A stretch of DNA of 64,000 bases, taken from Hymenopus coronatus. Its lineage: Eukaryota; Arthropoda; Insecta; Mantodea; Hymenopodidae. The notes under the pieces were generated by a model. The model ran no database searches. It saw only the letters and a list, made by a program, of their open reading frames with translations, and was not told the DNA's origin. Where the stretch lies: assembly GCA_030762935.1 (NCBI GenBank), contig CM060890.1, forward strand, positions 149,444,129-149,508,128, in the 5' to 3' direction. Position 1 is the stretch's first letter. The number at the start of each line of letters is the position of its first letter. Made by a program: the position numbers and the translations under genes. Below, one piece after another: positions 1 to 64,000 of the stretch.

Positions 1-780
1 CAGTGAAATACTTAAAATCTTTGACGTTCTATGTTGCGCCGGCTATGCTCAACCATGTAGAACACACACATTTGACTCTCACTCAGGGGGAGAAAGAATG
101 ACGGGTATGTGACACGGGGTAGACTTACAAACAGAAGTACTTCACTTTAGATTCCTCGGAATTGTCATCTTTGTTATTTATTGAGGCACTAATCCTTGGA
201 GCAACTCCCGACATAGATGCTTATAACTAATGCTATTTCTTCTGTTTGCCCAGTTCTCATTTCTATTTACCGCGTACTTCCCTATTACGCGATATAAAAT
301 TGATACATCAACTCATACGGTAACTACACCACTTTGCGTAAGAATATCACAAACTCGAGCACCAACCTGCAACATCCACGCACAGCGTACGGAATACAGC
401 ATACAGCCTATTTTCCTGCTTATATACCTAAAATATCCAATCTTGGGGTTCTTTTTTGATTGACTGCAACGTAGCACAAAAGTAAAGTTGTCACGTGGTT
501 AATTTTGGAAGTTAATTGTATTATACTCACTTGACCGCCTTTTTTAATGGAAGAGTTCCGAGCTGCTACTTTTAGGGAAAATATCTATCTCTATAAAGCT
601 CCCTGTTACTTAGGTCTCTAATGCGCTAAAACCTTGCTCTTACAAAATCATCTGTGTTTCTGGATTGACAAAATAAGTAACCTTGGAATATACAATAATT
701 TTTCACCCTAAAATTTTGTGTTCTGCAATCTGCCCAGTCTTAGCTATTGAAGCAGATATATTTCCTATGTTAAACCTGTG
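1..780. other. Unassigned sequence, no gene recognised
   Basis: AT-rich, non-repetitive-looking sequence. Short open frames exist, for example 77 codons at 230-463 with a hydrophobic start, but I recognise no domain and composition does not suggest coding. The last part may include the diverged 5' end of the LINE that becomes recognisable near 785. Confidence 0.4.
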
Positions 781-784
781 CGAA

Positions 785-1217
785 ATTATAATTGATAATA
801 AAATACAAAGCGTGCGAATATACTGTTGCAATCCTTCGGTCGTATGTTTGCGAGAGACTAAGCTCCGTCCAAGACAACTTTAAAATCAAACGGTACACCT
901 GTAAGGTGTGATCTTATCATCAGGTGTACGTGCACACCGGGGCACTAAAATGCTTATCAGAGATGATATATTAGTGAAATCAGTATCATTACGGCCTAAC
1001 ATCCAGTCAGTTGCTGTATGGACCAGATTCACCATTTGTAATATATGTATATATCTCCCTCCGTCTGATGATCCCTCGATCACTGATTTAGGGGGTCTAG
1101 TTTCAAAACTACCAACACATTTTCTTTTGGCAGGCGATATGAATGTCAACCATCCACTTTTGGGCTCACCTCGGGCTTGTGTGAGAGGTAAGCTAATTGC
1201 CGGTTTCTTGGACAATT
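785..1217 (+). pseudogene. LINE endonuclease domain, 5' part (Jockey/I-like), broken
   Basis: This is the first recognisable part of a non-LTR retrotransposon ORF2, the AP-like endonuclease (EEP fold) that nicks target DNA for target-primed reverse transcription. The translated + strand shows the metal-binding segment VCLRETKL near 843-866, then a stretch like the family's GGVAILVRDDI region (here GTKMLIRDDILVKS, about 942-982) and the LPTHFLLAGDMNVNHPLLGS block near 1109-1168, which matches the family's catalytic GDFN-H motif. The GDF to GDM change and two in-frame stops near 881 and 899 show that it is dead. The reading frame runs to 1217, where a mariner element interrupts it, and resumes at 2482. 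The true 5' end of the LINE is not identified. Assignment to the Jockey/I group comes from overall motif similarity and not from a tree. Confidence 0.8.
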
Positions 1218-2481
1218 CTAGGGTCGGCTGATAAGTCCCGGGCCTCTCAATGAAAACCGCATTAAAAACTTTTTTTTTGTTTTTTGCTTTATTTCTCAAC
1301 AATCTCCAGAGAGGCTAATACATTTGTCATATCAGTCTTCTAATTTAACTAAACCATCTCTGTAGTGCGATTTATCAAGGTACTCAAAATAGCTGTTTAC
1401 TGCATAAATGACCTCGTTGCTGTGAAATCTTCGTCTTCCAAGACATTTTTGAGTTTGGGAGTAGGTGGTAGTCACTGGGTGCTAGATCTGGCGAATAGGG
1501 TGGATGTTCGAGCAATTCCAACTTTAATTCCTAATTTTTCCCATTGCAATGACTGAACGATAGACCGGAGCATAGTCGTGATGAAAGAAGACTTTTTTTT
1601 TTTTTTTTTTTGCCAAATGAGGTCTTTTTCTTTTCGCCTCATCTCTCAAACGTTGCAGAAAGCTTGCGTAGTAGTCACCACTGATACTTTTACCATTTTC
1701 CAACTAATCAATAAAAATGATTCCCTGTGCATCCCAGAAAACACTCGCCATAGTCTTGTTAGCTGACAAAATTGACTTTGTGTTTTTTGGAGCTGGTTCA
1801 CCTGGTGCAATCCACTGTTGTGACTGTGATTTACTTTCTAGAGAGTAGTGATGTATCCAAGTTTCATCCATGCTGTCTCAAAAATGCGCTAGGATTTTTA
1901 CGGTAGAGCTCCACATTCCTAACAGAAACAGTTTTTCTTTACAACTTTTGATCAGGTGTCAAACACGGCACCCATCTTGCACAGACCTTGTGAAAGCCCA
2001 AAATATTACTGCACGTTCTTTTGATATGTTTACAGCCTCTGCTATCTCAAACAACTTTAATCTGCGGTCTCCCGGTACTAAACAATGATTTTTTTCAATG
2101 ATCTCTGGAGTTTTCAATTCTACAAGGCGTCCAGAGCGAGGCTCATCACTAGTGCTCGTACGTCCCATTTTAAACACTTTTAATCATTGAATATGAAGAG
2201 GCAGTATCTTTTAATGTACTATCAATTTCCTCCTTGATTTCTTTAGGCGTTAAGCCTTTCAAATGGAGGTATTTAATCAGTGCTCGTTTTTCCAAATCGT
2301 CCATTTTGGTGAAAACTGTAAAGTTGTCTTGTTTAAAATGCTGTCATTCGAAAACTAAACAAGCTATTGACCTGTACTATGGATACAAGCTAATCTAGAG
2401 TTAAATTGTACGGTGCTACAGTCTGACTGGCCTAGTGGCGCCATATCTGTGTGAGGCTCGGGACTTATCAGCCGACGCTCG
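1218..2481 (-). mobile_element. Decayed mariner DNA transposon, inserted in the LINE
   Basis: The element is a 1,264-bp Tc1/mariner member. Its terminal inverted repeats are easy to see: GTCGGCTGATAAGTCCCG begins at 1223, and its reverse complement ends at 2476, with five further terminal bases on each side. The target duplication is TA on the right (2482-2483) and a mutated TT on the left (1216-1217). Removing the element and one target copy restores the reading frame of the host LINE (FLDN followed by LALLNTG), so these ends are probably exact to the base. The length fits the family norm of about 1.3 kb. The transposase lies on the - strand and is broken by stops and frameshifts, so this copy cannot move by itself. 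Confidence 0.9.
1300..2304 (-). pseudogene. Mariner transposase pseudogene
   Basis: Read on the - strand from ATG at 2304, the protein begins MDDLEKRALIKYLHLKGLTP. It continues, after a frameshift near 2175, into the helix-turn-helix and linker region (GRTSTSDEPRSGR, then RRLKLFEIAEAVNIS). The catalytic domain follows: MDETWIHHYS near 1870 with the first Asp, WDAQGIIFID then an in-frame stop near 1705, FHHDYAP near 1575 with the second Asp, and SPDLAPSDYH near 1480 with the third Asp in the DD34D arrangement. The C-terminus KSHYRDGLVKLED is visible near 1340. A run of lysine codons near 1591-1608 has grown into a poly-A tract (poly-T on the + strand), which is a likely frameshift site. The family cuts and pastes DNA at TA sites. 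This copy is inactive. Confidence 0.88.
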
Positions 2482-3772
2482 TAACCTAGCTCTCCTGAAC
2501 ACCGGAGTTCCTAAATTTCTTTCTGGTGTTTTCAACAGTTTTTCACATCTGGATATTGCAGTTTGTTCACCACAGTTAGCACTTTCCTTACAGTGGAATA
2601 TCATCGTTGATTTACATTCTAGTGACCGCTTTCCATGCCTTATTAGTCTCTTATCACAAGATACCTGTTGCACACGTTTACCTACATGTCGCTTAGACCA
2701 AGCCAATTGGAACCTTTACTTCTTTCTGGTTGGGTGTTTTTGATTACACGAGCATGACTGTGAATGTTTTAGTGCAAGATCTCACGAAAAATACTTTTGA
2801 TGCTGCTGAGCAGTGTATTCCACGGTTGAGTGTTCTGTCGTCGATTTCCGGCACCTTGGTGGACGGATGAATACCGGAATGCCATTCGTGCTCTTAGGGT
2901 TGCCCAACACTGGAATACCTGAGTATCAAAAGATGGGCGCCAAAACTAGGCAGGCTATTAAGGATAGCAAAAAGGCTGGAGTAAGTTTGTAAGCTTCACT
3001 TAATCAACATACACCTTCCTCTGTCATACGAGATAAGTTAAGGCGCGTGGACGGAAAAACGACCGGTACGCCAATTGCCGGTCTTAAATAAACTGAAGGA
3101 GCTGTTGATACGTTTGACGTGGTCAACACTTTTGGCAGTGCTTTCGCTCAAGTGTCTAGCTTAGATAATTATTTGCCTGAGTTTCTTCCTGTTAAGGCTC
3201 AGATGGAATCTCAAGGTTTCTACTTTCGTTCTGGAAATCTTAAAGATTACAATCGTCTTCACTATGACGGAGTTAGACCATGCACTATCGACATCGCGAA
3301 ACTCTGCGCCAGGTCCTGTTGAATCCTACGTCCAAATGTTGCAACATCTCCATCCTGAAGGTAATGCTTTCCTGCTCGATGTGTATAATCGTGTTTGAGT
3401 TGACGCAACTTTTCCAGAAAGTGGCACTAAACCATATCTTACTGTTTTTGAAAACTGGAAAGGACCATTTCCTTTCTTCCAGCTACCGTCGTATTGCTCT
3501 CTCCAGTTGTGTTTGCAAGGTGGTGGAGCGCATGATCAATGGAGGGCTGGAAACTCGCAATCAACTGACTAAGCTCCAGTGCGGGTTTCGACGACGTTAA
3601 GCAGCTGATCACCTTGTCTCGATTTCGTCGCAGTTGATCGGATTCATGAAGAACTGTCAAACAAGGCTTATGATACGTATTGGCGAGCATGGACATTAAG
3701 TTCCCTATACAACTGGAATATACTTGGACCCCTACCGTTATTTATTCAGAGGTTTATGAGGGACAAGCTTTT
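2482..3772 (+). pseudogene. LINE endonuclease 3' part and reverse transcriptase 5' part, broken
   Basis: The LINE resumes after the mariner. First comes the end of the endonuclease: LALLNTGVPKF near 2487, FSHLDIAVCSP with the family's conserved Asp near 2547, and DLHSSDRFP with the Ser-Asp-His/Arg catalytic region near 2610. A frameshifted linker follows, with AKTRQAIKDSKKAG near 2940 and LRRVDGK near 3040. The reverse transcriptase begins near 3420 with LKTGKDHFLSSSYRRIALSSCVCKVVERMI, close to the family's KPGKDP..SYRPI..L.C..K..E.M motif, then CGFRRR near 3580. A shifted KAYDTYW near 3665 stands where the family has FxDLEKAYD. Several stops and frameshifts make it non-functional. A Helentron-like element interrupts it at 3773 and the frame rejoins at 4630. 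Confidence 0.85.
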
Positions 3773-4625
3773 ACTTTCTCTATGCGTACTATACATAGTG
3801 TATAGAGAAGGTATTGCACTTTACCCAAAAAATTGATACCGAGATTTCGCTGGGAATATATGTTTTAAGGTCCCCTGTATCCAAAAAAGCATTTTCAAAA
3901 AAAGGTCAGTTCTTGTGTGTGTGTGTGTGTGTGTGTCTGTGAACACGATAACTTAAAAACGAAAAGTCTGTAAAATACCAAACTTGGTATTTAAGTTTAG
4001 TATCTTCCAGGGGTGAGAAAAATCCCCTCACTCCCACCTACCCTTTACATGGAACTTTTTTTCGAAAATTTTAATTTTCCCAAAAATGTCTAACGATTAT
4101 GAGTAAAATATCGTATATTAAAGATATTTACCTGACAAATGAAATATATATCTTGAATTTTCTGGGAATAGCCTCTGAAGACTACTTTATTCTGGATGAA
4201 TTTTACGGAATTTTGCACAACTGGTAAACCGTAAAAGACAGACAAAAACTTATCCCACAAAAAATTGTAGAGCACGTTAAAACACAGTTTATGTTATAGA
4301 CAATTTTTTCGTTGGCTTGATCGTTGTTTAGATATTCCTTGCTTTTGGTTTCAACTTTAAAAAACTTATGCTTTTCTCATACAGGAATCTGTCAATTCCT
4401 GTCCATACAAACAAAGGAACTTCAGTTACATAGCAACCAGCTTTTGAATATCACTTTAACCTATGCTCCTCCCTTATTTCGCTTCTACTTACAAGGAAGT
4501 AAGAAATAAAGGCTACTTCTGCTAATTTTTTCTCGATTAGCATGAACTACGATAGAAGAATACACTTTTAACACTAATTTTCTGCAGAGATGTAGAGAAA
4601 GTTATGTGAATGGAACACATCAAAT
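3773..4625 (+). mobile_element. Helentron-associated (HINE/DINE-like) non-autonomous element, full copy
   Basis: The element is 853 bp with no coding capacity. It starts ACTTTCTCTATGCG and is flanked by TTTT on both sides (3769-3772 and 4626-4629). Removing it with one T-run restores the LINE frame (RDKL then LRVRVG). It has no terminal inverted repeats, but the 5' terminal ACTTTCTCTA recurs inverted about 25 bp inside the 3' end. The 3' end carries a small hairpin (ATGTG, 7-nt loop, CACAT), and a variable TG microsatellite lies at about 3914-3936. Subterminal inverted repeats, a 3' hairpin, insertion in T-runs and an internal microsatellite together are the known layout of Helentron-derived elements. 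The class is inferred from structure; no Rep/helicase gene is present. The 5' end also folds on itself (ACTTTCTCTA against TAGAGAAGGT). Confidence 0.7.
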
Positions 4626-5175
4626 TTTTGCGAGTAAGGGTCGGCTCGGTTTTCTGAACAAGAGAATGGAGTGCTACAGGGATCGACACTAAGCGTCACG
4701 CTGTTAGCTATATCAATTGTATCTCGAAATGTGTTCCACTAGGAGTATCGTCCTGTTTGTTCGTATACGTCTTTGCCGACTATTGTACTTCACGCACACC
4801 TTCATCAGCAGTGTTTAGACAATCTTTAAAATTGGAGCTCTAAAAACGGATTTCGCTTCTCAACTTCTGGAGCCGCAGGAGACGATGACAACCTTCGCTG
4901 CGATTTGGTTGTTTTACTACCATTCGCGGAAGAGACGAGTCTCTTAGGTGATATGCAATACAAAACTATTGGTCACATAAGCGCAAATATTTTACGGATA
5001 CTAAGCGGCAAATCTTGGGGAGCGGATCGGACAGACAATTTTCTACGACTTCATCGCCCACTGATCCGATCCGAGTTATATTACGGATGCATCGTTTATT
5101 CCTCAGCACTAACTTCTGTGCTGAGAAAATAAGACACCCCATAATCAGGGTATGTGTATTAAACCGTGGCAACTA
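4626..5175 (+). pseudogene. LINE reverse transcriptase 3' part, broken
   Basis: This continues the same LINE. Near 4630 it reads LRVRVGS, then FSEQENGVLQGSTLSVTLLAI near 4652-4715, matching the family's ENGVPQGSVLSPTLF motif. VYVFADYCTS follows near 4764-4790; this is the catalytic YxDD box, degenerated to VFADY, so the first active-site Asp has been lost. The thumb-like region ILRILSGKSWGADRT...LHRPLIRSELYYGCIVYSSALTSVLRK lies at 4990-5130 and resembles the family's LRVLSGKSWGADR..LLRLYRALIRSKLDYG block. Recognisable similarity fades near 5175, where an unrelated SINE tail begins. Frameshifts near 4720 and 4835 prevent translation. Confidence 0.82.
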
Positions 5176-5207
5176 ATTAAACCAGGGTAAAATATCCCAG
5201 ACTTTAT

Positions 5208-5209
<2 letters not shown>

Positions 5210-5258
<49 letters not shown>

Positions 5259-5493
5259 TAGTTTAACGTCCTTTAACCTGGTTTGGTCATATCGGACGAT
5301 GAATGAAATTGATGATATGATGCTCAAATGATCTCGGGGTCCATGGAGCTTAAAGTTACTCGACATTCGTCTTCTCAGGATAAGGGAAAACCCCGAAAAA
5401 ACCCTACCCGGGTAACTCACCCTAAGCGAGATTCGAACTCACGAGATTCGAACGTGAGGCAGACATGCTACCACCACGCTACCCAGGCGGGCT
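5210..5493 (-). mobile_element. tRNA-derived SINE with poly-A tail
   Basis: On the - strand a tRNA-like head lies at 5493-5428. It has an A-box match TAGCGTGGTGG (complement of 5471-5481) and a B-box GTTCGAATC. The B-box region is duplicated in tandem: GAGATTCGAAC occurs at 5428-5438 and again at 5443-5453 on the + strand. A body of about 160 bp follows, and the element ends in 48 A's, seen on + as the T-run 5210-5257. The head carries Pol III promoter signals but is not a working tRNA. No clear target duplication was found. It sits where LINE similarity stops. Confidence 0.75.
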
Positions 5494-5724
5494 TTTACAT
5501 TTATTACTAATTACTACTTATACCAATTACAAGTTTAATCAATACGAGTTAAATTTACAGATACAAACATAACCTAAAGGTTTATAAATACAAATTAAAA
5601 TCATATTTATTATCATTTAAGCTGTGTTAGTATTTAATTTAGTATAATTTTTGGTTTAATTGATATTATAATTTTAGTATATAATTTTATTATTAAAATT
5701 AGTTTTATATTATTTTAATAACTT
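5494..5724. other. AT-rich filler left of the PIF-like element
   Basis: Very AT-rich sequence with no open frame of note. Its composition resembles 7346-7690 on the other side of the PIF-like copy, so the transposon probably landed inside one AT-rich block. Confidence 0.4.
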
Positions 5725-5727
5725 TTA

Positions 5728-7342
5728 GGACCGGTTGTACGAACTCTGAATAACTCCTGGAATAGTTATCCTTGGAATACACTATTCACGGTATAAATGT
5801 GGTGCCGGGTCGTACGATGTAATTATACTTATGTATTAGACTGTTTGTAGATTTAAAACTAATGTTGGCTATATTGCGAGTCATTCATGGCCAACTGATA
5901 CGTTCTTACTGCTTTATTTTGCTAAAAATTTGCATTGTTTTCACAATCAGCTGTTCCTAAACTATGTATTATTTCTTATTTTAACTAATTGCGGCACTAT
6001 GAAATAATTATGAATGTTCACAAGCGTGTTCGGAATGTAGAATTGCCATACACTTTACAAAACATAAACACATAGGTATACTGTGACTTCTTGCGATAGG
6101 TTAGGAGTATGGGAATGAAACCTTACCCTATGTGCAAAGTTGTATCTTGTGCTGATATATGACATCTTTCCGTTTCTGTACTCAAAACAGCTAACGTGCA
6201 TTTTATTCATTAAAATACTTAGTAAGCGAATTTTGAAAATTTTAGTGTTGCCAATACCACTGTCAACTTAAGATATGCATAATTGAATCGTTGAACCAAG
6301 ATAAGTACAAAAACAATTTGCTATACAGGTATTATTTACCAGCAGAAATATTAGTAGTTATGTGGAATAGTACGTTAAACCATTCCCATTACAGTTCGCA
6401 CTTTGAGAATGGCAATATTTAATACAGCAGCTAGAAATTGTCAACCAAACCAATAAAACCGAGAATATTATACTTTACGGAAGGCATTCTCTATTCAATC
6501 AAAATTGTCTCTAATGTATTAAACCTACAGCATATGATACGAAAAATAATGAATTAATTGTAAAATAATATATTTAGATTTACGAGCTCTGAAAGCGTTT
6601 TTTAATCTGGGTATCTCCTCCCTACATCACAAAGCTTGTAGTGTTATCGTTTTTAAACTTGCACATAACCTCCAAAATCTGAATATAGTACAGAATGTCG
6701 CTAACATTAACACTTGTGGCTATCTTACGTTTTGAAGCATATTGCCCTAGAAGTAACCTATCCTTTATATTTAGTCAATAAAACGTAGCCTCACTCTTTA
6801 CAACGCTATGCATTGTGCTGGTGAATTGCTGCGCTACACGATTTTATATTTATCTTGGGTTGGATTAACTTTAATTGTTTCCATAAAAATAGAGGTATTT
6901 GGATGATAATATTGTAGGTAGGTTTTATTGTTTTATAAATGAAACTTAATTTGACTATCTTCTTGTCATCTTTATCTTATAACCACGAAGTTGTCTGTGT
7001 GATATCTTTTCTCAACATTGTTAAAGCCGTGTACATTTATCGGACCATCTCTACAACATATTGTATTTAGGTATAATATGCCCTTAGAAACAGATTATAA
7101 AGAACTTAATCGTTTATATCGGTCAAATATGGGTCAAAATTGTGTCGCGTACCGAAGCAGCCATTTTCCTTTTTATACTCTATTCTCGGAATATCGGCGT
7201 ATCCCCGCAAGGAATCACGGAATAAGTTATTCCATGTTTATTCCCTTGATAGTCTCTATTCCGTTGTCGTACAACACAATTTAGCACATAACCATGGAAT
7301 AGCGTCTAACAGAGGTTTATTCCGAGTTCGTACAACTGTCTC
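5728..7342 (+). mobile_element. PIF/Harbinger-like DNA transposon, left copy
   Basis: The element is about 1,615 bp, flanked by TTA at 5725-5727 and 7343-7345, the usual target duplication of PIF/Harbinger elements. The ends are GGACCGGTTGTACGAAC on the left and, inverted, GAGACAGTTGTACGAAC on the right. Both ends carry repeated GGAATA motifs just inside the termini, which could be transposase-binding sites. I recognise no transposase. The open frame of about 88 codons at 7018-7284 has no known motif. Most of it is matched in inverted orientation by 8433-9665, which lacks the segment at about 7065-7305. The superfamily call rests only on the termini and TTA, so it is tentative. Confidence 0.55.
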
Positions 7343-7345
7343 TTA

Positions 7346-7739
7346 ATTATACTACTCTTATTATCATAACATTACTTAAAACTTCATACACAAAATTTAC
7401 TATTTTACTTATAACATTTAAAATATTACATCAAAAATTTACAATGCCTAATATAATTTATTTTCTAAACTTTATATTTATTGAAAATTCTCTAAAATTT
7501 AAAATTAAATAATTACCTATTAAAAATTTTCATATCCATCCATATTCAATGTAAATTTATATTTAATTTAAATCTACATTAAATTCAAAATTATAAAGTT
7601 TACAATTTATAATTTAATTAAAAGCTTTTACATTTTTAAAATTAAGTTCACAGATTTTATATTATTATTTATTTTTATAATCATGATATCCCTGTGGCTG
7701 TTGAAGATTTTCCATGCAGTCGAGTCTAAACGGCAGAAC
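7346..7739. other. AT-rich filler right of the PIF-like element
   Basis: Extremely AT-rich to about 7680, then a short mixed-composition stretch leading into the LINE 3' remnant. No gene or recognisable element is seen. Confidence 0.4.
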
Positions 7740-7836
7740 CCCCGCTGCAGTATAGGCGTGACGTACTGTTAAGAAACTATGGCTTTGGGCCTAAGTGCCT
7801 GCCTTCACATCCAACTTTCACTCCACCGAGCTCGAC
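7740..7836 (+). pseudogene. LINE remnant left of SINE insertion
   Basis: A short stretch ending in ACCGAGCTCGAC (7825-7836), which is repeated exactly at 8160-8171 as a SINE target duplication. Joined across the SINE, the reading runs HSTELDERYRN into the LINE segment at 8172 onward. Upstream similarity is weak, and the left boundary is a guess. Confidence 0.5.
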
Positions 7837-8159
7837 AAAAAAAAAAAAAAAAAAAAAAAAATGGAAAATTGGCCTTTTATTTATGGACGCTCTTTAACTG
7901 CTTTGGTTCTCAGCGTCCCATTCTATATTGGGCGTGAAAGATCGCTTAATTTTGCTCAGAGGCCTCTCTTATCAGGCTTGAGGTTCTTTTACGTGCCATA
8001 AATCTACGACACGGGACCCACAGTTTTACTTCCCTTCCGAAGGAAGCCATACTAAGGATTTTTACGCCCGAAAAAATCCATCGTCCTCCGCCGGGTTTGA
8101 ACCCACGACCTTGGGTATATGAAGTTAGCATGGTAACCATTACACCACAAAGGGCGACT
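7837..8159 (-). mobile_element. tRNA-derived SINE with poly-T tail
   Basis: On the - strand the head has a perfect A-box match TGGTGTAATGG (complement of 8137-8147) and a B-box GGGTTCAAACCC (complement of 8093-8104). A body of about 230 bp follows. The element is flanked by a perfect 12-bp target duplication, ACCGAGCTCGAC, at 7825-7836 and 8160-8171. Its 3' end on the - strand is a run of T (the + strand A-run 7837-7861), not the usual A. A T-run is a Pol III terminator, so the tail may derive from the transcript's own end. The host is the LINE remnant. Confidence 0.85.
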
Positions 8160-8432
8160 ACCGAGCTCGACGAGCGTTATAGAAACATCTGGGTTAGTCC
8201 AAGGCCTGCAGGTGTTCGTTTCCGAGAGCTTCTTCAAAAAATGGTATCGAAATGCCTAGCACGTTTTCTAAGGGTGCACCCACCTTGGTTACGTGCGGCA
8301 TTCACGCAACTCTCGTGAGGACAGCATACAATACCTCTATCTCGTATCCGTAGATTCGGTTTTCATAGTGGCACATCCATTTATAGTGCGCAGCTGTATG
8401 CAATATATCGAGTCATTCTGTATGTTGGCCGT
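8160..8432 (+). pseudogene. LINE 3' coding remnant (pre-RNase H and RNase H-like)
   Basis: The + strand reads SPRPAGVRFRELLQKM near 8193-8240 and VHPPWLRA near 8273, like the spacer before the RNase H domain in Jockey/I-like LINEs. After a stop, HSGTSIYSAQLYAIYRVILYV near 8362-8424 resembles the RNase H motif (TSIYTAELYAI), with the expected Glu replaced by Gln. It probably belongs to the same LINE as 785-5175, with intervening sequence lost or displaced by insertions. The inner end of the right PIF-like copy cuts it off. Confidence 0.65.
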
Positions 8433-9665
8433 CGACTTGTTGTAGGAACTCGGAATAAACATCTGTTGTAGAGATAGTCCTATGAATGAACACGGCTATA
8501 AAGTTGAGAAAGGATATCACACAGACAACTTGGTGGTTATAAAACATGACAAAAAGATAGTTAAAATAAAATTGCATTTATAAAACAGTAAAACTTACAA
8601 TAATATCAAAATATCTCTTTTTATGGAAACAATTAAATTTAATATTATCGAAGCTAAATAATAAATAGTGTAGTGTAGCAATTCAACAGTACAATGCATA
8701 GCGTTGTAAAGAACGAGATTACATTTTATTGAGGAAATACAAAGGATTGGTTACCTGTAGGGGATATACGTAATATAGGCGCAAGTGTTAATGTTAGCGA
8801 CATTTTGTGCCATATTCAGATTTGGAGGTTATGTTTAACAACGATAACACTACAAACTTTGTCATGTAAGGGATGAGATGCCCCAGATTAGAGCTCGCAA
8901 ATCTAAATATTATATTATTTTATAATACATTCATATTTTTTCGTATTATATGCTGTAAGTTTAATACATTATAAACAATTTTGATTGAATAGAGAATACC
9001 TTCCGTAAAATATGTTCTCGGTTTTATTGGTTTGGTTGACAATTGCTGGCTGTTGTATTATATATTGACATCAGCAAAGTGCGAGCTGTAATGGGAACGG
9101 TTTAATGTACTATTCGACATAGCTATTAATATTTCTGTTGGTAATAGTACGTGTATAGGAAATTGTTTATGTACTTGATCTTGGTGCAACCATTCAATTA
9201 TGCATATTTCAAGTTGATAGTGGCGTTGGCAACACTAACATTTAATTTTCAAAATTCGATTACTAAATATCTAAATGAATAAAATACAAAAAACCGGGCT
9301 AAGTACATTAGCTGTTTTGAAACGGAAAGATGTCATATGTCAGTACAAGATATAGCTTTGCAATACGGTAAGGTTTCATTCTCATTTTCCTACCCTATCG
9401 GAAGAAGTCACAGTATATGTGTTTATGTTTTGTAAAGTGTGTAGCAATTCTGCATCCAAACACGCTCCTGAGGATTCATAATTATTTCATAGTACCTTAA
9501 GTAGCTGAAATAATAAATAGTTTAAGAACTGCTTATGGTGAAAAAAATTCAAATTTTCAAGAAAATAAAACTCCACCGTACAACTCGTCAGCACATTTAT
9601 ACCGTGAATAGTGTATTCCAAGAATAACTATTCCAAGATTTATTACGGGTTCGTACAACCGGCCC
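8433..9665 (-). mobile_element. PIF/Harbinger-like DNA transposon, right inverted copy
   Basis: This is a second copy of the 5728-7342 family in opposite orientation. The outer end is the inverse of GGGCCGGTTGTACGAAC (ending at 9665) and the inner end contains GTTGTAGGAACTCGG at 8439-8453. It can be matched along its length with the left copy, for example the subterminal segment ATACACTATTCACGG and the GGTTTTATTGGTTTGG stretch. It lacks about 240 bp that the left copy has near its inner end. No clean TTA duplication is visible at either end. Together the two copies form an imperfect inverted repeat with arms of more than 1.2 kb. Confidence 0.6.
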
Positions 9666-9667
9666 CC

Positions 9668-9955
9668 AAACTTTTCTCAAACGGGAAGACATCTTACTTC
9701 TCGTTTTTCGTTTGTTTACTCCTGAAGAGCAAAAATATTGGAATTTGAATTGTTTCATATAGCGACCGGCTTTTAAAGGACCAGACTATCCCTTTAGCCT
9801 GTGCATTTTACTCTCCTACTTAAAATGAGGCTAGTAATAAGTTTAATTTTGCTAATGTTTTCTTGATTAGCATGGTGTAGGTAAGATATTACTTTTTTGG
9901 ATAGCATTTTGGTTTACCGAACAGCCAGAGAACATCTGAATGGAACGCATCAGAT
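9668..9955 (+). mobile_element. Helentron-like element, 3' fragment
   Basis: Matches the last third of the 853-bp family. It contains CTTTTCTC, the segment around the family's CAACCAGCTTTTGA (here CGACCGGCTTTTAA), CTTGATTAGCATG, and the terminal GAATGGAACGCATCAGAT followed by T's. The 5' two thirds are absent; the fragment begins next to the right PIF-like copy. Confidence 0.65.
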
Positions 9956-10945
9956 TTTTTACTTTTCAGCAAGCATCCCTTCGTTAATGAATTGTTCCAA
10001 TTTTAGTTTGTAAATTTGTGAATACTTAGTGTTTTTCCTAGGTGATTAGTACTCACTGATCACTTCACAAATTTAATATAACAAGTATCACCACTACTCA
10101 GGGACTGTGGAAGATAGGTGACTACTCAATTATAAGAAACTACTCCTAGCGAGCGCCTTGTTTGTGACAAGGTGTTGGGAATACCGAGAGATTGCGACTT
10201 CACCGAAACATTCAACATGACTGTACACTTCAGGTATCATTCATTATCTTGAGAAAAGAAAAACATTAAGTACATTTCTGTGGAGATTTTACATTTTTTA
10301 ATTAGCCGGAAGTAGAAAAGCAATGTCCAAAAATTAAGATCTTTTATAGAAATAGACATGTGCCGAAGTTGGGTGCACGACATTTTCTCCAGTGCAAGTG
10401 GAATACAGTTACGACATGTTGCATCAACGTGTTTCTTTAACCGCCGAAATGTTCAACTCGTCCCTAGGCGCGATCCCCTGCGCTAGGCTTTAGCGAGCGT
10501 GGTCAAAATGGCCAGCTGGGGAAGCCGGAGACTCGGAGCTTATGGGTTGGGCCCGGCGGTGTCGCTGGCGTTCGATCTGAAATTGTTCCGTTGTCATTCG
10601 GACCTGGTCGTCCTTTGGAACTCTCACCCTCAAGGGTCGCGCAAGTCATAATTAATGGATGATGAAGTGCATTTATTGAAATACCTGTATGCACACATTG
10701 ATCTTCATTAATCGCACGGGTCCACAAGACAGTACGTGCTTTTGTAATACACAAAGAGTAAGCAATATTAAAAAGAAAACATGAAGAGAGAACACGACAA
10801 TAAACGTATAAAAATATTCAAATACAGCAAGTTAAATTTAAAACACAGAATAAACTGTATTCCGATATATTAATGTACTCTATTATAGTAGACAAATACT
10901 CTTAAGAGAAATATATACACACAATACTAACAACACAGCAACACA
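9956..10945. other. Unassigned sequence with a GC-rich patch
   Basis: I recognise no gene here. A GC-rich patch at about 10495-10650 stands out against AT-rich flanks. On the - strand, 10754-10503 has an 83-codon frame rich in Pro and Gly with no recognised motif. It could be part of an exon or of an unknown repeat; the sequence alone does not decide. Confidence 0.35.
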
Positions 10946-10959
10946 ATGACCGAAAAGTT

Positions 10960-11165
10960 TGATGATTGCGCCGTGGTCAAATGGTTAGATCTCCAAGCAA
11001 CCGCATGTGAGATTTGTGCAGAAAGCAGCGCAGTGGCGGATTTACTCTGGTTTCCCCCGCCATCTCATTCCAACGGTGCTACATCTTCATTCCAAGTATC
11101 ATCAGTGTCATCGCCTGCGGTGCCACTTGTAGTAAAAGCGGGCGTTAAACAATATAGATATATAT
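10960..11165 (+). mobile_element. tRNA-derived SINE-like element with TA tail
   Basis: A perfect A-box match TGGTCAAATGG lies at 10974-10984 inside a tRNA-like start (CCGTGGTCAAATGGTTAGA). A GC-richer body of about 140 bp follows, ending in a GGTGC...GTAAAAGC...GTTAAAC segment reminiscent of insect SINE 3' ends, then a TA microsatellite at 11157-11174. No good B-box is visible. Ends and target duplication are not resolved. The 79-codon open frame through it is incidental. Confidence 0.5.
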
Positions 11166-11174
11166 ATATATATA

Positions 11175-11547
11175 TTAAAATATAATCACTTTTTATCTCT
11201 TTATCGCTTCCCTATTATCAGCGTTCTCAGATCTCGGCTGTTTCACCTTAAGTAGACATTTGCTTGTCCGTGTTTTCCGTGCCTGCCAGTAGTGCCCAAC
11301 ATACTCCTAACTATTCGCGGTGGTAAAGAATCGCGGTAAAATCATTTCCCTCCATTCCTCAGTACCCCTACATTTTGCCAAAATATGTGTCCACGAATCT
11401 TCCTCCTGGCGAATGGGGTAGATTCTCATAACGTTCTCGTCAGAAATTTTTATCATCCGCCATGTTCATAGTGTAATCCAGTAAGTGCTGTGATCGACTC
11501 AGTTTCTGTGAATAATACTAATTTGAATGTGATAATATAAGACCTTT
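11175..11547. other. Unassigned spacer before the 60-bp minisatellite
   Basis: Mixed-composition sequence with no recognisable gene or element. Confidence 0.4.
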
Positions 11548-12735
11548 GAAGAGTCGGAGCTGGAGTCCGTTTGTATATTGCTGGCTTGTGAAGCGGATCC
11601 TTGCTCTGAAGAATCGGAGCTTGAGTCCGTTTGTGTATTGCTGCTCTGTGAAGCGGATCCTCGCTCTGAAGAGTCGGAGCTTGAGTCCGTTTGTTTAATG
11701 CTGGGTTGTGAAGCGGATCCTCGCTTTGAACTCTCGGAGCTTGAGCCCGTTTGTTTATTGCTGGGTTGTGAAGCGGATACTCGCTCAGAAGAGTCGGAGC
11801 TTGAGCCCGTTTGTTTAATGCTGGGTTGTGAAGCGGATCCTTGGTTTGGAGAGTCGGAGCTTGAGCCCGTTTGTTTATTGCTGCATTGTGAAGCGGACCC
11901 TCGCTCTGAAGAGTCGGAATTTGAGCCAGTTTGTTAATGCTGGGTTCTAAAGCGGATCTTCGGTTTGAAGAGACGGAGCTTGGGCCCGTTTGTTTATTGC
12001 TGGCTTATGAAGCGGATCTTCGGTTTGAAGAGTCGGAGCTTCAGCCCATTTGTTTATTGCTGGATTGTGAAGCGGATCCTCTCTTGGAAGAGTCATAGCT
12101 TGAGCCCGTTTGTTTATTGCTGGGCTGTGAAGCGGATCTTCGGTTTGAAGAGTCGGAGCTTGGGCCCGTTTTTTAATGCTGGATTGTGAAGCGGATCCTC
12201 TCTTGGAAGAGTCGGAGCTTGAGCCCGTTTGTTAATGCTGGGTTGTGTAGCGGATCTTCGGTTTGAAGAGTCGGAGCTTGAGCCCGTTTGTTTAATGCTG
12301 GGGTTGTGAAGCGGATCTTCGGTTTGAAGAGTCGGAGCTTGAGCCCGTTTGTTTAATGCTGGGTTGTGAAGCGGATCTTCAGTTTGAAGAGTCGGAGCTT
12401 GAGCACATTTGTTTATTGCTGGATTGTGAAGCGGATCCTCTCTTGGAAGAGTCGGAGCTTGAGCCCGTTTGTTAATGCTGGGTTGTGAAGCGGATCTTCG
12501 GTTTGAAGAGTCGGAGCTTGGGCCCGTTTGTTTATTGCTGGCTTATAAAGGGGATCTTCGGTTTGAAGAGTCGGAGCTTGAGCCCATTTGTTTATTGCTG
12601 GATTATGAAGCGGATCCTCTCTTGGAAGAGTCGGAGCTTGAGCCCGTTTGTTAATGCTGGGTTGTGAAGCGGATCTTTGGTTTGAAGAGTCGGAGCTTGG
12701 GCCCGTTTGTTTATTGCTGGCTTATGAAGCGAACC
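11548..12735 (+). repeat. 60-bp minisatellite, about 20 units
   Basis: GAGTCGGAGCTTGAGCCCGT or a close variant recurs at 11551, 11611, 11671, 11731, 11791, 11851, 11911, 11970, 12030, 12090, 12150, 12209, 12268, 12329, 12389, 12449, 12508, 12568, 12628 and 12687. The first seven units are exactly 60 bp and read as a 20-residue acidic repeat (CEADPRSEESELEPVCLLLG) without stops. Later units are often 59 bp and shift the frame. The later part has a three-unit superperiod: 12001-12180 resembles 12541-12720, each with one unit carrying GGATCCTCTCTTGG. No start codon or upstream exon supports translation. Confidence 0.9.
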
Positions 12736-12888
12736 TCGCCAGTCGTGTATATTTACACAAGGACACATTAATCGCTTCAACCTACGCCACGGTCTGCCTT
12801 TTAAAACATGTTTATGGGCCATTGAACTTTCTTTTCCGTCAGACAGAATGTGCTCCCAACAAATTCTATAGGAACCTACCTTCGCTTC
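12736..12888. other. Short unassigned spacer
   Basis: Sequence between the minisatellite and a degenerate Helentron-like copy. Nothing is recognised in it. Confidence 0.4.
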
Positions 12889-13376
12889 CATTCACATGAC
12901 TTTCTCTACTTATTCTAAACAAGAGATCACTTCATGCTGATTGAGATAAACACTAACGGAAACATGTATTACGATTTCCCGGTTAAGAAATTAAAACCAA
13001 CAATTGGAACGTCTCGGAAACGGTTAATCCCACAAAAGTATGTGAGTGTTAAGTTTTATTAGTTATCAAAAGTCAGCAATAATGAACAGGACTTGAGAGA
13101 CCATTCCCAGGTATATATTTCTTTTGGCACGAAATATTTTAAACATGTATGTTAATCAATATCACGTATTTTTGAGAAAGTAATTTTTTTAAAAAAAATG
13201 TTTCGTTTCAGATGAGTAAATTTTCTTGAAAATCTTAGTGTCGCACTCTTGGAAGATGCTGATTTAAATATGAAGTTTTGTATTTAATCTAATTTTGGTT
13301 TTTCAGGGAACCTCAAAACAGATCGTGGTATCGAATTTTTGGGTGGATTACAATACCTTGTGTATCTATTGCGATG
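12889..13376 (-). mobile_element. Degenerate, internally deleted Helentron-like copy
   Basis: The complement of the family's 3' end (TTCCATTCACATGACTTTCTC) is at about 12889-12909. The complement of its 5' portion appears at about 13120-13376, including GGTATCGAATTTTTGGGTGG. The middle is missing or too diverged to align by eye. The far terminus is not clear. Confidence 0.5.
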
Positions 13377-13506
13377 TGCCATTTCCTTAAATGGGACTTC
13401 ATCAAAAGGCTTAGTGGATGCGTGACCAACTCTATCTTGTTCTGGGCACAGGTACAGTGTGTCAATTGGCAGTTTATAACATCTGCAACAGAAACCAATA
13501 ACACAA

Positions 13507-14365
13507 ATCTCATGTGTTCCATTCACATGACTTTCTCTGCAACAAATATTGTTAAAAAGCTATTGCTAGTCGAGAAAAAATTAGCAGAAATAGTCTTATT
13601 ACTTGCTTCCTTGTAAGTAGAAGCGAAATAAGGGAGTATCATAGGTTAAAGTGATAGTCAAACGTTGGTTGCTATGTGACTGAAGTTCCTGGTTTGTATG
13701 GAAAAGAGTTGAGAAATTCCTGTATGAGAAAAGTATGTTTTTTAAAGCTGAAACCAAAAAGAAGGAATATCTCAAAAACAATAAACTCCACGAAAAAAAA
13801 TGTATATAACATAAATTGTATGTTTTAATATGCTCTACATTTTTGTGTGATAAGTTTTTGTCCATCTCTTACGGTTTAGCAGTTATGTAAAATTCCGTAA
13901 AATTCATCCAGAATAAAGTAGTCTTTAGAGGATATTCCCAGACATACATTTTATTTATCAGGTAAATATCTTTAATGTATCATATTTTAATCAAAATCGT
14001 TAGAGCCATTTTTGAGAACATAAACATTTTCGAAAACATTTCCATGTAAAGGGTAGTTTGGGGTGGGGTAATTTTTCTGAAAATCTTCGTGTTGCATCCC
14101 TGGAAGATACTAAACTTAAATACCAAGTTTGGTATTTTACCGATTTTTCATTTTTGAGTTATCGTGGTCACGGACACACGGACCTGTTTCTGAAAATGCT
14201 TTATTTTTGGATGCAGGGGACCCTAAAACATATTTCCGGTGAAATCTCGGTATCGAATTTTTGGGTGCAATACAATACCTTCTCTATACACTATGTTATC
14301 GAATTTTTGGGTGCAATACAATACCTTCTCTATACACTATGTACATAGTACGTGTAGAGTAGAGT
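13507..14365 (-). mobile_element. Helentron-like element, near-full copy, - strand
   Basis: The 3' end (on the + strand ATCTCATGTGTTCCATTCAC, 13507-13526) has the family hairpin and the subterminal ACTTTCTCTGC. The body follows the 853-bp family through GATATTCCCAGA and the T-rich centre to GGTATCGAATTTTTGGGTGC. The 5' hairpin region around 14325-14365 is degraded. The TG microsatellite is nearly lost (about 14166-14185). It also carries a private 46-bp tandem duplication. Confidence 0.65.
14251..14342. repeat. 46-bp tandem duplication inside the Helentron-like copy
   Basis: TATCGAATTTTTGGGTGCAA begins at 14251 and again at 14297. The two 46-bp copies look identical, so the duplication is younger than the element's insertion. 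Confidence 0.9.
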
Positions 14366-14699
14366 AGGTAATTGATAACAATTAATATAATACATAAACA
14401 TCTAATATTAAATATAATTTTGATAAATATATAGGTTCAGATGTTTTAAAGTTATTTAGGTTAAGTTATTAGTCTGACAACTGTATATTTATTTTATTTT
14501 GTAAAATAAAAAAGAATGTTTGTTAATAAATGAAATAAAGTGTGAGATATTTGCCCCGGTGTAAGCAATTAGAAGTTGGGGTATAGTGTACAGATGTTAT
14601 TTTTATTTTTTTATAACGTAAACTAACTTCCCATCTGAGGCTAGCAAGAAAAGGGATACAACCAGCACGACGTAGTTGCCAGAAGTGACTCAAGAAAAC
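14366..14699. other. AT-rich spacer and probable SINE 3' portion
   Basis: AT-rich to about 14530. The part from about 14590 to 14699 may be the 3' body of the SINE that follows, read on the - strand, but I could not set its end. No gene is seen. Confidence 0.35.
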
Positions 14700-14882
14700 A
14701 CACTTACATAAAGATACATTGGATATGTAGAGTCCGACTGAAATATTCAATGCCGCAGCCGGGAATTGAACCACGGATCCCCCGATTTCTAGCAGGTTGC
14801 CTCACCACTGATGACATTCCGGCACGGCATTGAATTCCTCGACTAATTCGCAAGTTTCCCGGTTAACCACATGGAGATCTCA
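14700..14882 (-). mobile_element. tRNA-derived SINE, relative of the satellite founder
   Basis: On the - strand there is a GTGGTTAACCGGGAAAC segment (complement of 14854-14870), then a linker ending near 14822, then a tRNA-like head. The head has a perfect B-box GGTTCAATTCC (complement of 14763-14773) and a weak A-box. A body follows with GTCGGACTCTACATATCCA (14717-14735). GTGGTT occurs twice, as AACCAC on + at 14769-14774 and 14865-14870, 96 bp apart. The 96 bp between them align with the 105-bp satellite monomer; for example GACTAATTCGCAAGTTTCCC (14841-14860) matches AACTGACTCGCATGTTTCCT. The body also matches the left edge of the array. Outer ends are not resolved. Confidence 0.8.
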
Positions 14883-14884
14883 AA

Positions 14885-15306
14885 TTATTTTGAGATGATA
14901 TTCCCCAACTGAGTGAATCTAGCTATCCAACTCCTGTGCTACACACGAAAAGAAGAGAAAAAAAAAACAACAACATTAAATTAATATTGTCAACATCATT
15001 GGAACATCTAAAACGGATGTTTATCGAATAATACAGGAATTTGGGTCTAGAGTCTAGAACAGCGCTTCCAAACGCAGGAAAACCTTAGGAGCAGGACCTG
15101 GCAGGTGAAATGTGGCAATGGGTATTTCTTTAGATAAAACGAATGTTTTTATTACCATCGAGTGGGCCAAAGTGATGCTCCAACTTCATTCGAGAGAACA
15201 TGGAAAAGTTTTCCAAGGGATTCATGTTACTGCTCTCGGGGAAACTTGGCATTCAGAGGATTGTCAATAATAAAAACTAATGCAGCCTGTTGTCATAGGA
15301 ATATTA
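14885..15306. other. Unassigned sequence before the 85/105-bp repeat
   Basis: Nothing recognised. A short A-rich stretch lies near 14957-14975. The final part grades into a diverged first unit of the following tandem repeat. Confidence 0.4.
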
Positions 15307-16056
15307 TGGACCCAATTTTTTATGGTGATTCCCCAGTTGGTGTGGTGATGATGCCCCAAATGTTTGTATCCACAGCGACCAGCATTACTACCATAGGAAA
15401 GCTGTAGAAACAGACCCAATTTTGGATGAAGGAGTTCCCCAGTTGTATGGTGAAGATACACCAAATGTCTGTATCCACAGCAACCAGCATTACTACAGAC
15501 CGAATTTTGGATGAAGGAATTCCTCAGTTGTATGGTGAAGATACACCAAATGTCTGTATCCACAGCGACCAGCATTACTTCCATAGGAAAGCTGTAGAAA
15601 CAGACCCAATTTTGGATGAAGGAGTTCCCCAGTTGTATGGTGAAGATACACCAAATGTCTGTATCCACAGCGACCAGCATTACTACCATAGGAAAGCTGT
15701 AGAAACAGACCCAATTTTGGATGAAGGAGTTCCCCAGTTGTATGGTGAAGATACACCAAATGTCTGTATCCACAGCAACCAGCATTACTACAGACCGAAT
15801 TTTGGATGAAGGAATTCCCCAGTTGTATGGTGAAGATACACCAAATGTCTGTATCCACAGCGACCAGCATTACTTCCATAGGAAAGCTGTGGAAACAGAC
15901 CCAATTTTGGATGAAGGAATTCCCCAGTTGTGTGGTGAAGATACACCAAATGTTTGTATCCACAGCAACCAGCATTACTACCATAGGAAACAGTTGTATG
16001 GTGAAGGTACACCAAATGTTTGTATCCACAGCAACCAGCATTACTACCATAGGAAA
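15307..16056. repeat. Tandem repeat with alternating 85- and 105-bp units
   Basis: AGTTGTATGGTGAAG or a one-base variant occurs at 15441, 15526, 15631, 15736, 15821, 15926 and 15992, giving spacings of 85, 105, 105, 85, 105 and 66. The 85-bp form lacks the CATAGGAAAGCTGTAGAAA segment. A diverged unit starts near 15307. The 85-105-105 block is itself reused, which points to higher-order duplication. Long open frames on both strands follow from repeat composition and are not evidence of a protein. Confidence 0.9.
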
Positions 16057-16359
16057 CAGGTGTCAGCGTGATACCATTTTTGAAGTCACCAGATGTCTCA
16101 GCAATGCCTACTGAAACTGCGCCTTGCTTCTTGGCGTCCTATTCTTAGATGCAGTCTCCTACAATGGAAATTGCGCTGCAGAGCCTGGATATCACACCGA
16201 ACTTGATACGTGGAGCCGAAAGGATATTTCGCCATGAAAAAACGGCAAAGTTTTGATCTCAGAAAATTAAATTTGCAACCAAAGTGAACAGGACAGTTAC
16301 CAAAGAGAACAACTTTACCATCTACCACTGTATGTGAACGTTTTTGGTTATTATCATGG
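16057..16359. other. Unassigned spacer
   Basis: No gene or known element is recognised between the tandem repeat and the Helentron-like cluster. Confidence 0.4.
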
Positions 16360-16464
16360 TACTTGGTACAGATGGTATTGTATTGTACCCAAAAATTCAA
16401 TACCGGTATTTAACCGGAAACATATATTTTGAGACCCCCTGAATAAAAAAAAAAAAACTATTTT
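16360..16464 (+). mobile_element. Helentron-like 5' fragment (oldest of a nest)
   Basis: Contains the family's 5' region (TACCCAAAAATTCAATACCG, then a segment like the family's GGGTCCCC) and ends CTATTTT, immediately before the start of another copy at 16465. The sequence just after that copy, TTTGAAAACTTT from 18171, could be its continuation, since the family reads CATTTTCAAAAAAAGG here. That would make it the host of the next copy. Confidence 0.5.
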
Positions 16465-18170
16465 ACTTTTTCTAGACGTACTATGTGCATAGTATATTGA
16501 GGAAGTATTGTATTCCACCCAAAAATTCGATACCGAGATTTCACCAGAAATACATCTTTTAGGGCCCCCTGAATCCAAAAATGCATTTTTACAAAAAGAT
16601 CCGTGTGTGTGTCTGTCTGCCTGTCTGTCTGTGCACAGCATAGCTCAAAACCGAAACGACCGTTAAATACCAGACTTGGTATTTAAGTTTGGTATCTTCC
16701 AAGGAGGCGACACGAATATTTACAAGAAAATCGCCACACCCCAAACTACCCATTAGAAAGAGGAATTTTCGAAAATGTTGATTTTCAAAAAATTGGCTGT
16801 AACGATTTTGATTTAAATGGCATATATTAAAGTAATTTCCATCACAAATAAAATGTACGAGTATCTTGAATTTTCTGGGAATAGCTTTTGAAGACCTGTT
16901 TATTCTGAATGAATTTTGCATAACTGGTAAACCGCAAGAAATAAACAAAAACTTTAGCACTCCTTATAAGACACCATTTATGCCGTATACATTTTTACTT
17001 TCTCCATACGCATTATGTACATAGTGTATAGAGAAAGTATTGCACTCCACCCAAAAATTCGATACCGAGATTTCACCGTAAATATATGTTTTAGGGTCCC
17101 CAATATTCAAAAAAAGCATTTTCACAAAAAGGTCCGTGTGTGTGTGTGTGTGTCCGTGTGTCCGTGTGCCTGTGAACACGATAACTCAAAAAGGAAAAGT
17201 CGGTAAAATACCAAACTTGGTACTTAAGTTTAGTATCTTCCAGGGATGCTAAACGAAGATTTTGAGAAAAATCCCTCCATCCCCAACTACCCTTTATATG
17301 GAACTTTTTCGAAAATTTTGATTTCTCAAAAATGGCTCTAACGATTTTGATTAAAATTTCGTATATTAAACATATTTAGCTGACAAAATGTATATCTTGA
17401 ATTTTCTGGGAATAGCCTCTGAAGAGTAGTTTATTCTGGATGAATTTTACTAAATTTTGGATAACTGCTAAACCGTAAGACATGGAAAAAACTTAGTACA
17501 CAAAAAATGTAGAGTACATTAAAACACACATTTTTTCATGGAGTTCGTCGTTTTTTAGACATTCCTTATTTTTGGTTTCTGCTATGAAAAACATACTTTT
17601 CTCACACAGGAACTTGTCAACTCCTATCCATATAAACAAAGGAACTTCATTGACATAGCAACCAGCTTTTGACTATCCCTTTAACCTACGGTTGTCCTTT
17701 ATTTCGCTTCTACTTACAAGGAAGCGAGTAATTATACTATTTCTGCTATTTTTTTCTGATTAGCATAAAGTAAATAGAAGTATAAACTTTTAAAGAATTA
17801 TTTGTTGCAGGGATATGGAGAAAGTCATGTGAATGGTACACATCAGATTTTTTTTCCTGGAGCTGACCGTTTTTGAGGTATTCCTTGTTATAGGCTTCCG
17901 TATCAAAATACTTAAAAATGTCTCATACAGGGACTTGTCAACTCTTAGCCACGCAAACAAACGAATTTCAATCCCATAGCAACGATATTTTGAAACATTC
18001 GACTATCGCTCTAGTCTTGTATACACCATTATATAGCTTGTACTTAAATGGAAGCAGTTTCTGCTAGTGTTACCTTGATTACGATTATTAGATAGGAGAA
18101 TAAGCTTATAAAAAAACATAATTTATTACAGAGATGTAGAGAAACTCATCTGTGAATGGAACACCAGAAT
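16465..18170 (+). mobile_element. Helentron-like copy split by a younger copy
   Basis: The left part, 16465-16996, begins ACTTTTTCTAGACG after TTTT and follows the family to GCCGTATACATTTTT. The right part, about 17856-18170, resumes at CCTGGAGCTGACCG and ends GAACACCAGAAT followed by T's. Removing 16997-17848 and the duplicated T's gives ACATTTTT joined to CCTGGAG, which matches the uninterrupted family reading ACATTTTTTCATGGAG. It is more diverged than the inner copy, as expected for the older element. Its right end lies about 35 bp from the SINE remnant at the satellite edge. Confidence 0.7.
16997..17848 (+). mobile_element. Helentron-like element, full inner copy
   Basis: 852 bp, beginning ACTTTCTCCATACGC after a T-run and ending GGTACACATCAGAT before a T-run. 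The inverted subterminal copy TATGGAGAAAGT lies near 17815-17826 and pairs with the first 12 bp. The TG microsatellite is at about 17135-17165. It has no coding capacity. It closely matches 3773-4625 over its whole length, and its position inside another copy makes it the youngest of the cluster. Confidence 0.75.
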
Positions 18171-18204
18171 TTTGAAAACTTTCTTACAGCTGTCGTACAA
18201 GCAC

Positions 18205-18262
18205 AGGATGGATAGGTAGAGTCAGCTTGAAAAATGCAATACCATAGCCGGCATTTCAAGCA
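18205..18262 (-). mobile_element. SINE body remnant at the left edge of the satellite
   Basis: GGATAGGTAGAGTCAGCTTG (18210-18229), followed by an AATGCAATACCATAGCCGGC segment, aligns with GGATATGTAGAGTCCGACTG (14721-14740) and the AATGCCGCAGCCGG that follows. The degraded B-box region TTTCAAGCAC (18254-18263) matches TTGAACCAC in that SINE. The alignment runs without a break into the first satellite monomer, so the array starts inside a SINE of this family and keeps its 3' flank. Confidence 0.75.
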
Positions 18263-18351
18263 CAGATCTCCCAGTCTCTGGCTGTTACTCTAACAATTTA
18301 ACCACCATGGCAACATGCGAAGACAGTATTAAAACCCCAAATGACTCTCAT

Positions 18352-18365
18352 GTTTCCTAGGAAAC
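18352..18365. repeat. 14-bp perfect palindrome (first copy of the array-wide motif)
   Basis: GTTTCCTAGGAAAC equals its own reverse complement and recurs in most monomers at 105-bp spacing. The related SINE at 14854-14867 has only the imperfect GTTTCCCGGTTAAC, so symmetry was gained or perfected in the satellite. It contains the AvrII site CCTAGG. Confidence 0.9.
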
Positions 18366-18618
18366 CACAGATCTCCTAGCCTCAGGTAGTTACTATAAAC
18401 ACTTAACTACCACGGCAACATGCCAAGACAGTATTAAAACCCCAACTGACTCGCAAATTTCCTAGGATACCACAGATTACCCAATCTCTGGCTGTTACTC
18501 TAACAATTTAACTACCATGGCAACATGCTAAGACAGTATTAAAACCCCAAATAACTCGCATGCACTCGCATGTTTCCTAGGAAACCACAGATCTCCTAGT
18601 CTCAGGTAGTTACTCTAA

Positions 18619-18629
18619 CCACTTAGCTA
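18619..18629 (-). promoter_or_regulatory. Pol III A-box match in a class A monomer (representative)
   Basis: The - strand reads TAGCTAAGTGG, fitting TRGYNNARNGG at all 11 positions. It recurs in most class A monomers. The B-box that should lie downstream (GGTTCRANNCC) is replaced by GGTTTCCTAGG, so efficient Pol III transcription is not expected. This is a sequence match only. Confidence 0.5.
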
Positions 18630-21600
18630 CCACGGAAACATGCCAAGACAGTATTAAAACCCTAACTGACTCGCATGTTTCCTAGGAAACCACAGATCTC
18701 CCAGCCTCAGGTAGTTACTCTAACCACTTAGCTACCACGGAGACATGCCAAGACAGTATTAAAACCCCAACTGACTCGCATGTTTACTAGGATACCACAG
18801 ATCTCCCAGTCTCAGGCTGTTACTCTAACAATTTAACTACCATGGCAACATGCCAAGACAGTATTAAAACCCCAACTGACTCGCATGTTTCCTAGGAAAC
18901 GACAGATCTCCCAGCCTTAGGCAGTTACTCTAACCACTTAGCTACCACGGTAACATGCCAAGACATAATTAAAACACCAACTGACTCGCATGTTTCCTAG
19001 GAAACAACAGATCTCCCAGCCTCAGGCAGGTACTCTAACCACTTAGCTACCACGGCAACATGCCAAGACAGTACTAAAACCCCAACTGACTCGCAAGTTT
19101 CCTAGGAAACCACAGATCTCCCAGTCTGAGGCAGTTACACTAACCACTTAGCTACCAAGGCAACATGCCAAGACAGTATTAAAATCCCAACTGACTCGCA
19201 TGTTTCCTAGGAAACCACAGATCTCCTAGCCTCAGGCAGTTACTGTAACCACTTAGCTACCACGGCAACATGCCAAGACAGTATTGAAACCCCAACTGAC
19301 TCGCACGTTTCCTAGGAAACCACAGATCTCCCAGCCTCAGGCAGTTACTCTAACCACTTAGCTACCACGGCAACATGCCAAGACAGTATTAAAACCCCAA
19401 CTGACTCGCAAGTTTCCTAGGAAACCACAGATCTCCTAGCCTCAGGCAGTTACTCTAACCACTTAGCTACCACGGCAACATGCCAAGACAGTATTAAAAC
19501 CCCAACTGACTCGCATGTTTCCTAGGAAACCACAGATCTCCTAGCCTCAGGCAGTTACTCTAACCACTTAACTACCACGGCAACATGCCATGACAGTATT
19601 TAAACACAAACTGACTCGCATGTTTCCTAGGAAACCACAGAACTCCTAGTCTGAGGCAGTTACTCTAACCACTTAGCTACCACGTCAACATGCCAAGACA
19701 GTATTAAAATCCCAAACTGCCTCCCTGGTTTCCTAGGAAACCACAGATCTGTTAGTCTCAGGCAGTTACTCTAACCACTTAGGCACCTCGGCAACATGCC
19801 AACACAGTATTAAAACCCCAACTGACTCGCATGTTTCCTAGAAAACCACAGAACTGCTAGTCTGAGGCAGTTACTCTAACCACTTAGCTACCACGGAAGC
19901 ATGCCAAGACAGTATTAAAACCCCCAACTGACTCGCAAGTTTCCTAGGAAACCACAGATCTCCTAGTCTCAGGCAGTTACTCTAACCACTTAGCTACCAC
20001 GGAAACATGCCAAGACAGTATTAAAACCCCCAACTGACTCGCAAGTTTCCTAGGAAACCACAGATCTCCTAGTCTCAGGCAGTTACTCTAACCACTTAGC
20101 TACCACGGCAACATGCCAAGACAGTATTAAAATCCCAACTGACTCGCATGTTTCCTAGGAAACCACAGATCTACTAGCCTCAGGCAGTTACTCTAACCAC
20201 TTAGCTACCACGGCAACATGCCAAGACAGTATTAAAACCCCAACTGACTCGCATGTTTCCTAGGAAACCACAGATCTCCCAGCCTCAAGCATTTACTCTA
20301 ACCACTTAGCTACCACGGCAACATGCCAAGACAGTATTAAAACCCCAACTGCCTCGCATATTTCCTAGGAAACCACAGATCTCCTAGTCTCAGGCAGGTA
20401 CTCTAACCACTTAGCTACCACGGCAAAATGCCAAGGCAGTGTTAAAACCCCAACTGACTCGCATGTTTCCTAGGAAACCACTGATCTCCTAGCCTCAGGC
20501 ACTTACTCTAACCACTTCACTACCAAGGCAACATGCCAAGTCAGTATTAACACCCCAAATGACTCGCATGTTTCCTAGGAAACCACAGATCACCCAGCCT
20601 CAGGCAGTTACTCTAACCACTTAGCTACCACGGCAACATGCCATGGCAGTTTTAAAACCCCAACTGACTCGCATGTTTCCTAGGAAACCACAGATCTTTC
20701 AGCCTCAGGCAGTTACTCTAACCACTTAGCTACCACGGCAACAGGCCAAGAGAGTATGAAAACCCCAGCTGACTCGCATGTTTTCTAGGAAACCACAGAT
20801 CTCCTAGCCTCAGGTAGTTACTCTAACCACTTAGCTACCATGGCAACATGCCAAGACAGTATTAAAACCCCAACTGACTCGCAAGTTTCCAAGGATACCA
20901 CAGATCTCCCAGTCTGAGGCAGTTACTCTAACCACTTAGCTACCACGGCCACGAGCCAAGACAATTTTAAAACCCCAACTGACTCGCATGTTTCCCAGGA
21001 AACAACAGATCTCCCAGCCTCAGGCAGTTACTCTAACCACTTAGCTACAAAGGCAACATGCCAAGACAGTATTATAACCCCAACTGAGTCGCATGATTCC
21101 TCGGAAACCACAGATCTCCTAGTCTCAGGCAGTTACTCTAACCACTTAGCTACCACGGCAACATGCTAAGACAGTATTAAAACCCCAGCTGACTCGCATG
21201 TTTCCTAGGAAACCACAGATTTCCCCGTTTGAGGCAGTTACTCTAACCACTTAGCTACCACGGCAACATGCCAAGACAGTATTAAAACCCCAACTGGGTA
21301 GCATGAATCCTCGGAAATCACAGATCTCCTAGTCTCAGGTAGTTTCTCTAACCTCTTAGCTACGACGGCAACAGGCCAAGACAGTATTAAAACCCCAACT
21401 GACTCGCATATTTCCTAGGAAACCACAGATCTCCCAGCCTCAGGCAGTTACTCTAACCACTTAGCTACCACGTCAACATGCCAAGACAGTATTAAAACCC
21501 CAACTGCCTTGAATGTTTACTAGGAAACCACAGATCTCCCAGTCTCTGGCTGTTACTCTAACAATTTAACTACCATGGCAACATGCCAAGACAGTATTAA

Positions 21601-22799
21601 AACCCCAACTGACTCGCATGTTTTCTAGGAAACCAAAGTTCTCCCAGTCTCTGGCTGTTACTCTAACAATTTAATTACCATGGCAACATGCCAAGACAGT
21701 ATTATAACCCCAAATGTCTCGCATGATTCCTAGGAAACCACAGATCTCCTAGTCTAAGGTAGTTAACTCTAACCACTTAGCTACCACGGAAACATGCCAA
21801 GACAGTATTAAAAGCCCAACTGACTCGCATGTTTACTAGGAAACCACAGATCTCCCAGTCTCTGGCTGTTACTATAACAATTTAACTACCATGGCAGCAT
21901 GCCAAGACAGTATTAAAACCCCAACTGACTCGCATGTTTCCTAGGAAACGACAGATCTCCCAGGCTTAGGCAGTTACTCTAACCACTTAGCTACCACGGC
22001 AACATGCAAAGACATAATTAAAACACCAACTGACTCGAATGTTTCCTAGGAAACAACAGATCTCCCAGCCTCAGGCAGGTACTCTAACCACTTAGCTACC
22101 ACGGCAACATGCCAAGAGAGTATTAAAATCCCAACTGATTCGCATGTTTCCTAGGAAACCACAGATCTCCTAGCCTCAGGCAGTTACTCTAACCACTTAG
22201 CTACCAAGGCAATATACCAAGACAGTATTAAAATCCCAACTGACTCGCATGTTTCCTAGGAAACCACAGATCTCCCAGTCTGAGGCAGTTACTCTAACCA
22301 CTTAGCTACCACGGCCACGAGCCAAGACAATTTTAAAACCCCAACTGACTCGCATGTTTCCCAGGAAACAACAGATCTCCCAGCCTCAGGCAGTTACTCT
22401 AACCACTTAGCTACAAAGGCAACATGCCAAGACAGTATTATAACCCCAACTGAGTCGCATGATTCCTCGGAAACCACAGATCTCCTAGTCTCAGGCAGTT
22501 ACTCTAACCACTTAGCTACCACGGCAACATGCTAAGACAGTATTAAAACCCCAGCTGACTCGCATGTTTCCTAGGAAACCACAGATTTCCCCGTTTGAGG
22601 CAGTTACTCTAACCACTTAGCTACCACGGCAACATGCCAAGACAGTATTAAAACCCCAACTGGGTAGCATGAATCCTCGGAAATCACAGATCTCCTAGTC
22701 TCAGGTAGTTTCTCTAACCTCTTAGCTACCACGGCAACAGGCCAAGACAGTATTAAAACCCCAACTGACTCGCATATTTCCTAGGAAACCACAGATCTC

Positions 22800-25700
22800 C
22801 CAGCCTCAGGCAGTTACTCTAACCACTTAGCTACCACGGCAACATGCCAAGACAGTATTAAACCCCAACTGACTCGCATGTTTTCTGGCAAACCACAGAT
22901 CTCTTGCCTCAGGCAGTTATTCTAACCACTTAGCTACCACGGGAACATGCCAAGACATAATTAAAACCCCAACTGACTCGCATGTTTCCTAGGAAACCAC
23001 AGATCTCCCAGCCTCAGGCACTTACTCTAACAAGTTAGCTACCACGTCAACATGCCAAGACAGTATTACAACCCCAACTAACTCGCATGTTTCCTAGGAT
23101 ACCACAGATCCCCTAGTCTCAGGCAGTTACTCTAACCACTTAGCTACCACGGCAACATGCCAAGACAGTATTAAAACCCCAACTGCCTCGCATATTTCCT
23201 AGGAAACCACAGATCTCCTAGTCTCAGGCAGGTACTCTAACCACTTAGCTACCACGGCAACATGCCAAGACAGTATTAAAACCCCAACTGACTCGCATGT
23301 TTCCTAGGAAACCACAGATCTCCCAGCCTCAAGCATTTACTCTAAACACTTAGCTACCACGGCAACATGCCAAGACAGTATTAAAACCCCAACTGCCTCG
23401 CATATTTCCTAGGAAACCACAGATCTCCTAGTCTCAGACAGGTACTCTAACCACTTAGCTACCACGGCAAAATGCCAAGGCAGTATTAAAACCCCAACTG
23501 ACTCGCATGTTTCCTAGGAAACCACTGATCTCCTAGCCTCAGGCAGTTACTCTAACCACTTAGCTACCAAGGCAACATGCCAAGTCAGTATTAACACCCC
23601 AAATGACTCGCATGTTTCGTAGGTAACCACAGATATCCCAGACTCAGGCAGTTACTCTAACCACTTAGCTACCACGGCAACATGCCAAGGCAGTTTTAAA
23701 ACCCCAACTGACTCGCATGTTTCCTAGGAAACCACAGATCTTTCAGCCTCAGGCAGTTACTATAACCACTTAGCTACCACGGCAACATGCCAAGACAGTA
23801 TGAAAACCCCAGCTGACTCGCATGTTTCCTAGGAAACCATAGATCTCCTAGACTCAGGTAGTTACTCTAACCACTTAGCTACCATGGCAACATGCCAAGA
23901 CAGTACTAAAACCCTAACTGCCTCGCAAGTTTCCTAGGATACCACAGATCTCCCAGTCTGAGGCAGTTACTCTAACCACTTAGCTACCACGGCCACGAGC
24001 CAAGACAATTTTAAAACCCCAACTGACTCGCATGTTTCCCAGGAAACGACAGATCTCCCAGCCTCAGGCAGTTACTCTAACCACTTAGCTACCAAGGCAA
24101 CATGCCAAGACAGTATTAAAACCCCAACTGAGTCGCATGATTCCTCGGAAATCACAGATCTCCTAGTCTCAGGCAGTTACTCTAACCACTTAGCTACCAC
24201 GGCAACATGCCAAGACAGAATTAAAACCCCAGCTGACTCGCATGTTTCCTAGGAAACCACAGATTTCCCCGTCTGAGGAAGTTACTCTAACCACTTAGCT
24301 ACCACGGCAACATGCCAAGGCAGTATTAAAACCCCAATTGGGTAGCATGAATCCTCGGAAATCACAGATCTCCTAGTCTCAGGTAGTTTCTCTAACCACT
24401 TAGCTACCACGGCAAAAGGCCAAGACAGTATTAAAACCCCAACTGACTCGCATGTTTCCTAGGAAACCACAGATCTCCCAGCCTCAGGCAGTTACTCTAA
24501 CCACTTAGCTACCACGTCAACATGCCAAGAGAGTATTAAAACCCCAACTGCCTTGAATGTTTACTAGGAAACCACAGATCTCCCAGTCTCTGGCTGTTAC
24601 TCTAACAATTTAACTACCATGGCAACATGCCAAGACAGTATTAAAACCCCAACTGACTCGCATGTTTCCTAGGAAACCAAAAATCTCCCAGTCTCTGGCT
24701 GTTACTCTAACAATTTAACTACCATGGCAACATGCCAAGACAGTATTAAAACCCCAAATGTCTCGCATGGTTCCTAGGAAACCACAGATCTCCTAGTCTA
24801 AGGTGTTTAACTCTAACCACTTAGCTACCACGGAAACATGCCAAGACAGTATTAAAAGCCCAACTGACTCGCATGTTTACTAGGAAACCACAGATCTCCC
24901 AGTCTCTGGCTGTTACTCTAACAATTTAGCTACCATGGCAGCATGCCAAGACAGTATTAAAACCCCAACTGACTCGCATGTTTCCTTGGAAACGACAGAT
25001 CTCCCAGCCTTAGGCAATTACTCTAACCACTTAGCTACCACGGCAACATGCAAAGACATAATTAAAACACCAACTGACTCGAATGTTTCCTAGGAAACAA
25101 CAGATCTCCCAGCCTTAGGCAGGTACTCTAACCACTTAGCTACCACGGCAACATGCCAAGACAGTATTTAAACCCCAACTGACTCGCATGTTTCCTAGGA
25201 AACCACAGAACTACTAGTCTGAGGCAGTTACTCTAACCACTTAGCTACCACGTCAACATGCCAAGACAGTATTAAAACCCCAAACTGCCTCGCATGTTTC
25301 CTAGGAAACCACAGATCTGCTAGTCTCAAGCAGTTACTCTAACCACTTAGCCACCACGGCAACATGCCAACACAGTATTAAAACCCCAACTGACTCGCAT
25401 GTTTCCTAGGAAACCACAGATCTCCCAGCCTTAGGCAGTTACTCTAACCACTTAGCTACCACGGCAACATGCCAAGACAGTATTAAACCCCAACTGACTC
25501 GCATGTTTTCTGGGAAACCACAGATCTCTTGCCTCAGGCAGTTATTCTAACCACTTAGCTACCACGGCAACATGCCAAGACATAATTAAAACCCCAACTG
25601 ACTCGCATGTTTCCTAGGAAACCACAGATCTCCCAGCCTCAGGCAGTTACTCTAACAAGTTAGCTACCACGTCAACATGCCAAGACAGTATTACAACCCC

Positions 25701-27800
25701 AACTAACTCGCATGTTTCCTAGGATACCACAGATCCCCTAGTCTCAGGCAGTTACTCTAACCAGTTAGCTACCACGGCAACATGCCAAGACAGTATTAAA
25801 ACCCCAACTGCCTCGCATATTTCCTAGGAAACCACAGATCTCCTAGTCTCAGGCAGGTACTCTAACCACTTAGCTACCACGGCAACATGCCAAGACAGTA
25901 TTAAAACCCCAACTGACTCGCATGTTTCCTAGGAAACCACAGATCTCCCAGCCTCAAGTATTTACTCTAAACACTTAGCTACCACGGCAACATGCCAAGA
26001 CAGTATTAAAACCCCAACTGACTCGCATATTTCCTAGGAAACCACAGATCTCCTAGTCTCAGGCAGGTACTCTAACCACTTAGCTACCACGGCAAAATGC
26101 CAAGGCAGTATTAAAACCCCAACTGACTCGCATGTTTCCTAGGAAACCACTGATCTCCTAGCCTCAGGCAGTTACTCTAACCACTTAGCTACCAAGGCAA
26201 CATGCCAAGTCAGTATTAACACCCCAAATGACTCGCATGTTTCGTAGGTAACCACAGATCTCCCAGACTCAGGCAGTTACTCTAACCACTTAGCTACCAC
26301 GGCAACATGCCAAGGCAGTTTTAAAACCCCAACTGACTCGCATGTTTCCTAGGAAACCACAGATCTTTCAGCCTCAGGCAGTTACTATAACCACTTAGCT
26401 ACCACGGCAACATGCCAAGACAGTATGAAAACCCCAGCTGACTCGCATGTTTCCTAGGAAACCACAGATCTCCTAGACTCAGGTAGTTACTCTAACCACT
26501 TAGCTACCATGGCAACATGCCAAGACAGTATTAAAACCCCAACTGCCTCGCAAGTTTCCTAGGATACCACAGATCTCCCAGTCTGAGGCAGTTACTCTAA
26601 CCACTTAGCTACCACGGCCACGAGCCAAGACAATTTTAAAACCCCAACTGACTCGCATGTTTCCCAGGAAACGACAGATCTCCCAGCCTCAGGCAGTTAC
26701 TCTAACCACTTAGCTACCAAGGCAACATGCCAAGACAGTATTAAAACCCCAACTGAGTCGCATGATTCCTCGGAAATCACAGATCTCCTAGTCTCAGGCA
26801 GTTACTCTAACCACTTAGCTACCACGGCAACATGCCAAGACAGTATTAAAACCCCAGCTGACTCGCATGTTTCCTAGGAAACCACAGATTTCCCCGTCTG
26901 AGGAAGTTACTCTAACCACTTAGCTACCACGGCAACATGCCAAGGCAGTATTAAAACCCCAATTGGGTAGCATGAATCCTCGGAAATCACAGATCTCCTA
27001 GTCTCAGGTAGTTTCTCTAACCACTTAGCTACCACGGCAACAGGCCAAGACAGTATTAAAACCCCTACTGACTCGCATGTTTCCTAGGAAACCACAGATC
27101 TCCCAGCCTCAGGCAGTTACTCTAACCACTTAGCTACCACGTCAACATGCCAAGAGAGTATTAAAACCCCAACTGCCTTGAATGTTTACTAGGAAACCAC
27201 AGATCTCCCAGTCTCTGGCTGTTACTCTAACAATTTAACTACCATGGCAACATGCCAAGACAGTATTAAAACCCCAACTGACTCGCATGTTTCCTAGGAA
27301 ACCAAAAATCTCCCAGTCTCTGGCTGTTACTCTAACAATTTAACTACCATGGCAACATGCCAAGACAGTATTAAAACCCCAAATGTCTCGCATGGTTCCT
27401 AGGAAACCACAGATCTCCTAGTCTAAGGTAGTTAACTCTAACCACTTAGCTACCACGGAAACATGCCAAGACAGTATTAAAAGCCCAACTGACTCGCATG
27501 TTTACTAGGAAACCACAGATCTCCCAGTCTCTGGCTGTTACTCTAACAATTTAGCTACCATGGCAGCATGCCAAGACAGTATTAAAACCCCAACTGACTC
27601 GCATGTTTCCTAGGAAACGACAGATCTCCCAGCCTTAGGCAATTACTCTAACCACTTAGCTACCACGGCAACATGCAAAGACATAATTAAAACACCAACT
27701 GACTCGAATGTTTCCTAGGAAACAACAGATCTCCCAGCCTTAGGCAGGTACTCTAACCACTTAGCTACCACGGCAACATGCCAAGAGAGTATTAAAATCA
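22800..27800. repeat. Tandem 25-monomer higher-order repeat (2,625 bp, two copies)
   Basis: Private markers recur exactly 2,625 bp apart: CTCTTGCCTC at 22901 and 25526, ACCCCAACTA at 23071 and 25696, the AATTGGGTAG monomer at about 24340 and 26965, and ACCAAAAATC at 24676 and 27301. Order is conserved throughout. Block edges are approximate. Confidence 0.85.
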
Positions 27801-28499
27801 CAACTGACTCGCATGTTTCCTAGGAAACCACAGATCTCCTATTTTCAGGAAGTTACTCTAACCACTTAGCTACCATGGCAACATACCAAGACAGTATTAA
27901 AACCCCAACTGACTCGCAAGTTTCCTAGGAAACCACAGATCTACTAGCCTCAGGCAGTTACTCTAACCACTTAGCTACCACGGCAACATGCCAAGACAGT
28001 ATTAAAACCCCAACTTACTCGCATGTTTCCTAGGAAACCACAGATCTCCCAGCCTCAAGCATTTACTCTAACCACTTAGCTACCACGGCAACATGCCAAG
28101 ACAGTATTAAAACCCCAACTGCCTCGCATATTTCCTAGGAAACCACAGATCTCCTAGTCTCAGGCAGGTACTCTAACCACTTAGCTACCACGGCAAAATG
28201 CCAAGGCAGTGTTAAAACCCCAACTGACTCGCATGTTTCCTAGGAAACCACTGATCTCCTAGCCTCAGGCAGTTACTCTAACCACTTCACTACCAAGGCA
28301 ACATGCCAAGTCAGTATTAACACCCCAACTGACTCGCATGTTTCCTAGGAAACCACAGATCTCCCAGCCTCAGGCAGTTACTCTAACCACTTAGCTACCA
28401 CGGCAACATGCCATGGCAGTTTTAAAACTCCAACTGACTCGCATGTTTCCTAGGAAACCACAGATCTTTCAGCCTCAGGCAGTTACTCTAACCACTTAG

Positions 28500-31400
28500 C
28501 TACAAAGGCAACATGCCAAGACAGTATTATAACCCCAACTGAGTCGCATGATTCCTCGGAAACCACAGATCTCCTAGTCTCAGGCAGTTACTCTAACCAC
28601 TTAGCTACCACGGCAACATGGTAAGACAGTATTAAAACCCCAGCTGACTCGCATGTTTCCTAGGAAACCACAGATTTCCCCGTTTGAGGCAGTTACTCTA
28701 ACCACTTAGCTACCACGGCAACATGCCAAGACAGTATTAAAACCCCAACTGGGTAGCATGAATCCTCGGAAATCACAGATCTCCTAGTCTCAGGTAGTTT
28801 CTCTAACCTCTTAGCTACCACGGCAACAGGCCAAGACAGTATTAAAACCCCAACTGACTCGCATATTTCCTAGGAAACCACAGATCTCCCAGCCTCAGGC
28901 AGTTACTCTAACCACTTAGCTACCACGTCAACATGCCAAGAGAGTATTAAAACCCCAACTGCCTTGAATGTTTACTAGGAAACCACAGATCTCCCAGTCT
29001 CTGGCTGTTACTCTAACAATTTAACTACCATGGCAACATGCCAAGACAGTATTAAAACCCCAACTGACTCGCATGTTTTCTAGGAAACCAAAGTTCTCCC
29101 AGTCTCTGGCTGTTACTCTAACAATTTAATTACCATGGCAACATGCCAAGACAGTATTATAACCCCAAATGTCTCGCATGATTCCTAGGAAACCACAGAT
29201 CTCCTAGTCTAAGGTAGTTAACTCTAACCACTTAGCTACCACGGAAACATGCCAAGACAGTATTAAAAGCCCAACTGACTCGCATGTTTACTAGGAAACC
29301 ACAGATCTCCCAGTCTCTGGCTGTTACTATAACAATTTAACTACCATGGCAGCATGCCAAGACAGTATTAAAACCCCAACTGACTCGCATGTTTCCTAGG
29401 AAACGACAGATCTCCCAGGCTTAGGCAGTTACTCTAACCACTTAGCTACCACGGCAACATGCAAAGACATAATTAAAACACCAACTGACTCGAATGTTTC
29501 CTAGGAAACAACAGATCTCCCAGCCTCAGGCAGGTACTCTAACCACTTAGCTACCACGGCAACATGCCAAGAGAGTATTAAAATCCCAACTGATTCGCAT
29601 GTTTCCTAGGAAACCACAGATCTCCTAGCCTCAGGCAGTTACTCTAACCACTTAGCTACCAAGGCAATATACCAAGACAGTATTAAAATCCCAACTGACT
29701 CGCATGTTTCCTAGGAAACCACAGATCTCCCAGTCTGAGGCAGTTACTCTAACCACTTAGCTACCACGGCCACGAGCCAAGACAATTTTAAAACCCCAAC
29801 TGACTCGCATGTTTCCCAGGAAACAACAGATCTCCCAGCCTCAGGCAGTTACTCTAACCACTTAGCTACAAAGGCAACATGCCAAGACAGTATTATAACC
29901 CCAACTGAGTCGCATGATTCCTCGGAAACCACAGATCTCCTAGTCTCAGGCAGTTACTCTAACCACTTAGCTACCACGGCAACATGCTAAGACAGTATTA
30001 AAACCCCAGCTGACTCGCATGTTTCCTAGGAAACCACAGATTTCCCCGTTTGAGGCAGTTACTCTAACCACTTAGCTACCACGGCAACATGCCAAGACAG
30101 TATTAAAACCCCAACTGGGTAGCATGAATCCTCGGAAATCACAGATCTCCTAGTCTCAGGTAGTTTCTCTAACCTCTTAGCTACCACGGCAACAGGCCAA
30201 GACAGTATTAAAACCCCAACTGACTCGCATATTTCCTAGGAAACCACAGATCTCCCAGCCTCAGGCAGTTACTCTAACCACTTAGCTACCACGGCAACAT
30301 GCCAAGACAGTATTAAACCCCAACTGACTCGCATGTTTTCTGGGAAACCACAGATCTCTTGCCTCAGGCAGTTATTCTAACCACTTAGCTACCACGGGAA
30401 CATGCCAAGACATAATTAAAACCCCAACTGACTCGCATGTTTCCTAGGAAACCACAGATCTCCCAGCCTCAGGCACTTACTCTAACAAGTTAGCTACCAC
30501 GTCAACATGCCAAGACAGTATTACAACCCCAACTAACTCGCATGTTTCCTAGGATACCACAGATCCCCTAGTCTCAGGCAGTTACTCTAACCACTTAGCT
30601 ACCACGGCAACATGCCAAGACAGTATTAAAACCCCAACTGCCTCGCATATTTCCTAGGAAACCACAGATCTCCTAGTCTCAGGCAGGTACTCTAACCACT
30701 TAGCTACCACGGCAACATGCCAAGACAGTATTAAAACCCCAACTGACTCGCATGTTTCCTAGGAAACCACAGATCTCCCAGCCTCAAGCATTTACTCTAA
30801 CCACTTAGCTACCACGGCAACATGCCAAGACAGTATTAAAACCCCAACTGCCTCGCATATTTCCTAGGAAACCACAGATCTCCTAGTCTCAGGCAGGTAC
30901 TCTAACCACTTAGCTACCACGGCAAAATGCCAAGGCAGTGTTAAAACCCCAACTGACTCGCATGTTTCCTAGGAAACCACTGATCTCCTAGCCTCAGGCA
31001 GTTACTCTAACCACTTCACTACCAAGGCAACATGCCAAGTCAGTATTAACACCCCAACTGACTCGCATGTTTCCTAGGAAACCACAGATCTCCCAGCCTC
31101 AGGCAGTTACTCTAACCACTTAGCTACCACGGCAACATGCCATGGCAGTTTTAAAACCCCAACTGACTCGCATGTTTCCTAGGAAACCACAGATCTTTCA
31201 GCCTCAGGCAGTTACTCTAACCACTTAGCTACAAAGGCAACATGCCAAGACAGTATTATAACCCCAACTGAGTCGCATGATTCCTCGGAAACCACAGATC
31301 TCCTAGTCTCAGGCAGTTACTCTAACCACTTAGCTACCACGGCAACATGCTAAGACAGTATTAAAACCCCAGCTGACTCGCATGTTTCCTAGGAAACCAC

Positions 31401-33900
31401 AGATTTCCCCGTTTGAGGCAGTTACTCTAACCACTTAGCTACCACGGCAACATGCCAAGACAGTATTAAAACCCCAACTGGGTAGCATGAATCCTCGGAA
31501 ATCACAGATCTCCTAGTCTCAGGTAGTTTCTCTAACCTCTTAGCTACCACGGCAACAGGCCAAGACAGTATTAAAACCCCAACTGACTCGCATATTTCCT
31601 AGGAAACCACAGATCTCCCAGCCTCAGGCAGTTACTCTAACCACTTAGCTACCACGTCAACATGCCAAGAGAGTATTAAAACCCCAACTGCCTTGAATGT
31701 TTACTAGGAAACCACAGATCTCCCAGTCTCTGGCTGTTACTCTAACAATTTAACTACCATGGCAACATGCCAAGACAGTATTAAAACCCCAACTGACTCG
31801 CATGTTTTCTAGGAAACCAAAGTTCTCCCAGTCTCTGGCTGTTACTCTAACAATTTAATTACCATGGCAACATGCCAAGACAGTATTATAACCCCAAATG
31901 TCTCGCATGATTCCTAGGAAACCACAGATCTCCTAGTCTAAGGTAGTTAACTCTAACCACTTAGCTACCACGGAAACATGCCAAGACAGTATTAAAAGCC
32001 CAACTGACTCGCATGTTTACTAGGAAACTACAGATCTCCCAGTCTCTGGCTGTTACTATAACAATTTAACTACCATGGCAGCATGCCAAGACAGTATTAA
32101 AACCCCAACTGACTCGCATGTTTCCTAGGAAACGACAGATCTCCCAGGCTTAGGCAGTTACTCTAACCACTTAGCTACCACGGCAACATGCAAAGACATA
32201 ATTAAAACACCAACTGACTCGAATGTTTCCTAGGAAACAACAGATCTCCCAGCCTCAGGCAGGTACTCTAACCACTTAGCTACCACGGCAACATGCCAAG
32301 AGAGTATTAAAATCCCAACTGATTCGCATGTTTCCTAGGAAACCACAGATCTCCTAGCCTCAGGCAGTTACTCTAACCACTTAGCTACCAAGGCAATATA
32401 CCAAGACAGTATTAAAATCCCAACTGACTCGCATGTTTCCTAGGAAACCACAGATCTCCCAGTCTGAGGCAGTTACTCTAACCACTTAGCTACCACGGCC
32501 ACGAGCCAAGACAATTTTAAAACCCCAACTGACTCGCATGTTTCCCAGGAAACAACATATCTCCCAGCCTCAGGCAGTTACTCTAACCACTTAGCTACAA
32601 AGGCAACATGCCAAGACAGTATTATAACCCCAACTGAGTCGCATGATTCCTCGGAAACCACAGATCTCCTAGTCTCAGGCAGTTACTCTAACCACTTAGC
32701 TACCACGGCAACATGCTAAGACAGTATTAAAACCCCAGCTGACTCGCATGTTTCCTAGGAAACCACAGATTTCCCCGTTTGAGGCAGTTACTCTAACCAC
32801 TTAGCTACCACGGCAACATGCCAAGACAGTATTAAAACCCCAACTGGGTAGCATGAATCCTCGGAAATCACAGATCTCCTAGTCTCAGGTAGTTTCTCTA
32901 ACCTCTTAGCTACCACGGCAACAGGCCAAGACAGTATTAAAACCCCAACTGACTCGCATATTTCCTAGGAAACCACAGATCTCCCAGCCTCAGGCAGTTA
33001 CTCTAACCACTTAGCTACCACGGCAACATGCCAAGACAGTATTAAACCCCAACTGACTCGCATGTTTTCTGGGAAACCACAGATCTCTTGCCTCAGGCAG
33101 TTATTCTAACCACTTAGCTACCACGGGAACATGCCAAGACATAATTAAAACCCCAACTGACTCGCATGTTTCCTAGGAAACCACAGATCTCCCAGCCTCA
33201 GGCACCTAGTCTAACAAGTTAGCTACCACGTCAACATGCCAAGACAGTATTACAACCCCAACTAACTCGCATGTTTCCTAGGATACCACAGATCCCCTAG
33301 TCTCAGGCAGTTACTCTAACCACTTAGCTACCACGGCAACATGCCAAGACAGTATTAAAACCCCAACTGCCTCGCATATTTCCTAGGAAACCACAGATCT
33401 CCTAGTCTCAGGCAGGTACTCTAACCACTTAGCTACCACGGCAACATGCCAAGACAGTATTAAAACCCCAACTGACTCGCATGTTTCCTAGGAAACCACA
33501 GATCTCCCAGCCTCAAGCATTTACTCTAAACACTTAGCTACCACGGCAACATGCCAAGACAGTATTAAAACCCCAACTGCCTCGCATATTTCCTAGGAAA
33601 CCACAGATCTCCTAGTCTCAGACAGGTACTCTAACCACTTAGCTACCACGGCAAAATGCCAAGGCAGTATTAAAACCCCAACTGACTCGCATGTTTCCTA
33701 GGAAACCACTGATCTCCTAGCCTCAGGCAGTTACTCTAACCACTTAGCTACCAAGGCAACATGCCAAGTCAGTATTAACACCCCAAATGACTCGCATGTT
33801 TCGTAGGTAACCACAGATATCCCAGACTCAGGCAGTTACTCTAACCACTTAGCTACCACGGCAACATGCCAAGGCAGTTTTAAAACCCCAACTGCCTCGC
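28500..33900. repeat. Tandem 26-monomer higher-order repeat (about 2,729 bp)
   Basis: The CAACTGGGTAGC monomer occurs at 28751, 30117, 31480 and 32846; alternate occurrences are 2,729 bp apart. The CTGTTACTAT marker at 29321 and 32050 gives the same 2,729-bp shift. The half-period of about 1,365 bp (13 monomers) is shared only by some monomers. Confidence 0.8.
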
Positions 33901-36900
33901 ATGTTTCCTAGGAAACCACAGATCTTTCAGCCTCAGGCAGTTACTATAACCACTTAGCTACCACGGCAACATGCCAAGACAGTATGAAAACCCCAGCTGA
34001 CTCGCATGTTTCCTAGGAAACCACAGATATCCTAGACTCAGGTAGTTACTCTAACCACTTAGCTACCATGGCAACATGCCAAGACAGTACTAAAACCCTA
34101 ACTGCCTCGCAAGTTTCCTAGGATACCACAGATCTCCCAGTCTGAGGCAGTTACTCTAACCACTTAGCTACCACGGCCACGAGCCAAGACAATTTTAAAA
34201 CCCCAACTGACTCGCATGTTTCCCAGGAAACGACAGATCTCCCAGCCTCAGGCAGTTACTCTAACCACTTAGCTACCAAGGCAACATGCCAAGACAGTAT
34301 TAAAACCCCAACTGAGTCGCATGATTCCTCGGAAATCACAGATCTCCTAGTCTCAGGCAGTTACTCTAACCACTTAGCTACCACGGCAACATGCCAAGAC
34401 AGAATTAAAACCCCAGCTGACTCGCATGTTTCCTAGGAAACCACAGATTTCCCCGTCTGAGGAAGTTACTCTAACCACTTAGCTACCACGGCAACATGCC
34501 AAGGCAGTATTAAAACCCCAATTGGGTAGCATGAATCCTCGGAAATCACAGATCTCCTAGTCTCAGGTAGTTTCTCTAACCACTTAGCTACCACGGCAAA
34601 AGGCCAAGACAGTATTAAAACCCCAACTGACTCGCATGTTTCCTAGGAAACCACAGATCTCCCAGCCTCAGGCAGTTACTCTAACCACTTAGCTACCACG
34701 TCAACATGCCAAGAGAGTATTAAAACCCCAACTGCCTTGAATGTTTACTAGGAAACCACAGATCTCCCAGTCTCTGGCTGTTACTCTAACAATTTAACTA
34801 CCATGGCAACATGCCAAGACAGTATTAAAACCCCAACTGACTCGCATGTTTCCTAGGAAACCAAAAATCTCCCAGTCTCTGGCTGTTACTCTAACAATTT
34901 AACTACCATGGCAACATGCCAAGACAGTATTAAAACCCCAAATGTCTCGCATGGTTCCTAGGAAACCACAGATCTCCTAGTCTAAGGTAGTTAACTCTAA
35001 CCACTTAGCTACCACGGAAACATGCCAAGACAGTATTAAAAGCCCAACTGACTCGCATGTTTACTAGGAAACCACAGATCTCCCAGTCTCTGGCTGTTAC
35101 TCTAACAATTTAGCTACCATGGCAGCATGCCAAGACAGTATTAAAACCCCAACTGACTCGCATGTTTCCTTGGAAACGACAGATCTCCCAGCCTTAGGCA
35201 ATTACTCTAACCACTTAGCTACCACGGCAACATGCAAAGACATAATTAAAACACCAACTGACTCGAATGTTTCCTAGGAAACAACAGATCTCCCAGCCTT
35301 AGGCAGGTACTCTAACCACTTAGCTACCACGGCAACATGCCAAGAGAGTATTAAAATCCCAACTGACTCGCATGTTTCCTAGGAAACCACAGATCTCCAA
35401 TTTTTAGGAAGTTACTCTAACCACTTAGCTACCAAGGCAACATGCCAAGACAGTATTAAAATCCCAACTGACTCGCATGTTTCCTAGGAAACCGCAGATC
35501 TCCCAGCCTCAGGCAGTTACTCTAACCGCTTAGCTACCACGGCAACATACCAAGACAGTATTAAAACCCCAACTGACTCGCAAGTTTCCTAGGAAACCAC
35601 AGATCTACTAGCCTCAGGCAGTTACTCTAACCACTTAGCTACCACGGCAACATGCCAAGACAGTATTAAAATCCCAACTGACTCGCATTTTCCTAGGAAA
35701 CCACAGATCTCCTAGCCTCAGGCAGTTTCTCTAACCACTTAACTACCACGGCTACATGCCAAGAGAGTATTTAAACCCCAAATGACTCGCATGTTTCCTA
35801 GGAAACCACAGATCTCCTAGCCTCAGGCAGTTACTCTAACCACTTAGCTACCACATCAACATGCCAAGACAGTATTAAAACCCCAAACTGCCTCGCATGT
35901 TTCCTAGGAAACCACAAATCTGCTAGTCTCAGGCAGTTACTCTAACCACTTAGCCACCACGGCAACATGCCAACACAGTATTAAAACCCCAACTGACTCG
36001 CATGTTACCTAGGAAACCACAGATCTCCCAGCCTTAGGCAGTTACTCTAACCACTTAGCTACCACGGCAACATGCCAAGACAGTATTAAACCCCAACTGA
36101 CTCGCATGTTTTCTAGGAAACCACAGATCTCTTGCCTCAGGCAGTTATTCTAACCAGTTAGCTACCACGTCAATGTGCTAAGACAGTATTACAACCCCAA
36201 ATAACTCGCATGTTTCCTAGGATACCATAGATCCCCTAGTCTCAGGCAGTTACTCTAACCACTTAGCTACCACGGCAACATGCCAAGACAGTATTAAAAC
36301 CCCAGCTGACTAGCATGTTTCCTAGGAAACCACAGATTTCCCAGTCTGAGGCAATTACTCTAACCACTTAGCTACCACGGCAACATGCCAAGTCAGTATT
36401 AACACCCCAAATGACTCGCATGTTTCGTAGAAAACCACAGATCTCCCAGACTCAGGCAGTTACTCTAACCACTTAGCTACCACGGCAACATGCCAAGGCA
36501 GTTTTAAAACCCCAACTGACTCGCATGTTTCCTAGGAAACCACAGATCTTTCAGCCTCAGGCAGTTACTATAACCACTTAGCTACCACGGCAACATGCCA
36601 AGACAGTATGAAAACCCCAGCTGACTCGCATGTTTCCTAGGAAACCACAGATCTCCTAGACTCAGGCAGTTACTCTAACCACTTAGCTACCACGTCAATA
36701 TGCCAAGACAGTATTAAAACCCCAACTGCCTTGAATGTTTACTAGGAAACCACAGATCTCCCAGTCTCTGGCTGTTACTCTAACAATTTAACTACCATGG
36801 CAACATGCCAAGACAGTATTAAAACCCCAACTGACTCGCATGTTTTCTAGGAAACCAAAGTTCTCCCAGTCTCTGGCTGTTACTCTAACAATTTAATTAC

Positions 36901-39299
36901 CATGGCAACATGCCAAGACAGTATTATAACCCCAAATGTCTCGCATGATTCCTAGGAAACCACAGATCTCCTAGTCTAAGGTAGTTAACTCTAACCGCTT
37001 AGCTACCACGGAAACATGCCAAGACAGTATTAAAAGCCCAACTGACTCGCATGTTTACTAGGAAACCACAGATCTCCCAGTCTCTGGCTGTTACTATAAC
37101 AATTTAACTACCATGGCAGCATGCCAAGACAGTATTAAAAACCCCAACTGACTCGCATGTTTCCTAGGAAACGACAGATCTCCCAGGCTTAGGCAGGTAC
37201 TCTAACCACTTAGCTACCACGGCAACATGCAAAGACATAATTAAAACACCAACTGACTCGAATGTTTCCTAGGAAACAACAGATCTCCCAGCCTCAGGCA
37301 GGTACTCTAACCACTTAGCTACCACGGCAACATGCCAAGAGAGTATTAAAATCCCAACTGATTCGCATGTTTCCTAGGAAACCACAGATCTCCTAGCCTC
37401 AGGCAGTTACTCTAACCACTTAGCTACCAAGGCAATATGCCAAGACAGTATTAAAATCCCAACTGACTCGCATGTTTCCTAGGAAACCACAGATCTCCCA
37501 GCCTCAGGCAGTTACTCTAACCGCTTAGCTACCACGGCAACATACCAAGACAGTATTAAAACCCCAACTGACTCGCAAGTTTCCTAGGAAACCACAGATC
37601 TACTAGCCTCAGGCAGTTACTCTAACCACTTAACTACCACGGCAACATGCCAAGACAGTATTTAAACCCCAACTGACTCGCATGTTTCCTAGGAAACCAC
37701 AGAACTGCTAGTCTGAGGCAGTTACTCTAACCACTTAGCTACCACGTCAACATGCCAAGACAGTATTAAAACCCCAAACTGCCTCGCATGTTTCCTAGGA
37801 AACCACAGATCTGCTAGTCTCAAGCAGTTACTCTAACCACTTAGCCACCACGGCAACATGCCAACACAGTATTAAAACCCCAACTGACTCGCATGTTTCC
37901 TAGGAAACCACAGATCTCCCAGCCTTAGGCAGTTACTCTAACCACTTAGCTACCACGGCAACATGCCAAGACAGTATTAAACCCCAACTGACTCGCATGT
38001 TTTCTGGGAAACCACAGATCTCTTGCCTCAGGCAGTTATTCTAACCACTTAGCTACCACGGCAACATGCCAAGACATAATTAAAACCCCAACTGACTCGC
38101 ATGTTTCCTAGGAAACCACAGATCTCCAAGCCTCAGGCACTTACTCTAACAAGTTAGCTACCACGTCAACATGCCAAGACAGTATTACAACCCCAACTAA
38201 CTCGCATGTTTCCTAGGATACCACAGATCCCCTAGTCTCAGGCAGTTACTCTACCCACTTAGCTACCACGGCAACATGCCAAGACAGTATTAAAACCCCA
38301 ACTGCCTCGCATATTTCCTAGGAAACCACAGATCTCCTAGTCTCAGGCAGGTACTCTAACCACTTAGCTACCACGGCAACATGCCAAGACAGTATTAAAA
38401 CCCCAACTGACTCGCATGTTTCCTAGGAAACCACAGATCTCCCAGCCTCAAGCATTTACTCTAAACACTTAGCTACCACGGCAACATGCCAAGACAGTAT
38501 TAAAACCCCAACTGCCTCGCATATTTCCTAGGAAACCACAGATCTCCTAGTCTCAGGCAGGTACTCTAACCACTTAGCTACCACGGCAAAATGCCAAGGC
38601 AGTATTAAAACCCCAACTGACTCGCATGTTTCCTAGGAAACCACTGATCTCCTAGCCTCAGGCAGTTACTCTAACCACTTAGCTACCAAGGCAACATGCC
38701 AAGTCAGTATTAACACCCCAAATGACTCGCATGTTTCGTAGGTAACCACAGATCTCCCAGACTCAGGCAGTTACTCTAACCACTTAGCTACCACGGCAAC
38801 ATGCCAAGGCAGTTTTAAAACCCCAACTGACTCGCATGTTTCCTAGGAAACCACAGATCTTTCAGCCTCAGGCAGTTACTATAACCACTTAGCTACCACG
38901 GCAACATGCCAAGACAGTATGAAACCCCCAGCTGACTCGCATGTTTCCTAGGATACCACAGATCTCCCAGTCTGAGGCAGTTACTCTAACCACTTAGCTA
39001 CCACGGCCACGAGCCAAGACAATTTTAAAACCCCAACTGACTCGCATGTTTCCCAGGAAACGACAGATCTCGCAGCCTCAGGCAGTTACTCTAACCACTT
39101 AGCTACCAAGGCAACATGCCAAGACAGTATTAAAACCCCAACTGAGTCGCATGATTCCTCGGAAATCACAGATCTCCTAGTCTCAGGCAGTTACTCTAAC
39201 CACTTAGCTACCACGGCAACATGCCAAGACAGTATTAAAACCCCAGCTGACTCGCATGTTTCCTAGGAAACCACAGATTTCCCCGTCTGAGGAAGTTAC

Positions 39300-42200
39300 T
39301 CTAACCACTTAGCTACCACGGCAACATGCCAAGGCAGTATTAAAACCCCAATTGGGTAGCATGAATCCTCGGAAATCACAGATCTCCTAGTCTCAGGTAG
39401 TTTCTCTAACCACTTAGCTACCACGGCAACAGGCCAAGAGAGTATTAAAACCCCAACTGCCTTGAATGTTTACTAGGAAACCACAGATCTCCCAGTCTCT
39501 GGCTGTTACTCTAACAATTTAACTACCATGGCAACATGCCAAGACAGTATTAAAACCCCAACTGACTCGCATGTTTCCTAGGAAACCAAAAATCTCCCAG
39601 TCTCTGGCTGTTACTCTAACAATTTAACTACCATGGCAACATGCCAAGACAGTATTAAAACCCCAAATGTCTCGCATGGTTCCTAGGAAACTACAGATCT
39701 CCTAGTCTAAGGTAGCTAACTCTAACCACTTAGCTACCACGGAAACATGCCAAGACAGTATTAAAAGCCCAACTGACTCGCATGTTTACTAGGAAACCAC
39801 AGATCTCCCAGTCTCTGGCTGTTACTCTAACAATTTAGCTACCATGGCAGCATGCCAAGACAGTATTAAAACCCCAACTGACTCGCATGTTTCCTAGGAA
39901 ACGACAGATCTCCCAGCCTTAGGCAATTACTCTAACCACTTAGCTACCACGGCAAATGCAAAGACATAATTAAAACACCAACTGACTCGAATGTTTCCTA
40001 GGAAACAACAGATCTCCCAGCCTTAGGCAGGTACTCTAACCACTTAGCTACCACGGCAACATGCCAAGAGAGTATTAAAATCCCAACTGACTCGCATGTT
40101 TCCTAGGAAACCACAGATCTCCTATTTTCAAGAAGTTACTCTAACCACTTAGCTACCAAGGCAACATGCCAAGACAGTATTAAAATCCCAACTGACTCGC
40201 ATGTTTCCTAGGAAACCGCAGATCTCCCAGCCTCAGGCAGTTACTCTAACCGCTTAGCTACCACGGCAACATACCAAGACAGTATTAAAACCCCAACTGA
40301 CTCGCAAGTTTCCTAGGAAACCACAGATCTACTAGCCTCAGGCAGTTACTCTAACCACTTAGCTACCACGGCAACATGCCAAGACAGTATTAAAACCCCA
40401 ACTGACTCGCATGTTTCCTAGGAAACCACAGATCTCCCAGCCTCAAGCATTTACTCTAACCACTTAGCTACCACGGCAACATGCCAAGACAGTATTAAAA
40501 CCCCAACTGCCTCGCATATTTCCTAGGAAACCACAGATCTCCTAGTCTCAGGCAGGTACTCTAACCACTTAGCTACCACGGCAAAATGCCAAGGCAGTGT
40601 AAAAACCCCAACTGACTCGCATGTTTCCTAGGAAACCACTGATCTCCTAGCCTCAGGCAGTTACTCTAACCACTTCACTACCAAGGCAACATGCCAAGTC
40701 AGTATTAACACCCCAACTGACTCGCATGTTTCCTAGGAAACCACAGATCTCCCAGCCTCAGGCAGTTACTCTAACCACTTAGCTACCACGGCAACATGCC
40801 ATGGCAGTTTTAAAACCCCAACTGACTCGCATGTTTCCTAGGAAACCACAGATCTTTCAGCCTCAGGCAGTTACTCTAACCACTTAGCTACCACGGCAAC
40901 AGGCCAAGACAGTATGAAAACCCCAGCTGACTCGCATGTTTTCTATGAAACCACAGATCTCCTAGCCTCAGGTAGTTACTCTAACCACTTAGCTATCATG
41001 GCAACATGCCAAGACAGTATTAAAACCCCAACTGACTCGCAAGTTTCCTAGGATACCACAGATCTCCCAGTCTGAGGCAGTTACTCTAACCACTTAGCTA
41101 CCACGGCCACGAGCCAAGACAATTTTAAAACCCCAACTGACTCTCATGTTTCCCAGGAAACAACAGATCTCCCAGCCTCAGGCAGTTACTCTAACCACTT
41201 AGCTACAAAGGCAACATGCCAAGACAGTATTATAACCCCAACTGAGTCGCATGATTCCTCGGAAACCACACATCTCCTAGTCTCAGGCAGTTACTCTAAC
41301 CACTTAGCTACCACGGCAACATGCTAAGACAGTATTAAAACCCCAGCTGACTCGCATGTTTCCTAGGAAACCACAGATTTCCCCGTTTGAGGCAGTTACT
41401 CTAACCACTTAGCTACCACGGCAACATGCCAAGACAGTATTAAAACCCCAACTGGGTAGCATGAATCCTCGGAAATCACAGATCTCCTAGTCTCAGGTAG
41501 TTTCTCTAACCTCTTAGCTACCACGGCAACAGGCCAAGACAGTATTAATACCCCAACTGACTCGCATATTTCCTAGGAAACCACAGATCTCCCAGCCTCA
41601 GGCAGTTACTCTAACCACTTAGCTACCACGTCAACATGCCAAGACAGTATTAAAACCCCAACTGCCTTGAATGTTTACTAGGAAACCACAGATCTCCCAG
41701 TCTCTGGCTGTTACTCTAACAATTTAACTACCATGGCAACATGCCAAGACAGTATTAAAACCCCAACTGACTCGCATGTTTTCTAGGAAACCAAAGTTCT
41801 CCCAGTCTCTGGCTGTTACTCTAACAATTTAATTACCATGGCAACATGCCAAGACAGTATTATAACCCCAAATGTCTCGCATGATTCCTAGGAAACCACA
41901 GATCTCCTAGTCTAAGGTAGTTAACTCTAACCACTTAGCTACCACGGAAACATGCCAAGACAGTATTAAAAGCCCAACTGACTCGCATGTTTACTAGGAA
42001 ACCACAGATCTCCCAGTCTCTGGCTGTTACTATAACAATTTAACTACCATGGCAGCATGCCAAGACAGTATTAAAACCCCAACTGACTCGCATGTTTCCT
42101 AGGAAACGACAGATCTCCCAGCCTTAGGCAATTACTCTAACCACTTAGCTACCACGGCAAATGCAAAGACATAATTAAAACACCAACTGACTCGAATGTT

Positions 42201-45200
42201 TCCTAGGAAACAACAGATCTCCCAGCCTTAGGCAGGTACTCTAACCACTTAGCTACCACGGCAACATGCCAAGAGAGTATTAAAATCCCAACTGACTCGC
42301 ATGTTTCCTAGGAAACCACAGATCTCCTATTTTCAAGAAGTTACTCTAACCACTTAGCTACCAAGGCAACATGCCAAGACAGTATTAAAATCCCAACTGA
42401 CTCGCATGTTTCCTAGGAAACCGCAGATCTCCCAGCCTCAGGCAGTTACTCTAACCGCTTAGCTACCACGGCAACATACCAAGACAGTATTAAAACCCCA
42501 ACTGACTCGCAAGTTTCCTAGGAAACCACAGATCTACTAGCCTCAGGCAGTTACTCTAACCACTTAGCTACCACGGCAACATGCCAAGACAGTATTAAAA
42601 CCCCAACTGACTCGCATGTTTCCTAGGAAACCACAGATCTCCCAGCCTTAGGCAGTTACTCTAACCACTTAGCTACCACGGCAACAAGCCAAGACAGTAT
42701 TAAACCCCAACTGACTCGCATGTTTTCTGGGAAACCACAGATCTCTTGCTTCAGGCAGTTATTCTAACCACTTAGCTACCACGGCAACATGCCAAGACAT
42801 AATTAAAACCCCAACTGACTCGCATGTTTCCTAGGAAACCACAGATCTCCCAGCCTCAGGCACTTACTCTAACAAGTTAGCTACCACGTCAACATGCCAA
42901 GACAGTATTACAACCCCAACTAACTCGCATGTTTCCTAGGATACCACAGATCCCCTAGTCTCAGGCAGTTACTCTAACCACTTAGCTACCACGGCAACAT
43001 GCCAAGACAGTATTAAAACCCCAACTGCCTCGCATATTTCCTAGGAAACCACAGATCTCCAAGTCTCAGGCAGGTACTCTAACCACTTAGCTACCACGGC
43101 AACAGGCCAAGACAGTATTAAAACCCCAACTGACTCGCATGTTTCCTAGGAAACCACAGATCTCCCAGCCTCAAGCATTTACTCTAAACACTTAGCTACC
43201 ACGGCAACATGCCAAGACAGTATTAAAACCCCAACTGCCTCGCATATTTCCTAGGAAACCACAGATCTCCTAGTCTCAGGCAGGTACTCTAACCACTTAG
43301 CTACCACGGCAAAATGCCAAGGCAGTATTAAAACCCCAACTGACTCGCATGTTTCCTAGGAAACCACTGATCTCCTAGCCTCAGGCAGTTACTCTAACCA
43401 CTTAGCTACCAAGGCAACATGCCAAGTCAGTATTAACACCCCAAATGACTCGCATGTTTCGTAGGTAACCACAGATCTCCCAGACTCAGGCAGTTACTCT
43501 AACCACTTAGCTACCACGGCCACGAGCCAAGACAATTTTAAAACCCCAACTGACTCGCATGTTTCCCAGGAAACGACAGATCTCGCAGCCTCCGGCAGTT
43601 ACTCTAACCACTTAGCTACCAAGGCAACATGCCAAGACAGTATTAAAACCCCAACTGAGTCGCATGATTCCTCGGAAATCACAGATCTCCTAGTCTCAGG
43701 CAGTTACTCTAACCACTTAGCTACCACGGCAACATGCCAAGACAGTATTAAAACCCCAACTGCCTCGCATATTTCCTAGGAAACCACAGATCTCCTAGTC
43801 TCAGGCAGGTACTCTAACCACTTAGCTACCACGGCAAAATGCCAAGGCAGTGTAAAAACCCCAACTGACTCGCATGTTTCCTAGGAAACCACTGATCTCC
43901 TAGCCTCAGGCAGTTACTCTAACCACTTCACTACCAAGGCAACATGCCAAGTCAGTATTAACACCCCAACTGACTCGCATGTTTCCTAGGAAACCACAGA
44001 TCTCCCAGCCTCAGGCAGTTACTCTAACCACTTAGCTACCACGGCAACATGCCATGGCAGTTTTAAAACCCCAACTGACTCGCATGTTTCCTAGGAAACC
44101 ACAGATCTTTCAGCCTCAGGCAGTTACTCTAACCACTTAGCTACCACGGCAACTGGCCAAGACAGTATGAAAACCCCAGCTGACTCGCATGTTTTCTATG
44201 AAACCACAGATCTCCTAGCCTCAGGTAGTTACTCTAACCACTTAGCTATCATGGCAACATGCCAAGACAGTATTAAAACCCCAACTGACTCGCAAGTTTC
44301 CTAGGATACCACAGATCTCCCAGTCTGAGGCAGTTACTCTAACCACTTAGCTACCACGGCCACGAGCCAAGACAATTTTAAAACCCCAACTGACTCTCAT
44401 GTTTCCCAGGAAACAACAGATCTCCCAGCCTCAGGCAGTTACTCTAACCACTTAGCTACAAAGGCAACATGCCAAGACAGTATTATAACCCCAACTGAGT
44501 CGCATGATTCCTCGGAAACCACAGATCTCCTAGTCTCAGGCAGTTACTCTAACCACTTAGCTACCACGGCAACATGCTAAGACAGTATTAAAACCCCAGC
44601 TGACTCGCATGTTTCCTAGGAAACCACAGATTTCCCCGTTTGAGGCAGTTACTCTAACCACTTAGCTACCACGGCAACATGCCAAGACAGTATTAAAACC
44701 CCAACTGGGTAGCATGAATCCTCGGAAATCACAGATCTCCTAGTCTCAGGTAGTTTCTCTAACCTCTTAGCTACCACGGCAACAGGCCAAGACAGTATTA
44801 AAACCCCAACTGACTCGCATGTTTCCTAGGAAACCACAGATCTCCCAGCCTCAAGCATTTACTCTAAACACTTAGCTACCACGGCAACATGCCAAGACAG
44901 TATTAAAACCCCAACTGCCTCGCATATTTCCTAGGAAACCACAGATCTCCTAGTCTCAGGCAGGTACTCTAACCACTTAGCTACCACGGCAAAATGCCAA
45001 GGCAGTATTAAAACCCCAACTGACTCGCATGTTTCCTAGGAAACCACTGATCTCCTAGCCTCAGGCAGTTACTCTAACCACTTAGCTACCAAGGCAACAT
45101 GCCAAGTCAGTATTAACACCCCAAATGACTCGCATGTTTCGTAGGTAACCACAGATCTCCCAGACTCAGGCAGTTACTCTAACCACTTAGCTACCACGGC

Positions 45201-48200
45201 AACATGCCAAGGCAGTTTTAAAACCCCAACTGACTGGCATGTTTCCTAGGAAACCACAGATCTTTCAGCCTCAGGCAGTTACTATAACCACTTAGCTACC
45301 ACGGCAACATGCCAAGACAGTATGAAACCCCCAGCTGACTCGCATGTTTCCTAGGATACCACAGATCTCCCAGTCTGAGGCAGTTACTCTAACCACTTAG
45401 CTACCACGGCCACGAGCCAAGACAATTTTAAAACCCCAACTGACTCGCATGTTTCCCAGGAAACGACAGATCTCGCAGCCTCAGGCAGTTACTCTAACCA
45501 CTTAGCTACCAAGGCAACATGCCAAGACAGTATTAAAACCCCAACTGAGTCGCATGATTCCTCGGAAATCACAGATCTCCTAGTCTCAGGCAGTTACTCT
45601 AACCACTTAGCTACCACGGCAACATGCCAAGACAGTATTAAAACCCCAGCTGACTCGCATGTTTCCTAGGAAACCACAGATTTCCCCGTCTGAGGAAGTT
45701 ACTCTAACCACTTAGCTACCACGGCAACATGCCAAGGCAGTATTAAAACCCCAATTGGGTAGCATGAATCCTCGGAAATCACAGATCTCCTAGTCTCAGG
45801 TAGTTTCTCTAACCACTTAGCTACCACGGCAACAGGCCAAGAGAGTATTAAAACCCCAACTGCCTTGAATGTTTACTAGGAAACCACAGATCTCCCAGTC
45901 TCTGGCTGTTACTCTAACAATTTAACTACCATGGCAACATGCCAAGACAGTATTAAAACCCCAACTGACTCGCATGTTTCCTAGGAAACCAAAAATCTCC
46001 CAGTCTCTGGCTGTTACTCTAACAATTTAACTACCATGGCAACATGCCAAGACAGTATTAAAACCCCAAATGTCTCGCATGGTTCCTAGGAAACTACAGA
46101 TCTCCTAGTCTAAGGTAGCTAACTCTAACCACTTAGCTACCACGGAAACATGCCAAGACAGTATTAAAAGCCCAACTGACTCGCATGTTTACTAGGAAAC
46201 CACAGATCTCCCAGTCTCTGGCTGTTACTCTAACAATTTAGCTACCATGGCAGCATGCCAAGACAGTATTAAAACCCCAACTGACTCGCATGTTTCCTAG
46301 GAAACGACAGATCTCCCAGCCTTAGGCAATTACTCTAACCACTTAGCTACCACGGCAAATGCAAAGACATAATTAAAACACCAACTGACTCGAATGTTTC
46401 CTAGGAAACAACAGATCTCCCAGCCTTAGGCAGGTACTCTAACCACTTAGCTACCACGGCAACATGCCAAGAGAGTATTAAAATCCCAACTGACTCGCAT
46501 GTTTCCTAGGAAACCACAGATCTCCTATTTTCAAGAAGTTACTCTAACCACTTAGCTACCAAGGCAACATGCCAAGACAGTATTAAAATCCCAACTGACT
46601 CGCATGTTTCCTAGGAAACCGCAGATCTCCCAGCCTCAGGCAGTTACTCTAACCGCTTAGCTACCACGGCAACATACCAAGACAGTATTAAAACCCCAAC
46701 TGACTCGCAAGTTTCCTAGGAAACCACAGATCTACTAGCCTCAGGCAGTTACTCTAACCACTTAGCTACCACGGCAACATGCCAAGACAGTATTAAAACC
46801 CCAACTGACTCGCATGTTTCCTAGGAAACCACAGATCTCCCAGCCTCAAGCATTTACTCTAACCACTTAGCTACCACGGCAACATGCCAAGACAGTATTA
46901 AAACCCCAACTGCCTCGCATATTTCCTAGGAAACCACAGATCTCCTAGTCTCAGGCAGGTACTCTAACCACTTAGCTACCACGGCAAAATGCCAAGGCAG
47001 TGTAAAAACCCCAACTGACTCGCATGTTTCCTAGGAAACCACTGATCTCCTAGCCTCAGGCAGTTACTCTAACCACTTCACTACCAAGGCAACATGCCAA
47101 GTCAGTATTAACACCCCAACTGACTCGCATGTTTCCTAGGAAACCACAGATCTCCCAGCCTCAGGCAGTTACTCTAACCACTTAGCTACCACGGCAACAT
47201 GCCATGGCAGTTTTAAAACCCCAACTGACTCGCATGTTTCCTAGGAAACCACAGATCTTTCAGCCTCAGGCAGTTACTCTAACCACTTAGCTACCACGGC
47301 AACAGGCCAAGACAGTATGAAAACCCCAGCTGACTCGCATGTTTTCTATGAAACCACAGATCTCCTAGCCTCAGGTAGTTACTCTAACCACTTAGCTATC
47401 ATGGCAACATGCCAAGACAGTATTAAAACCCCAACTGACTCGCAAGTTTCCTAGGATACCACAGATCTCCCAGTCTGAGGCAGTTACTCTAACCACTTAG
47501 CTACCACGGCCACGAGCCAAGACAATTTTAAAACCCCAACTGACTCTCATGTTTCCCAGGAAACAACAGATCTCCCAGCCTCAGGCAGTTACTCTAACCA
47601 CTTAGCTACAAAGGCAACATGCCAAGACAGTATTATAACCCCAACTGAGTCGCATGATTCCTCGGAAACCACACATCTCCTAGTCTCAGGCAGTTACTCT
47701 AACCACTTAGCTACCACGGCAACATGCTAAGACAGTATTAAAACCCCAGCTGACTCGCATGTTTCCTAGGAAACCACAGATTTCCCCGTTTGAGGCAGTT
47801 ACTCTAACCACTTAGCTACCACGGCAACATGCCAAGACAGTATTAAAACCCCAACTGGGTAGCATGAATCCTCGGAAATCACAGATCTCCTAGTCTCAGG
47901 TAGTTTCTCTAACCTCTTAGCTACCACGGCAACAGGCCAAGACAGTATTAAAACCCCAACTGACTCGCATATTTCCTAGGAAACCACAGATCTCCCAGCC
48001 TCAGGCAGTTACTCTAACCACTTAGCTACCACGTCAACATGCCAAGACAGTATTAAAACCCCAACTGCCTTGAATGTTTACTAGGAAACCACAGATCTCC
48101 CAGTCTCTGGCTGTTACTCTAACAATTTAACTACCATGGCAACATGCCAAGACAGTATTAAAACCCCAACTGACTCGCATGTTTTCTAGGAAACCAAAGT

Positions 48201-50200
48201 TCTCCCAGTCTCTGGCTGTTACTCTAACAATTTAATTACCATGGCAACATGCCAAGACAGTATTATAACCCCAAATGTCTCGCATGATTCCTAGGAAACC
48301 ACAGATCTCCTAGTCTAAGGTAGTTAACTCTAACCACTTAGCTACCACGGAAACATGCCAAGACAGTATTAAAAGCCCAACTGACTCGCATGTTTACTAG
48401 GAAACCACAGATCTCCCAGTCTCTGGCTGTTACTATAACAATTTAACTACCATGGCAGCATGCCAAGACAGTATTAAAACCCCAACTGACTCGCATGTTT
48501 CCTAGGAAACGACAGATCTCCCAGCCTTAGGCAATTACTCTAACCACTTAGCTACCACGGCAAATGCAAAGACATAATTAAAACACCAACTGACTCGAAT
48601 GTTTCCTAGGAAACAACAGATCTCCCAGCCTTAGGCAGGTACTCTAACCACTTAGCTACCACGGCAACATGCCAAGAGAGTATTAAAATCCCAACTGACT
48701 CGCATGTTTCCTAGGAAACCACAGATCTCCTATTTTCAAGAAGTTACTCTAACCACTTAGCTACCAAGGCAACATGCCAAGACAGTATTAAAATCCCAAC
48801 TGACTCGCATGTTTCCTAGGAAACCGCAGATCTCCCAGCCTCAGGCAGTTACTCTAACCGCTTAGCTACCACGGCAACATACCAAGACAGTATTAAAACC
48901 CCAACTGACTCGCAAGTTTCCTAGGAAACCACAGATCTACTAGCCTCAGGCAGTTACTCTAACCACTTAGCTACCACGGCAACATGCCAAGACAGTATTA
49001 AAACCCCAACTGACTCGCATGTTTCCTAGGAAACCACAGATCTCCCAGCCTTAGGCAGTTACTCTAACCACTTAGCTACCACGGCAACAAGCCAAGACAG
49101 TATTAAACCCCAACTGACTCGCATGTTTTCTGGGAAACCACAGATCTCTTGCTTCAGGCAGTTATTCTAACCACTTAGCTACCACGGCAACATGCCAAGA
49201 CATAATTAAAACCCCAACTGACTCGCATGTTTCCTAGGAAACCACAGATCTCCCAGCCTCAGGCACTTACTCTAACAAGTTAGCTACCACGTCAACATGC
49301 CAAGACAGTATTACAACCCCAACTAACTCGCATGTTTCCTAGGATACCACAGATCCCCTAGTCTCAGGCAGTTACTCTAACCACTTAGCTACCACGGCAA
49401 CATGCCAAGACAGTATTAAAACCCCAACTGCCTCGCATATTTCCTAGGAAACCACAGATCTCCAAGTCTCAGGCAGGTACTCTAACCACTTAGCTACCAC
49501 GGCAACAGGCCAAGACAGTATTAAAACCCCAACTGACTCGCATGTTTCCTAGGAAACCACAGATCTCCCAGCCTCAAGCATTTACTCTAAACACTTAGCT
49601 ACCACGGCAACATGCCAAGACAGTATTAAAACCCCAACTGCCTCGCATATTTCCTAGGAAACCACAGATCTCCTAGTCTCAGGCAGGTACTCTAACCACT
49701 TAGCTACCACGGCAAAATGCCAAGGCAGTATTAAAACCCCAACTGACTCGCATGTTTCCTAGGAAACCACTGATCTCCTAGCCTCAGGCAGTTACTCTAA
49801 CCACTTAGCTACCAAGGCAACATGCCAAGTCAGTATTAACACCCCAAATGACTCGCATGTTTCGTAGGTAACCACAGATCTCCCAGACTCAGGCAGTTAC
49901 TCTAACCACTTAGCTACCACGGCAACATGCCAAGGCAGTTTTAAAACCCCAACTGACTCGCATGTTTCCTAGGAAACCACAGATCTTTTTGCCTCAGGCA
50001 GTTACTATAACCACTTAGCTACCACGGCAACATGCCAAGACAGTATGAAAACCCCAGCTGACTCGCATGTTTCCTAGGAAACCACAGATCTCCTAGACTC
50101 AGGTAGTTACTCTAACCACTTAGCTACCATGGCAACATGCCAAGACAGTATTAAAACCCCAACTGCCTCGCAAGTTTCCTAGGATACCACAGATCTCCCA
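39300..50200. repeat. 6.4-kb segmental duplication within the array (61 monomers)
   Basis: Five independent markers are shifted by the same 6,403 bp: 39354 to 45757, 39948 to 46351, 40941 to 47344, 41454 to 47857 and 42153 to 48556. Within it the TTCTATGAAA variant recurs at 40941, 44194, 47344 and 50912, giving 30-, 31- and 34-monomer steps. The two blocks look almost identical, including a private 4-bp deletion (CACGGCAAATGCAAAG). Confidence 0.85.
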
Positions 50201-53200
50201 GTCTGAGGCAGTTACTCTAACCACTTAGCTACCACGGCCACGAGCCAAGACAATTTTAAAACCCCAACTGACTCGCATGTTTCCCAGGAAACGACAGATC
50301 TCGCAGCCTCCGGCAGTTACTCTAACCACTTAGCTACCAAGGCAACATGCCAAGACAGTATTAAAACCCCAACTGAGTCGCATGATTCCTCGGAAATCAC
50401 AGATCTCCTAGTCTCAGGCAGTTACTCTAACCACTTAGCTACCACGGCAACATGCCAAGACAGTATTAAAACCCCAACTGCCTCGCATATTTCCTAGGAA
50501 ACCACAGATCTCCTAGTCTCAGGCAGGTACTCTAACCACTTAGCTACCACGGCAAAATGCCAAGGCAGTGTAAAAACCCCAACTGACTCGCATGTTTCCT
50601 AGGAAACCACTGATCTCCTAGCCTCAGGCAGTTACTCTAACCACTTCACTACCAAGGCAACATGCCAAGTCAGTATTAACACCCCAACTGACTCGCATGT
50701 TTCCTAGGAAACCACAGATCTCCCAGCCTCAGGCAGTTACTCTAACCACTTAGCTACCACGGCAACATGCCATGGCAGTTTTAAAACCCCAACTGACTCG
50801 CATGTTTCCTAGGAAACCACAGATCTTTCAGCCTCAGGCAGTTACTCTAACCACTTAGCTACCACGGCAACTGGCCAAGACAGTATGAAAACCCCAGCTG
50901 ACTCGCATGTTTTCTATGAAACCACAGATCTCCTAGCCTCAGGTAGTTACTCTAACCACTTAGCTATCATGGCAACATGCCAAGACAGTATTAAAACCCC
51001 AACTGACTCGCAAGTTTCCTAGGATACCACAGATCTCCCAGTCTGAGGCAGTTACTCTAACCACTTAGCTACCACGGCCACGAGCCAAGACAATTTTAAA
51101 ACCCCAACTGACTCTCATGTTTCCCAGGAAACAACAGATCTCCCAGCCTCAGGCAGTTACTCTAACCACTTAGCTACAAAGGCAACATGCCAAGACAGTA
51201 TTATAACCCCAACTGAGTCGCATGATTCCTCGGAAACCACAGATCTCCTAGTCTCAGGCAGTTACTCTAACCACTTAGCTACCACGGCAACATGCTAAGA
51301 CAGTATTAAAACCCCAGCTGACTCGCATGTTTCCTAGGAAACCACAGATTTCCCCGTTTGAGGCAGTTACTCTAACCACTTAGCTACCACGGCAACATGC
51401 CAAGACAGTATTAAAACCCCAACTGGGTAGCATGAATCCTCGGAAATCACAGATCTCCTAGTCTCAGGTAGTTTCTCTAACCTCTTAGCTACCACGGCAA
51501 CAGGCCAAGACAGTATTAAAACCCCAACTGACTCGCATATTTCCTAGGAAACCACAGATCTCCCAGCCTCAGGCAGTTACTCTAACCACTTAGCTACCAC
51601 GTCAACATGCCAAGACAGTATTAAAACCCCAACTGCCTTGAATGTTTACTAGGAAACCACAGATCTCCCAGTCTCTGGCTGTTACTCTAACAATTTAACT
51701 ACCATGGCAACATGCCAAGACAGTATTAAAACCCCAACTGACTCGCATGTTTTCTAGGAAACCAAAGTTCTCCCAGTCTCTGGCTGTTACTCTAACAATT
51801 TAATTACCATGGCAACATGCCAAGACAGTATTATAACCCCAAATGTCTCGCATGATTCCTAGGAAACCACAGATCTCCTAGTCTAAGGTAGTTAACTCTA
51901 ACCACTTAGCTACCACGGAAACATGCCAAGACAGTATTAAAAGCCCAACTGACTCGCATGTTTACTAGGAAACCACAGATCTCCCAGTCTCTGGCTGTTA
52001 CTATAACAATTTAACTACCATGGCAGCATGCCAAGACAGTATTAAAACCCCAACTGACTCGCATGTTTCCTAGGAAACGACAGATCTCCCAGCCTTAGGC
52101 AATTACTCTAACCACTTAGCTACCACGGCAAATGCAAAGACATAATTAAAACACCAACTGACTCGAATGTTTCCTAGGAAACAACAGATCTCCCAGCCTT
52201 AGGCAGGTACTCTAACCACTTAGCTACCACGGCAACATGCCAAGAGAGTATTAAAATCCCAACTGACTCGCATGTTTCCTAGGAAACCACAGATCTCCTA
52301 TTTTCAAGAAGTTACTCTAACCACTTAGCTACCAAGGCAACATGCCAAGACAGTATTAAAATCCCAACTGACTCGCATGTTTCCTAGGAAACCGCAGATC
52401 TCCCAGCCTCAGGCAGTTACTCTAACCGCTTAGCTACCACGGCAACATACCAAGACAGTATTAAAACCCCAACTGACTCGCAAGTTTCCTAGGAAACCAC
52501 AGATCTACTAGCCTCAGGCAGTTACTCTAACCACTTAGCTACCACGGCAACATGCCAAGACAGTATTAAAACCCCAACTGACTCGCATGTTTCCTAGGAA
52601 ACCACAGATCTCCCAGCCTTAGGCAGTTACTCTAACCACTTAGCTACCACGGCAACATGCCAAGACAGTATTAAACCCCAACTGACTCGCATGTTTTCTG
52701 GGAAACCACAGATCTCTTGCCTCAGGCAGTTATTCTAACCACTTAGCTACCACGGCAACATGCCAAGACATAATTAAAACCCCAACTGACTCGCATGTTT
52801 CCTAGGAAACCACAGATCTCCCAGCCTCAGGCACTTACTCTAACAAGTTAGCTACCACGTCAACATGCCAAGACAGTATTACAACCCCAACTAACTCGCA
52901 TGTTTCCTAGGATACCACAGATCCCCTAGTCTCAGGCAGTTACTCTAACCACTTAGCTACCACGGCAACATGCCAAGACAGTATTAAAACCCCAACTGCC
53001 TCGCATATTTCCTAGGAAACCACAGATCTCCTAGTCTCAGGCAGGTACTCTAACCACTTAGCTACCACGGCAACATGCCAAGACAGTATTAAAACCCCAA
53101 CTGACTCGCATGTTTCCTAGGAAACCACAGATCTCCCAGCCTCAAGCATTTACTCTAAACACTTAGCTACCACGGCAACATGCCAAGACAGTATTAAAAC

Positions 53201-56200
53201 CCCAACTGCCTCGCATATTTCCTAGGAAACCACAGATCTCCTAGTCTCAGGCAGGTACTCTAACCACTTAGCTACCACGGCAAAATGCCAAGGCAGTATT
53301 AAAACCCCAACTGACTCGCATGTTTCCTAGGAAACCACTGATCTCCTAGCCTCAGGCAGTTACTCTAACCACTTAGCTACCAAGGCAACATGCCAAGTCA
53401 GTATTAACACCCCAAATGACTCGCATGTTTCGTAGGTAACCACAGATCTCCCAGACTCAGGCAGTTACTCTAACCACTTAGCTACCACGGCAACATGCCA
53501 AGGCAGTTTTAAAACCCCAACTGACTCGCATGTTTCCTAGGAAACCACAGATCTTTTTGCCTCAGGCAGTTACTATAACCACTTAGCTACCACGGCAACA
53601 TGCCAAGACAGTATGAAAACCCCAGCTGACTCGCATGTTTCCTAGGAAACCACAGATCTCCTAGACTCAGGTGGTTACTCTAACCACTTAGCTACCATGG
53701 CAACATGCCAAGACAGTATTAAAACCCCAACTGCCTCGCAAGTTTCCTAGGATACCACAGATCTCCCAGTCTGAGGCAGTTACTCTAACCACTTAGCTAC
53801 CACGGCCACGAGCCAAGACAATTTTAAAACCCCAACTGACTCGCATGTTTCCCAGGAAACGACTGATCTCGCAGCCTCAGGCAGTTACTCTAACCACTTA
53901 GCTACCAAGGCAACATGCCAAGACAGTATTAAAACCCCAACTGAGTCGCATGATTCCTCGGAAATCACAGATCTCCTAGTCTCAGGCAGTTACTCTAACC
54001 ACTTAGCTACCACGGCAACATGCCAAGACAGTATTAAAACCCCAGCTGACTCGCATGTTTCCTAGGAAACCACAGATTTCCCCGTCTGAGGAAGTTACTC
54101 TAACCACTTAGCTACCACGGCAACATGCCAAGGCAGTATTAAAACCCCAATTGGGTAGCATGAATCCTCGGAAATCACAGATCTCCTAGTCTCAGGTAGT
54201 TTCTCTAACCACTTAGCTACCACGGCAACAGGCCAAGACAGTATTCAAACCCCAACTGACTCGCATGTTTCCTAGGAAACCACAGATCTCCCAGCCTCAG
54301 GCAGTTACTCTAACCACTTAGCTACCACGTCAACATGCCAAAAGAGTATTAAAACCCCAACTGCCTTGAATGTTTACTAGGAAACCACAGATCTCCCAGT
54401 CTCTGGCTGTTACTCTAACAATTTAACTACCATGGCAACATGCCAAGACAGTATTAAAACCCCAACTGACTCGCATGTTTCCTAGGAAACCAAAAATCTC
54501 CCAGTCTCTGGCTGTTACTCTAACAATTTAACTACCATGGCAACATGCCAAGACAGTATTAAAACCCCAAATGTCTCGCATGGTTCCTAGGAAACTACAG
54601 ATCTCCTAGTCTAAGGTAGCTAACTCTAACCACTTAGCTACCACGGAAACATGCCAAGACAGTATTAAAAGCCCAACTGACTCGCATGTTTACTAGGAAA
54701 CCACAGATCTCCCAGTCTCTGGCTGTTACTCTAACAATTTAGCTACCATGGCAGCATGCCAAGACAGTATTAAAACCCCAACTGACTCGCATGTTTCCTA
54801 GGAAACGACAGATCTCCCAGCCTTAGGCAATTACTCTAACCACTTAGCTACCACGGCAAATGCAAAGACATAATTAAAACACCAACTGACTCGAATGTTT
54901 CCTAGGAAACAACAGATCTCCCAGCCTTAGGCAGGTACTCTAACCACTTAGCTACCACGGCAACATGCCAAGAGAGTATTAAAATCCCAACTGACTCGCA
55001 TGTTTCCTAGGAAACCACAGATCTCCTATTTTCAAGAAGTTACTCTAACCACTTAGCTACCAAGGCAACATGCCAAGACAGTATTAAAATCCCAACTGAC
55101 TCGCATGTTTCCTAGGAAACCGCAGATCTCCCAGCCTCAGGCAGTTACTCTAACCGCTTAGCTACCACGGCAACATACCAAGACAGTATTAAAACCCCAA
55201 CTGACTCGCAAGTTTCCTAGGAAACCACAGATCTACTAGCCTCAGGCAGTTACTCTAACCACTTAGCTACCACGGCAACATGCCAAGACAGTATTAAAAC
55301 CCCAACTGACTCGCATGTTTCCTAGGAAACCACAGATCTCCCAGCCTCAAGCATTTACTCTAACCACTTAGCTACCACGGCAACATGCCAAGACAGTATT
55401 AAAACCCCAACTGCCTCGCATATTTCCTAGGAAACCACAGATCTCCTAGACTCAGGCAGGTACTCTAACCACTTAGCTACCACGGCAAAATGCCAAGGCA
55501 GTGTAAAAACCCCAACTGACTCGCATGTTTCCTAGGAAACCACTGATCTCCTAGCCTCAGGCAGTTACTCTAACCACTTCACTACCAAGGCAACATGCCA
55601 AGTCAGTATTATCACCCCAACTGACTCGCATGTTTCCTAGGAAACCACAGACCTCCTAGCCTCAGGCAGCTACTCTAACCACTTAGCTACCACGGCAACA
55701 TGCCAAGGCAGTTTTAAAACCCCAACTGACTCGCATGTTTCCTAGGAAACCACAGATCTTTCAGCCTCAGGCAGTTACTCTAACCACTTAGCTACCATGG
55801 CAACATGCCAAGACAGTATTAAAACCCCAACTGACTCGCAATTTTCCTAGGATACCACAGATCTCCCAGTCTGAGGCAGGTACTCTAACCACTTAGCTAC
55901 CACGGCCACGTGCCAAGACAATTTTAAAACCCCAACTCACTCGCATGTTTCCTAGAAAACCACAGATCTCCCAGCCTGTGGCAGTTACTCTAACCACTTA
56001 GCTACCACGGCAACATGCCATGGCAGTTTTAAAACCCCAACTGACTCGCATGTTTCCTAGGAAACCACAGATCTTTCAGCCTCAGGCAGTTACTCTAACC
56101 ACTTAGCTACCACGGCAACAGGCCAAGACAGTATGAAAACCCCAGCTGACTCGCATGTTTTCTAGGAAACCACAGATCTCCTAGCCTCAGGTAGTTACTC

Positions 56201-59200
56201 TAACCACTTAGCTACCATGGCAACATGCCAAGACAGTATTAAAACCCCAACTGACTCGCAAGTTTCCTAGGATACCACAGATCTCCCAGTCTGAGGCAGT
56301 TACTCTAACCACTTAGCTACCACGGCCACGAGCCAAGACAATTTTAAAACCCCAACTGACTCTCATGTTTCCCAGGAAACAACAGATCTCCCAGCCTCAG
56401 GCAGTTACTCTAACCACTTAGCTACAAAGGCAACATGCCAAGACAGTATTATAACCCCAACTGAGTCGCATGATTCCTCGGAAACCACAGATCTCCTAGT
56501 CTCAGGCAGTTACTCTAACCACTTAGCTACCACGGCAACATGCTAAGACAGTATTAAAACCCCAGCTGACTCGCATGTTTCCTAGGAAACCACAGATTTC
56601 CCCGTTTGAGGCAGTTACTCTAACCACTTAGCTACCACGGCAACATGCCAAGACAGTATTAAAACCCCAACTGGGTAGCATGAATCCTCGGAAATCACAG
56701 ATCTCCTAGTCTCAGGTAGTTTCTCTAACCTCTTAGCTACCACGGCAACAGGCCAAGACAGTATTAAAACCCCAACTGACTCGCATATTTCCTAGGAAAC
56801 CACAGATCTCCCAGCCTCAGGCAGTTACTCTAACCACTTAGCTACCACGTCAACATGCCAAGACAGTATTAAAACCCCAACTGCCTTGAATGTTTACTAG
56901 GAAACCACAGATCTCCCAGTCTCTGGCTGTTACTCTAACAATTTAACTACCATGGCAACATGCCAAGACAGTATTAAAACCCCAACTGACTCGCATGTTT
57001 TCTAGGAAACCAAAGTTCTCCCAGTCTCTGGCTGTTACTCTAACAATTTAATTACCATGGCAACATGCCAAGACAGTATTATAACCCCAAATGTCTCGCA
57101 TGATTCCTAGGAAACCACAGATCTCCTAGTCTAAGGTAGTTAACTCTAACCACTTAGCTACCACGGAAACATGCCAAGACAGTATTAAAAGCCCAACTGA
57201 CTCGCATGTTTACTAGGAAACCACAGATCTCCCAGTCTCTGGCTGTTACTATAACAATTTAACTACCATGGCAGCATGCCAAGACAGTATTAAAACCCCA
57301 ACTGACTCGCATGTTTCCTAGGAAACGACAGATCTCCCAGCCTTAGGCAATTACTCTAACCACTTAGCTACCACGGCAAATGCAAAGACATAATTAAAAC
57401 ACCAACTGACTCGAATGTTTCCTAGGAAACAACAGATCTCCCAGCCTTAGGCAGGTACTCTAACCACTTAGCTACCACGGCAACATGCCAAGAGAGTATT
57501 AAAATCCCAACTGACTCGCATGTTTCCTAGGAAACCACAGATGTCCTATTTTCAAGAAGTTACTCTAACCACTTAGCTACCAAGGCAACATGCCAAGACA
57601 GTATTAAAATCCCAACTGACTCGCATGTTTCCTAGGAAACCGCAGATCTCCCAGCCTCAGGCAGTTACTCTAACCGCTTAGCTACCACGGCAACATACCA
57701 AGACAGTATTAAAACCCCAACTGACTCGCAAGTTTCCTAGGAAACCACAGATCTACTAGCCTCAGGCAGTTACTCTAACCACTTAGCTACCACGGCAACA
57801 TGCCAAGACAGTATTAAAACCCCAACTGACTCGCATGTTTCCTAGGAAACCACAGATCTCCCAGCCTCAAGCATTTACTCTAACCACTTAGCTACCACGG
57901 CAACATGCCAAGACAGTATTAAAACCCCAACTGCCTCGCATATTTCCTAGGAAACCACAGATCTCCTAGTCTCAGGCAGGTACTCTAACCACTTAGCTAC
58001 CACGGCAAAATGCCAAGGCAGTGTAAAAACCCCAACTGACTCGCATGTTTCCTAGGAAACCACTGATCTCCTAGCCTCAGGCAGTTACTCTAACCACTTC
58101 ACTACCAAGGCAACATGCCAAGTCAGTATTAACACCCCAACTGACTCGCATGTTTCCTAGGAAACCACAGATCTCCCAGCCTCAGGCAGTTACTCTAACC
58201 ACTTAGCTACCACGGCAACATGCCATGGCAGTTTTAAAACCCCAACTGACTCGCATGTTTCCTAGGAAACCACAGATCTTTCAGCCTCAGGCAGTTACTC
58301 TAACCACTTAGCTACCACGGCAACAGGCCAAGACAGTATGAAAACCCCAGCTGACTCGCATGTTTTCTAGGAAACCACAGATCTCCTAGCCTCAGGTAGT
58401 TACTCTAACCACTTAGCTACCATGGCAACATGCCAAGACAGTATTAAAACCCCAACTGACTCGCAAGTTTCCTAGGATACCACAGATCTCCCAGTCTGAG
58501 GCAGTTACTCTAACCACTTAGCTACCACGGCCACGAGCCAAGACAATTTTAAAACCCCAACTGACTCTCATGTTTCCCAGGAAACAACAGATCTCCCAGC
58601 CTCAGGCAGTTACTCTAACCACTTAGCTACAAAGGCAACATGCCAAGACAGTATTATAACCCCAACTGAGTCGCATGATTCCTCGGAAACCACAGATCTC
58701 CTAGTCTCAGGCAGTTACTCTAACCACTTAGCTACCACGGCAACATGCTAAGACAGTATTAAAACCCCAGCTGACTCGCATGTTTCCTAGGAAACCACAG
58801 ATTTCCCCGTTTGAGGCAGTTACTCTAACCACTTAGCTACCACGGCAACATGCCAAGACAGTATTAAAACCCCAACTGGGTAGCATGAATCCTCGGAAAT
58901 CACAGATCTCCTAGTCTCAGGTAGTTTCTCTAACCTCTTAGCTACCACGGCAACAGGCCAAGACAGTATTAAAACCCCAACTGACTCGCATATTTCCTAG
59001 GAAACCACAGATCTCCCAGCCTCAGGCAGTTACTCTAACCACTTAGCTACCACGTCAACATGCCAAGACAGTATTAAAACCCCAACTGCCTTGAATGTTT
59101 ACTAGGAAACCACAGATCTCCCAGTCTCTGGCTGTTACTCTAACAATTTAACTACCATGGCAACATGCCAAGACAGTATTAAAACCCCAACTGACTCGCA

Positions 59201-59499
59201 TGTTTTCTAGGAAACCAAAGTTCTCCCAGTCTCTGGCTGTTACTCTAACAATTTAATTACCATGGCAACATGCCAAGACAGTATTATAACCCCAAATGTC
59301 TCGCATGATTCCTAGGAAACCACAGATCTCCTAGTCTAAGGTAGTTAACTCTAACCACTTAGCTACCACGGAAACATGCCAAGACAGTATTAAAAGCCCA
59401 ACTGACTCGCATGTTTACTAGGAAACCACAGATCTCCCAGTCTCTGGCTGTTACTATAACAATTTAACTACCATGGCAGCATGCCAAGACAGTATTAAA

Positions 59500-62400
59500 A
59501 CCCCAACTGACTCGCATGTTTCCTAGGAAACGACAGATCTCCCAGGCTTAGGCAGTTACTCTAACCACTTAGCTACCACGGCAACATGCAAAGACATAAC
59601 TAAAACACCAACTGACTCGAATGTTTCCTAGGAAACAACAGATCTCCCAGCCTCAGGCAGGTACTCTAACCACTTAGCTACCACGGCAACATGCCAAGAG
59701 AGTATTAAAATCCCAACTGATTCGCATGTTTCCTAGGAAACCACAGATCTCCTAGCCTCAGGCAGTTACTCTAACCACTTAGCTACCAAGGCAATATGCC
59801 AAGACAGTATTAAAATCCCAACTGACTCGCATGTTTCCTAGGAAACCACAGATCTCCCAGTCTGAGGCAGTTACTCTAACCACTTAGCTACCACGGCCAC
59901 GAGCCAAGACAATTTTAAAACCCCAACTGTCTCGCATGTTTCCCAGGAAACAACAGATCTCCCAGCCTCAGGCAGTTACTCTAACCACTTAGCTACAAAG
60001 GCAACATGCCAAGACAGTATTATAACCCCAACTGAGTCGCATGATTCCTCGGAAACCACAGATCTCCTAGTCTCAGGCAGTTACTCTAACAACTTAGCTA
60101 CCACGGCAACATGCTAAGACAGTATTAAAACCCCAGCTGACTCGCATGTTTCCTAGGAAACCACAGATTTCCCCGTTTGAGGCAGTTACTCTAACCACTT
60201 AGCTACCACGGCAACATGCCAAGACAGTATTAAAACCCCAGCTGACTCGCATGTTTCCTAGGAAACCACAGATCTCCTAGTCTCAGGTAGTTTCTCTAAC
60301 CTCTTAGCTACCACGGCAACAGGCCAAGACAGTATTAAAACCCCAACTGACTCGCATATTTCCTAGGAAACCACAGATCTCCCAGCCTCAGGCAGTTACT
60401 CTAACCACTTAGCTACCACGGCAACATGCCAAGACAGTATTAAACCCCAACTGACTCGCATGTTTTCTGGGAAACCACAGATCTCTTGCCTCAGGCAGTT
60501 ATTCTAACCACTTAGCTACCACGGCAACATGCCAAGACATAATTAAAACCCCAACTGACTCGCATGTTTCCTAGGAAACCACAGATCTCCCAGCCTCAGG
60601 CACTTACTCTAACAAGTTAGCTACCACGTCAACATGCCAAGACAGTATTACAACCCCAACTAACTCGTATGTTTCCTAGGATACCACAGATCCCCTAGTC
60701 TCAGGCAGTTACTCTAACCACTTAGCTACCACGGCAACATGCCAAGACAGTATTAAAACCCCAACTGCCTCGCATATTTCCTAGGAAACCACAGATCTCC
60801 TAGTCTCAGGCAGGTACTCTAACCACTTAGCTACCACGGCAACATGCCAAGACAGTATTAAAACCCCAACTGACTCGCATGTTTCCTAGGAAACCACAGA
60901 TCTCCCAGCCTCAAGCATTTACTCTAAACACTTAGCTACCACGGCAACATGCCAAGACAGTATTAAAACCCCAACTGCCTCGCATATTTCCTAGGAAACC
61001 ACAGATCTCCTAGTCTCAGGCAGGTACTCTAACCACTTAGCTACCACGGCAAAATGCCAAGGCAGTATTAAAACCCCAACTGACTCGCATGTTTCCTAGG
61101 AAACCACTGATCTCCTAGCCTCATTCAGTTACTCTAACCACTTAGCTACCAAGGCAACATGCCAAGTCAGTATTAACACCCCAAATGACTCGCATGTTTC
61201 GTAGGTAACCACAGATCTCCCAGACTCAGGCAGTTACTCTAACCACTTAGCTACCACGGCAACATGCCAAGGCAGTTTTAAAACCCCAACTGACTCGCAT
61301 GTTTCCTAGGAAACCACAGATCTTTCAGCCTCAGGCAGTTACTATAACCACTTAGCTACCACGGCAACATGCCAAGACAGTATGAAAACCCCAGCTGACT
61401 CGCATGTTTCCTAGGAAACCACAGATCTCCTAGACTCAGGTAGTTACTCTAACCACTTAGCTACCATGGCAACATGCCAAGACAGTATTAAAACCCCAAC
61501 TGCCTCGCAAGTTTCCTAGGATACCACAGATCTCCCAGTCTGAGGCAGTTACTCTAACCACTTAGCTACCACGGCCACGAGCCAAGACAATTTTAAAACC
61601 CCAACTGACTCGCATGTTTCCCAGGAAACGACAGATCTCCCAGCCTCAGGCAGTTACTCTAACCACTTAGCTACCAAGGCAACATGCCAAGACAGTATTA
61701 AAACCCCAACTGAGTCGCATGATTCCTCGGAAATCACAGATCTCCTAGTCTCAGGCAGTTACTCTAACCACTTAGCTACCACGGCAACATGCCAAGACAG
61801 TATTAAAACCCCAGCTGACTCGCATGTTTCCTAGGAAACCACAGATTTCCCCGTCTGAGGAAGTTACTCTAACCACTTAGCTACCACGGCAACATGCCAA
61901 GGCAGTATTAAAACCCCAATTGGGTAGCATGAATCCTCGGAAATCACAGATCTCCTAGTCTCAGGTAGTTTCTCTAACCACTTAGCTACCACGGCAACAG
62001 GCCAAGACAGTATTAAAACCCCAACTGACTCGCATGTTTCCTAGGAAACCACAGATCTCCCAGCCTCAGGCAGTTAATCTAACCACTTAGCTACCACGTC
62101 AACATGCCAAGAGAGTATTAAAACCCCAACTGCCTTGAATGTTTACTAGGAAACCACAGATCTCCCAGTCTCTGGCTGTTACTCTAACAATTTAACTACC
62201 ATGGCAACATGCCAAGACAGTATTAAAACCCCAACTGACTCGCATGTTTCCTAGGAAACCAAAAATCTCCCAGTCTCTGGCTGTTACTCTAACAATTTAA
62301 CTACCATGGCAACATGCCAAGACAGTATTAAAACCCCAACTGACTCGCATGTTTCCTAGGAAACCAAAAATCTCCCAGTCTCTGGCTGTTACTCTAACAA

Positions 62401-64000
62401 TTTAATTACCATGGCAACATGCCAAGACAGTATTAAAACCCCAAATGTCTCGCATGGTTCCTAGGAAACCACAGATCTCCTAGTCTAAGGTAGTTAACTC
62501 TACCCACTTAGCTACCAGGGAAACATGCCAAGACAGTATTAAAAGCCCAACTGACTCGCATGTTTACTAGGAAACCACAGATCTCCCAGTCTCTGGCTGT
62601 TACTCTAACAATTTAGCTACCATGGCAGCATGCCAAGACAGTATTAAAACCCCAACTGACTCGCATGTTTCCTAGGAAACGACAGATCTCCCAGCCTTAG
62701 GCAATTACTCTAACCACTTAGCTACCACGGCAACATGCAAAGACATAATTAAAACACCAACTGACTCGAATGTTTCCTAGGAAACAACAGATCTCCCAGC
62801 CTTAGGCAGGTACTCTAACCACTTAGCTACCACGGCAACATGCCAAGAGAGTATTAAAATCCCAACTGACTCGCATGTTTCCTAGGAAACCACAGATCTC
62901 CTATTTTCAGGAAGTTACTCTAACCACTTAGCTACCAAGGCAACATGCCAAGACAGTATTAAAATCCCAACTGACTCGCATGTTTCCTAGGAAACCGCAG
63001 ATCTCCCAGCCTCAGGCAGTTACTCTAACCGCTTAGCTACCACGGCAACATACCAAGACAGTATTAAAACCCCAACTGACTCGCAAGTTTCCTAGGAAAC
63101 CACAGATCTACTAGCCTCAGGCAGTTACTCTAACCACTTAGCTACCACGGCAACATGCCAAGACAGTATTAAAATCCCAACTGACTCGCATTTTCCTAGG
63201 AAACCACAGATCTCCTAGCCTCAGGCAGTTTCTCTAACCACTTAACTACCACGGCAACATGCCAAGAGAGTATTTAAACCCCAAATGACTCGCATGTTTC
63301 CTAGGAAACCACAGATCTCCTAGCCTCAGGCAGTTACTCTACCCACTTAGCTACCACATCAACATGCCAAGACAGTATTAAAACCCCAAACTGCCTCGCA
63401 TGTTTCCTAGGAAACCACAAATCTGCTAGTCTCAGGCAGTTACTCTAACCACTTAGCCACCACGGCAACATGCCAACACAATATTAAAACCCCAAGTGAC
63501 TCGCATGTTACCTAGGAAACCACAGATCTCCCAGCCTTAGGCAGTTACTCTAACCACTTAGCTACCACGGCAACATGCCAAGACAGTATTAAACCCCAAC
63601 TGACTCGCATGTTTTCTAGGAAACCACAGATCTCTTGCCTCAGGCAGTTATTCTAACCAGTTAGCTACCACGTCAACATGCTAAGACAGTATTACAACCC
63701 CAACTAACTCGCATGTTTCCTAGGATACCATAGATCCCCTAGTCTCAGGCAGTTACTCTAACCACTTAGCTACCACGGCAAAATGCCAAGACAGTATTAA
63801 AACCCCAGCTGACTAGCATGTTTCCTAGGAAACCACAGATTTCCCAGTCTGAGGCAATTACTCTAACCACTTAGCTACCACGGCAACATGCCAAGTCAGT
63901 ATTAACACCCCAAATGACTCGCATGTTTCGTAGAAAACCACAGATCTCCCAGACTCAGGCAGTTACTCTAACCACTTAGCTACCACGGCAACATGCCAAG
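59500..64000. repeat. Long-range copy of 32.1-36.6 kb at 59.5-64.0 kb
   Basis: The variant CCCAGGCTTAGG at about 32143 recurs 27,398 bp later, at about 59541. The short monomer ACTCGCATTTTCC at 35681 recurs at 63184, 27,503 bp later. The 105-bp difference equals one monomer, and one AAAAATCTCC monomer is indeed doubled at about 62230-62440. The right end leaves the window. Confidence 0.75.

What the first reader, a model, noticed from the sequence alone, without database searches (positions are those of the whole stretch)
18205..64000. A satellite array born from a tRNA-derived SINE, with founder flank and junction still visible
The 105-bp monomer aligns with the head and 5' linker of the SINE at 14700-14882. 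The left array edge (18205-18262) keeps that SINE's 3' body in register. The 96-bp SINE segment between two GTGGTT hexamers, at 14769-14774 and 14865-14870 as AACCAC on +, corresponds to one monomer. The monomer junction, AGATCT-GTGGTT-TCCTAGGAAAC on the - strand, is what recombination between the two hexamers would give. This is a readable birth event: SINE insertion, exchange at internal short repeats, then amplification. tRNA- and SINE-derived satellites are known as a class; a case with the founder edge and the junction repeats both visible is unusual.
Basis: partly seen in the sequence, partly recalled or inferred. Interest (0 to 1): 0.93.

Follow-up and report, generated by a model that had tools for sequence, protein, structure and literature searches.

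The report
Satellite array born inside one SINE
In what looks like an arthropod genome, a 123-kilobase block of about 1,170 tandem DNA repeats grew out of the middle of a single small mobile element whose two ends still stand at either side of the block, and another copy of the same kind of element, caught at only four repeats, shows how such blocks begin.

Summary
The 105-bp array runs past the window to C11:149585340, about 123 kb. Its left edge is the 3' body of a tRNA-derived SINE; its right edge, outside the window, is the 5' part of such a SINE. Both are in register, so the array is best read as an expansion inside one SINE copy between two GTGGTT words. The monomer stops inside the tRNA T-arm, which gives the direction SINE to satellite. 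The array junction (<=3 mismatches) occurs 1006 times in the 3.13-Gb genome, all on one strand. I predicted the junction for another SINE subfamily and found an independent four-unit array at C3:6.246 Mb (97-bp units, 97-99% alike) with SINE sequence on both sides. The family also made a 92-bp tandem repeat over a different word, CGGCT, at many loci concentrated near chromosome ends, where the C11 array also lies. The SINE at 14719-14908 is a neighbour, not the founder. SINE-derived satellites with SINE ends and subtelomeric bias are published in squamate reptiles, so this is a new member of a known kind. It adds both founder ends and a four-copy replicate. How the first duplication arose is inferred.

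The parts
18258..64000 (-). 105-bp satellite array, in-window part; continues to C11:149585340 (about 123 kb, about 1,170 monomers in all by length)
   Evidence: TRF; L009; junction pattern 1006 reverse-strand matches; 93.6% mean identity of 527 monomers (window plus L089) to consensus
18200..18263 (-). 3' end of the founder SINE (rest of the B-box word, acceptor stem, body down to CTATCCA) in register with the last monomer
   Evidence: shuffle test (77 vs max 32, 0 of 500)
18258..18263 (-). outer copy of the junction word at the left edge, GTGCTT (one change from GTGGTT)
14719..14908 (-). neighbouring SINE of the same family (another subfamily, internal deletion in the tRNA head); not the founder
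14865..14870 (-). 5' GTGGTT of the neighbouring SINE (AACCAC on +)
14769..14774 (-). B-box GTGGTT of the neighbouring SINE (AACCAC on +)

Best explanation
The array is a satellite that expanded inside one dispersed tRNA-derived SINE, about 4.8-4.9 Mb from the end of contig C11. Shown: the SINE carries GTGGTT in its leader and again at the start of its B box, about 96-105 bp apart depending on the copy; the array repeats the stretch between them; a SINE 5' part stands at the right edge and a SINE 3' body at the left edge, both in register; and the same kind of event happened independently on C3, where it stands at four units. Inferred: a microhomology-mediated event (template switch, polymerase slippage or end joining between sister chromatids) duplicated the stretch once; unequal exchange between the now ~100-bp identical neighbours expanded it; larger blocks of tens of monomers were then copied, giving the exact repeats of up to 2,715 bp in the array. 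The repeat keeps the pol III A box but loses the B box, so it is probably not transcribed from its own promoter and most likely has no selected function.
For: Right flank vs SINE 5' part: local score 118 against a maximum of 43 in 500 shuffles; left flank vs body: 77 against a maximum of 32 in 500. Each edge aligns to the SINE consensus in one piece across the outermost monomer (q1-216 on the right, q105-277 on the left). Dispersed copies elsewhere match across the left edge, e.g. C18:7741726, 84% over query 13-131. Polarity: with an E-value limit of 1, Rfam tRNA (RF00005) at or above its gathering score matches 13 of 14 SINE loci given, best 55.7 bits and full length 1-71 including the T-arm that the monomer cuts, and neither of the 2 array-edge loci L009 and L059. 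Junction pattern: 1006 reverse, 0 forward, 0 control matches; the 100 listed are all in this array. Replicate: L101 has five GTGGTT at exact 97-bp spacing, four units 97-99% identical, consensus q1-217 running into the first unit and the last unit running on to q243. Second product of the family: 92-bp units joined at CGGCT; 3 of the 6 distinct loci read (L092, L093, L094) have a first unit reaching back to q1-12 and a last unit reaching q306. Block amplification: exact 2,715-bp repeat at offset 6,403. B box 0, A box 350 in window 18261-64000 by simple patterns.
Against: No relative's genome is available, so a single-SINE orthologue was not seen. The founder belongs to a diverged subfamily and I identified no target-site duplication for it. 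At 6-7 bp the junction word alone could arise by chance, and GTGGTT is also present a third time (D-arm) in that subfamily. The C3 replicate lacks a recognisable SINE body after q243, so its 3' SINE end is truncated. Junction-like words outside the C11 array: one on C15; six listed places (the same C15 place and five others) and at least one forward match that was not listed. None of the listed ones has a second copy at 97-105 bp; the one I read (C15, L102) is a SINE whose 5' site lost ACCT, not a duplication. The other 906 of the 1006 matches were not listed. I analysed 45.7 kb of the array in the window, two further 10-kb stretches and the right end; the rest rests on the pattern count. Homogeneity is lower in the long array (about 0.89 pairwise) than in the four-unit one, the opposite of the squamate trend. 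The Rfam scan of the window at gathering scores also misses the neighbouring SINE, so it says nothing on polarity.
Confidence: 0.9

Rival explanations
1. Alternative for the first step only: the duplication happened during retroposition (reverse transcriptase template switching between the two GTGGTT words), so the SINE landed already carrying two or more units, and only the later expansion was chromosomal.
For: Direct repeats of 12 bp or more flank 11 of 63 clusters against 1.3% of 624 mismatched pairs, and 9 of those 11 clusters contain units in both orientations, so composite units do seem to enter as one insertion; among 6 distinct loci with 92-bp tandem copies, the two best matches shown per pair lie within the element.
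Against: The GTGGTT junction was found as an array at only two places, in different subfamilies, so there is no sign that a retroposing lineage carried it; sampled 92-bp tandem loci cluster near chromosome ends while other copies do not, which points to a chromosomal effect after insertion.
Confidence: 0.2
2. The satellite existed first and the SINE picked up its leader and head from it.
For: Only that the sequences are shared.
Against: SINE copies hold a full tRNA fold through the T-arm and acceptor stem that the monomer lacks; the array junction appears on one strand only and at one locus in the listing, whereas SINE copies are on all of C1-C21 in the samples.
Confidence: 0.03
3. The array arrived as a ready-made block (for example from extrachromosomal circular DNA) and integrated into an unrelated SINE by homology.
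For: Large exact blocks inside the array show that block copying happens.
Against: No sign of a source array elsewhere (with its listing limit); both edges are in exact SINE register; the four-unit replicate needs no donor.
Confidence: 0.05
4. The repeat descends from a tRNA gene, not from a SINE.
For: The monomer contains the tRNA 5' half with an A box.
Against: The other half of the monomer is the SINE leader and both flanks are SINE body and SINE 5' region.
Confidence: 0.01

Closest known systems
SINE-derived satellites (sSats) of squamate reptiles, Vassetzky, Kosushkin and Ryskov 2023 (PMC10702118; parts 1-4 of 5 read)
   Same: Tandem units are part of a tRNA-derived SINE and shorter than it; terminal units extend to the SINE end(s); hundreds to over 1,200 units at some loci; subtelomeric preference while the SINEs themselves are spread; several unit types per SINE family; the main snake unit contains box B and part of the body, as the 92-bp unit here does.
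   Different: Different host (TTAGG telomere repeat, arthropod type) and a SINE family whose copies usually carry an inverted second tRNA head. Both SINE ends flank one 123-kb array, a minor form in squamates. Here the junction word and an independent four-unit replicate at the same word are shown; in the parts I read no junction word is described.
Xenopus satellite 1 / OAX and Hydromantes Hy/Pol III (table of PMC9659126, passages seen; discussed in PMC10702118)
   Same: Tandem repeats with a tRNA-related part.
   Different: PMC10702118 judges their SINE origin unconfirmed; here the parent SINE family and both flanks are in the same genome.
Helicoverpa zea HzSINE1 (GTCY)n and mouse B1 (GGCAGA)n (table of PMC9659126, passages seen)
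   Same: Tandem repeats linked to SINE or SINE-like elements, the first in an insect.
   Different: Micro- and minisatellites of 4-6 bp units; not a unit of about 100 bp taken from the SINE.
TE-born satellites in general, reviews PMC9659126 and PMC12628747 (passages seen)
   Same: Proposed steps: duplication inside a TE, microhomology-initiated joining or unequal crossing-over, then amplification.
   Different: Those are general models; this genome shows two stages (4 and about 1,170 units) of the same junction.

Membership tests
SINE-derived satellite (sSat) | Tandem head-to-tail unit that is a part of a SINE and shorter than it | tested here: met
   105-bp unit = consensus positions ~106-213 of the family
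SINE-derived satellite (sSat) | Terminal unit(s) extending to the SINE end(s) | tested here: met
   C11: both sides (q1 on the right, q277 on the left). C3 replicate: q1 on one side, q243 on the other
SINE-derived satellite (sSat) | At least four middle monomers | tested here: met
   C11: 436 anchors in the window alone, 1006 junctions in all. The C3 array has four units including its end units, so it falls short of four middle ones
SINE-derived satellite (sSat) | Subtelomeric preference, with the SINEs themselves spread | tested here: met
   92-bp loci within 10 Mb of a contig end 28 of 31, other copies 9 of 86 (samples); C1: 90 of 90 variant junctions in the first 8.83 of 60.7 Mb. Exceptions C2:23.80 and 24.04 Mb. 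There is one 105-bp array, 4.8-4.9 Mb from the C11 end, so preference of that unit cannot be tested
SINE-derived satellite (sSat) | Longer arrays more homogeneous | tested here: not met
   C11 about 0.89 pairwise against 0.97-0.99 for the four C3 units; a trend in the paper, two arrays here, not a defining criterion
tRNA-derived SINE (parent element) | tRNA-related head with A and B boxes | tested here: met
   RF00005 at or above gathering in 13 of 14 SINE loci given, best 55.7 bits; TAGCTCAGTGG and GGTTCAAATCC in the consensus
tRNA-derived SINE (parent element) | Target-site duplications of variable length | tested here: met
   11 of 63 clusters at 12 bp or more against 1.3% of 624 mismatched flank pairs; 52 of 63 clusters showed none of that length
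tRNA-derived SINE (parent element) | 3' end shared with a partner LINE, or simple-repeat tail | not tested
   no partner LINE was sought

The most novel reading that the evidence does not exclude
This SINE family is a repeat-offender satellite founder in an arthropod. Short matching words built into the element (GTGGTT/GTGGTT and CGGCT/CGGCT) decide where internal duplications start, chromosome-end chromatin decides which of them expand, and both products examined split the pol III promoter (one keeps only box A, the other only box B). That is close to the snake pattern, reached independently, so birth and growth of satellites follow general, predictable rules that can be read in one genome from 4 to over 1,000 copies.
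Probability: 0.45. Interest if true: 0.72.

Novelty: new member of a known kind. Interest (0 to 1): 0.57.

Why it matters
How satellites begin is usually argued from sequence resemblance after the origin has been erased. Here the parent family, both founder edges, the junction word, a four-unit replicate of the same step and a second tandem product of the same family are all in one genome. The claim that internal microhomology starts satellites and that chromosome ends let them grow can be tested by typing the C3 and C11 loci in individuals and relatives.

Tried and rejected
The C15:109539705 junction-like place was expected to be a third birth; its sequence (L102) shows a SINE with a shortened 5' site, so I dropped it. 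Five further listed places (C20, C1, C5, C7, C11:70.07 Mb) are single words without a listed partner at 97-105 bp; I did not read them, and at least one forward match of that call was not listed. I considered that the inverted second tRNA head might trigger the duplications, but inverted pairs are the rule in the family (43 of 63 clusters), so it says nothing special. ARAGORN (bacterial code) found no tRNA and Rfam no family at its gathering score in the window. A first attempt at cutting the array into monomers used too loose an anchor and gave mixed 34/71/105-bp pieces; the figures used are. I did not identify the species; TTAGG telomere repeats at the start of C1 and an endonuclease-reverse-transcriptase piece fit an arthropod, no more. 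A higher-order structure of one fixed length was looked for and not found: shared blocks occur at many offsets.

Rows dropped before counts: the unplaced contigs C27 and C32, the array itself, the window's 14700 copy and the tandem loci L049 and L060 were left out of the comparison set, and places under 100 kb apart were merged (38 typed tandem places to 31 loci). The 86 comparison copies were not all read; they are copies not known to be internally tandem. One search scored 39 of 7,214 candidates and did not list all its matches; searches scored 37, 40 and 40 of 1,722, 4,599 and 2,399, so these are samples chosen by similarity. In one search, 527 of 531 pieces were kept, those of 95-116 bp.
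Full report
WHAT IS THERE. From 18261 to the window's end lies one tandem array of period 105. It stops at C11:149585340, in locus L009. That makes about 123 kb or, by length, about 1,170 monomers. A 33-base junction pattern is found 1006 times with up to three mismatches, all on the reverse strand, none forward, none in the reversed control; the 100 places listed are all in this array. In 527 monomers from the window and the next 10 kb the mean identity to consensus is 93.6%, and random pairs are about 0.89 alike. Exact repeats of up to 2,715 bp at offset 6,403 show block copying inside the array.

THE PARENT. Twenty-nine copies fetched with the 14700 SINE gave a consensus. It holds a 5' region (q1-104), a leader (q105-160), a complete tRNA-like head, a body ending in CTATCCA (q267) and a tail. 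With an E-value limit of 1, Rfam tRNA at or above its gathering score matches 13 of the 14 SINE loci given (not L010), best 55.7 bits, and neither array-edge locus L009 or L059. Direct repeats of 12 bp or more flank 11 of 63 family clusters, against 1.3% of 624 mismatched flank pairs, as for a retroposed element. Most clusters (43 of 63) contain units in both orientations, and 9 of the 11 flanked ones do, so a composite with an inverted second head seems to insert as one piece.

BOTH EDGES. Read on the minus strand, the array is entered from the SINE 5' region at its right edge: consensus q1-216 aligns in one piece over the right flank and the first monomer (one search shows TTGACC-TAATAGTTG...GTCACCTGGTGGTATCCTAGGAAACATGCGAGTC). 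It leaves into the SINE body at its left edge: q105-277 in one piece over the last monomer and window 18200-18263. Shuffled flanks never reach these scores (0 of 500 for each flank). The simplest reading is one founder SINE, now split by the array, with an inverted head on its far side as in many copies (L009:929-1023).

JUNCTION AND DIRECTION. The monomer is the stretch from the leader GTGGTT to the B-box GTGGTT. The alignment shows the switch: to the left of the word the monomer follows the head, to its right the leader. In the SINE consensus the B-box word continues into GGTTCAAATCC and a paired acceptor stem; in the monomer it continues into the leader, so the tRNA is cut. The window array has no B box and 350 A boxes by the patterns. 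This gives the direction from tRNA to SINE to satellite. Subfamily marks (GTGGTTAGAG; GACTGGGAGATCTGTGG) place the founder with diverged copies fetched through, not with the 14700 copy. In that subfamily GTGGTT also occurs in the D-arm; that copy was not used.

A REPLICATE. If the two GTGGTT words cause the event, the other subfamily should give a different, predictable junction. I searched for it with up to three mismatches: three places on C3 at 97-bp spacing (two mismatches each) and one on C15. The C3 locus (L101) has five GTGGTT at exact 97-bp spacing and four units 97-99% identical. SINE sequence from q1 leads into the first unit; after the last unit the SINE can be followed to about q243 and no further. 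It lies 6.2 Mb from a contig end. The C15 place is not a duplication. A wider pattern listed six places outside the C11 array (C15 again and five others), none in tandem; the listing is capped and at least one forward match was not shown.

A SECOND PRODUCT. The same family also forms tandem 92-bp units, from q191 to q282 joined at CGGCT. In the six distinct loci read, TRF gives 13.9 and 12.0 copies (two arms of L049), 2.5 (L060), 12.0 (L092), 9.9 (L093), 15.0 (L094) and 13.0 (L096); in L092, L093 and L094 the first unit reaches back to q1-12 and the last on to q306. The exact junction occurs 7,276 times in the genome, 0 in the control; a one-letter variant 2,746 times, 0 in the control. Of 31 sampled loci, 28 are within 10 Mb of a contig end, against 9 of 86 other copies (Fisher p = 5e-16). 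These are samples picked by similarity. A check that does not depend on them uses, whose listing runs through C1 and on into C2: 90 of 90 C1 matches, in 18 clusters, are in the first 8.83 Mb of 60.7 Mb; none is at the other end of C1. Against this, two of the ten listed C2 matches are at 23.8 and 24.0 Mb. C3 and C17 carry sampled loci near both ends. The C11 array is 4.78-4.90 Mb from its contig end.

HOW IT WORKS. Shown: SINE sequence in register at both edges, the junction word, the direction, a repeat of the event, and end bias of the family's 92-bp tandem form. Inferred: a microhomology-driven first duplication, because 5-7 bp is short for homologous exchange; growth by unequal exchange once units of about 100 bp exist; later block copying. 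Reviews propose the same steps for TE-born satellites in general (PMC9659126 and PMC12628747, passages seen). A first step during reverse transcription is not excluded.

WHAT IS KNOWN. SINE-derived satellites are described from a survey of 56 squamate genomes (PMC10702118, parts 1-4 of 5 read): units of about 70-290 bp (67 in snakes), up to over 1,200 monomers, terminal units reaching one SINE end as the common form and both ends as a minor one, subtelomeric bias, the SINEs themselves spread. The authors write that it is uncertain whether such satellites are restricted to squamates. In the library searched, 'SINE-derived satellite' with 'insect' gave two papers, that one and a review that cites it; a wider search gave seven, of which I saw passages of two. 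The nearest insect case in those passages is a table entry, HzSINE1 of Helicoverpa zea with a (GTCY)n microsatellite; I saw no satellite of about 100-bp units taken from an insect SINE. I did not read the other five. The present locus is a new member of the squamate kind, in another phylum as far as the telomere repeat tells, with an unusually complete record.

Noticed in passing
L048:1457-1939, L055:1502-1950, L038:1509-1942, L085:1127-1658, L014:101-657: The SINE family seems to insert as a 430-560 bp composite with two tRNA heads in inverted orientation: direct repeats of 12-14 bp (up to one mismatch) flank the whole composite. An inverted head pair in one retroposed unit looks unusual to me (recall, not searched).
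   Followed up: partly
L049:295-3082 (C3:4429583-): Both arms of an inverted SINE pair carry 92-bp arrays (13.9 and 12.0 copies by TRF) with the same CGGCT junction, as if the arms exchanged information or the array formed before inversion.
   Followed up: no
C1:898821-900225: Junction words at multiples of 78 bp instead of 92: a further unit length in the same family.
   Followed up: no
genome, C21 (545.7 Mb): None of the 31 sampled 92-bp tandem loci is on the largest contig C21, though 10 of 86 other copies are. The strong forward/reverse imbalance of the junctions (5057/2219 and 2353/393) suggests one or more long arrays not located here.
   Followed up: no
11545-12738: A 60-bp repeat in 20 copies (also read as 179-bp units) with long open frames on both strands; the weak Pfam matches are below their cut-offs and look like composition effects.
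   Followed up: partly
905-1231: Endonuclease-reverse-transcriptase piece (PF14529, 27.0 bits, just under the 27.4 cut-off), probably remains of a LINE.
   Followed up: partly
15328-16063: A second, short tandem repeat with 85-, 105- and 190-bp periods, unrelated to the 105-bp satellite by eye in spite of the equal period.
   Followed up: no
14251-14342, 16437-17100, L009:1110-2120: Copies of another repeat with TACTTTCTC / GAGAAAGTA ends lie on both sides of the array, seen by eye, so the founder SINE sits in a repeat-rich neighbourhood.
   Followed up: no
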